Virus record (IMG/VR): IMGVR_UViG_3300032431_000029
Span: 1 to 34,213 of that record
DNA length: 34,213 nucleotides
From: a virus
Strand: one strand, 5' to 3'
A model generated the notes under the pieces. The model saw only the letters and a program-made list of their open reading frames with translations. It made no database searches and was not told where the DNA came from. The stretch's first letter is position 1, and each line of letters opens with the position of its first letter. The translations under genes and the position numbers were made by a program. Of the stretch, positions 1-34,213 are shown piece after piece.

Positions 1-2
1 CT

Positions 3-338
3 TTTACATGGACTTCTTTTGATGCAACCAGCTACAAGGCGATCGCAAACCCAACCCAGCCCGTGCAACTCCAAACAAGAGCCAGTCAAAAAACCACCAC
101 CCTACTGGGGGATACTGAAGTCCCGGTGGTAGTTTTTCTCTCTGGAATATTTAAGACCGTCCCCTTGGGCAAACTCAAAAAAGGGGAGACGATCGAACTC
201 AGTTCAGAAATGGCGGTAAGCTACGTCCGCCTAATTTTAGGGGGTGAGGAGCTACTGGAGATCGATGTTTTTAGTAATACTTACAGGGTCGCCGGGGCTG
301 ATATTTTAAGCCAGTGGAGAGCTAATTTAGGAATTTAA
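3..338 (+). CDS. Phage major tail tube protein (P2 gpFII-like), 5' truncated
   Basis: This is the inner tube subunit of a contractile phage tail. The reading frame is open to the left edge, so the N-terminus is missing and the GTG at 63 is only an internal codon. The frame upstream of 63 reads FTWTSFDATSYKAIA, which matches the style of the family. The C-terminus FSNTYRVAGADILSQWRANL closely follows the P2 FII ending, in which a phrase of the type YRVNGVDxLAxxRAALGI is conserved. The middle (GKLKKGETIELSSEMAVSYV) fits a beta-rich tube fold. The next gene, a tail chaperone, starts one base after the stop, which is the P2 order FII-E. The assignment is from motif memory and gene order; the sheath gene (FI) would be expected just left of the window. 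Confidence 0.85.
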   Translation, partial: FTWTSFDATSYKAIANPTQPVQLQTRASQKTTTLLGDTEVPVVVFLSGIFKTVPLGKLKKGETIELSSEMAVSYVRLILGGEELLEIDVFSNTYRVAGADILSQWRANLGI

Positions 339-339
339 C

Positions 340-633
340 ATGGCAACAAAAAAGAAAGAACCAGTCGAAACATTCACGCTCACTAGTGGCAAAGTAGCCA
401 GTCGATTTGCATTAAGTAGCAAAGATTATTTTTCATTCAGGAAAAGGCTGCAAGATGAGCAGGACACCGATTTAGCCACTAAAGAAATAGTGATGCGATC
501 GTACCTACTCGATGACCTGCCCATCACGATCGATATGTTGGAAGATGATGACGGTCTGACTTTTGAGGATGTTTATACCCTCACCAATAGGCTTGATAAC
601 CTTTTTTCGCAGCTCCAACAGAAAGCGACCTAA
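340..633 (+). CDS. Tail assembly chaperone (gpE-like)
   Basis: This 97-residue acidic protein sits between the tube gene and the tape measure, where contractile phages encode a chaperone that loads the tape measure for tail assembly. Its sequence (FTLTSGKVASRFALSSKDYF, then an acidic DMLEDDDG stretch) has no motif decisive by itself. The call rests on position, size and the overlapping second frame behind it, which resembles gpE'. The gene ends NRLDNLFSQLQQKAT, and the codons for NLF include a run of six T (602-607). That run is a plausible slippery site for a -1 shift into the downstream frame. Confidence 0.75.
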   Translation: MATKKKEPVETFTLTSGKVASRFALSSKDYFSFRKRLQDEQDTDLATKEIVMRSYLLDDLPITIDMLEDDDGLTFEDVYTLTNRLDNLFSQLQQKAT

Positions 634-764
634 TTGCTTTTTGCCAGATCACGGGCTGGGGGATTGTAGATATTTATAGTCTCGATTTAGACGACCTAAT
701 TTACTGGATTGGTCACGCACGGGATTATCAGAAAGCTCTGGATAAAAGACTTAGGAAAAAATAG
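600..764 (+). CDS. gpE'-like C-terminal extension, probably made by -1 frameshift
   Basis: A second frame, -1 relative to the chaperone, is open from 600 to the TAG at 762-764. It encodes a segment ending DLIAFCQITGWGIVDIYSLD and LDDLIYWIGHARDYQKALDK. This resembles the short GpE family of P2-like phages (a Trp-Gly start, then D-L-D-D-L-x-x-W). The frame has no ATG, GTG or TTG, so it cannot easily start on its own. Its upstream limit is a stop at 597-599, so the shift must occur between 600 and 633. The best candidate is the six-T run at 602-607. The phase does not give a textbook X-XXY-YYZ heptamer (it reads C-CTT-TTT), so the exact slip point is open. In P2 the E/E' pair is known to be made by a -1 shift. 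Confidence 0.72.
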   Translation, partial: PFFAAPTESDLIAFCQITGWGIVDIYSLDLDDLIYWIGHARDYQKALDKRLRKK

Positions 765-772
765 GGGGATTA

Positions 773-1480
773 ATGTCTAACGATCCAAATTCTCCAAATT
801 CTCAGAATCCCCCGATCGAAGCCAAACCCTTCAGTGAGGAGGCTCTGGAATTAAATAGTCAAAGAGTCCGGGAACTAAGAACAGAGCAGTCTGTGGGGGA
901 AGATATCGATCGATTAAAAGCCCTTCAGCTTATGCAAGAAGATCTTGCCAGATCAAAGACCGTTCAACTCATGAAGGAGGAGCTTGATCGATCGACAACC
1001 GTGGCAAACTCTACAGATATCGAGAATCTCAAGGCGCTGCAATTTGACCTGACAGAGAAGCAGATCGCCAGTATGTCAGAGATTGCCAAAGCCACGGCTA
1101 AATTGAATGAACTAAAAAGGGATCAGGATGCTCAAGACCTCATAAAAATCACAACCGAGCAAGCGATCAAAGAGATCAAACTGACTCAAAATGAGCAGGA
1201 AATTCTTTATCTCCAGAATCAAAATGATCTAGCTTTTCTACTGAGAGAGCAAAGGACAAAGGCAGAGTATTTCTTTGCCTATCGGCTGATCATATCCACT
1301 CTATGCACCACCGTCTTACTCTCCCTAGCGGCGGGGGTATGGCTGACAGCAATGAGAATCGAAATCCCCCAACTAGTGATCGTTCTCAGTAGTTCTGGAC
1401 TAGGGGCGATCTCTGGACTTTTAACCCCGAATCCCCAAGCCCAAAAAAGAGAAAATCCCACTAATAATAGGAGAAGTTAA
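773..1480 (+). CDS. Coiled-coil protein with C-terminal membrane segments
   Basis: This is a 235-residue protein of unknown function. The first 165 residues are highly charged, with repeated phrases (RLKALQLMQEDLARSK, then VQLMKEELDRSTTV) typical of a coiled coil. Residues about 168-215 form one or two hydrophobic helices (IISTLCTTVLLSLAAGVWLT and LVIVLSSSGLGAISGLL), and the tail is basic. The start is supported by the GGGGG tract 5-9 bases upstream of the ATG. The gene lies between the gpE' frame and the tape measure and ends directly at the tape measure ATG. P2 has no gene at this place. It may be a membrane-directed tail component or an accessory gene expressed with the tail; the sequence does not decide. 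Confidence 0.7.
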   Translation: MSNDPNSPNSQNPPIEAKPFSEEALELNSQRVRELRTEQSVGEDIDRLKALQLMQEDLARSKTVQLMKEELDRSTTVANSTDIENLKALQFDLTEKQIASMSEIAKATAKLNELKRDQDAQDLIKITTEQAIKEIKLTQNEQEILYLQNQNDLAFLLREQRTKAEYFFAYRLIISTLCTTVLLSLAAGVWLTAMRIEIPQLVIVLSSSGLGAISGLLTPNPQAQKRENPTNNRRS

Positions 1481-4060
1481 ATGGCTTCTAGTCTCCTCTC
1501 TATCACGATCGAAGCGATCGATAACGCCAGTGCAGTCATCTCTGGGGTTCAGAATAGTGTCAAAGGACTGGCTCAAATTGGGGCGGTCGGCTCCTCTCTA
1601 GTGGGGATGGGTGCGGCGATCGCTTTGCCTATTATTGGGATTGGTACGGCTGCCGTTGGAGCGGCGGTTGAGTTTGAAAGCTCTATGGCTAATGTTGCCA
1701 AAGCTGCAAACGTCCCAGTAAATTCTGCACAATATCGAGCGTTAAGCACAGAGATATTAGGGCTGTCTAGAGTCATCCCCAGAGCGGCGACCGACCTTGC
1801 TGAAATTAGTGCTGAGGGTGCGAAATTGGGGGTAAGTATCCCCAACCTTGGAAGATTTACGACTCTCATGTCCACTATGGCAGTAGCCTTTGACATGACC
1901 GCACAGCAAGCGGCGGAGGGCGGAGCGAAAATTGCCAACTCATTCCAGATGGTTGATGCAGCGGGGCAGATGGACTTCTCAAGGTTGTCACGGTTTGGGG
2001 ATGTGGTAAACACACTCGGAGACAACATGGCAACCACCGAAGGGCAGATCATTGAATTTGCCAAACAGACGGCGGGTGTAGCTAGTGTTTATCGAATTAG
2101 TGAGGGGGATGTTGCAGGTTTGGGCGCTGCTTTCACCAGCTTAGGGTTAGCCCCTGAACGGGCAGCTAGGGCGTTTAATTCCACGGCGGTCAAATTAGCT
2201 TCGGCAACCAGTTTGGGCAGTGCGGCTCAAGAGGGGTTTAAGGCTTTAGGGGTTAGTGCGACCGAGATGCAGACAGCTTTCGAGAGTGGAGAGGGGACTG
2301 ATGCTTATTTAGGATTTCTGCAAAAAGTAAAGACGGCGGGCCCACAAGCCGGGGCAGCTCTATCTAAAATCTTTGGGGTCGGTTTCTCCGATGAGATTAT
2401 GACCGCCGCAGCCGGGATGGATCAATTTACTAAGGCGATCGACCTATCCGGTAAAAAGGCGGGGGATGCTGGTTTCTCGACAATGCAGAGCAGTTTTGAA
2501 ATCTTTGCCAGTACCACCGCCTCACAGATGCAACTGCTCAAGAACAATTTCACAGAGTTAGGGATTGCGATCGGCAGTGCAATCCTCCCTGCTATTAATG
2601 CTGTCACATCTGCGATCCGTCCCATGATTATGGCTTTTGCAAGTTTCGCACAAGCAAACCCCGGCATCATTGCAGTCGGTGTTGCTATTTTGGGGATTGT
2701 TGCAGCGATCGGGGTTGCAGCGATCGCAGTTGGTGGTTTTCTCATGGCGATCGCATCCGTAGGAACTGCGATGGCAACTATAAGCGGTGGTGCGGCTGCA
2801 ATTGGTTTAGGAGCCATGTTTGCCCCGTTGGGTGCGGCTGCTCTGCTTGCTGCCGGGCTAGTTGCTGTAGCGGCGGGTATTATTGCGGCGGGTGCATTTC
2901 TAGTTACGGGTAGTTGGGAAGGTGTAGCCGGGGTTTTTGCTGCAATCCCGGCTGTATTGTCAGAACTACCTGCTAACCTTGCCCAAATCCCGGCTGCCAT
3001 TGGCTCAATGATTTTGGCTGCTCAAGCGATCATAAATAATTTCGTGGCGGGGGTGAGGTTAGCATTTGCGACTATGGGTAATGCTATGACTCAAGCCCTC
3101 TCTGGAAATATGGCTCCATTTATGGCTATCTTTCAGGGGATTGTTCCGGCTATCCGAGCCGCTTTTCTGGGGATAGGGACGATGATTGTTGGAGTTATTA
3201 CGGGAATAATGACTGCCATAGGTACGATCGGGACGATGATCGGAGCCGTCTTGATGGGCATAAACGCCATGATATTAGCCTATTTGACCACCGTAGCAAC
3301 TGGAATCACGGCTGCAATCATGGGAATTATTACGGGAATAGTGGCAGTGATTTCCACGATCGGGATGATGATCGGGACGGTGATCATGGGAATTGTGACC
3401 GGGGTGATGGTAGCGATCGCCGGGATATCTGCTTCGATCGCCGGGGTGATTGCCGGGATATCTGCTTCAATATCTGGGGCTATGGCAGGAATTATGGGGG
3501 TGATCGATAGCATGGTTTCGTCTATGACCGCCGCCTTTAATTCGATCGGCCCCGCAATTTCTGGGGCTATGAGTGCGGCGATCGGTGTAGTTACGAGCAT
3601 GGCTGGTCAGTTTGCAGCCGCTGGATCTGCGCTTATGGCTGCCCTAGCTCAAGGGATTATGGCGGGGGCTAGTGCGGCGGTGTCTGCCGTGGCTGGGGTT
3701 GCTGGGCAACTTAGAGCTATGTTGCCATTCTCACCTGCCAAGACTGGCCCATTATCAGACTTAGATAAATCTGGCCCTGCACTAATGACCACGATCGCAG
3801 ACGGGATCACCGCTACCCCAATTTTAGGAGCGTTAGGTCGATCGCTCTCACCTGCTTCTAGTCTCGCTGGTGGTATGGGAATGTCAGCACCAACTCAAGG
3901 CGGGGGGTCGTCTGGCGGAGCTATTACCCTCAACTATGCCCCGGTAATAAATGGGGACGGCGGTAATGATTTAATCGAAACGCTTCGATCGCATTCCAGA
4001 GAATTAATGCAAATGTTATCGGAAGTTCAAGCTCGGAGCGATCGAAAATCATATACTTAA
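1481..4060 (+). CDS. Tail tape measure protein (P2 gpT-like)
   Basis: This 859-residue protein sets tail length and is ejected ahead of DNA. The N-terminal 350 residues match the TP901-type tape measure core (VEFESSMANVAKAANV, then LAEISAEGAKLG and FAKQTAGVASVYRISEGDVA). Residues about 375-760 are extremely rich in Gly, Ala, Ile and Met, with repeated hydrophobic units such as GIITGIVAVISTIGMMIG, as expected for a membrane-interacting tape. The C-terminus (ITLNYAPVING, then LIETLRSHSRELMQMLSE) resembles the ending of P2-type tape measures. A purine-rich site (ATAGGAGAAG) precedes the ATG, which abuts the preceding stop. At the usual 0.15 nm per residue the tail would be about 130 nm long, which is an estimate only. 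Confidence 0.93.
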   Translation: MASSLLSITIEAIDNASAVISGVQNSVKGLAQIGAVGSSLVGMGAAIALPIIGIGTAAVGAAVEFESSMANVAKAANVPVNSAQYRALSTEILGLSRVIPRAATDLAEISAEGAKLGVSIPNLGRFTTLMSTMAVAFDMTAQQAAEGGAKIANSFQMVDAAGQMDFSRLSRFGDVVNTLGDNMATTEGQIIEFAKQTAGVASVYRISEGDVAGLGAAFTSLGLAPERAARAFNSTAVKLASATSLGSAAQEGFKALGVSATEMQTAFESGEGTDAYLGFLQKVKTAGPQAGAALSKIFGVGFSDEIMTAAAGMDQFTKAIDLSGKKAGDAGFSTMQSSFEIFASTTASQMQLLKNNFTELGIAIGSAILPAINAVTSAIRPMIMAFASFAQANPGIIAVGVAILGIVAAIGVAAIAVGGFLMAIASVGTAMATISGGAAAIGLGAMFAPLGAAALLAAGLVAVAAGIIAAGAFLVTGSWEGVAGVFAAIPAVLSELPANLAQIPAAIGSMILAAQAIINNFVAGVRLAFATMGNAMTQALSGNMAPFMAIFQGIVPAIRAAFLGIGTMIVGVITGIMTAIGTIGTMIGAVLMGINAMILAYLTTVATGITAAIMGIITGIVAVISTIGMMIGTVIMGIVTGVMVAIAGISASIAGVIAGISASISGAMAGIMGVIDSMVSSMTAAFNSIGPAISGAMSAAIGVVTSMAGQFAAAGSALMAALAQGIMAGASAAVSAVAGVAGQLRAMLPFSPAKTGPLSDLDKSGPALMTTIADGITATPILGALGRSLSPASSLAGGMGMSAPTQGGGSSGGAITLNYAPVINGDGGNDLIETLRSHSRELMQMLSEVQARSDRKSYT

Positions 4061-4067
4061 TTTGCAC

Positions 4068-4098
4068 AAAAAAAAGCCCTGTAGAATCGCTTACAGGG
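4068..4098 (-). terminator. Rho-independent terminator for the small minus-strand genes
   Basis: A 7-bp stem pairs CCCTGTA (4077-4083) with TACAGGG (4092-4098). On the minus strand it is followed by eight T (the A run at 4068-4075). It lies between the convergent tape measure and the minus-strand gene ending at 4126 and would stop transcription from the right. It may also act weakly on the plus strand, where only TTTCACTTT follows. Confidence 0.75.
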
Positions 4099-4125
4099 GG
4101 TTTCACTTTGGGTGTCGGTACTATT

Positions 4126-4350
4126 CTACATTTGTTTTTGCCCACTATCCCAGTCTTCAATTAATCTCGATTTCACCTTCATCAGGATTTCTATCCTGCC
4201 CTTGAGCTTGGTTGCAGAAAGAAAGGCTACATTGCTGGTGAGGATTTCAATACTCATCCTATCTACCAGCATCAAGTCCTGATCTAGACTGATTCCCCAA
4301 TTTCCTATTAATTTCCAGTTTAGACAGTCCGGCGTGGTTGAGTTTTTCAT
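4126..4350 (-). CDS. Small hypothetical protein (74 aa)
   Basis: The protein is not recognised. It is a mixed, soluble-looking sequence with a hydrophobic centre (SIEILTSNVAFLSATKLKGR) and a charged C-terminus (VKSRLIEDWDSG). It is the last gene of a minus-strand run (5115 to 4126) and is followed by a good terminator, which supports its being transcribed. No Shine-Dalgarno is visible; the ATG is preceded by an A-rich leader containing CAAATCAAAAACT, similar to leaders of other small genes in this window. A longer antisense frame overlaps its 3' end and is judged a shadow. Confidence 0.5.
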   Translation of the reverse strand: MKNSTTPDCLNWKLIGNWGISLDQDLMLVDRMSIEILTSNVAFLSATKLKGRIEILMKVKSRLIEDWDSGQKQM

Positions 4351-4375
4351 AGTTTTTGATTTGAATTTAATTAGT

Positions 4376-4504
4376 TTATCGATCGCGCTCCGATCCTCTC
4401 TCAGGGCTGGGCGGGTTCTCTGGGACTGGTTTGGCTCCGATCGGGAATACTATCCATAATTGAACAATCAACGCACCAAGGACGGCTCCGATTAAATATT
4501 TCAT
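4376..4504 (-). CDS. 42-residue single-span membrane protein
   Basis: This short gene encodes MKYLIGAVLGALIVQLWIVF followed by a Pro-rich, charged tail (PIGAKPVPENPPSPERGSER). It has one N-terminal membrane helix of about 18 residues with a short polar tail. The start is supported by GGGAGA nine bases upstream, and it begins two bases after the stop of the gene at 4507, so it is probably translationally coupled. Small proteins of this shape in phages include holin-like or spanin-like lysis partners, but there is no lipobox, the tail endolysin is 14 kb away, and no lysis role can be claimed. Confidence 0.6.
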   Translation of the reverse strand: MKYLIGAVLGALIVQLWIVFPIGAKPVPENPPSPERGSERDR

Positions 4505-4506
4505 GG

Positions 4507-4851
4507 TTAAATTCTCCCTGCCCTGCGATTGATTTCTTCTAGAGTTTTTCTTGCTTGGTCAATTTCGGACGCACGGAATTTCCCGCATTTGAATCCGAGA
4601 TCGACTAAAGCATCGCCTAGGTCAATGTATCCAGAGTCGGCAAAGGCGAGTCCAGCAGCAAGGGCAAACTCTGGGTTTTCTGTGTAAAAGTCCCAGCCTA
4701 GGTTCCTGCTGTTTAAGTAGTTTGAGCATTGAAGATTTGTTCCGTAGGTTAGAATTTCAAGAGCTTTGGCTATTGTTTTTTTATCTCTCATTCTTTCCGG
4801 TGGAGTGACTAGTTTTTCCACCAATCCCACAATGAATAAAGCGAGTTTCAT
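4507..4851 (-). CDS. Hypothetical protein (114 aa)
   Basis: The protein is not recognised. The first 16 residues (MKLALFIVGLVEKLVT) are mildly hydrophobic. The rest looks globular, with a centre around FALAAGLAFADSGYIDLGDA and a charged C-terminal helix (ASEIDQARKTLEEINRRA). A good ribosome site (GGAGGTAATC on the minus strand) precedes the ATG. It is the second gene of the run behind the regulator at 5115 and is followed closely by the 42-residue membrane protein, so the three are probably one operon. Confidence 0.65.
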   Translation of the reverse strand: MKLALFIVGLVEKLVTPPERMRDKKTIAKALEILTYGTNLQCSNYLNSRNLGWDFYTENPEFALAAGLAFADSGYIDLGDALVDLGFKCGKFRASEIDQARKTLEEINRRAGRI

Positions 4852-4863
4852 GATTACCTCCTA

Positions 4864-5115
4864 TTAATTATTAATCTGCGTGGGTTCGATCGAAGCCTCT
4901 ATATTTATCCCATCTCTCTCCAATTTTTCTGCCACGGCGGCCCGGACAAAGTCTTGGGTATCTTTTTTACCTTTGGCATCTGTTCTCTGCCTTAGATAAT
5001 TCGAGATAGCGGGGGGGAATCGAACCCCGATCGGCTGATCATTAAAAATCAATCCCTTACCATCGCTTGGGAATGGACAGGGTGGTGTAACTTTTCTGTG
5101 GTTTTTCTTGGGCAT
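4864..5115 (-). CDS. Ribbon-helix-helix-like regulator (83 aa)
   Basis: The middle of the protein (IGVRFPPAISNYLRQRTDAK, then DTQDFVRAAVAEKLERDGI) has the layout of a ribbon-helix-helix domain: a short basic strand with alternating hydrophobics, then two helices ending in a V-x-x-A-V-x-E-K-L type helix. A related pattern (IAVRLPKEVQDVL) occurs in the protein at 27354. The gene is first in its operon, and its promoter region holds two GTGTAC elements. The same hexamer is the core of the operator repeats in front of the three divergent plus-strand genes. The inference is that this protein represses its own operon and those genes. Residues 1-30 are a basic, Pro-rich extension. Confidence 0.6.
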   Translation of the reverse strand: MPKKNHRKVTPPCPFPSDGKGLIFNDQPIGVRFPPAISNYLRQRTDAKGKKDTQDFVRAAVAEKLERDGINIEASIEPTQINN

Positions 5116-5141
5116 AGTTTTATTTTCTTGTTACGCACTCA

Positions 5142-5169
5142 ATTATAACACGTGTACTTGAATGTGTAC
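5142..5169 (-). promoter_or_regulatory. Minus-strand promoter with two GTGTAC operator elements
   Basis: On the minus strand a perfect -10 box TATAAT (plus-strand ATTATA, 5142-5147) lies 27 bases upstream of the ATG at 5115. Immediately upstream are two GTGTAC hexamers at 5152-5157 and 5164-5169, 12 bp apart, close to one helical turn. The hexamer recurs in the palindromes at 5265 and 5936 (and as GTACAC at 6265), suggesting a shared regulator. No convincing -35 box is visible. Confidence 0.55.
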
Positions 5170-5227
5170 ATATAAAATTTAATTATGCATTAGGCTATTT
5201 TTTAGGGGGTTATCGATCGCCCAGAAC

Positions 5228-5298
5228 CACCAATAAAAAAGATATCACCTTAGATAGATAGCAATCATGTGTACATGAGATACAATAGAAACATAGAG
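5228..5298 (+). promoter_or_regulatory. Promoter/operator repeat, copy 1
   Basis: First of three copies of a conserved block upstream of plus-strand genes. In order it carries AGATATCACCTTAGATAGAT, a palindrome TCATGT-GT-ACATGA at 5265-5278, a -10-like TACAAT at 5281-5286, and ACATAGAG. The palindrome lies where the promoter spacer should be, so a bound protein would block RNA polymerase. It stands about 25 bases before the ribosome site (AAGGAG) of the gene at 5321. Confidence 0.7.
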
Positions 5299-5320
5299 AG
5301 AAACACAAGGAGACAAATCA

Positions 5321-5821
5321 ATGACCATTCAATTTATCGCAATCGTCAAAAAAGTTAAAACAGTCACCACCAAGGATCACAGAGATTGCACAATAATCGA
5401 GGCAAGTGGAAATATGAAATCTGCTTTTGCAATCTGGTTAGGAGCCAACCATGAAGGAGCCTTGGCGCTCAAGATGGGCGATCGAATCACTTGCACTGTG
5501 GACTCGAAGGGCAAAGAGAGATGGGTAGAAAATGCCCCAGTAACTCAACTCAGTTCTGGGTATGAAGATAATCAAGCCTACGTCCCTGAATCTCCTTATT
5601 CCCCACTTGCTACTCTAATCAAGCCTGTAGCGATCGCCGCTCCGATAGAAACAGAAACAGAAACAAGCGGCGGGGCTTACGATCGACATATCGAAAATCT
5701 GGCTGCAAAGATCGCAGATTGCTACCGAGCAACAAAAACCCAACTACCTGATCTGAGTGAAGAAACCATTCAAAAACTAGCTACCTCGGTCTTCATTCAA
5801 CTCTGTAGAGACACGTTTTAA
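5321..5821 (+). CDS. Hypothetical protein with possible N-terminal OB-like fold (166 aa)
   Basis: The protein is not firmly recognised. Residues 1-75 (TIQFIAIVKKVKTVTTKDHR, later MGDRITCTVDSKGKERWVEN) alternate hydrophobic and charged residues like a small beta barrel, which could be an OB fold. Residues 76-120 are a linker rich in Pro, Thr and Glu. The C-terminus (YDRHIENLAAKIADCYRATK) is helical. The arrangement of a barrel, a linker and a helical tail would suit a nucleic-acid-binding accessory protein, but no catalytic motif is seen. AAGGAGACAAATCA precedes the ATG. It is the first of three genes with the shared operator repeat. Confidence 0.65.
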   Translation: MTIQFIAIVKKVKTVTTKDHRDCTIIEASGNMKSAFAIWLGANHEGALALKMGDRITCTVDSKGKERWVENAPVTQLSSGYEDNQAYVPESPYSPLATLIKPVAIAAPIETETETSGGAYDRHIENLAAKIADCYRATKTQLPDLSEETIQKLATSVFIQLCRDTF

Positions 5822-5830
5822 ACAGGGCAA

Positions 5831-5866
5831 GGGTTAGGCAAATCCCGGAAAGATACAGCCTAACCC
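5831..5866 (+). terminator. Hairpin after the first operator-repeat gene
   Basis: A perfect 9-bp stem pairs GGGTTAGGC (5831-5839) with GCCTAACCC (5858-5866) across an 18-base loop, ten bases after the stop at 5821. No T run follows, so it is either a weak or factor-assisted terminator or a 3' end stabiliser. Confidence 0.45.
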
Positions 5867-5896
5867 CGCACCAACAGATTAGCACGATCGACCACA

Positions 5897-5967
5897 GCAC
5901 CAATAATAAAAGATATCACCTTGGATAGATGCTAATCATGTGTACATGAGGCATAATAGATACATAG
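5897..5967 (+). promoter_or_regulatory. Promoter/operator repeat, copy 2
   Basis: Second copy of the conserved block, beginning CACCAATAATAAAAGATATC. The palindrome TCATGT-GT-ACATGA lies at 5936-5949, followed by a -10-like ATAATA near 5953 and ACATAGAG. Because this block covers an ATG-like codon at 5940, the gene that follows must start later, at 5991. Confidence 0.7.
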
Positions 5968-5990
5968 AGCAAAAACAAAAGAGCAAAATT

Positions 5991-6167
5991 ATGGCAAGGA
6001 AAACAACGGACTACTATTTCACTTTAGAGCTAAACGAAGCCCAAAACTTCTGGAACTCCAGATACACGGGCAACTGTCTAGAAAGCGCTACCAAGGCAAA
6101 AGAGGAGTGTACCAGACAAGCAAAGATAGTTAAAACTAGAGTCAAAAAAACCATTTTCGAGATTTAA
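5991..6167 (+). CDS. Small hypothetical protein (58 aa)
   Basis: The protein starts MARKTTDYYFTLELNEAQNF and is basic, ending KTRVKKTIFEI. The frame is open upstream to 5940, but that part lies inside the promoter repeat, so the ATG at 5991 is chosen. The function is not recognised. The sequence looks like a compact alpha/beta fold (strand YYFTLEL, helix around SATKAKEECTRQAKIV, strand RVKKTIFEI), the size of many phage and plasmid host-interaction or DNA-binding proteins. A hairpin follows directly after the stop. Confidence 0.6.
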   Translation: MARKTTDYYFTLELNEAQNFWNSRYTGNCLESATKAKEECTRQAKIVKTRVKKTIFEI

Positions 6168-6173
6168 CTTATA

Positions 6174-6207
6174 GGCGATCGAACATCATGCAGTTGGTTT
6201 GATCGCC
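6174..6207 (+). terminator. Hairpin after the second operator-repeat gene
   Basis: GGCGATC (6174-6180) pairs with GATCGCC (6201-6207), extended inward by a G-T pair and AAC/GTT, giving an 11-bp stem seven bases after the stop at 6167. There is no T run. It occupies the same relative place as the hairpin after the gene at 5321. Confidence 0.4.
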
Positions 6208-6234
6208 GCTCTAAACAATCAAAAAAGGAGATCA

Positions 6235-6296
6235 AAGATATCACCTTAGATAGATGCAAGTCATGTACACATGAAACATAATAGAAACATAGAGCA
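6235..6296 (+). promoter_or_regulatory. Promoter/operator repeat, copy 3
   Basis: Third copy of the conserved block: AGATATCACCTTAGATAGAT, then the palindrome in its inverted form TCATGT-AC-ACATGA at 6261-6274, a -10-like ATAATA near 6279, and ACATAGAGCAAAAAC. The centre is flipped from GT to AC while the arms are kept, which argues that the arms are what is recognised. Confidence 0.7.
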
Positions 6297-6331
6297 AAAA
6301 CAAACAACCAAAATAACAGGAATCTAAAATC

Positions 6332-6886
6332 ATGAATTATCGAGGAATCAAGACCGCACTCAAAAAACTTCAAGATCAAGGTCACACAATCCCAGCCCTC
6401 AATTCCAAGAAAGAAGTTTTGAGAGCTGCCCTTGCAGAAATCTGGATAAGGAATGCCTCTGAGATTGCAAAAGCATCGATCGAACCTACCGCCCCCGAAG
6501 TTATCGAAGCCGACCCAGATGTAATAGTCGAGCCTACTGCCCCTAGTACCGCAACCAATTACGATACTACCCCTAGTGTAGAAATCCCATCCCCAGAAGT
6601 TACCCCGGCTTTTATTGCCCCAGAACACCCCGCACTAACCGAGGTTCGAGAAATTGCTAAGGGATTAGAGATTGCCATAATCTGGACGATCGCAGTCATC
6701 CGTAGCCTAATCCGGTTCTCTACTCCACACATCAAAACCGCACTACTGGCTGCCCTAAGATTTACTATCTACACCGCCGTCCTTCTCCAGCCCAAGGTTG
6801 AACTGATTGCCTACACGTTGGGAATTTGGGGAATGTCGATCGCACTGAAGATAATCAGGAATAACCGGGGGTGGTCGATCGCATAA
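6332..6886 (+). CDS. Membrane protein with SAP-like N-terminus (184 aa)
   Basis: Residues 1-45 (MNYRGIKTALKKLQDQGHTI, then NSKKEVLRAALAEI) look like a small two-helix SAP/HeH-type domain, which often binds DNA or RNA. Residues 46-105 are a linker rich in Pro, Thr and acidic residues (EPTAPEVIEADPDVIVEPTA). Residues about 110-175 contain hydrophobic segments (IAIIWTIAVIRSLI, ALLAALRFTIYTAVLL, LIAYTLGIWGMSIALKII) that would form two or three membrane helices. A protein linking a nucleic-acid-binding domain to the membrane could anchor the element or its replication complex, but this is inference only. The leader contains ACCAAAATAAC, one base from the motif found before other genes here. Confidence 0.6.
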   Translation: MNYRGIKTALKKLQDQGHTIPALNSKKEVLRAALAEIWIRNASEIAKASIEPTAPEVIEADPDVIVEPTAPSTATNYDTTPSVEIPSPEVTPAFIAPEHPALTEVREIAKGLEIAIIWTIAVIRSLIRFSTPHIKTALLAALRFTIYTAVLLQPKVELIAYTLGIWGMSIALKIIRNNRGWSIA

Positions 6887-6905
6887 TCCCCAAACTTCTC
6901 TCTAC

Positions 6906-6945
6906 AAAAAGCCCATCTAGGATTAACTAGAAGGGCTTTAATTTT
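6906..6945. terminator. Rho-independent terminator, probably bidirectional
   Basis: AAAGCCC (6908-6914) pairs with GGGCTTT (6933-6939), and TCTAG/CTAGA extends the stem inward past one mismatch. On the plus strand it is followed by TTTAATTTT; on the minus strand by the complement of the A run. It closes the gene at 6332. Confidence 0.75.
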
Positions 6946-6948
6946 GCC

Positions 6949-7064
6949 TGTCAAGCGATTTGTCAAGCCATGTCAAGCGGTGTCAAGCGGTGTCAAGCGA
7001 GGTGTCAAGGACTGTCAAGCGAGTGTCAAGCGAGTGTCAAGCGGTGTCAAGCGAGTGTCAAGCG
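6949..7064 (+). repeat. Array of eleven TGTCAAGCG repeats at helical spacing
   Basis: Eleven direct copies of TGTCAAGCG (two with one or two changes at the end) start at 6949, 6961, 6971, 6981, 6991, 7003, 7013, 7024, 7035, 7045 and 7056. The steps are 10-12 bp with a mean of 10.7, so all copies face one side of the helix. This is the geometry of iterons or of a partition centromere such as R1 parC, where ribbon-helix-helix ParR stacks on about 11-bp repeats. The array lies between convergent genes and next to the FtsK-like ATPase. It may be a replication origin, a centromere for the ParR-like protein at 10318, or a loading site for the ATPase. Confidence 0.85.
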
Positions 7065-7107
7065 GGGCTGAAACCCTTGTCAGGTCGTTTGACAACCCGC
7101 TTGACAC
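7055..7107. repeat. 12-bp inverted repeat closing the TGTCAAGCG array
   Basis: GTGTCAAGCGGG (7055-7066) is perfectly inverted as CCCGCTTGACAC (7096-7107), with a 29-base interval. Inside it a smaller palindrome pairs TTGTCA (7077-7082) with TGACAA (7090-7095). The right arm ends at the stop codon of the ATPase gene (7108). It could be a protein-binding palindrome built from the repeat unit, or a cruciform or terminator-like hairpin for the minus strand. Confidence 0.75.
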
Positions 7108-8757
7108 CTAATTTGGGGTAAATTCCCCGCCCCTGACAAAACCATCCCCGGACTCCTCTAAATAATTAAACAATTGCAATATCTCTTGAGCAGAATATCC
7201 TCGACAACTCCTTAACCCCGCCGTGATTTCTGAGGGCTTAATTCTCTCCTTACGCTTGGCATAAGCTAGAACTTTTTGCAGTAAATCTTCGAGGGTAGGA
7301 TCATCAAGGGAATCAATTTTAGAAACATTGGTGCTGGTGGTAGGCTGTCTAGTTTCTGCTGGTGGTGCGGTCGATCGATCCAAACAGACCTCTAACAATT
7401 CCCGGCTATCCCGTGGCTGTGATTGTGGCAAGGGCGAATCATTGACCATAGGCAATCGGTAAAAATCTACCCCCTCAAGAGTGCTTAGAGCTAGGGTTTC
7501 TTGAATAGGAGTAGCGGCGATCGAATCCAAATACTCTTGAAGTTTCCTAGACTTTCTACCAGAGATTTGATGCTCTAATAAATCTTCCAGAGATTCATAT
7601 TTACGGTTTCGGCCCAAGGACACAAAAGATAAAGCATCTAGCATAGCCGTATCAATTCCAAGGGTTTTGCATCTCGAACTATGGGACGAGAAAACAACCT
7701 TTACCCCGGCGCTTAACCCTTGCCAGAGGAGCCTAATTAAAATCTCGGTAAATCTCTCAAGCTCCTTAGAATCATGGGCATTGATCGCAAACCGCAACAT
7801 ATTAATCTCATCGACAATTAAGGTGACAGGATATTTTTCTGCCCCTGACTGTCTGGCAATTAATTCTGATTCAATCTCCCTAAATAGATTCATCACCGGT
7901 GGGACTTTGCCAGATTCATTACACAGCAGGAAAGTAGCGGCGGTCGATCGCAATCGCAGATCATCACCCTTTGCATCGATTAGATAAATCTTGCTGGTAG
8001 AACTTGCCTTAATAATTTCTAGCAGGAGGGTAGATTTACCCGATCGTGGCTTGGCAACGATACAGCAATGCGTTTCCCCAGATGCAATATTTTCAGCTAA
8101 ATCTCTGACTGGTGGTAGGACGATCGACCCCCCAGAAACTTCTACAGTCTCAGGGCTTAATCCCCTTGGTGTTTGAGCTTGGGGGGTTCTGGTAGGAGTG
8201 CTATGCTGTGTTTCAGGCGCGGCGGGTAGAGTGTAAACTTCTCGTATCTTTTGCATCGATCGATGATGATATCGATCCTGCTGGTCATCAGGGATTCTAG
8301 ATAAATCGATATCCTTAATAGCTGTCAGCAGTTGAGGCAGCCAGCCGTAGGCTTCGATCGACTGAACAAAGTCCACACCAAAGCGGTTTAGGGCTAGGTA
8401 GTGAGTTTGTTCTAGTCCGCTTAATTGTGGCAACAAATCATGATCGCCCGTGAACAATCCAAATTTAGGGAGGGCTTTTACTTCGCTCGATTCAGCATAT
8501 GCGTAAGAAATCCAAGCGGCGATCGAACCTGAAACCCCACACAGGAAAGCAAAACCGATTAAGGGATTAAGCCCTAAACTACCCCCAAGGATTAACCCCG
8601 CTAGTCCGGGCGTGGCAAGCAGTCCAGAGCTAATCTTCCAGTTGTTGCCCGACTCGTAAACCGTTGCCATTCGATCGATCTTATCCAGCAATTTCTCTGT
8701 CTTAGTTAGAGGTATGGCGGGGGTGTAATCTTGGTATCCTTCATAATCAACAATCAT
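7108..8757 (-). CDS. Membrane-anchored FtsK/HerA/TraD-like DNA-pumping ATPase
   Basis: This is a 549-residue P-loop ATPase likely to move DNA at the membrane. Residues about 44-88 form two hydrophobic helices (SGLLATPGLAGLILGGSLGL and IGFAFLCGVSGSIAAWISYA). A Pro/Thr-rich linker follows (180-203), then Walker A AKPRSGKST (235-243), Walker B LIVDE (313-317) and a sensor-like VVFSSHS (354-360). Residues 475-549 resemble a winged-helix tail (SEITAGLRSCRGYSAQEILQ). Two membrane helices followed by this ATPase domain are typical of TraD/VirD4 coupling proteins and short FtsK relatives. The gene overlaps the membrane protein upstream of it by 11 bases. No relaxase is seen, so partition, packaging or transfer are all possible. 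Confidence 0.75.
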   Translation of the reverse strand: MIVDYEGYQDYTPAIPLTKTEKLLDKIDRMATVYESGNNWKISSGLLATPGLAGLILGGSLGLNPLIGFAFLCGVSGSIAAWISYAYAESSEVKALPKFGLFTGDHDLLPQLSGLEQTHYLALNRFGVDFVQSIEAYGWLPQLLTAIKDIDLSRIPDDQQDRYHHRSMQKIREVYTLPAAPETQHSTPTRTPQAQTPRGLSPETVEVSGGSIVLPPVRDLAENIASGETHCCIVAKPRSGKSTLLLEIIKASSTSKIYLIDAKGDDLRLRSTAATFLLCNESGKVPPVMNLFREIESELIARQSGAEKYPVTLIVDEINMLRFAINAHDSKELERFTEILIRLLWQGLSAGVKVVFSSHSSRCKTLGIDTAMLDALSFVSLGRNRKYESLEDLLEHQISGRKSRKLQEYLDSIAATPIQETLALSTLEGVDFYRLPMVNDSPLPQSQPRDSRELLEVCLDRSTAPPAETRQPTTSTNVSKIDSLDDPTLEDLLQKVLAYAKRKERIKPSEITAGLRSCRGYSAQEILQLFNYLEESGDGFVRGGEFTPN

Positions 8758-9430
8758 ATTTTTGCCCTCCTACTGGCGCTTCGGGTTGGGGAATATCTTT
8801 GATATCCTCAAAAGTGACTGGGTTAGAATTTCTGAGTTTATCTTCTTGGAAACTTGCAAACATATCCAAGCCAAATCTAAATCCCCATAGGGCTATCAAT
8901 AACTGGATAACTTTGATGGGGGTGATTCCCTCAAGCCAAGCAAGGAAAACGAATCCAACAAACTCGCAGATAGTTGCAATTAAACCAGCAACAATAATTG
9001 AATTATTCGCGGCTCTTTCCCCTGAAATCTTGGCTTTCTTTCTGGCTTTTTGAAACTCTCGATGTCCCTCGGTCTGGATATATTCGATCGTGGCTCCTAA
9101 AAGAATTGCAGTTAAGACAGTTACCCCAACCCAAAAGTTACCCAAACTTGCCTCTAATCCCCTCGTCAGGCTGCTTCGAGATAGCAGTTTGAAATAGTTC
9201 TCAGTGGATAAATAGAAGGCATAGCACATCAAGAACCCGCCACAAATTACTTTCCCGTTTGCAATAAATGACCAGCAAAGATGTCCTACAAAACTAAAAA
9301 TCGTTACTGGAATAAAGAAAATAAAGTCTGCAATCTTACCAGCATTTAGATGAGTTTTTACCTTTGCTCTTGAGGTGCTTGCCTTGGCTCTTGGGGTGCT
9401 TACCGTGGTCTGTTCAGTGACATCTCTCAT
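8747..9430 (-). CDS. Multi-spanning membrane protein (227 aa)
   Basis: The protein starts with about 30 polar, basic residues (STPRAKASTSRAKVKTHLNA). It then has four or five hydrophobic segments (IADFIFFIPVTIFSFVGHLC, KVICGGFLMCYAFYL, FWVGVTVLTAILLGATI, SIIVAGLIATICEFVGFVFL, IKVIQLLIALWGF), with a charged loop between the third and fourth and a polar C-terminus. The family is not recognised. It overlaps the ATPase gene downstream (11 bases) and the 136-residue protein upstream (4 bases), so the three are translated together. It is therefore a candidate membrane partner of the ATPase. Confidence 0.7.
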   Translation of the reverse strand: MRDVTEQTTVSTPRAKASTSRAKVKTHLNAGKIADFIFFIPVTIFSFVGHLCWSFIANGKVICGGFLMCYAFYLSTENYFKLLSRSSLTRGLEASLGNFWVGVTVLTAILLGATIEYIQTEGHREFQKARKKAKISGERAANNSIIVAGLIATICEFVGFVFLAWLEGITPIKVIQLLIALWGFRFGLDMFASFQEDKLRNSNPVTFEDIKDIPQPEAPVGGQKYDC

Positions 9431-9837
9431 TGATTGAACTCCTCAGGGTTAAATATTTCTTGATAATTGTTAACTAGTGCATCGGTTACAGGTTGGGGGA
9501 TTAAGCCCGTTCTCACGCTTAAGTAATAGCCCCAGACTGGTGAGTTCTCGTCTGATTCCAGTAGTAAGAAATCTTGGGAATTTAGATTACTAAGGACTAT
9601 TCTTAGGTCGGTATTTGGGGGGATTTGGGGGTTGTATTTATAGCCCCAGAGTTTGATAATTCCCCATCGCTTACCATCTCTAGAAATCAAGCTAGAAAAC
9701 TCTTGGGGGGTTTTTGGTTGCTCTACCTTTGGGGGTGGTGGTGGTATCTTGGCGATCGCATCCACAGAGAGGATTGAGCCGATCAAAGTGGCAAAAAGAG
9801 AGAGTGCGAGACAAGCGGCGGGAATTGCATAATTCAT
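9427..9837 (-). CDS. Small membrane-anchored or exported protein (136 aa)
   Basis: A hydrophobic N-terminal segment (AIPAACLALSLFATLIGSIL) is followed by a run of five prolines and a polar domain (ISRDGKRWGIIKLWGYKYNP, then SVRTGLIPQPVTDALVNNYQ). It is either a one-span protein with its domain outside the cytoplasm or a secreted protein; no lipobox cysteine is present. It overlaps the next gene by four bases (ATGA). A strong terminator ends only ten bases before its ATG, so its expression must depend on read-through from the ParM operon. Confidence 0.65.
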   Translation of the reverse strand: MNYAIPAACLALSLFATLIGSILSVDAIAKIPPPPPKVEQPKTPQEFSSLISRDGKRWGIIKLWGYKYNPQIPPNTDLRIVLSNLNSQDFLLLESDENSPVWGYYLSVRTGLIPQPVTDALVNNYQEIFNPEEFNQ

Positions 9838-9846
9838 GTTTTTGGT

Positions 9847-9888
9847 AAAAAAAGCCCTCTAAACCTTTGGGGAATAGGAATAGAGGGG
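9847..9888 (-). terminator. Terminator or attenuator between the ParM operon and the ATPase operon
   Basis: On the minus strand CCCTCTA and TAGAGGG (plus-strand arms 9855-9861 and 9881-9887) pair across about 19 bases and are followed by C and seven T. The T run ends nine bases before the ATG at 9837, leaving no room for a separate promoter. It is placed to act as an attenuator that sets the ratio of partition to membrane/ATPase gene expression. Confidence 0.7.
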
Positions 9889-9903
9889 ATTTAGTTTTGC
9901 TGA

Positions 9904-10083
9904 TTAGTTAGCGGGGCTTAATTGATTTTCCGATATCCCGTCTACTTGGAAAGCTAACTGGGGGGAGCTTAGATCATAGAACCAGCCGGGGATTCCGTAA
10001 TTTCTCCACTGGCTATCCATCACGGTTAATGGGGAATCTTTATATATCACGATCGCCCCTCTGCAATACTTAACTTCTGGCAT
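9904..10083 (-). CDS. Small protein (59 aa), paralogue of its neighbour
   Basis: The sequence starts MPEVKYCRGAIVIYKDSPLT and contains GIPGWFYDLSSPQLAFQVDG. It shares the pattern K-Y-x-x-G-x-x-V-x-Y, PGW-(F/Y)-YDL and a final L-(S/T)-P with the protein encoded just upstream (10083-10277), so the two are a tandem duplication. The start codon overlaps the preceding stop (TAATG). This looks like a small SH3-like barrel. The function is unknown; it is co-transcribed with ParM/ParR. Confidence 0.65.
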   Translation of the reverse strand: MPEVKYCRGAIVIYKDSPLTVMDSQWRNYGIPGWFYDLSSPQLAFQVDGISENQLSPAN

Positions 10084-10277
10084 TATTTTAGTCCTCCGAT
10101 TGGGGTTAATTTAGATTCTGCAATCTGCTTGCAGTCAAAGTGATTTAGGTCGTAATACCATCCGGGGGACTTAGCCTTACTCGGATATTTATAATAGGCA
10201 TCGTCGATCGAAAACATAATCCCCTGATAGGTTACTTGCTGACCGCTTTTATATTTGGCTTCGGGTGTATTGGGCAT
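10083..10277 (-). CDS. Small SH3-like protein (64 aa), paralogue of its neighbour
   Basis: The protein MPNTPEAKYKSGQQVTYQGI continues to SPGWYYDLNHFDCKQIAESK and LTPIGG. The phrase KYKSGQQVTYQGIMFSI is typical of small beta-barrel proteins that begin with a K-x-G-x-x-V-x-Y strand. It lies 40 bases after the ParR-like gene and overlaps the next gene by one base. It may be an accessory partition factor or an unrelated small phage protein. Confidence 0.65.
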   Translation of the reverse strand: MPNTPEAKYKSGQQVTYQGIMFSIDDAYYKYPSKAKSPGWYYDLNHFDCKQIAESKLTPIGGLK

Positions 10278-10317
10278 TTTCTTAATCCTCGATTGTCTGG
10301 GTTAATTTGGGGATTGA

Positions 10318-10575
10318 TTAGAGTTCAAAGGCTGCAAACTCTGGAGATTCAATGGGTGCGGGTGCGGGTTGGATTGGGCGATCGATAAGTGGGGAATTTC
10401 CGACATCTTCCAGACTGTGGGAATTTAACCAATTCAGGAAAATAGCTCCGTACTTTCTTAACAGGATCGTGATCAGTTCTCCTTGGCTAATCCCTGAATC
10501 TGTCTGTAATTGTTTGAGCAATTCCCGATCGCTCTCCTTGAGGATTAATCGATATGGGGTGATTTTATTTGTCAT
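10318..10575 (-). CDS. ParR-like centromere-binding protein
   Basis: This 85-residue protein begins MTNKITPYRLILKESDRELL and continues QLQTDSGISQGELITILLRK, the layout of a ribbon-helix-helix domain (basic strand, helix, turn with a serine-glutamine cap, helix). The second half is Pro-rich and ends SPEFAAFEL, an acidic hydrophobic tail of the kind with which ParR proteins hold the end of a ParM filament. Its ATG overlaps the stop of the ParM-like gene (TAATG), which couples the two in a fixed ratio as in R1-type par operons. The function is inferred from this pairing; the sequence itself is divergent. Confidence 0.65.
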   Translation of the reverse strand: MTNKITPYRLILKESDRELLKQLQTDSGISQGELITILLRKYGAIFLNWLNSHSLEDVGNSPLIDRPIQPAPAPIESPEFAAFEL

Positions 10576-11531
10576 TACGCCTCCAGAGTCATTCCCAAAG
10601 CATTGATATACTGATGATTCTTAGCCAACTTAAACCGGGAATTAGGGGAAGATGCTAACTTCATAGCTAGACTGGCAGCCCCGCCCACTAAGAGGATTTC
10701 CCCTAGTTGTGGAAAATGTTGTCCCCAAGATTCCTTGATCTTTGACTTGAGACTGCCAAGCCATTGCTGGTGGCAAATATCAAACTCATCTTTGAAGGTT
10801 TCGTTAGTGGCTCCGTAGCGATAAGTCTGATTAGATATCCCGTCCATGATTAGCACCAAGTCAGGGGATTTTTCTAGCTTGGGTAGCAGATAGGATGCGA
10901 TCGACTTAGCTAGACCATATAAGCCTTCTAGCCTGATTTGGGCATTTCTAAGGTTCTCTCCTTCAGCCGTGAATAATTTCAGGGATGTGTCACCCGCCCC
11001 GAAGTCTGCGATCGCATTTAATTTATCTGGATACTGGAATAAGCTCTGATTTTTTGCGTACTTAAACGCTGCCAATCCCTCCTCAATTAGGATTACAGAA
11101 TTGACTTTCAAAGTCATGTCAATCCCATTTCTGGCATAGCTTCTAGTCCCAACTAATGATTTGAGATTACTAACGGTTTGGGCTTCTCTCTTGTCAGGTG
11201 TGCAAAGTTTTAACTTATCGATTTCTGTTGGCAGCTTAGAGCCTTGGGTAGGTTCGATCGAAGCCATGAGTAGAATCTCGGTCACTTCAGACTTTTGAAT
11301 CTGGTAGGTAGGAACCCCGCCCATGGCTAGGGCTAATTCCCCAACGATGATCCGGCGATCGTCATACTCCAAAAAGATAGAGTCGGGTTTTAGGTTTTCT
11401 GGCGCGTCCTGATAGGTCGGCAGCTCAAAGATGCAAGAGCGAAGTTTTCTAGTTTGGGAGCCACGGCAGATTTTGATCCAGCCGTTACCCCCATCGAATG
11501 AGACGGCTTTAACGAAATTACTGTTATTCAT
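10575..11531 (-). CDS. ParM-like actin-fold partition ATPase
   Basis: This 318-residue filament-forming ATPase would push plasmid copies apart. It has the three actin signatures in order: phosphate-1 AVSFDGGNGWIKI (residues 9-21), phosphate-2 IADFGAGDTSLKLF (about 174-187) and the adenosine loop ILLVGGAASLA (279-289). The length fits ParM/StbA. The frame is open to a GTG at 11570, but the ATG at 11531 puts the first strand (VKAVSFDGGNG) in the usual place and is preferred; no Shine-Dalgarno is clear. It is followed by the ParR-like gene with a TAATG overlap. About 200 bases upstream lies an 11-bp repeat array suited to be its centromere and operator. Confidence 0.82.
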   Translation of the reverse strand: MNNSNFVKAVSFDGGNGWIKICRGSQTRKLRSCIFELPTYQDAPENLKPDSIFLEYDDRRIIVGELALAMGGVPTYQIQKSEVTEILLMASIEPTQGSKLPTEIDKLKLCTPDKREAQTVSNLKSLVGTRSYARNGIDMTLKVNSVILIEEGLAAFKYAKNQSLFQYPDKLNAIADFGAGDTSLKLFTAEGENLRNAQIRLEGLYGLAKSIASYLLPKLEKSPDLVLIMDGISNQTYRYGATNETFKDEFDICHQQWLGSLKSKIKESWGQHFPQLGEILLVGGAASLAMKLASSPNSRFKLAKNHQYINALGMTLEA

Positions 11532-11562
11532 GGGTTGTAAAATGTAGATGAGTTTTTGATTT

Positions 11563-11600
11563 AGAACCACTTAGGGGGAACAGCCCGTTTGTGGTTCTTT
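11563..11600. promoter_or_regulatory. Hairpin in the parM leader
   Basis: AGAACCAC and GTGGTTCT form an 8-bp perfect inverted repeat around a 20-base loop just upstream of parM, inside its leader on the minus strand. On the plus strand six T follow the second arm. It could be a regulatory structure or a terminator for plus-strand transcription. The remaining part of 11600-11946 holds the repeat array described separately and otherwise only AT-rich sequence. Confidence 0.4.
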
Positions 11601-11731
11601 TTTGGCTTAAATAAACCATGATGCAACCTTGCGATTTTTGGGATTTTTCTTGGCTCACTGGCTAAAACTCTTGCAGGTTCTATGGGTCTGAGGTTTTTGG
11701 CTAATAAATTGCAGATTTTCCCGGCTGGTCT

Positions 11732-11782
11732 ATTTGGTTGGTTTATGGTTGCTTTGTGGTTGCTTTGTGGTTTCTTTATGCC
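11732..11782 (-). repeat. Exact 11-bp tandem repeats upstream of parM (candidate parC)
   Basis: Read on the plus strand, the unit TTRTGGTTGCT is repeated with an exact 11-bp period: the TGG triplets start at 11735, 11746, 11757 and 11768, and a degenerate fifth unit follows at 11779. The two central units differ at one base. An 11-bp repeat array upstream of a ParM gene is the arrangement of parC in plasmid R1, where ParR binds to segregate the plasmid and to repress the operon. A 62-codon frame across this region is explained by the repeats and is not treated as a gene. Confidence 0.65.
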
Positions 11783-11946
11783 ATGCCCTAAATATATTCT
11801 AAATAGATTCTTATGTCAATCTATTAGATTCTATTCAAAATCTCAGGTTTCACCCCCTAAAACTTGCTAACTTGAAGTAGTCCAGAATCTTTTGAGATAT
11901 TCAATAGATTAAGATCAAGGAAATAACAAAACTAAAACGGATTGCT

Positions 11947-12252
11947 ATGGAATCAAAACCAGAAAAATTACAGGTATGGGTAGGAGAATATTATGCAGAC
12001 CTAATTAGGCTCGATTCTTGGATTAACGGACGGACTCGATCGGCTCAAGCTGGTAGTTTGTTATGTGCAAAAATTCAGGAAAGGGAGGGTCGGATTTTAG
12101 AGCGGCTTGCCTATCTAGCAAAAAAGAGGGGACTAACTTCTGACGAACTGAGATATGAAATCTTGAATAATAAAGCAGGGAAAACTGAAGATGGTGGGAA
12201 CTGGGAATTTGTAGATGATCTAGAAAAATCACCACCACTACCAAACGAATAA
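11947..12252 (+). CDS. Small hypothetical DNA-binding-like protein (101 aa)
   Basis: This lone plus-strand gene encodes a charged, mainly helical protein (SWINGRTRSAQAGSLLCAKI, then LERLAYLAKKRGLTSDELRY). The helix-turn-helix-like centre (AKKRGLTSDELRYEIL) suggests DNA binding, but no family is recognised. It stands between the divergent parM operon and the convergent tail operon and has a terminator at its end, so it is a single-gene unit. A single regulator of the late genes or of partition would fit the position, which is inference only. Confidence 0.6.
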   Translation: MESKPEKLQVWVGEYYADLIRLDSWINGRTRSAQAGSLLCAKIQEREGRILERLAYLAKKRGLTSDELRYEILNNKAGKTEDGGNWEFVDDLEKSPPLPNE

Positions 12253-12280
12253 AAAAACCCCCGGATGACAAATCTGGGGG
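12251..12280. terminator. Strong terminator shared by convergent units
   Basis: CCCCC-G-GAT (12258-12266) pairs with ATC-T-GGGGG (12272-12280). On the minus strand it is followed by seven T (A run 12251-12257), giving a good end for the long tail operon whose last gene stops at 12345. On the plus strand it closes the gene at 11947, with only a weak T stretch after it. Confidence 0.78.
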
Positions 12281-12344
12281 CGGTTCGTTTTGGCTAGCGA
12301 TCGCTGTGATTCGATCGCCGAGTAATGATTCAAGTCTAGCGAAA

Positions 12345-12854
12345 TTACGGGGGGTCGATCGGGGCTTTGAGGACATCAGCCGGGAACCCGTGAGTGATGA
12401 CGATCGCATCAATATCGTTTTGCTCACTCTCTGTAATTGGTTCGTTAGCTGCTGATAGAGCTAATCTCAATCGTTGGAAAGCCCAGTTCAAATTGCCAGT
12501 ATTTCTATTCAGGGCAAAGACATCGCTAGTGATCCGACTCATGCAAGCATTGACAGCCTGATCGGTTTCTCTCAGGATGTTAGCCCGTTGGTAAAGGGGA
12601 TGGGATGCGATCGCCCCTATCAGTTCATTCCAATATGGCGGGGGGTCGAAAATGGCGATCGGCTCTCCATCAATAATATTAAATTTCTGAATTGACTGCC
12701 CTATTCGATCGGGGGGGATATCGATCTTTTTAATCCCCTGAGTAGCTAGTTCTTCATCCGTTGGATTTTCTGGGGCATCTTCCCAGAGGGAATTTAGAGC
12801 TAAGGAACCAGAGTGTTCACCGTCCGACATTCGATAAAAAATAAAATCTAACAT
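12345..12854 (-). CDS. Hypothetical protein after the tail fibre (169 aa)
   Basis: This is the last gene of the tail operon, seven bases after the tail fibre stop. It is soluble, with acidic and Pro-rich stretches (WEDAPENPTDEELATQG, FDPPPYWNELIGAIA) and a helical C-terminal half (VFALNRNTGNLNWAFQRLRL). In P2-like phages the fibre gene is followed by a fibre assembly chaperone, and the position and size here fit that role. No chaperone motif is recognised, so the function is a guess from position. The strong terminator at 12251-12280 follows. Confidence 0.6.
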   Translation of the reverse strand: MLDFIFYRMSDGEHSGSLALNSLWEDAPENPTDEELATQGIKKIDIPPDRIGQSIQKFNIIDGEPIAIFDPPPYWNELIGAIASHPLYQRANILRETDQAVNACMSRITSDVFALNRNTGNLNWAFQRLRLALSAANEPITESEQNDIDAIVITHGFPADVLKAPIDPP

Positions 12855-12860
12855 TAATTA

Positions 12861-14762
12861 TTAGCCCCAAGTAAGTACTATTCTGCCATTCCCGCCGGGG
12901 GTGTTATTGCCACCGGGCCCGCCATTGCCAATTCCTGCAACATAACTAGGATGTGTGTTGTTGGCAGCTACGGATTGAGTCCCAGCGATGGTAACGGGGT
13001 TTGTGGTTCCCGTTCCCGTGAAGGATGATCCGCCCCCGGCTGCATATAAGTCGGAGCCTCCTCCCCCAAAATAGCCCCCGCCACCGCCACAGCCACCAGT
13101 AGCACCAAAACCAGTTCCAGTAGTTGAAGCGTTACCGCCGACATGAAGCGACCCCGGCGTAGCATTACCGCCAAAGTTGTTTGATGCCACGCCGCCCACA
13201 GATTGAGTCCCGCCCCCGGCAGGAATAGTACCAAAATTACCACTACCCCCAACAGTACCACCACCGAAACCACCCCTCTGCTCTACACCAGCCGGACTAC
13301 CACCACCACCTGCGCCAGCAGTAAACAACTCTGTATCAGATCGCCGGATCGCCGATCTTCCGCCCCCCGCTCCAGAATTACCGCCAGCCCTTCTATTTGC
13401 GAACCCCCCGCCACCAAAAGCGTTAGCACTATCCCCGGTGTTGCTATCTGTCCAAGATTGTCCGCCTTGCCCTACGATCATCGTTAAAGTTTCGCCGGGG
13501 GTAGTGGTAAAAGTGACTTGAACAAATCCAGAACCACCGCCTCCAGTAGTACCACCAGTACCGCCACCACCACCACCACCAGCCCAGAGCAAGGCAGTAG
13601 CGGCAGTAACTCCCCCCGGTACTACCCAGCTTTGATTTGATCCGGTGTAGGCAAAAACCGCATTCCCGGAAACTACAAAACTCCCGGCGGAGAATCCTAC
13701 GTTTCGCCAGTTACCTGCTGAATAGATTAGGTTGCCTCTGAGATTTTGACCTAGGGTAGCATTATGCGCATCGGTTCCCGTAGCCGAAATGGTAATAGTC
13801 CCAGATGTTTGGGCATTAAAGAATGCGACATAGGTTCCTTCTGGGGGGGTTACAGGCAAGGTTACAGTGCAACCTGAGGTAAAGAAATGGTAACGATTTG
13901 GCAGTGCGTTAAAAGTCCCCCCGATTACAACAACTAAACGGGAGGTATCTTCGAGGGTGTAAGAGAAAGATGTCCCGGCTGGATTTACTCTGGCAAATTG
14001 TCCCCCTGCTGATGCGATCGAAGGTAATATACCCGCCAGTGCATTTGGTGAGATTGCTTTGTTGGAGATCGTTAACGCTCTGGTTTCGACTTGAGTTGCA
14101 ATCTGGATAATTCCCGGAACCGTATCCGTAGCGGGGGGGCTGGTGACTGTATCGACTTTTGCTTGTAGAGCAGCCGGGGTAATTGATTTAGTTGCATTAG
14201 TCCCGGTTAGAGCTTCGGCATTAGTGGCTAGAATCACGGTTCCCGCCGTGCTGGTGGTTGCAGCGCCTAGCGAGGGGATAGCGTTTATTTTGGCTTGGAG
14301 AGCAGATGAAGTGATCGCTTTATTTGAATCAGTCCCGGCGATCGCCTCCCCATTTGTGGCAAGAATCACGGTTCCTGATGTGGTGGTTGTAGCCCCGGTG
14401 GTGATCGATGTAGCGGTAGTGCTGACAGTTAAACCCGTTCTGACATCTATCCAGTTTGTACCGTCCGAGATGACTAAAGAACCAGCCCCGGCGTTGGCAT
14501 TCGTAGCAAAGAAAATTTTCCTTACATTAGCAACTGCGGGGGGTAGGGATGCGATCGTTAAATTGGGAACTCTAAAACTGGTATTTGTCAGGTCAAGCCC
14601 GGCAGCATCCAGAACATCTTTTAAGAATCTAGTCCGGGCTGCAAGTTGGGTAGGTTGCAAATTAGCAATTCCTGATCCGCCGACCCCGGCATCAACTCCA
14701 TCGCCTCTTTCAAGTTGATAAATACCTACCGGGAATGTGCTGGTTTCAATGAGATTTGCCAT
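12861..14762 (-). CDS. Tail fibre with fibre repeats and glycine-rich tip
   Basis: This 633-residue host-binding fibre is attached to the baseplate. Residues about 1-60 form the attachment region (GVDAGVGGSGIANLQPTQLA). Residues about 105-240 contain three fibre repeats of the type GTVILATNxEALTGTNATKS followed by ITPAALQAKV. This repeat is common in tail fibres of many dsDNA phages and forms trimeric shafts. From about 375 the protein becomes very glycine-rich, with runs such as AGGGGGGGTGGTTGGGGSG, and ends NGRIVLTWG. Glycine-rich tips of this kind bind cell-surface receptors in T-even gp38-type adhesins. AGGA precedes the ATG by six bases. The fibre lies downstream of gpI and an associated baseplate/fibre protein, as in P2. 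Confidence 0.85.
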   Translation of the reverse strand: MANLIETSTFPVGIYQLERGDGVDAGVGGSGIANLQPTQLAARTRFLKDVLDAAGLDLTNTSFRVPNLTIASLPPAVANVRKIFFATNANAGAGSLVISDGTNWIDVRTGLTVSTTATSITTGATTTTSGTVILATNGEAIAGTDSNKAITSSALQAKINAIPSLGAATTSTAGTVILATNAEALTGTNATKSITPAALQAKVDTVTSPPATDTVPGIIQIATQVETRALTISNKAISPNALAGILPSIASAGGQFARVNPAGTSFSYTLEDTSRLVVVIGGTFNALPNRYHFFTSGCTVTLPVTPPEGTYVAFFNAQTSGTITISATGTDAHNATLGQNLRGNLIYSAGNWRNVGFSAGSFVVSGNAVFAYTGSNQSWVVPGGVTAATALLWAGGGGGGGTGGTTGGGGSGFVQVTFTTTPGETLTMIVGQGGQSWTDSNTGDSANAFGGGGFANRRAGGNSGAGGGRSAIRRSDTELFTAGAGGGGSPAGVEQRGGFGGGTVGGSGNFGTIPAGGGTQSVGGVASNNFGGNATPGSLHVGGNASTTGTGFGATGGCGGGGGYFGGGGSDLYAAGGGSSFTGTGTTNPVTIAGTQSVAANNTHPSYVAGIGNGGPGGNNTPGGNGRIVLTWG

Positions 14763-14795
14763 ATAAAATCCTAAAAGTTAGTTAAAACAAAATAA

Positions 14796-15245
14796 TCAAA
14801 CCACCGCCGTTAACTGAATGATCCAAGTCCCCCTGAGTGTGAGAGCGGCTGTTTTTTGCAGGATGTCTCTAGTTTTCCTTGCAAAAAGTAATCCGTTCTC
14901 AGTCATCAGCCCAAATTCCCGGATGTCTTTCCCGATCGCCTCCCCCGACCCTAGTTCCCAATTAATCTCTAACCGACCGATGCCTTCTTGAGCGATCGAC
15001 GCTGGCAATTTCAGAAAGGGATTAGTAAGGGAGGTGGTGGTTGGCAAAGTCGGATCGCCATTAGTCCCAAATCCGATCATGGCGATCGACCGCTCAAAAG
15101 TTATCCCCCGCAGTAGATCGGCGATCGTATTTAGTCCAGAATTAACTACCAGATTTTGACTAACTTCTCTAAAGATTAGGGAATTACCTTGATAAATATC
15201 CAGATTGAAAACTCCTAAAATCCCGATCGACTGCGGCAGATCCAT
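14796..15245 (-). CDS. Tail fibre/baseplate-associated protein (149 aa)
   Basis: This beta-rich protein begins DLPQSIGILGVFNLDIYQGN and ends with the phrase REFGLMTENGLLFARKTRDI, then TLRGTWIIQLTAVV. The EFGLMxxNGxLFAR motif is shared with short phage proteins or domains near the head of tail fibres, so a connector between baseplate and fibre is likely. It lies between gpI and the fibre. The start has GAGG seven bases upstream, and this GAGG is part of the leader repeat (copy 1), so the gene probably begins its own transcript. Confidence 0.65.
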   Translation of the reverse strand: MDLPQSIGILGVFNLDIYQGNSLIFREVSQNLVVNSGLNTIADLLRGITFERSIAMIGFGTNGDPTLPTTTSLTNPFLKLPASIAQEGIGRLEINWELGSGEAIGKDIREFGLMTENGLLFARKTRDILQKTAALTLRGTWIIQLTAVV

Positions 15246-15250
15246 TAAAA

Positions 15251-15315
15251 AACCTCAATAATTTTAAGGCTACTTAGAGCGGCGGGGTTTTTCCGCTTGA
15301 TCAAGATCAGAAAAT
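15251..15315 (-). promoter_or_regulatory. Leader repeat, copy 1, before the fibre genes
   Basis: This block of about 65 bases is nearly identical to 18015-18079. On the minus strand it runs ATTTTCTGATCTTGATCAAG, then CGGAAAAACCCCGCCGCTCT, then AAGTAGCCTTAAAATTATTG and AGG. It includes the near-palindrome TGATC-TT-GATCA, a GCGG...CCGC stem, and the ribosome site of the gene at 15245. A shared promoter or regulated leader for the tail units is inferred; no clear -35/-10 pair is seen. Confidence 0.6.
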
Positions 15316-16203
15316 CTACAGGGTTTCGATCGCATCTGAGATAAATCCGTCATAGAAAAATCTGCCGTCATACTTTACGAACGGACGGGAATTGTAAATT
15401 TCTGCGCCATTATAAAAAAACCGCCCATCGTAGATATTTGCTGCCATAGGGTCGTATAGAAGATTATCGGTTAGAGATAATTCCAACACATCGGAAATAT
15501 TTATGTTGGCGGCGGGGGTGGTGTTAAAGAAAATGTCTAGTAGATGCGATCGTGCGTTTTTCCACTCCTCGATAAGTTTTGAGATTAAATCTATGTTTGC
15601 AGCCGTTAATTGCTTGTCTCCGATATTTAGATCAACCTCGAAAGAGTATGGCAAGCGGCTGCCAGAAGCTAAACCATCATAATTAAATCGTCCGTTATAC
15701 AGGAATCCATATTGATTTTCTCCATAGGTTTGGGAACCATCATAATTAAACGTCCCATCATAATCAAAGACCGAATCAACTAAACCCTGCCCATCATAGA
15801 ACAGGTAATTATTTAACCCGATCGCCACGATCGAACCATCGTAATTAAATAGCCCATCATATCTAAAAACCCTAACTGGGTTCTCGATGACCACCGCCGC
15901 TAGAAATCCTACAGCCCGAAGCGATCGTTCGATGGAGTAGGGAGTCCCGGCGTGCTTGTGTAGTTCGATCGCCAGCTTTAATAGTTCTCTTTTTTGGGAT
16001 TCAGAATCAGCCAAGAGCCAACCCCTGTAACCCATCACATTTAGCTCCTCTGCTAGATGGGGTAAAACAGAACTATGCACATTATCAAAATCCCAGACTT
16101 CTAGAATGCCAAGGTCGATCGCCGCTAGCTCACCTAGAATCGATTGCAGAAAGGCTCTAAATCTCTCATCATTAATAGCCGGGGGGAGCGGAAAATTAAC
16201 CAT
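15316..16203 (-). CDS. Baseplate wedge protein gpI-like, with YDG repeats
   Basis: This 295-residue baseplate component corresponds to P2 tail protein I. The first 100 residues carry the family pattern (LPHLAEELNVMGYRGWLLAD, then LLKLAIELHKHAGTPYSIER and LRAVGF). From about residue 120 there is a series of Y-(D/N)-G motifs (FRYDGLFNYDGS, FYDG, FDYDGTFNYDG, FLYNGRFNYDG, IYDGRFFYNG, KYDGRFFYDG), eleven in all. These look like a small beta repeat added to the normal gpI fold. GGAG lies six bases before the ATG. The gene overlaps gpJ by eight bases, as expected for the J-I pair. Confidence 0.85.
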   Translation of the reverse strand: MVNFPLPPAINDERFRAFLQSILGELAAIDLGILEVWDFDNVHSSVLPHLAEELNVMGYRGWLLADSESQKRELLKLAIELHKHAGTPYSIERSLRAVGFLAAVVIENPVRVFRYDGLFNYDGSIVAIGLNNYLFYDGQGLVDSVFDYDGTFNYDGSQTYGENQYGFLYNGRFNYDGLASGSRLPYSFEVDLNIGDKQLTAANIDLISKLIEEWKNARSHLLDIFFNTTPAANINISDVLELSLTDNLLYDPMAANIYDGRFFYNGAEIYNSRPFVKYDGRFFYDGFISDAIETL

Positions 16204-17308
16204 TCTGGACTCCGATGAGATTGATAGTTATGGCAGTACAATTTGCCCATTGAGAATTATCGAGAAGCTGATAGCCCGGATCATTCAAAAGCACGGAGTA
16301 CACGCCGGGCAGGGATAGGGTTGCTACGATCTGACTGGGGACGATATCTTGCCCTAGGTTCGATCGTAAAACTTGAACAAATTTTTGGGCTGCCAGATTT
16401 ATTAATGGTTCGAGACTTGCCGCGTCCGCCCCAGCTAAAAATGTGATTTCGGCATTGATAACAAAATTTGCCGGGGTCGGGGCTAGGACTGATACATCAT
16501 CTGTGAGGGGTCGGATGAGTTTGTTATTCAGAGCCTCGAAAACTTTCTGCAAGGTTTCGTTACTGGGAATACCCGTGGCTGTGAGGACATAAATAAATAC
16601 CTTGCCATTGAAAGCGGGTGAGCTGACAGAGACATCGATAATTGAAGGATCGGCGGTCATGGCGTGAAATCGATAAGCACCGATCGGCCCTGCAACCGAG
16701 AAAGAATTAGGAGCTAGTTTGATTCTGGTTCTTAGTCGATCGTCATTTTCGATATCAGCACCGCCGCTAGAAATACTTAAATTGGTCACGGTTTGGACAA
16801 AGGCGATCGTGGCAGGAATTTTATTGATTTGGGCGATCGCAAAATTATTTCCTGCTAGTCCTGAAACTTTTGATTCAGCGATCGCCGTCCCAAATAATAG
16901 CCCCGCCGGGATGACTAGATCGGCGATCGTGGCAAACTCGATAGGGGAGCCGTCAATTCCTGCCCTAGTGCCTGAAGGAATTAGGAGATCGAAACCAAGG
17001 ACGTTAGTTAGATTGAATCGTAAAGTGGTGCGAGCAAAAGCGGCGGGTAATCGAGAAACACCCAACCTCACCCCTAGATGATCTAATCGTGAGTCTGTGG
17101 AATAGTTCACCAGATTTTGCTCTCCAACTGATTGCACCTCGACCTTATGCAGCGTTAGCACGTAGGCTAAAACATTTATAAATAGTTTTTCTGGCTGCCC
17201 CGGTAGCAATGGTTTTCCGGTAATTTGTTCCCACAGGCTTTCTAGTCGGGTTTCAATCACCTTGGGATCCGTGGCAATGAAAAAAGGGCGGGGTAAGGTG
17301 GTGGTCAT
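16196..17308 (-). CDS. Baseplate protein gpJ
   Basis: This 370-residue protein of the baseplate J family forms the wedges around the central hub. Recognisable stretches are LAYVLTLHKVEVQSVGEQNL and YSTDSRLDHLGVRLGVSRLP near the N-terminus, then FATIADLVIPAG, GADIENDDRLRTRIKLAPNS and RFHAMTADPSIIDVSVSSPA. The last two are the most typical family signatures (ExDDxxRxRI and H-A-x-x-x-x-P-S-I-x-D-V). The order W-J-I matches P2. The gene begins ten bases after the W stop. Confidence 0.92.
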   Translation of the reverse strand: MTTTLPRPFFIATDPKVIETRLESLWEQITGKPLLPGQPEKLFINVLAYVLTLHKVEVQSVGEQNLVNYSTDSRLDHLGVRLGVSRLPAAFARTTLRFNLTNVLGFDLLIPSGTRAGIDGSPIEFATIADLVIPAGLLFGTAIAESKVSGLAGNNFAIAQINKIPATIAFVQTVTNLSISSGGADIENDDRLRTRIKLAPNSFSVAGPIGAYRFHAMTADPSIIDVSVSSPAFNGKVFIYVLTATGIPSNETLQKVFEALNNKLIRPLTDDVSVLAPTPANFVINAEITFLAGADAASLEPLINLAAQKFVQVLRSNLGQDIVPSQIVATLSLPGVYSVLLNDPGYQLLDNSQWANCTAITINLIGVQNG

Positions 17309-17317
17309 GTATTTTAA

Positions 17318-17728
17318 TTAGAAATTTATATTGGTTCGAGCTGAAAATTTAAGATTATTTTTTAAGCGCCACTCTGCCGTCATTGTTAATTGAGATATTT
17401 CTGGATAGCTGACAAGGATATTATCTAAAACGACTCTTGGCTCCCATCTGCCGATCGCTTGGTAGCTTTCTCTAATTACATGGGGTCGGGCGGATGGGAT
17501 GGGATAGTCTAGATAGTCGGATAAATTAGAGGCAAATTCTGGGCGGTGGATATCCTGCCGTCTGCGTGTAAGCAAAATTATTCTGATTGCTTGGTGAATA
17601 TCATTTTCATCGATCACAATCTCACCGATCGATCCCACTTTTTGCGACCACCATAAGGGCAAAATTCCCGACTGTTTTTGCAGTTTTTCACTCCACCAAG
17701 AATCCAAAACTTCTAAATCAGTCGGCAT
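17318..17728 (-). CDS. Baseplate protein gpW / gp25-like
   Basis: This is a small baseplate wedge protein of the GPW/gp25 family, 136 residues from the chosen start. Typical features are the central SIGEIVIDENDIHQAIRIIL followed by LTRRRQDIHRPEFASNLSDY and the C-terminal EPRVVLDNILVSYPE. The frame is open to 17782, but GGAG lies six bases before the ATG at 17728, giving an 11-base overlap with the PAAR gene, so that start is preferred. The position directly before gpJ supports the call. Confidence 0.82.
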   Translation of the reverse strand: MPTDLEVLDSWWSEKLQKQSGILPLWWSQKVGSIGEIVIDENDIHQAIRIILLTRRRQDIHRPEFASNLSDYLDYPIPSARPHVIRESYQAIGRWEPRVVLDNILVSYPEISQLTMTAEWRLKNNLKFSARTNINF

Positions 17729-18008
17729 AAACATCTCCGCTGCCCGTGGCGTTAGAACTTCCACAGGCGATCGAATCCCCAATTCTTGCTAACGCCATCC
17801 CATTTACAAAAACCGTAGGGCTGCCAGTGGCTTGACTGCTTGCATGAGTTTCTGGAATCTCGATGCAAGTATGGGCTGCCCAACTATCCCCAACTCTGTG
17901 AGCGCCTAAATTATTTACAAAAACATCTGGAGAGGCAGACGAATTTGCCCTTGAGGGCCAGCAGCCGTGTCCACTGCAAATGTCGGTAAGTCGCACAACA
18001 CCGGGCAT
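17718..18008 (-). CDS. PAAR-type spike tip protein
   Basis: This 96-residue protein should form the metal-bound point of the tail spike. It starts MPGVVRLTDICSGHGCWPSR and has two further PAAR-like units (DVFVNNLGAHRVGDSWAAHT and TVFVNGMALARIGDSIACGS). Cys and His residues that could bind the metal lie at CSGHGC, AHTC and ACG. The frame is open to 18068, but GAGGA lies seven bases before the ATG at 18008, and the domain begins there. It lies a few genes after gpV, on whose tip it would sit. Confidence 0.85.
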   Translation of the reverse strand: MPGVVRLTDICSGHGCWPSRANSSASPDVFVNNLGAHRVGDSWAAHTCIEIPETHASSQATGSPTVFVNGMALARIGDSIACGSSNATGSGDVYAD

Positions 18009-18014
18009 AATAAA

Positions 18015-18079
18015 ATCCTCAATAATCTCAAGGCTACTTAGAGCGGCGGGGGTTTTCCGCTTGATCAAGATCAGAAAAT
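18015..18079 (-). promoter_or_regulatory. Leader repeat, copy 2, before the PAAR-W-J-I genes
   Basis: Second full copy of the leader repeat found at 15251-15315, differing at only a few positions. It ends in the ribosome site of the PAAR gene. Placed in front of a gene set and separated from the upstream ATPase gene by about 260 bases, it probably holds the promoter of the PAAR-W-J-I group. Confidence 0.6.
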
Positions 18080-18104
18080 GGGATGCAACTAGAGAGTAGA
18101 GCCT

Positions 18105-18253
18105 CTATACCTTAAGGATGAGGAGATTAGGCGGTTTTGCTTGTTTTTGGCTCTTTCTTGATCTCCCGTCTTAGTAATGCAGTACTAACGGCAAAGGCTA
18201 AAAAGCCCTAAAATGGTTAAAAAGAGAGGGTATTAAATTATCTTAAGGTATAG
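18105..18253. repeat. 149-bp segment bounded by a perfect 12-bp inverted repeat
   Basis: CTATACCTTAAG (18105-18116) is exactly inverted as CTTAAGGTATAG (18242-18253). Between them there is no gene but a good internal hairpin: TTAGTA and TACTAA around six bases, with CCG/CGG outside. The layout is that of a small non-autonomous insertion (MITE) or of a structured RNA. No target duplication is visible. The segment lies between the shrunken ATPase gene and the PAAR gene and may be a trace of the event that inserted the ATPase. Confidence 0.5.
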
Positions 18254-18272
18254 ATGATTTGCTGGTTGTTCT

Positions 18273-18704
18273 TTAACGAACCTCAATATCTCTTTCCACT
18301 GCGATCGCAATTTGCCTTTCAGTAAAAGCGATACTGTGCGACTTGCCTTTTTCGATCCGATGAATCATAATCCCATCTTCACTAGGGTTCTCAAGACTGG
18401 CGATCGAAGCTAACCCCTTCCAGCAATCATCACTGTGGGTTGTCGCAAAAACTTGAATATTTAGGCGCTTCGAGGTTTCCCAGATTAGTCTCCACATCTC
18501 AGGCATGACAGTAAAATGTAGCCCTTTATCAATTTCATCAACTAACAAAATTTTATTTTCTTGAGAAGTCTGGAGGCGGATAAATTCTAGGATCGATGTT
18601 TTGCCACTATTGTTTTTGCCTACAATCAAGTTAATTCTGCCAAGATTTTGCAGCTCAAAGTTTTGGAAGCAACGAAAATCTTTAATTTTTAGGGAACTCA
18701 GCAT
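18273..18704 (-). CDS. AAA ATPase of the SMC/RecF-like type, internally deleted (143 aa)
   Basis: The first 43 residues carry the start of an ABC/SMC-like ATPase (MLSSLKIKDFRCFQNFELQN, then VGKNNSGKTS as Walker A at 29-37). Only a few residues later comes Walker B (KILLVDEID, 51-59) with the switch histidine (ATTHSDD). In full-length relatives these motifs are 200-300 residues apart. The in-frame loss of the middle, which includes the signature helices, suggests a deleted remnant still read as an ORF, or a minimal protein that has kept the nucleotide site. Relatives include OLD-like and abortive-infection ATPases. It interrupts the tail operon between the endolysin and the PAAR gene. Confidence 0.6.
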   Translation of the reverse strand: MLSSLKIKDFRCFQNFELQNLGRINLIVGKNNSGKTSILEFIRLQTSQENKILLVDEIDKGLHFTVMPEMWRLIWETSKRLNIQVFATTHSDDCWKGLASIASLENPSEDGIMIHRIEKGKSHSIAFTERQIAIAVERDIEVR

Positions 18705-18728
18705 AATTTATTAACCTCGTCCGATCGC

Positions 18729-19388
18729 CTAATTTGTCCATCTAGCCCGGTATCCCCTTGCATCGATATGGCAAAGGTCTGGGAATCTCTGATATTTTCC
18801 TAGTCCCCCAAGCCACCAAGGATCAAGTAACTCGTATATCTGCAACCCGGTCAATCCATTGCAATAGAAATCGATCGCATCCCCATTAAGATGTCGGCTA
18901 TTTGATACCCCCCCGGCGTTGGCATTTGATTTGGGGTCTCGATACCAACTTGTAACCGTGAATGGTCGACCGATTAAATCTCTAGCTCTTTGGGCTAAAG
19001 TAGCGATCCTCACAATCCCCTCTAAGGTTTGCTGATCCGGGGGTCGTCTCGTACCTCCCCTAGTTGCCTCTGCCCAAGTAAAATTTCCACCAATAATAAT
19101 CGAAGCGCCCAGCTCAATATTTTCTAGAGTCCAGATTGTCGAGACTTTTGAAGGCTGAGAGGGAATCCCCAAACTTTGAGTCTTTATCAATTTATCCCAT
19201 GTCTGGTTCCCAACTATCCCATCTACAGATAAGCCCATTGAGGTCTGAAATTGTTTAACGGCTGCTTCGGTTATCCCCTCAAAAAAACCATCAACTTCGG
19301 TGCTATGCAGCAAATTTAATTTAACTAGCTCCTTTTGGAGTTTGACCACTGGCTCACCTTTCCAACCTTTGAATAAAAGAGGATTCAT
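18729..19388 (-). CDS. Endolysin: peptidoglycan-binding domain plus M15 peptidase
   Basis: This 219-residue cell-wall enzyme has a PG_binding_1 domain at residues 8-67 (LFKGWKGEPVVKLQKELVKL, then VDGFFEGITEAAVKQFQ). An M15-type D-Ala-D-Ala carboxypeptidase domain follows at about 95-219. The zinc ligands are visible as SRHLNGDAIDF (His166, Asp173) and CHIDARGYRARW (His207). It should cut peptide cross-links, either to lyse the host or, being inside the tail operon, as part of the tail for entry. No signal peptide is present, so release would need a holin, and none is identified next to it. Confidence 0.85.
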   Translation of the reverse strand: MNPLLFKGWKGEPVVKLQKELVKLNLLHSTEVDGFFEGITEAAVKQFQTSMGLSVDGIVGNQTWDKLIKTQSLGIPSQPSKVSTIWTLENIELGASIIIGGNFTWAEATRGGTRRPPDQQTLEGIVRIATLAQRARDLIGRPFTVTSWYRDPKSNANAGGVSNSRHLNGDAIDFYCNGLTGLQIYELLDPWWLGGLGKYQRFPDLCHIDARGYRARWTN

Positions 19389-19409
19389 TTTTTATGCCTT
19401 TGAGTTTGT

Positions 19410-19580
19410 TTATGGGTTCGATCGAATCAACTGATCAACCAAGTCCCTAATACGGGCTTGCCAGTTGGGGATGTTTTTAAGGGCTTCTCTTTGCCCGACC
19501 CGTCCCTTCAGGGAGATAGCTATGGAGTCGAGCGGCTGGTCACTAGTAAAGCCTAGTTTATTGTTTTCTTCAAATGGCAT
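19410..19580 (-). CDS. Small hypothetical tail-operon protein (56 aa)
   Basis: This short, soluble protein starts MPFEENNKLGFTSDQPLDSI and ends with a basic helix (WQARIRDLVDQLIRSN). The frame continues upstream to 19748, but that part is antisense to the zinc-ribbon gene, and the ATG at 19580 gives a self-contained protein. It lies 21 bases before the endolysin gene, so the two are probably co-transcribed. The function is not recognised. Confidence 0.5.
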   Translation of the reverse strand: MPFEENNKLGFTSDQPLDSIAISLKGRVGQREALKNIPNWQARIRDLVDQLIRSNP

Positions 19581-19589
19581 TGCATTGGT

Positions 19590-19640
19590 TCTTCTATGTT
19601 GGTAAACTAACATGATAACACGGAAAAGAGGAGTATAAAA
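19590..19640 (+). promoter_or_regulatory. Promoter/operator region of the zinc-ribbon gene
   Basis: The interval between the minus gene at 19580 and the plus gene at 19641 contains a near-perfect palindrome, ATGTTGGT-AA-ACTAACAT, followed by GATAACAC and the ribosome site AGAGGAG. The palindrome is a likely operator for divergent control. No clear -10/-35 pair was found. Confidence 0.4.
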
Positions 19641-19991
19641 ATGTGTGATTACGCAGACTTCTATCAACAGAAAACGCAAAAAGCCAGAAAGCAACATACG
19701 TGTAGGGAGTGCAGCAATCCCATCCATATCGGCGAAAATTATATTCATTCGTTTTGGATATTTGAGAAAAAGCCATTTAGCGAAAAACTCTGCCTATCGT
19801 GTTCAAAACTTCTCAGCCACTTGGACACAGTGCTTGAGAACGATTGTGTGGATGAGCCGCTCGTTGATTTTTTAATCAACTCTGAGTTCATAAAAAGACA
19901 AGACGATGAAGATTACAAGCCATGCGTCCCGTGGCTAAGATGGGATCGGAATCGTTGGACTTTGCTTGAGTTGTCTGAATCAAGGGTTTAG
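19641..19991 (+). CDS. Zinc-ribbon protein (116 aa)
   Basis: This gene is encoded against the direction of the tail operon. Its centre has two C-x2-C knuckles, CRECSNP (residues 21-27) and CLSCSK (50-55), with a preceding KARKQHTC. Such small single-zinc ribbons with the phrase H-x-C-x-x-C-x-x-x-I are common in phages and prophages, function unknown. The C-terminal half is acidic (VLENDCVDEPLVDFLI) and ends in a tryptophan-rich stretch. AGAGGAG lies seven bases before the ATG. Its last 12 bases overlap the end of the gpV gene. It looks like an extra gene inserted with its own promoter (a moron). Confidence 0.72.
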   Translation: MCDYADFYQQKTQKARKQHTCRECSNPIHIGENYIHSFWIFEKKPFSEKLCLSCSKLLSHLDTVLENDCVDEPLVDFLINSEFIKRQDDEDYKPCVPWLRWDRNRWTLLELSESRV

Positions 19992-20414
19992 ATCAATTCG
20001 AGGAGCCTTGAGGGTGATCGTCCCGGTTGCTTCGATCGTGATATCGCCTTCTACTTTTATCTCCAAAACATGGGTTTCCCGATCGTATTCGATCGAAGTC
20101 CCATCATCAAAATCGACCCGCCGCTTATTTAGGTTGCTGATCGCCGGGGTGTCTTTTGTGGAATAAACCGCACCGATCGCACATCCCATTTCTGAATTTT
20201 CATCAAGCAAGATTGCAAGCTGCTCACCAATATCTGGTAAATAATAATCTTTATTTTTTAGGGAGTTGGAGACAATCAGCAAAAGCCACGGGGTAATGAT
20301 GTTACCCATGTCTGGCAACTGGCAGCGCACCATCATTTTATCCGGGTCTATTTCCGTGACAATTCCATACTTCCATTTACCGCCGCTAGGTTTAGATTTA
20401 GGTTTCTGTTGCAT
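19980..20414 (-). CDS. Baseplate spike protein gpV-like
   Basis: This 144-residue protein corresponds to the P2 gpV spike. The N-terminal OB domain is seen in KYGIVTEIDPDKMMVRCQLP, then TPWLLLIVSNS and YLPDIGEQLAILLDENSEMG. The C-terminus turns into a short beta-helix (RVDFDDGTSIEYDRETHVLE, then GDITIEATGTITLKAPRI), the part that carries the PAAR tip. It starts inside the end of the gpD gene (17-base overlap), matching a D-V hub operon. Confidence 0.88.
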   Translation of the reverse strand: MQQKPKSKPSGGKWKYGIVTEIDPDKMMVRCQLPDMGNIITPWLLLIVSNSLKNKDYYLPDIGEQLAILLDENSEMGCAIGAVYSTKDTPAISNLNKRRVDFDDGTSIEYDRETHVLEIKVEGDITIEATGTITLKAPRIDLNP

Positions 20415-21441
20415 CTTCAGTCTCCGTTGGTGTCGATTCCCGCCCGGCGATCGTGGCGGTTTCTGGATTGATTTTCCTGATCGTAGCTTTAGATTCCCAT
20501 CCCCCGTTCTTGGTTAAAGTTTGGGCTATCTCCATGGCCACATATTTTCCTGCAAACACCCCGAAACCATCGAGATCGAAAGTAGTGCCAGCCAAGAAAT
20601 TATTAATCCCCTCGGTGGTCAGTGATCCCTCGATTTGGGTAGAGTTGGCTTTTTTTAGAGCGGCGGTAGCTTTTTCTACTGCTTGCTCTTGGTTCTCTAC
20701 TTTCTCGGTAATCTTCAGGACATCCCCATCGGTAATAAAAGGATCGTCAACTGTGAATTTTATCTCCTCTTTCTCAGTCCCTAGCTGGTAAGAAATTTCG
20801 CAAGATTTATAAATCCCCTCCCGTTTATCTGTGAGCCGAAGCGTTTTAATTTCTTGGGAACTGAGAATAAAAGCCGGGGGTAGTTTTTCGATCGCCTCTT
20901 GAGTATTGAAAATTAACTGCCCGTTTTCAATCTTGACTAAATAATTATATTCCTTGGAAATTCTGACCAGAAATTCTAGATCTGTTTGGTTGTCCTGCGT
21001 GGTTCGTTTGATCGTAATATCTTCGATTTCCCCTGTGAGGGTTAGCCCGTTTCTGGATGCAACGGTTTCGGCGATCGCCTTTAGAGATTGTTCCTCGTAC
21101 GCTTCCGATCGTTTCTCTCTCAGGGATAAGGTGATGAATGTTGCCAACGCACCAAGGCTAATAGTCGAGGGGGGGAATGAAAATTCAAACTGGTCTAATT
21201 CAAATAGTCCACAATCTAGCGGCGGTTCCCCTACATAAAAAATACTAGCTTTCAGCACGGCTCCCTTTTTGGGATACCAATCCTGTAGCCAATTCCCTTG
21301 GCTATCTTCTAGCTCTAAGGAGATATCTGGCGATCGATCTGTGAGGACATCGGTATATGTGAAACTAATTAGATGGGGACTAATATCGGCTGTGATGTCA
21401 TTGCCTTCATACGAAACGGATATCTGGGGGATTCTAATCAT
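20398..21441 (-). CDS. Tail hub protein gpD
   Basis: This 347-residue protein is of the gpD family (P2 late control protein D, equivalent to the T4 gp27 hub). Typical features are the early beta-strand SVSYEGNDITADISPHLISF, the repeated hub strands (DISLELEDSQGNWLQDWYPK and GALATFITLSLREKRSEAYE) and the central helix-strand EFLVRISKEYNYLVKIENGQ. The frame reaches a GTG at 21450, but the ATG at 21441 forms an ATGA overlap with the gpX stop, so it is chosen. The tail of the protein is Thr- and Glu-rich. Confidence 0.88.
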   Translation of the reverse strand: MIRIPQISVSYEGNDITADISPHLISFTYTDVLTDRSPDISLELEDSQGNWLQDWYPKKGAVLKASIFYVGEPPLDCGLFELDQFEFSFPPSTISLGALATFITLSLREKRSEAYEEQSLKAIAETVASRNGLTLTGEIEDITIKRTTQDNQTDLEFLVRISKEYNYLVKIENGQLIFNTQEAIEKLPPAFILSSQEIKTLRLTDKREGIYKSCEISYQLGTEKEEIKFTVDDPFITDGDVLKITEKVENQEQAVEKATAALKKANSTQIEGSLTTEGINNFLAGTTFDLDGFGVFAGKYVAMEIAQTLTKNGGWESKATIRKINPETATIAGRESTPTETEDATET

Positions 21442-21650
21442 CGGCGCCACGGTGGTAGATTTGTTGGTTTCTGGGGGATGATGGGGATGATGGGGATTCT
21501 CAGAATTTGTCCACTGGGGATATTTAGCTGCCCCAAGAAAACCGGATTTGCTTCCACAATGGGGACGTATCCATAGGGGTTCCCGTAGTAAGTAAAGGCT
21601 AAACTATCCCATCGATCGCCCTCTATAGTTAGATGCTCAATAAATCTCAT
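21438..21650 (-). CDS. Tail protein X (LysM-like)
   Basis: This 70-residue protein is of the P2 gpX type. The sequence IEGDRWDSLAFTYYGNPYGY followed by VPIVEANPVF and GQILRIPIIP is the LysM-like pattern of this family (G-D-x-x-D-x-(I/L)-A-x-x-x-Y-G, then N-P, then L-P-x-G). It overlaps both neighbours by four bases (ATGA), so U, X and D are translated as one block. Confidence 0.88.
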   Translation of the reverse strand: MRFIEHLTIEGDRWDSLAFTYYGNPYGYVPIVEANPVFLGQLNIPSGQILRIPIIPIIPQKPTNLPPWRR

Positions 21651-22087
21651 TCCACGGTCGCTCCTGAATTTTGGATAAAGCCAGAGGTCGGGGCGCTCTC
21701 TGTGGTTTCAGTCCCGGCATATTCTTTGAGATTGACCGATACCTTGATCGCCATTAAACTAGCATCTGGAAGAAATTTAGTCACGGTTTGATCGATCGAT
21801 AGAATCACCCAATTATCTAGAAACTTTTCCCCAATAACTAAGGGCAGCGGCTCGTCTGAATCTGCTGCGGTGGTGAGTGATTCATATTGTTCTTGGGGGT
21901 CGCACCAAGAAACATGAAAGTTAAAATCTAGGGTGAGCGATCGTAATTTCTCACCAACTTTTTGCAGTGTGGGCTTCCCCAAAATCGTAGCGTGTTCTGC
22001 GTAGTTGTATTCCGCACCCAATGTCATCGAGGTTGGGGATGTGAGTAACTGGAATTCGATCGTCCCTAAAGTAGCAAAGGTAGGCAT
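21647..22087 (-). CDS. Tail terminator protein gpU
   Basis: This 146-residue protein of the P2 gpU family is expected to cap the tail tube. Supporting stretches are ATLGTIEFQLLTSPTSMTLG at the N-terminus, LGKPTLQKVGEKLRSLTLDF and FNFHVSWCDPQEQYESL. The family typically has a phrase RPxLQxxGxxLxxxxLxxxFH at this place. It is the first gene of the long minus-strand tail operon, followed by X, D and V. Leader repeat copy 3 lies 23 bases upstream. Confidence 0.88.
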   Translation of the reverse strand: MPTFATLGTIEFQLLTSPTSMTLGAEYNYAEHATILGKPTLQKVGEKLRSLTLDFNFHVSWCDPQEQYESLTTAADSDEPLPLVIGEKFLDNWVILSIDQTVTKFLPDASLMAIKVSVNLKEYAGTETTESAPTSGFIQNSGATVE

Positions 22088-22109
22088 GAAAGAAGCCTAG
22101 CTAGAATAT

Positions 22110-22143
22110 GGGGGGTTTTCCGCTTGATCAAGATCAGAAAATC
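22110..22143 (-). promoter_or_regulatory. Leader repeat, copy 3 (partial), before gpU
   Basis: A 34-base partial copy of the leader repeat, identical over ATTTTCTGATCTTGATCAAG and GCGGAAAACCCCC on the minus strand. The part next to the gene is different. Since only this upstream half is kept in all three copies, the functional element is probably here rather than in the ribosome site part. Confidence 0.6.
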
Positions 22144-22227
22144 GAGGGGTGCGACTTGTAAATCCCCTGCGAAAAAGAGAAGATTGAAACAAAGATATTA
22201 AGTGTTTTTGGCTCCCTAAAAATCCCT

Positions 22228-22560
22228 ATGGACTGGTCACAATTATATAGAGAATTTATTGACAACCCGATCACTGGCGCAATGAGTGATTCCGAGCAGC
22301 TCATCTGGTTAAAGACTTTGTGCTTGGCTAGTCAATGCGAACCACAAGGGATAATCAGCCTCAAGCATCCTGTTATCTGCGAAAAAATAGGCATATCCCC
22401 AGAGACTTGGGAATATGCCTTGGACAAATTTAGGGCTAAGGGAATGATCGAATATTCGATCGAAGGTTTGAAGATTTGCCAATGGGAAATAACTGATCAG
22501 CCAACAGAAAAGGTAGATATCCAAGTTTCTGGGACAATCCAGATATCAACCCCGGATTGA
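22228..22560 (+). CDS. Small winged-helix-like protein (110 aa)
   Basis: The protein resembles the N-terminal part of phage replisome organisers and winged-helix regulators (SDSEQLIWLKTLCLASQCEP, then GIISLKHPVICEKIGISPET and WEYALDKFRAKGMIEYSIEG). The phrase in which an I-G-(I/V) is followed by a helix, then a basic helix and 'KGMIEY' is a typical wHTH pattern. A DNA-binding role is likely and the target is unknown. It is divergent from the tail operon. The 3' end overlaps the convergent gene at 22546 by 15 bases. Confidence 0.65.
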   Translation: MDWSQLYREFIDNPITGAMSDSEQLIWLKTLCLASQCEPQGIISLKHPVICEKIGISPETWEYALDKFRAKGMIEYSIEGLKICQWEITDQPTEKVDIQVSGTIQISTPD

Positions 22561-23166
22561 TTCGATCGCTTTTATCTTGGGGACTCTGTATGGAGTTCTC
22601 AATGCTTTTTCCATACTCCACCCAGCCCCGACCCGATTTCTTAAGGTCGATCGGGCTACTATGGAAAGAGGACTTCGGGCCCACTCCGATAATGTACGGC
22701 TCACCCCAAAGGCTGCATACCTAGGAACTGAGGGATGGGATATGAGTGGAGTCTTGTATTTTCTAGTGCGGTTGGTGATGGCATCCGTAAAATCCCAACC
22801 CGCCGTTACCCGCAGCCGGATCGTTGATTCTGAAAGTACACACCGGGGATCTTGCAGCCAGTGCTTAATGCATTTCTCTTCTCCAAAAGCTCGATACTTG
22901 ATCGGGTTAGTCTCTGAATGCCGACCCTTATGCCTTTTGGGACGTAGATCGATCGTCTCCTCAAAGGTAAGTCTTCCGTTGGGCCCGATCGCCCATATCT
23001 GATGGGTAATCCCTTTCTCTTCAAGTTTTTCGGTTATGGAGTTGACTTCGGTGGTAGGTAGTTCGATCGACATGGGCCTCTTTTTGGATAAAAACCCGAA
23101 CTTAGTGGCAGAAATTAAAGCGTTTAGGTCTGGTTGGGATGTCACTGAGATTAAAGAGTTAGTCAT
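22546..23166 (-). CDS. Repeat protein with two helix-turn-helix-like units (206 aa)
   Basis: The C-terminal half contains two copies of a 45-residue unit. Unit one includes YRAFGEEKCIKHWLQDPRCV and STIRLRVTAGWDFTDAIT. Unit two includes YAAFGVSRTLSEWARSPLSI and STLRNRVGAGWSMEKALRTP. The pattern AFG-x4-(L/I)-x-x-W-x-x-(D/S)-P-x-x, then (T)-(L/I)-R-x-R-V-x-x-GW-x-x-x-x-A is a DNA-binding-like repeat often seen next to HNH or AP2 domains in phage proteins. No nuclease motif is found in the first 85 residues, so it is more likely a DNA-binding protein than an enzyme. It overlaps the C5 methyltransferase by eight bases, with GAGG six bases before the ATG. Confidence 0.65.
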   Translation of the reverse strand: MTNSLISVTSQPDLNALISATKFGFLSKKRPMSIELPTTEVNSITEKLEEKGITHQIWAIGPNGRLTFEETIDLRPKRHKGRHSETNPIKYRAFGEEKCIKHWLQDPRCVLSESTIRLRVTAGWDFTDAITNRTRKYKTPLISHPSVPRYAAFGVSRTLSEWARSPLSIVARSTLRNRVGAGWSMEKALRTPYRVPKIKAIESIRG

Positions 23167-24199
23167 AATTTGCCTCTAAGATTCTTTGAGCTAGTAGCGG
23201 CGGGACTGAATTGCCAATTATTGAGCAAGCCGTATCACGGGCGATCGGGAATTGATACCAGCTAGGAAATGATTGCCAACGGGCTAGGCAGCTTATATTT
23301 GTTTGGAGAATTTTAACCCCGTAGTTAATTACCCACTGTTCCCAATGCCCATCTTGCCCTAGGGCTTTAATAGTTGGCACTGGACGATCGTTTAGGATTT
23401 CTCTTAGGGGTCGATCGCTCCTAGCACCGTCTTTTTCGATAAGGCAAATTTTAGGGAACCCTTTATGGACACTGCCCACGATTGTAAAACTAGGTTTTGA
23501 TCGATCGACTAAATAAGCATCGCCCTCACCAGTTCTGTTCTGCCCAGCAACCAAGCAATCCTGATCAACTCTCAATTTTTGCCAGGCAGCCAGATCGGTT
23601 TCCTTAAGATTAGGAATCAGATCGGCGATCGCCTCGTGCCAACTTATCCATTCAGGCTTTGGGAATAGCCCCTGTTGTGGGGTTGGTTTCTGGTGAGTAG
23701 TTTCTGGGAACCGGGGTCGATCGCCCAGCTTGCCTAGCAGGATTAATCTTTTCCTAGTTTGGGGGACTCCATAATCTGCTGAATTGAGAACCCTAAAAGC
23801 AGGGTTGTATCCTAGACTTTTCAAGGTTGTCACAATCATCAAGAAAGAATCTGAGTTTTTATATCCCCTGACATTCTCCAATGAGAAAGTTTTGGGCTTG
23901 ATCTGTTCGATCGCCCGACATACAGCAGCAGCACAACCCAAGTCAAACTCAGATTCAGCCGCTCCGGTTTTTGCAGTTGAGAAATTTTTGCACACGGGGC
24001 TGGCGTGTAAATGGTCGGCGGTTACTTCAGCAAAATCCTGAACGCAGATATCCCCAACTACAATATGGTTCCCGAAATTAACTCGATAAGCTGCCGAAGC
24101 TTTTGGGCAATTGTCGATCGCAAAGACCGGGGTGAGTCCGGCTGCTACTGCCCCGGCATCAAACCCGCCCCCGCCACTGAATAGAGTTGCAATTTTCAA
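23159..24199 (-). CDS. DNA (cytosine-5-)-methyltransferase
   Basis: This 346-residue enzyme transfers a methyl group from SAM to cytosine C5. Motif I is ATLFSGGGGFDAG (residues 5-17), motif IV ASPVCKNFS with catalytic Cys70, motif VI ENV (108-110), motif VIII QTRKRL (147-152), then a target-recognition region of about 110 residues and the closing GNSVPPLLAQRI. The catalytic Cys follows Val instead of the usual Pro. The frame runs to an ATG at 24232, but a TTG at 24199 has GGGAGG five bases upstream and overlaps the previous stop as TTGA, so it is chosen. No cognate nuclease is in the window, so it probably protects the element's own DNA. Confidence 0.9.
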   Translation of the reverse strand: MKIATLFSGGGGFDAGAVAAGLTPVFAIDNCPKASAAYRVNFGNHIVVGDICVQDFAEVTADHLHASPVCKNFSTAKTGAAESEFDLGCAAAVCRAIEQIKPKTFSLENVRGYKNSDSFLMIVTTLKSLGYNPAFRVLNSADYGVPQTRKRLILLGKLGDRPRFPETTHQKPTPQQGLFPKPEWISWHEAIADLIPNLKETDLAAWQKLRVDQDCLVAGQNRTGEGDAYLVDRSKPSFTIVGSVHKGFPKICLIEKDGARSDRPLREILNDRPVPTIKALGQDGHWEQWVINYGVKILQTNISCLARWQSFPSWYQFPIARDTACSIIGNSVPPLLAQRILEANYD

Positions 24200-24438
24200 A
24201 AGTACCTCCCGAACGTTTGCATCATTAGCCAATTAGCCACGATCGCCGCTTGCTGGTCAGGTGTGTTAACAGCAGTTACTTTTGGGGCTAAGATTACCTT
24301 GTCATCCGAAATCATCTGTTTGGCAATTTCGAGAGCGGCGGGCTTGTACATCCCATAGTTTCTGGGGTTGGCTTCGATCGCCGTCTTGAGTTTTCCTAGT
24401 CCTTCTTTAAGCCATCGTTTCTGTTGCAGGGTTATCAT
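24196..24438 (-). CDS. Small hypothetical protein (80 aa)
   Basis: This helical, basic protein (MITLQQKRWLKEGLGKLKTA, then ALEIAKQMISDDKVILAPKV) lies between the two methyltransferase genes. It overlaps both of them: TAATG with the adenine methyltransferase before it and TTGA with the C5 enzyme after it. GGAGG precedes the start. It is clearly part of the modification operon; its function is not recognised. Confidence 0.65.
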   Translation of the reverse strand: MITLQQKRWLKEGLGKLKTAIEANPRNYGMYKPAALEIAKQMISDDKVILAPKVTAVNTPDQQAAIVANWLMMQTFGRYF

Positions 24439-24926
24439 TATTTGCCTCCAAAAATTACTAGTAAGGAATCGAATTGTCCGCCCCTCTTTATCCGTGGGCT
24501 TTGGGGTGTCGCTAGTCGGGGTCGGTGCATCCCTTGGAAAGCGTTAACCCAGTTGCCTGATCGATCGATCCCCTCAAAGGGAATTCGACCTTTTATAAAT
24601 TCAATTTCGGCATGGGGCAGAATTACTTCATGAAATATTCTGGTGCTGGTGGAGGCAGGAATCAGCATGACGATCAGCTTGCCTTGCTGTGATTCGAGAA
24701 ACCCTCGATGGATAAAAGATTCTTTGACTTTCTGGGAATATGGGGGATTTACGAATATTCGATCGCCCTCCCATTCGGCTGTTAAGCCATTGAACTTTTC
24801 TGGATCGTTGTCCATAGGACATGGATCAAACGGGTCGAAGTTGAATCTGTGATTTAGGAGATCATAGAATCTAAGGTTTGTTGACCATGAATCTGAAGGT
24901 TCTGTGGTTCTGGTTTTTTGTTGCAT
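24438..24926 (-). CDS. Phage N6-adenine DNA methyltransferase (Dam family of phages)
   Basis: This is a 162-residue protein of the phage N-6-adenine-methyltransferase family. The typical beginning is present (DSWSTNLRFYDLLNHRFNFD, then PFDPCPMDNDPEKFNGLTAE), followed by the catalytic motif FVNPPYS (NPPY) and the strand KLIVMLIPASTSTRIFHEVI. The frame extends to 24977, but the ATG at 24926 is preceded by the leader ATCAAAATAACAAAA found before other genes here and is preferred. No Shine-Dalgarno is seen. Confidence 0.85.
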   Translation of the reverse strand: MQQKTRTTEPSDSWSTNLRFYDLLNHRFNFDPFDPCPMDNDPEKFNGLTAEWEGDRIFVNPPYSQKVKESFIHRGFLESQQGKLIVMLIPASTSTRIFHEVILPHAEIEFIKGRIPFEGIDRSGNWVNAFQGMHRPRLATPQSPRIKRGGQFDSLLVIFGGK

Positions 24927-24930
24927 TTTT

Positions 24931-24982
24931 GTTATTTTGATTCTTGATGATTGGGATGTTTGGGGCGATCGAACCACCCCGG
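24931..24982 (-). promoter_or_regulatory. Intergenic spacer unit with ATCAAAATAAC leader (gene 24926)
   Basis: On the minus strand the stretch between two genes contains a G/C-rich GGTTCGATCGCCCC segment (24962-24982), then ATCAAAATAAC (24931-24941) four bases before the ATG. The same pair of elements recurs in other spacers of this operon. Confidence 0.6.
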
Positions 24983-24996
24983 CTAATAATGGCGCA

Positions 24997-25182
24997 CTAG
25001 CTATCCTGAGAAATTGTTGCTACCCAGTGATGCACCCGTTCGGAGAGTGGCTTCTTTTTGTGCTTTTCGTTTTGAGATTTAACCCACGCCTCAATATTTG
25101 CTTTGTCTTCAGAAAAGTCTCCGTGTCCAAGAAACCCATTTGAAAGTTGCTCCCATTCGACTCGATAATATAATTTGCTCAT
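24997..25182 (-). CDS. Small hypothetical protein (61 aa)
   Basis: The sequence begins MSKLYYRVEWEQLSNGFLGH and continues with a basic helix (IEAWVKSQNEKHKKKPLSER) and a final strand (VHHWVATISQDS). The frame runs to 25221, but the ATG at 25182 starts a compact alpha/beta protein and is preceded by the leader CTAAATCAAAACTC. The function is unknown. It belongs to the run of small genes between 24438 and 27208. Confidence 0.55.
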   Translation of the reverse strand: MSKLYYRVEWEQLSNGFLGHGDFSEDKANIEAWVKSQNEKHKKKPLSERVHHWVATISQDS

Positions 25183-25230
25183 GAGTTTTGATTTAGTTGA
25201 GTTTTGGGGCGATCGAGTCACCCCTAATTT

Positions 25231-25440
25231 TTAGGCTTGCAGATTCATGGCTTTTAATAACCAGTCAGCATTACCACCAGTGAGTTCAACTGAATGATCC
25301 CGGAAGTGGACTGTGATCCGGGTGTCTGTGGTTTCGGTTTTTTTCTTAAGCCAGAATGATTCGATCGCATTCAAATTCATTCCGTAGTATGATCCGGTCT
25401 CTTTATTTTGTTCGTAGCAGAGGTAAAATTGATTGTTCAT
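25231..25440 (-). CDS. Small hypothetical protein (69 aa)
   Basis: The protein MNNQFYLCYEQNKETGSYYG continues with SIVE-like beta strands (TRITVHFRDHSVELTGGNAD) and ends with a short helix (WLLKAMNLQA). It resembles small barrel proteins of phages. The leader is CTAAATCAAAGCTCAACTAAT without a clear ribosome site. No family is recognised. Confidence 0.55.
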   Translation of the reverse strand: MNNQFYLCYEQNKETGSYYGMNLNAIESFWLKKKTETTDTRITVHFRDHSVELTGGNADWLLKAMNLQA

Positions 25441-25474
25441 ATTAGTTGAGCTTTGATTTAGTTTTGGATTGGGG

Positions 25475-25798
25475 TTAGTTGAGATAGTCGAGATTGAAGA
25501 TGGAGTTCAAGGACTTGAGAGATTCTAGGGCAGCGTTGATCAATTCCAGTCGGACGATCAAAATCTCGGACTGGTTTTCTAGCTCCTGTATTTTCTCTTT
25601 CAATTCTTCGCCTTCGGTGGTGAGGGCTGCGCCAATTTCCAAGACTTGAGCAGGAAACTCTGGGTAGATTGCTTTGACGAATTTGCAAACAGTGAAAATA
25701 TCTTGTTTTGTCATGGTGTTGTTTGTGCCTAGGGATAAACTCATCTTTTTTAGTTCAGCAAGTCCTTTGTTTAGCTTTTGTACTGGGTCTTCGTACAT
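25475..25798 (-). CDS. Coiled-coil hypothetical protein (107 aa)
   Basis: This mainly helical protein has the heptad-rich second half LTTEGEELKEKIQELENQSE and ILIVRLELINAALESLKSLN, a likely coiled coil for self-association. The first half (NKGLAELKKMSLSLGTNN) is amphipathic. AGGAAATAACC precedes the ATG. It follows the 47-residue gene by 27 bases. The function is unknown. Confidence 0.6.
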   Translation of the reverse strand: MYEDPVQKLNKGLAELKKMSLSLGTNNTMTKQDIFTVCKFVKAIYPEFPAQVLEIGAALTTEGEELKEKIQELENQSEILIVRLELINAALESLKSLNSIFNLDYLN

Positions 25799-25825
25799 GA
25801 TGGTTATTTCCTGTTTGGGTTTTAT

Positions 25826-25969
25826 CTAGAAAGGAATATTAGGGGCGGTTTTAATCGATCGTGTGGGCTTTCCTTTGCTCTCAGCACTACCGTCATCTCC
25901 TCGCTCGTCTCTCCTCTTTTGGACTTCAGCAAGTGCGTCCCTTAGCCATTGCCATTGAGTTTCAGTCAT
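25826..25969 (-). CDS. 47-residue protein ending in IPF
   Basis: A short gene encodes MTETQWQWLRDALAEVQKRR, then DERGDDGSAESKGKPTRSIK and TAPNIPF. GGGAGAC eight bases before the ATG supports translation. The charged helix followed by a disordered tail ending exactly in I-P-F recalls the C-terminal tip of single-stranded DNA-binding proteins (DDDIPF), by which partners are recruited, but the acidic residues are absent from the last positions. It was missed by simple ORF length cut-offs. Confidence 0.55.
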   Translation of the reverse strand: MTETQWQWLRDALAEVQKRRDERGDDGSAESKGKPTRSIKTAPNIPF

Positions 25970-26004
25970 GATTATTTGTCTCCCTTGATTTAGTACCTGA
26001 CTTA

Positions 26005-26535
26005 TTAAAATGACAGCTTTGTTTGGATTTCTTGAATGAGATCACCCAGTACAGCATCTCCATCCCATGTCACATTTAGCCGATCGCCGCTTTGGTAGAA
26101 TGTGGAGAATGTCGCACCCTCACCCCGGCGGAGGGCGATCGTGAGGGGGTTGTCTAGGGAATCCATTACATAAGCACAATAAGTATTGAGGACGATCGAC
26201 CGAGCTGTGAAGGTATTTAAGCCCGTGACAATTTTGTATTTTTGATCGGCGTCGATCGACAGGTGTAGTTTTTCGACTTGGCTGCCTTTAAATTCTTGGG
26301 AGCCGTCCATAGAGATTCCTACGATCTTTCCGGTAAGGGCTTGTTCAATGATGGGGACTTTTTGCTGTGAGTGTCCATCCCAGAAATACCAGAGATAATT
26401 TTCATCTGGCTCCGTCTGGTTGATAAATATTTTTCTTCTCCCCGGCGGGGCTGTAAATCCTAGATTGGCTGTGGGGGGATAAGCTCGGTCTAATGCGTTG
26501 GCAATTCTGCTGAGTAGTTCTAGTTGGGTTTCCAT
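26005..26535 (-). CDS. Hypothetical protein (176 aa)
   Basis: The protein starts with a helix (TQLELLSRIANALDRAYPPT) and continues as beta-rich sequence (ENYLWYFWDGHSQQKVPIIE, then ALTGKIVGISMDGSQEFKGS and SQVEKLHLSIDADQKYKIVT). The central VEKLHLSIDAD...KYKIVTG phrase, with alternating strands, could be an OB-like or nucleic-acid-binding barrel, but the family is not recognised. It is the largest gene without assignment in the early operon. ATCAAAATAAC (26549-26559) precedes the ATG with no Shine-Dalgarno. Confidence 0.65.
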   Translation of the reverse strand: METQLELLSRIANALDRAYPPTANLGFTAPPGRRKIFINQTEPDENYLWYFWDGHSQQKVPIIEQALTGKIVGISMDGSQEFKGSQVEKLHLSIDADQKYKIVTGLNTFTARSIVLNTYCAYVMDSLDNPLTIALRRGEGATFSTFYQSGDRLNVTWDGDAVLGDLIQEIQTKLSF

Positions 26536-26592
26536 ATATCTTTATTTGGTTATTTTGATTAATTGTTGAGGGGCGATCGAACCGCCGGGGTT
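26536..26592 (-). promoter_or_regulatory. Intergenic spacer unit with ATCAAAATAAC leader (gene 26535)
   Basis: The minus strand reads CCCCGGCGGTTCGATCGCCC, then CTCAACAATTAATCAAAATA and AC, then CAAATAAAGATAT before the ATG. The leader motif is at 26549-26559. Confidence 0.6.
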
Positions 26593-26595
26593 TAA

Positions 26596-26790
26596 TTATT
26601 CTTCAACGATCGGGAGAAGTCCCTTACAGTCACGAGCTTGCAACCCCTTCAGATCAATTTCCTGAATGGAGAGAACCAAAGACTGATCTGGGTGGGTGCA
26701 TCCTTCTTTATAGTCTTGGTGTTGGCAATCCCAGCAACTCTCCACTAAAGATGTGTCTAATTTTTGGTCTAAGTTTTGAGTGGGTTTCAT
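26596..26790 (-). CDS. Small zinc-finger-like protein (64 aa)
   Basis: The protein has CWDCQHQDYKEGCTHPDQSL, that is C-x2-C-x-H with a later C-x-H, and a further Cys near the C-terminus (RDCKGLLPIVEE). The Cys/His spacing suggests one zinc site. Similar short treble-clef-like proteins occur in early regions of phages, usually of unknown role. The leader ATCAAAATAAC lies at 26803-26813 and no ribosome site is seen. Confidence 0.6.
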   Translation of the reverse strand: MKPTQNLDQKLDTSLVESCWDCQHQDYKEGCTHPDQSLVLSIQEIDLKGLQARDCKGLLPIVEE

Positions 26791-26844
26791 AGAAAATTGT
26801 TAGTTATTTTGATTATTTGGGGAGGGGCGATCGAACCGCCGGAT
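26791..26844 (-). promoter_or_regulatory. Intergenic spacer unit with ATCAAAATAAC leader (gene 26790)
   Basis: The minus strand reads ATCCGGCGGTTCGATCGCCC, then CTCCCCAAATAATCAAAATA and AC, then TAACAATTTTCT before the ATG. The motif is at 26803-26813. The spacer is closely similar to 26536-26592. Confidence 0.6.
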
Positions 26845-26845
26845 T

Positions 26846-27208
26846 TTAACTGAGGTAAATTTCCACAACGTGTCCTAAGTCATGGAGAGAGGGGCAAAAA
26901 TCGTCATCCCTTATCCCCAAGGCAATACAAGCATCATTTACAGCTTCATGGATATCCATGTCGTTGCAGATATCTTCTTTCCAAAAAACAGCACGGACTT
27001 TCTCATTTGTGATTAGGTCAAGCACGATCGCAGATAGCTTCCTGCCATCATCTGAAAATTCAGCCGACCTAGGGGTGTCAAGCCGTCGATCGTGGGCATT
27101 TTGCCTAATCTTGCCTTGGCTTTTGTCTCTCTCTAATGCAATCTCTGGGCGCTCAAAGTTGCCATTCCCAGAATCTACAAAGTCGCCGGAGCCAGTTATA
27201 GATGTCAT
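26846..27208 (-). CDS. Hypothetical protein (120 aa), first gene of the early operon
   Basis: The N-terminal half is polar and probably disordered (SGDFVDSGNGNFERPEIALE, then KIRQNAHDRRLDTPRSAEFS). The second half is folded (LSAIVLDLITNEKVRAVFWK, then AVNDACIALGIRDDDFCPSL), ending HDLGHVVEIYLS. The function is not recognised. It is first behind the divergent promoter region at 27209-27353 and has the leader ACCAAAATAAC. Confidence 0.6.
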   Translation of the reverse strand: MTSITGSGDFVDSGNGNFERPEIALERDKSQGKIRQNAHDRRLDTPRSAEFSDDGRKLSAIVLDLITNEKVRAVFWKEDICNDMDIHEAVNDACIALGIRDDDFCPSLHDLGHVVEIYLS

Positions 27209-27353
27209 AATTTTTCTTGGTTATTTTGGTGAGGGACGATCGACCCGCCGCTCTTTGTATGTTTCTACTATAACACATCGATTGCCTAGTTTACTAGCCA
27301 ATATGCCAAGTTTACTAGCCATAGAGTATAATAGAGAGAGGAGCTAAATAATC
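27209..27353. promoter_or_regulatory. Divergent promoter/operator region with repeated AGTTTACTAGCCA
   Basis: Plus strand: a perfect -10 TATAAT at 27327-27332 leads to AGAGAGGAG and the gene at 27354. Minus strand: a -10 TATAGT near 27268-27273 leads to the gene at 27208. Between them the 13-base AGTTTACTAGCCA occurs twice, at 27288-27300 and 27309-27321, 21 bp apart, which is two helical turns. A dimeric ribbon-helix-helix repressor binding both sites would control both directions. Confidence 0.65.
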
Positions 27354-27647
27354 ATGTCAAATCTAAACCCCAAAACCGATCACATCGAGCGTTATCAATT
27401 CCAAGACAAGGGACTGGGAACTATCCAAGGAACCACCCCGATCGCCGTCCGACTTCCAAAAGAGGTTCAGGATGTTCTCAATGAAGTAAATCGAGGGCTT
27501 AAAAAGAGAAAGCTCTCATGGGCTGACTATTTACGATCGGTTATTTACGCGGGGTTAAAGGCGGACGGGATTTACCCGGATGCTCAAGGAGATTTTGATC
27601 GAACCAAATTAGAAGCATTGATTCAAAATTTCAATGTCGAAAAATAG
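27354..27647 (+). CDS. Ribbon-helix-helix regulator (97 aa)
   Basis: Residues 28-70 (TTPIAVRLPKEVQDVLNEVN, then LSWADYLRSVIYAGLKADGI) have the pattern of a ribbon-helix-helix domain: a strand with alternating I-V-L, a helix, a turn at Ser-Trp-Ala, and a second helix. The layout and the phrase IAVRLPKEV resemble the protein at 4864. The gene follows the operator with two 13-base repeats, so autoregulation and control of the divergent early operon are likely. AGAGAGGAG precedes the ATG. Confidence 0.7.
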   Translation: MSNLNPKTDHIERYQFQDKGLGTIQGTTPIAVRLPKEVQDVLNEVNRGLKKRKLSWADYLRSVIYAGLKADGIYPDAQGDFDRTKLEALIQNFNVEK

Positions 27648-27656
27648 GAGGCAAGT

Positions 27657-27923
27657 ATGGAAGCTAAGATTTTCCAGATCGGCGATCAGGTAAATTATCA
27701 AATTTTGTCCCACCGGATTCTGGTGAAAATCGTTGGCACTCAAGAAACCTTGACCGGGACTAAATATCAGATTGAATCGATCGACCAGCCGGATAAACAA
27801 TTTACCTCTGGGAACTGGGTTAACCCCAAAAATTTAACCCGTGTAGATTTGGGGACGGGCGATCAAAAACCAACGCAGACTTTGGGATTTAATATTTTCT
27901 TGGCTGGTGGTAGTCAAGATTAG
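27657..27923 (+). CDS. Small beta-rich protein (88 aa)
   Basis: The sequence MEAKIFQIGDQVNYQILSHR begins like SH3/KOW-type barrels (I-G-D-x-V-x-Y), followed by LVKIVGTQETLTGTKYQIES. It starts nine bases after the RHH gene, with AGGAGGCAAGT before the ATG, so it is co-transcribed. The function is unknown. The C-terminal end (NIFLAGGSQD) is polar. Confidence 0.6.
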   Translation: MEAKIFQIGDQVNYQILSHRILVKIVGTQETLTGTKYQIESIDQPDKQFTSGNWVNPKNLTRVDLGTGDQKPTQTLGFNIFLAGGSQD

Positions 27924-27936
27924 AAATATGTCTTAG

Positions 27937-27960
27937 GTAGAGTTTCTTATAGAAACCTAC
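27937..27960. repeat. Inverted repeat upstream of the integrase
   Basis: GTAG-A-GTTTCT (27937-27947) and AGAAACCTAC (27951-27960) are inverted around TAT, with one unpaired A. This could be a terminator for the preceding genes (TTTCATTTAT follows) or a recombinase binding or crossover site next to the recombinase gene. Confidence 0.4.
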
Positions 27961-28023
27961 TTTCATTTATACATTACGAGAACGCCACTACTCAAAAGCT
28001 GACTATCTTTTATAGGGGATTTT

Positions 28024-29010
28024 ATGACTTTGATTGCTTCGATCGCCCCGCCTGATAATTATTCTCTATACCCTACGGAAATCAAAACTTCTGGAGAGGG
28101 ACTGGCAAAAATAGAATCGAGTCCGCCCAGCCCTAGTGCTTTTTATTTATCTGGATTGTCTAAGGGTTCGATTAGGACAATGGAAGCGGCTTTGATTAAG
28201 GTTGCTGATTTCTTTGGTTGCACTGGACATCTTGATTTCCCTTGGTGGGATTTGACCTCTCTGCATTTACAGAGCTTGCGATCGTACCTCGAAGCTAACT
28301 ATGCCCCGGCTTATGGGAATAAAATCCTAGCGGCGGTGTATGGGGTTTTAAATTCTTGCTATCAGGATTATGGATTAATGAGTCGAGATCAAGCAGGATT
28401 GAGGGTTAAAAAGATTACCCAAGATTTTAGAACTACGTCTCCCCAATCTGAGGGGCGGGCTTTACCTCAACCTGAATTGTCGAGATTGCTAGATAGTTTC
28501 CCTGCCTCCTCGATGGGAATTAGGGATCGGGCGATCGTGGCTTTGTTCTTGGGGGGATTGCGTAGGAGCGAAGTTAGTAATTTATTGCTTGGTAATTTCG
28601 ATCGGGGGAATGGGGAAATATTTATCTTCCAAGCTAAGGGCAACAAATCACGGGAATCGTATTTACCACCACGGGCGAATAAATTCGTAATTGAATGGTT
28701 GGATCTGCGAGGGGCGGGGGATGGGTTTCTGGTCTGCCCTTTGAATAAATCCGGGGCTATCCACCCAGAAAAAAGATTGGGTGAGCAGACTTTATATGAT
28801 GTGGTTAAGAGGGCTGCTAGGGGTGCGGGGTTGGGGGATTTGAAACCTCACGATCTCAGGCGATCGGTAGCCAGTGGATTGCTTGATCAAAATGTGGATG
28901 TTTCTACCGTTGCCAAACTTTTAGGGCATTCGAGTATTCAGACCACGATTGGGTACGATCGACGGGGTGAGGATTCTAAGATTAAGGCTATGCAGGGATT
29001 TGGGATATGA
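28024..29010 (+). CDS. Tyrosine recombinase / integrase
   Basis: This 328-residue site-specific recombinase has a core-binding domain at residues 38-130 (SGLSKGSIRTMEAALIKVAD, then SLRSYLEANYAPAYGNKILA) and a catalytic domain at 145-325. The active-site residues can be read: Arg180 in LGGLRRSEV, Lys205/208 in QAKGNKSRESYLP, H276-x-x-R279 in KPHDLRRSVA, His302 in LLGHSSIQTT and Tyr311 in GYDRRG. It is shorter than lambda Int and lacks an arm-binding domain, which brings it close to XerC-like recombinases. It could integrate the element or resolve dimers of a plasmid form. GGGGA lies five bases before the ATG. Confidence 0.9.
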   Translation: MTLIASIAPPDNYSLYPTEIKTSGEGLAKIESSPPSPSAFYLSGLSKGSIRTMEAALIKVADFFGCTGHLDFPWWDLTSLHLQSLRSYLEANYAPAYGNKILAAVYGVLNSCYQDYGLMSRDQAGLRVKKITQDFRTTSPQSEGRALPQPELSRLLDSFPASSMGIRDRAIVALFLGGLRRSEVSNLLLGNFDRGNGEIFIFQAKGNKSRESYLPPRANKFVIEWLDLRGAGDGFLVCPLNKSGAIHPEKRLGEQTLYDVVKRAARGAGLGDLKPHDLRRSVASGLLDQNVDVSTVAKLLGHSSIQTTIGYDRRGEDSKIKAMQGFGI

Positions 29011-29014
29011 ATTT

Positions 29015-29887
29015 CTATAAGTCCAGCAAACTCATCTGTTGAATCCTATTTGGGGTTCTGGCAATCTTGGCTATGTCTCCCCGCATCCCAGAGGATCGAT
29101 CGCAAATATAGAGGATTTCGATCCGCTCTTTTTCTGCCGTCTTGTCTTTACTGGCGCTCATGACTGCCTGAATTTCAATTACTTTTTGCACTGAATCCGG
29201 GGCTATGGCTTGAGCGTAGTTACTGAGAATGTAGGAGCCTTGACAATTATCTAGGGAGTTGCAGAGGGCTTGATAATCTTCTAGGGAATATCCAGAATAA
29301 TGCCCTTGAGTAGTGCCGGGGTAGGGCGGATCGCAGTAGAAGATAGTTTGAGGTGAGTCCCATCTTTTGATGAAGTCGATCGCATCTTCGCAGCCTATAT
29401 TCACATCCTCTAATCTTTTGAAACATTCAGGGAGCCTATCTTTCCTTGTCTTCCATGTCTGGGCAAGATTTTTTGATAACGTGCTAACGCCCCACCCGTG
29501 TCCGATCTTGTTGGCAAAACTCATATTGCATTGAATATAGACCGCCCAAGCAATTTCTAACTCAGAAAAATCTAGCGGGTTTTTGTAGATGTTTTTAGCC
29601 CTTTTATATTCAGCCTGAGAAAAAGGAGTTAGTTGCAGATACCAATCAAGCTCCTCTGGCTGCTCTCTGGCTACCTTCCAGAAAGTAATTAGGGTTTGAT
29701 TCTTATCATTAATCGCCTCGCTGTAATGATCGCCGTTCCCGGTGTGTCGCTTTCCTTTGGCATAGAGGATCGAACCACCACCAAAAAAAGGCTCTGCATA
29801 GACGGTGTGAGGGATTCCCCAAATGTAGGGGACGATCTGTGAGGCGATTCTTTGTTTACCGCCGTAATAACTAATTGGGGTTTTCAT
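29015..29887 (-). CDS. D12-class adenine-N6 DNA methyltransferase (Dam-like)
   Basis: This 290-residue enzyme shows the D12/Dam family features: YYGGKQRIA near the N-terminus, the SAM motif EPFFGGGSILY (32-42), INDKNQTLITFW (59-70), and the catalytic motif YCDPPYPG (DPPY, 186-189) followed by the substrate helix YSLEDYQALCNSL. Dam enzymes often methylate GATC, and this window is full of GATC within CGATCG, but the specificity cannot be read directly. It is convergent with the integrase gene (four bases apart) and divergent from the RHH gene at 29925. Confidence 0.88.
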   Translation of the reverse strand: MKTPISYYGGKQRIASQIVPYIWGIPHTVYAEPFFGGGSILYAKGKRHTGNGDHYSEAINDKNQTLITFWKVAREQPEELDWYLQLTPFSQAEYKRAKNIYKNPLDFSELEIAWAVYIQCNMSFANKIGHGWGVSTLSKNLAQTWKTRKDRLPECFKRLEDVNIGCEDAIDFIKRWDSPQTIFYCDPPYPGTTQGHYSGYSLEDYQALCNSLDNCQGSYILSNYAQAIAPDSVQKVIEIQAVMSASKDKTAEKERIEILYICDRSSGMRGDIAKIARTPNRIQQMSLLDL

Positions 29888-29924
29888 GTTGCTATTTTAC
29901 CATTTATTGAGGTACACTATCAGC

Positions 29925-30083
29925 ATGAGTAAAAAAAATCTGACCGTGCGTATTGAAGAAACAGAAAAGGCGATCCTATCCCAGTTCTGCGAAAAAGTTG
30001 GTAGGACTCAATCTGATGTAGTTAGGGAATTTGTGAGGAGCCTAAAGCCCAAAAGATTGGCTAAGGAGAATCATGATCAGTGA
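29925..30083 (+). CDS. Ribbon-helix-helix protein (52 aa)
   Basis: The protein MSKKNLTVRIEETEKAILSQ, then FCEKVGRTQSDVVREFVRSL, is a clean Arc/CopG-type ribbon-helix-helix domain: strand LTVRI, helix, the turn GRTQSD and helix. The frame is open to 29886, but the ATG at 29925 starts the domain exactly. It is adjacent to the origin-like region and the replication gene, so it may be a copy-number repressor (CopG-like) or a regulator of the divergent dam gene. This is inference from position. Confidence 0.7.
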   Translation: MSKKNLTVRIEETEKAILSQFCEKVGRTQSDVVREFVRSLKPKRLAKENHDQ

Positions 30084-30334
30084 AACGGCGATCGATAAAA
30101 AGGCAAAAAGAAGGCGGGGTCGATCGCTGCCAATCCCCCGCACAAATCAAAATAACAGATTTATAATACCTTGAATTGTCAAAGTTTCTACAGATTTGGA
30201 ATTACGGTTTTAGGGTATGCTTGGAAAAGCCAAAAGCAAAAGCCCCTAGATTTCTCTAGAAGCCTTCACTCTGAAACTAAACGAATTATTTGGAGGAACA
30301 AATAATTTGGAAACAAAGAACAGGGATATATTAA
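30084..30334 (+). promoter_or_regulatory. Gene-free leader before the origin repeats
   Basis: This roughly 250-base stretch holds no ORF of useful size. It contains a spacer like those of the early operon (GGCGGGGTCGATCGC, then ATCAAAATAAC at 30146-30156) and a -10-like TATAAT at about 30162-30167. There is also a hairpin formed by CCTAGA and TCTAGA-like arms near 30246-30265, and a double AAT(T/A)ATTTGG near 30280-30310. It may be the promoter and long leader of the replication gene. Confidence 0.45.
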
Positions 30335-30424
30335 TTGGCTACCACACCACATAATATAGATACATCACTTGGCTCTTACCTCAAATAATATACATGGATC
30401 ACTTGGCTCTCACCCCAAATAATA
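30335..30424 (+). repeat. Three 34-bp direct repeats next to the replication gene (origin candidate)
   Basis: TTGGCT starts at 30335, 30369 and 30403, exactly 34 bases apart. Each is followed by a C/A-rich segment and AATAATAT or ATAATAT: the second and third read TTGGCTCTTACCTCAAATAA and TTGGCTCTCACCCCAAATAA. Such iterons next to a plasmid initiator gene usually mark the replication origin. The third repeat would also code for the first residues of the gene if translation began at 30394. Confidence 0.65.
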
Positions 30425-33400
30425 TGAATACATTATACTTCGATCGAAACCAAAATAGCAATACATTTAGCCAAAAAGCTTTTCTAGTCGGGCTAAATCA
30501 TCAAATCGTGGGCAAGTGCGAGCCTCAAAAACTTTCCTATGCCGGGGCGTTTACACCAACGCAGGTAAGCATTCTAGAACTAGCAGACCACATTGGTAAA
30601 GGTCATCCTTGGATGCCGGGGGTGCTAGATGCCGGGGCAAAACGTTGGCAGCAACACGCAAATTATGCTGAGGTTCTAGGCGCTGATATTGATGGCGGTA
30701 TGACGATCGCCGGGGGCCTAGAGAATCCCCTGATTAAAAATCACTGCTCTCTCTTAATTGAGTCGGCAAGCTCGAAGCCAGAACTAGAGAAGTTTAGACT
30801 GGTTTTTGTGTTGCCAAGGGCTGCTGAGGGCTATCAATTAATTAAGGTGTTGAATCGCTACCTGATTGATTTATTAGGAGTAGCAGACAAGGCTTGCAAA
30901 GATGCTTCTAGATTTTTCTTTGGCGCTCCGGGTCGATCGCCCAAATTATTACAGTCGGTTACTCTACCAGAATCTTTCATAGAAGATGCGATCGCTTGGG
31001 ATAAAGAAATTGAGTTAGAAGCCGATCGCAAATATCAAGCCGCTCTATCAAGGAGAACTGACAATCCCACAGATCCAAACGATTTAAGGGATTTAGCAGA
31101 ATCAGCATTAAGGTTTATCCCCCCCAGAATCAAGGGGCAGAATACTTATGATGATTGTATTACCTGTCTTTTTGCTCTCTATTCTGAATTTGGGGACGGG
31201 GCGATCGCTATTGCTGAACGATGGTCGCCGTCTCATGGGGAATGGGATATTGCCAAGAAAGTCCAGAGCTTTGGGCGTGGATCCACGGGGCGGTCGATCG
31301 GGCTTGGTAGCTTATTTTATTTAGCCCGGCAGAACGGTTGGAATTTCCCCAAGCGAGAATTTAGTCCTAGGGATTACGATCGCTACCAAAAACAAGATAC
31401 GCAAGTAGGGGCGATCGCCGACTCCAGAGAATTAGGTGGTCTGGGTGTCCGGGTTAATAATTCCAGAAAAAGCAAATGGCTCCGCCGGGCTACGGGGTTT
31501 GTTGCTACCCATGAATTTGATAAACAATTTATAGACCTACCTGATATTCAATCTGGTGTTGCTGCTGAAGATTGGCTGATCTCCATTAAATCCGGGCTTG
31601 GCACTGGCAAAACTCAGTTATTAAACCCTTTGATTGAGTCTCTGGAATCCAGTGGCAAGGGGCGGGGTGTAGCTATGTTGGGTTATCGAAATTCTTTGCT
31701 ACTCCAAACAGCCAAAAGGATCGGGGCTTATCATTTGCATCACCATTCTGCCTTTGACTTAATCAAAGATGCTGATAGCCGGATCGTGGCTTGTCTGGAT
31801 AGTTTAGAGCATTTCCCTGATGACTATTTTGATGGGAAGATTCTGATCCTTGATGAGTTGACCAGCATCGTTAAGCATCTGCTCTCCTCCTCGACTTGTG
31901 CAAAAAATAGAACCAAGATTTTAGAGAAGTTTATCCAAGCCATTAAGCGATCGGCGATCGTGGTTTCTTTAGATGGGAATATGGCGGACTGGGTTGTGGA
32001 CTATCTGCAAACTTTACGCAGCGAAAGTAAGGGCGTGGCTAAGTTGCTGAATACTTACAATCTGCAAAATACCCCATTAGAAATTCTCCCTAGTTTTGGG
32101 CAGTCTGGTTTGGTGAGCAAAATTATCGAAGTGCTACCCGGATATAAAAGCCAAAATCAATCTATTGCGATCGCTACCGATTCCCAGAGATTAGGGGAAA
32201 AATTAGATTTGATGTTTACGGAAAAGGGCTATCGAGTTTACCGGATTGATTCAAAAACTATTACCCAGAAAGAAGTTAAAAAATATATTGAGTCTCCCGA
32301 TCGAAATCTGGATATCCTGATTTATACCCCGTCCTGTGAATCTGGGTTAGATATTCCCCTTGAAGGTTTTGCCCACACCTTTGCATTTTTTCTTGGGGTT
32401 GTGGATACTGCCACGCAGATTCAAATGTTACGGCGGGTGCGGAAGGTCGATCGGATTACAGTCCAGTGCGTTCCTTATTCGAGATTGAATAGGATGCGAT
32501 CGCCCATCTTAGAGGAGTTTCAGCAAGAACTAGAAAATGCTCTCCTCCTCGATGGTTCTGAACAATTAGATCACGTTAAGTTTTGGTTGGAGAAGCAAAA
32601 AGAGAGTTTGCATTATCCGGTACTCTGCGAGCTTCTACAGAACCGAGATTTTGAGCGGACTAATACTCTAGATTGTTTAGTAGAACTTGCTAGGTCGCAC
32701 GGTTACAGCCCTGAGATTGTTGATATAGCAGATTGTAAGGCAACGGGCTTAGAGCTATCTAAAGCATCTCAACAGGTCAAGGAGGGGGAGGCGATCGCTA
32801 TCTTCAAAGCTCAAGATTTGACCGTATCCCAAGCCATTGCAATCAAGGCAAGTTTTACAGCCAGTCTGGACGATCGATATGCATTGCAGAAATTTGAGAT
32901 CAAGGATACGCTGCCGGGGATTGAGAATACTGAGTTCTGGAATGTTGAGGGAATTATCGAGATTAGAAATATGTGGCGATCAATCCCTAATCTCAAGCTC
33001 CTCTGGCATTCGAGAAACCTTGAAAAATCTAAGCTCCTCTCGGATAAGCGTTGGCAGGGATGGATAGAGCAGGATCGGTTTATTGGGGATTGCTTATCTA
33101 ATCCTTATGCCAAAGCCAAGATGATTAATGCTCTGGGGATTCTGAATCTTCCAGATAATTTTTCTGCTGATTCTCCAGAGATTCAGGCGATCGATAAAGC
33201 CGGGATTGATAAGCGCCGGGGTCTTCGATCGGTCTTGGGGGTTGTCAAAGGTTCCCTTGAGTCGATGCAATGGGTTAAGAATTTGTTGGGACTTGTGGGT
33301 TTGCAAGCCGGGGTATCTGGAAGGAAATTTGGGCAGTCTCGAACCTATCAAATAGTTGATTTCAGCCCTTTATATAAAACCGTTTTGAGTTGTATTTCAA

Positions 33401-33687
33401 AAGGGCTTGAAAGCCAATATGCACAAGCATTAGAGTCATGCCAACTGACTGAAAATATAGTACCTAATCCACCACCAGTTGGCATGGGTTTAGAGAATAT
33501 CCCAAACCCCACAGAGGAGCCTAAAATCGCACCACCAGAACCACCTAAATACATCCCGGAAATGGTCACATTTATTCAGGGTGGGGTAACACTCACAGGG
33601 GAATTACTAGGGCAGCAAGGCGAGTTTATCCGGGTGAGGGTAAACGGGCAGAATTATCTAGCTAATACCGAGAACTTAGTTGCTTAA
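30424..33687 (+). CDS. Plasmid replication protein, CyRepA1-like primase-helicase
   Basis: This very large replication protein has 1087 residues from this start (1097 if the ATG at 30394 is used). The N-terminal third resembles a primase/initiator domain: GADIDGG (an acidic D-x-D), FRLVFVLPR and KDASRFFFGAPGR. The middle is a helicase-like P-loop ATPase: Walker A KSGLGTGKTQ about residue 400, LGYRNSLLLQTAKRIG, Walker B KILILDELTSIVKHLL about 485, and IYTPSCESGLDIPLEGF as a helicase motif near 645. The order and phrases fit the CyRepA1 family of cyanobacterial plasmids as known to me; no alignment was run. The ATG at 30424 is preferred because the first one lies inside the 34-bp repeat. Confidence 0.82.
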   Translation: MNTLYFDRNQNSNTFSQKAFLVGLNHQIVGKCEPQKLSYAGAFTPTQVSILELADHIGKGHPWMPGVLDAGAKRWQQHANYAEVLGADIDGGMTIAGGLENPLIKNHCSLLIESASSKPELEKFRLVFVLPRAAEGYQLIKVLNRYLIDLLGVADKACKDASRFFFGAPGRSPKLLQSVTLPESFIEDAIAWDKEIELEADRKYQAALSRRTDNPTDPNDLRDLAESALRFIPPRIKGQNTYDDCITCLFALYSEFGDGAIAIAERWSPSHGEWDIAKKVQSFGRGSTGRSIGLGSLFYLARQNGWNFPKREFSPRDYDRYQKQDTQVGAIADSRELGGLGVRVNNSRKSKWLRRATGFVATHEFDKQFIDLPDIQSGVAAEDWLISIKSGLGTGKTQLLNPLIESLESSGKGRGVAMLGYRNSLLLQTAKRIGAYHLHHHSAFDLIKDADSRIVACLDSLEHFPDDYFDGKILILDELTSIVKHLLSSSTCAKNRTKILEKFIQAIKRSAIVVSLDGNMADWVVDYLQTLRSESKGVAKLLNTYNLQNTPLEILPSFGQSGLVSKIIEVLPGYKSQNQSIAIATDSQRLGEKLDLMFTEKGYRVYRIDSKTITQKEVKKYIESPDRNLDILIYTPSCESGLDIPLEGFAHTFAFFLGVVDTATQIQMLRRVRKVDRITVQCVPYSRLNRMRSPILEEFQQELENALLLDGSEQLDHVKFWLEKQKESLHYPVLCELLQNRDFERTNTLDCLVELARSHGYSPEIVDIADCKATGLELSKASQQVKEGEAIAIFKAQDLTVSQAIAIKASFTASLDDRYALQKFEIKDTLPGIENTEFWNVEGIIEIRNMWRSIPNLKLLWHSRNLEKSKLLSDKRWQGWIEQDRFIGDCLSNPYAKAKMINALGILNLPDNFSADSPEIQAIDKAGIDKRRGLRSVLGVVKGSLESMQWVKNLLGLVGLQAGVSGRKFGQSRTYQIVDFSPLYKTVLSCISKGLESQYAQALESCQLTENIVPNPPPVGMGLENIPNPTEEPKIAPPEPPKYIPEMVTFIQGGVTLTGELLGQQGEFIRVRVNGQNYLANTENLVA

Positions 33688-33723
33688 CTCCTTTCTCGGT
33701 CGGCTTCGATCGATTAAACATAA

Positions 33724-33734
33724 ATCAAAATAAC
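33724..33734 (+). promoter_or_regulatory. ATCAAAATAAC leader (gene 33739)
   Basis: An exact copy of the leader motif on the plus strand, four bases before the start codon, showing that the motif is used in both halves of the window. Confidence 0.55.
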
Positions 33735-33738
33735 GAAA

Positions 33739-33996
33739 ATGAATAACACAGAAAATCAAGAACCGATCGATCGAAACTTCCCACAGATCAGCGATCGTGT
33801 AGAGTTCCTACAAATTCCCAGAAACGGCGATCCTATCTGGCACCAAGGATTGATCGGACTTAACAACGGTCGAGAATTAGCGATCGATGTAAATACGGGC
33901 GGTCGGTTTTTCTGCCCCCGCCGGGATTGGCAATCAAGGATCAAGTTTATCGATCGACCCGCCCCAGACTTTAATAAGAACTATTACCTCCCATAA
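33739..33996 (+). CDS. Small hypothetical protein (85 aa)
   Basis: The protein contains a barrel-like middle (ISDRVEFLQIPRNGDPIWHQ, then GLIGLNNGRELAIDVNTGGR) and ends DRPAPDFNKNYYLP. The function is not recognised. It lies 51 bases after the replication gene. The spacer has GGCTTCGATCGATT and ATCAAAATAAC (33724-33734) four bases before the ATG, with no Shine-Dalgarno. Confidence 0.6.
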   Translation: MNNTENQEPIDRNFPQISDRVEFLQIPRNGDPIWHQGLIGLNNGRELAIDVNTGGRFFCPRRDWQSRIKFIDRPAPDFNKNYYLP

Positions 33997-34050
33997 TCCA
34001 ACGGGATTTAATATGACTGCGATCGCCGTAGGTTAAGCTGAAAAGAAACG

Positions 34051-34213
34051 ATGAAACCCACAAACAAGAAATTCTTAGAGCTGGTCGATCTGTTAGGCAA
34101 AGAACAGGCTCATCTGCTCACCAAAACGCTGGGCGGTGCAACACTTTATTTTGGTAGGAATGACAAAACAGTAGTCCCCCCCGAACTAAAGGGACTACTT
34201 ACCCCAGAGTCGG
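34051..34213 (+). CDS. Mor-like transcription activator, cut by the right edge
   Basis: The frame starts MKPTNKKFLELVDLLGKEQA and continues HLLTKTLGGATLYFGRND, then PPELKGLLTPES to the edge with no stop. The phrase (L/I)-V-x-L-(L/I)-G-x-E-x-A then a helix and L-G-G-A-x-L-Y-x-(P/G) is the beginning of the Mor activator family of phage Mu and relatives, in which this part dimerises and a helix-turn-helix follows. The C-terminal DNA-binding part is outside the window, so the call needs the rest of the gene. Confidence 0.55.
   Translation, partial: MKPTNKKFLELVDLLGKEQAHLLTKTLGGATLYFGRNDKTVVPPELKGLLTPES

Follow-up and report, generated by a model that had tools for sequence, protein, structure and literature searches.

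N15 carries a protelomerase and a ParA-type partition system, and its host is a gammaproteobacterium. Like the element described here, the linear phage-plasmids VP882 and the N15/phiKO2 group combine virion genes with a partition gene and a large primase-helicase replicase in a single element. In VP882 the tail, too, is P2-like, and alignments to the present contig were obtained for its tape measure, V, J, methyltransferase and replicase (E 2e-10 to 7.5e-18). However, VP882 has a protelomerase, ParA-type partition and a gammaproteobacterial host, whereas the present contig has ParM and cyanobacterial plasmid relatives; for VP882 and the N15/phiKO2 group alike, replicase identity to it is only 22-26%. 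In cyanobacteria, where lysogeny is poorly understood, the phage-plasmid lifestyle is hardly documented. A recent phage-plasmid review leaves cyanobacteria unmentioned (PMC11652158), and a report of a cyanobacterial ‘phage-like plasmid’ rests on a few structural matches (PMC12510456). Autonomous replication by the CyRepA1 of pSYSA has been shown in cyanobacteria (PMC10899382). As read from its genes, the element described here would link a P2-type virion to this replicon family, which is used for cyanobacterial vectors.

The window, that is the whole stretch of DNA analysed, is the entire IMG/VR record IMGVR_UViG_3300032431_000029 (34,213 bases, both ends open), and what adjoins it can be seen only in relatives. 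Its ends neither overlap nor share a repeat, no genome of a lysogen was found, and within its 34,213 bases there are no head genes, no tRNA or Rfam matches and no identified immunity repressor. It probably represents some two thirds of a contractile-tailed cyanobacterial virus not described before, and, to judge from gene content, a cyanobacterial phage-plasmid is the best reading of it and a probable one: plasmid copying and sharing-out machinery on a virus points to a probable plasmid state inside the cell. A sequence-only reading had already proposed as much, and its proposal stands with respect to the flank and the replication protein, though what it said of replicons and of HIP1 sites needs amendment.

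The closest relatives are in the source metagenome, IMG 3300032431. A second contig from it, IMGVR_UViG_3300032431_000025 (G003), is collinear with window positions 1-23.2 kb, with the same order of virion genes, ParMR and membrane ATPase, and most virion genes of the two are 80-95% identical. The tail genes, assigned by Pfam and PHROG profiles, and the accompanying virion-region genes are:

3..338, plus strand, tail tube FII, truncated by the contig edge (Pfam Phage_tube 9.5e-25, covering 57-165 of the profile; 93% identity to G003)
340..633, plus strand, probable tail assembly chaperone (by gene order; no profile match; 80% identity to G003)
773..1480, plus strand, conserved protein between chaperone and tape measure (no profile match; 76-83% identity to G003)
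1481..4060, plus strand, tape measure protein (phrog_28 2e-63; PhageMin_Tail 6.8e-24)
12861..14762, minus strand, tail fibre, collar-type (phrog_910 1.9e-22)
14796..15245, minus strand, fibre-associated protein (phrog_5417 1.1e-24)
15316..16203, minus strand, gpI (Tail_P2_I 8.3e-24)
16196..17308, minus strand, baseplate J (Baseplate_J 8.1e-49; 95-100% identity in six close IMG/VR relatives)
17318..17782, minus strand, gpW/gp25 (GPW_gp25 1.6e-8)
17718..18068, minus strand, PAAR spike tip (PAAR_motif 3.2e-11)
18729..19388, minus strand, endolysin candidate, PG-binding and M15 peptidase (PG_binding_1 1e-16; Peptidase_M15_3 6.4e-11)
19980..20414, minus strand, gpV-like baseplate assembly protein (phrog_9992 2.3e-20)
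20398..21450, minus strand, gpD-like baseplate hub (phrog_52 3e-86)
21438..21650, minus strand, gpX (Phage_tail_X 4.2e-7)
21647..22087, minus strand, gpU (Phage_P2_GpU 7.8e-26)

The P2-type gene set FI, FII, T, U, X, D, V, W, J and I is all in the window with the exception of FI, the sheath, which is in G003. The complete P2-style tail earlier claimed is therefore borne out in its P2-type genes but not in its completeness, as the tube gene is truncated at base 3 and the sheath lies upstream, in G003. Nor is the P2-like contiguity of tube and tape measure with U, X and D seen in the window: tube and tape measure are on the plus strand, U to fibre on the minus strand, and the plasmid module lies between them. 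This split is identical in G003, while in another relative, G008, all are on the plus strand. The endolysin block (window 18.2-20.0 kb) is absent at the matching place in G003.

Taken on its own, with tail genes present and head genes absent, the window could be seen as a plasmid with a captured tail cluster, or with a contractile injection system or tailocin, that forms no virions. This is very improbable, since leftward of window base 1, directly upstream of the tube, G003 carries sheath, neck, major capsid protein (MCP), a probable portal (judged by its place and its homology to G008) and TerL in the expected order, and the close relatives of J in IMG/VR are viral contigs too. Because collinear G003 continues exactly there into head genes, the left flank of the window is phage head and not chromosome, which leaves the phage-plasmid proposal unrefuted. 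The virion and packaging genes to be looked for in a phage-plasmid are found in two places, the tail in the window, and the head and terminase only in collinear G003. A scan of genome contigs with the J alignment gave no cyanobacterium among the matches listed.

The module between the two sets of tail genes comprises:

6949..7064, no strand, 10-11-bp tandem repeats (TGTCAAGCGAG), about 11 copies, between convergent genes (Tandem Repeats Finder)
7108..8757, minus strand, AAA-type ATPase, membrane-anchored, plasmid backbone module (AAA_22 0.0033)
8747..9430, minus strand, hydrophobic, probably multi-spanning membrane protein (83% identity to G003)
9427..9837, minus strand, small protein with hydrophobic N-terminus (from sequence; 81% identity to G003)
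10318..10575, minus strand, ParR candidate, 85 aa, overlapping parM (HTH_24 0.0048, weak; Nostoc ParR-position protein E 0.002, weak; G003 counterpart)
10575..11570, minus strand, ParM, actin-like partition ATPase (phrog_691 ‘partition protein’ 3.7e-16; PDB profile match to pSK41 ParM 4e-4)
11735..11811, no strand, parC-like 11-bp direct repeats upstream of parM (11 bp x4.2 and x2.2, Tandem Repeats Finder)

The actin-type partition operon that had been recognised earlier is confirmed by the ParM profile match and the 11-bp parC-like repeats. Of the components of a type II ParMRC system, the actin-like ATPase is present and parC-like direct repeats, at which binding is predicted only, are 5′ of parM. 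At the parR position is the overlapping 85-aa gene, which has a weak HTH match and was matched by no ParR model; it is a candidate ParR by weak similarity, position and size. A fold search with ParM gave Ta0583, ParM and CorM (actin homologues/ParMs) as best matches, from a low-confidence model (pLDDT 49); the ATPase model was uninformative (pLDDT 37). The tblastn relatives of ParM are only in cyanobacterial plasmids, with none in 50,697 phage records, and the ParMR and membrane-ATPase module also co-occurs in Allocoleopsis and Nostoc plasmids. In cyanobacterial ParM plasmids there are proteins of the same position and size class as the 227-aa membrane protein, with marginal sequence similarity; direct homology is not established (hhalign probability 6%).

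It is in this module that the window and G003 diverge, in ParM and in the ATPase domain (the Rep end is also outside the incomplete G003 contig). ParM is only 37% identical in the otherwise close G003, which points to divergence or exchange of the partition module. The G003 ParM is 38.5% identical to a Calothrix plasmid ParM versus 37.0% to that of the window, and repeats of different sequence occupy the matching place upstream of its gene. The N-terminal 200 aa of the membrane ATPase are conserved (70-80%) and its ATPase part is 10-31% identical; in G003 this protein is similar to the ATPase encoded after ParM on Allocoleopsis pMIC7113.06 (E 1.6e-15). A specific swap of ParM, rather than fast divergence, is unproven; the tree leaves the two ParMs unresolved. 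Either way, the two contigs are a natural case of close phages with differing partition systems.

To the right of the tail genes are:

23159..24232, minus strand, C5-cytosine DNA methyltransferase (DNA_methylase 2.1e-44)
24438..24977, minus strand, phage Dam-type N6-adenine methyltransferase (Dam 9.9e-16)
28024..29010, plus strand, Xer-like tyrosine recombinase, catalytic R-H-R-H-Y present (Phage_integrase 2.4e-26; alignment to XerC-like structure)
29015..29887, minus strand, D12-class adenine methyltransferase (MethyltransfD12 4.1e-19)
29886..30083, plus strand, CopG/RepB-like ribbon-helix-helix protein, candidate copy-number regulator upstream of rep (RepB-RCR_reg 21.7 bits, cut-off 21)
30335..30433, no strand, 34-bp unit in direct repeat, x2.9, running into the annotated rep start, candidate iterons or leader (Tandem Repeats Finder)
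30394..33687, plus strand, CyRepA1-family replication protein (NF042913; PriCT_2 and helicase matches)

By model score Rep is a member of the CyRepA1 plasmid replication proteins (358.8 bits against NF042913, curated cut-off 200, profile positions 4-591 of 595), and not of a chromosomal helicase family; the CyRepA1-like replicon with iteron-like repeats that had been proposed is upheld, with the repeats as candidates. The protein has a prim-pol-like N-terminus, PriCT-2 and an SF2 helicase whose motifs are intact, with the invariant positions of Walker A, DE and Q..R.R preserved. Its N-terminus is common to Fischerella plasmid8 and the phage contig L065, with whose Reps it groups (84/99); both of these precede a TerL on their own strand by about 2 kb. 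No close relative of Rep was found in IMG/VR, and CyRepA1 was not found in incomplete G003, in G008 or in the Scytonema plasmid discussed below. That G008 has the replicon in common with the window was considered and rejected, as its 945-aa protein is a Prim-Pol/DUF3987 enzyme that has no CyRepA1. The earlier statement that known phage-plasmids use other replicons was too strong: the Rep helicase can be aligned with the N15, phiKO2 and VP882 replicases, and VP882, which has a P2-like tail, has a distantly related replicase.

The tyrosine recombinase, also noticed earlier, was the only one in the window (about two thirds of the element), a 328-aa Xer-like enzyme, and no protelomerase was found there. 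Among three plasmid recombinases compared, its nearest is that of Crinalium pCRI9333.04 (28%, 1e-12). It could mean chromosomal integration, and in a conventional integrated prophage it would integrate the DNA, Rep would be a lytic initiator and ParMR would be a leftover or serve only the excised circle. That an Xer/integrase-family recombinase with intact catalytic set adjoins the replicon fits this, as does the fact that prim-pol-type phage Reps can act in lytic replication (in L065 one adjoins TerL). However, the partition operon and parC-like repeats are kept in two related contigs despite their differing ParM, Rep passes the plasmid-initiator model, and circular cyanobacterial plasmids with ParM carry tyrosine recombinases too, all of which makes an integrated prophage unlikely.

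An initiator and a partition system on the same molecule are seen here as CyRepA1 and ParM. Window positions 24.4-34.2 kb are matched in no relative, and the link of Rep to the tail therefore rests on one contig and on composition. Four scans from the right half gave no collinear relative; scans with the recombinase, with ParM and with the rightmost ORF gave none, and none of the tested D12 methyltransferase relatives had CyRepA1. A chimeric metagenome contig, in which the assembly passed from a phage tail into an unrelated cyanobacterial plasmid at some point beyond 24.4 kb, would account for this. Yet the halves share an unusual CGATCG density (5.1 per kb in the left, 5.5 in the right) and near-identical tetranucleotides (distance 0.05, versus at least 0.37 to the compared cyanobacterial plasmids), which argues against a chimera; as, moreover, the ParM module is in the half covered by two contigs and Rep relatives are terminase-linked, there is little chance of it. 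HIP1 sites, earlier described as present throughout, are indeed enriched (23 versus 0.40 expected from shuffles), but there are none between 23.6 and 31.0 kb. They were also the wrong signature: the real one is CGATCG (180 observed versus 6.8 expected), the majority of it outside HIP1, as in the window's phage group, whereas in ordinary cyanobacterial plasmids it is mostly inside.

The favoured explanation, and one of good confidence, is that the contig makes up some two thirds of a temperate cyanobacterial phage with a P2-type contractile tail, and that this phage would persist as a low-copy circular plasmid when a prophage. Rep would open the origin at its upstream repeats and then prime and unwind the DNA, with the CopG-like protein limiting copy number. 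ParR on the 11-bp repeats would couple DNA to ParM filaments, which would push sister copies apart, and the recombinase would resolve multimers (or integrate). On induction, head and tail genes would be expressed and the DNA packaged. The full circle is predicted to be at least 49.5 kb, with Rep shortly upstream of the terminase. More tentatively, and less likely than not, there may be in cyanobacteria a whole family of phage-plasmids of P2 type, with satellites, on a terminase-linked prim-pol CyRepA1 branch, in which the virion would be near-constant while ParM/ParR/parC and the matching membrane-ATPase domain are exchanged, so that close phages could share one cell without incompatibility.

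Two candidates for testing are in culture. Scytonema sp. NIES-4073 plasmid2 (AP018265.1, 76.6 kb, circular) has related portal (41%) and major capsid (34%) proteins, neck, sheath, tape measure and gpD-like genes, and phage-type integrases; however, it has ParA and not ParM and no CyRepA1 match, and it also encodes a large peptide synthetase and a Tn3-type transposase. The other, Fischerella sp. NIES-4106 plasmid8 (AP018306.1), has a Rep with prim-pol-like N-terminus and SF2 helicase (26% to the window over residues 50-683; 202.1 bits to CyRepA1, above its cut-off), with TerL 1.9 kb downstream. With no sheath detected and a length of only 20.7 kb, it is possibly a phage satellite or reduced phage-plasmid. 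Crinalium epipsammum pCRI9333.04 (NC_019735.1, 44 kb) has CyRepA1 (31% over 710 aa), ParM and a related tyrosine recombinase, but no sheath or terminase; a relaxase is present, the Rep N-terminus is of another type and its ParM is of another clade. The three systems on the window had been described as rarely reported together; in VP882 a P2-like tail is already accompanied by ParA and a replicase of this kind, and what is seen here is probably a cyanobacterial phage-plasmid, with ParM.

Judged from its genes alone, the window is probably a phage-plasmid, which is the best explanation of its content. It makes up the whole of its IMG/VR virus record (34,213 bases), with no larger scaffold around it, and since no overlap between its ends was found it is an open fragment. 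A scan with tail gene J gave eight viral contigs, in six of which J is 95–100% identical. One of the six, G003 (IMGVR_UViG_3300032431_000025, 37.8 kb), is collinear with window 1–23.2 kb and reaches 15.3 kb further left.

Genes in the left extension of G003
Sheath (phrog_23, 6.5e-112)
Neck protein
Major head protein (phrog_29)
Probable portal, 502 aa (by position and 47% identity to the gene that follows TerL in G008, another relative)
Large terminase (phrog_5909, 4e-56)

As these include head and packaging genes, the left flank of the window is phage head and not chromosomal; chromosomal core genes on both sides would have spoken against the sequence-only reading.

At its left end the window has, on the + strand, the C-terminal part of tube FII, a likely chaperone gene and the tape measure; between 22.1 and 12.9 kb the − strand encodes U, X, D, V, PAAR, W, J, I and fibre. 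The gene content is P2-type, as had been claimed, but its direction is split between strands, and ‘complete’ was wrong: the window has no sheath gene, and its tube gene is truncated at base 3. Between tail genes (15248–15315, 18012–18079, 22075–22142) lies a dispersed repeat of up to 68 bp; its copies are up to 94–97% identical, and it is common to relatives, with several places in G003. What remains of an OLD/AbiL-type defence ATPase occupies 18273–18704: 143 aa in which an internal deletion appears to have brought an N-terminal Walker region next to a C-terminal one.

No relative covering window 24.4–34.2 kb was found. The tetranucleotide distance between the window halves is 0.05, and that from the halves to other elements 0.37–0.94, G003 excepted (0.04 and 0.095); CGATCG densities in the halves are 5.1 and 5.5 per kb. 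Composition in part supports a single molecule. CGATCG occurs 180 times against 6.8 expected (a 27-fold excess), with 157 of the 180 sites outside the cyanobacterial site HIP1, unlike five cyanobacterial plasmids checked, where it is mostly or nearly all inside. In most cyanobacterial genomes the excess is largely gone once HIP1 is subtracted, and a few strains are named for the highest densities (Elhai, PMC4390886). The density is a clue to the host, short of identification. The excess is also mostly outside HIP1 in G003, L006 and L056, of the same phage group, from which at least twelve other 6-bp palindromes are wholly absent; the element has Dam-type, D12 and C5 methyltransferases.

The proposed family of the replication protein (Rep, 30394–33687, + strand) was confirmed by search: 358.8 bits against the CyRepA1 model, with a cut-off of 200. 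Its helicase motifs are intact in an alignment of nine. The N-terminus, unlike that of Crinalium and Nostoc CyRepA1, has a DxD region in common with the Reps of Fischerella plasmid8 and phage contig L065; it is putatively prim-pol, and no solved structure matched it. A tree unites these three Reps (84/99), though long branches call for caution, and in both plasmid8 and L065 a same-strand TerL gene begins some 2 kb downstream of rep. Upstream of the window rep are a CopG/RepB-like gene and 34-bp repeats that overlap the annotated start; the true start may be an ATG ten codons later.

Plasmid8 itself (Fischerella NIES-4106) is small and circular, at 20.7 kb, and encodes CyRepA1 and a large terminase; no sheath gene was found in it, and it is a possible phage satellite plasmid. 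A second virus-classed contig with CyRepA1 above the cut-off (238 bits), IMGVR_UViG_3300042309_002578 (138 kb), also has HIP1 sites and a sheath gene and is possibly a large cyanobacterial phage-plasmid. Two further CyRepA1 plasmids, Nostoc C052 pC052_H and one of Tolypothrix PCC 7712, have two protelomerase genes in inverted arrangement, which by analogy with N15 suggests linear hairpin plasmids in cyanobacteria.

The 331-aa ParM (10575–11570, − strand) matches phrog_691. In a PDB search, a profile built from both ParM copies, window and G003, hit pSK41 ParM first (E 4e-4), then CorM and AlfA, and even a low-confidence predicted model has matches to archaeal Ta0583, pSK41 ParM and further bacterial actins. 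CorM of Anabaena PCC 7120 (9rmi), among the fold and profile matches, is a cyanobacterial ParM-type filament. By tblastn ParM matched 14 plasmid records, all cyanobacterial, and no phage record. An 85-aa gene, the ParR candidate, overlaps the end of parM, which is preceded by 11-bp direct repeats; the arrangement in G003 is alike except that its repeat sequence differs.

Downstream come genes for a small protein, a hydrophobic one and an ATPase, in an order identical to that of Allocoleopsis pMIC7113.06 and Nostoc UHCC 0302 plasmids. Homology is established for the ATPase, by E 1.6e-15 between the G003 and Allocoleopsis copies; between the 227-aa protein and its counterpart in cyanobacterial ParM plasmids it is not. 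The adjoining membrane proteins may point to a role other than partition. A 10–11-bp tandem array of 11 copies (6949–7064) adjoins the ATPase gene; none of like kind and size is listed for the equivalent site in G003.

Between window and G003, J, D, U, X, V, W and tape measure are 92–97% identical and ParM 37%; the ATPases share 70–80% over residues 1–200 and 10–31% beyond. G003 ParM resembles a Calothrix plasmid ParM (38.5%) as closely as it does that of the window (37.0%), and a tree does not resolve the two copies as sisters. Exchange of the module would be the natural reading, though fast divergence may instead account for the ParM difference.

The circular, 76.6-kb plasmid2 of Scytonema NIES-4073 was the sole plasmid record matched by the capsid and portal of G003; it further encodes a sheath, a tape measure, a gpD-like protein and ParA. 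Phage VP882 combines a P2-like tail, ParA and protelomerase with a replicase whose alignment to the window Rep has E 2e-14. The N15 and phiKO2 replicases align as well, so the statement that other replicons serve the known phage-plasmids is only partly right. The phage-plasmid kind is already known; what is new is this combination and its cyanobacterial setting.
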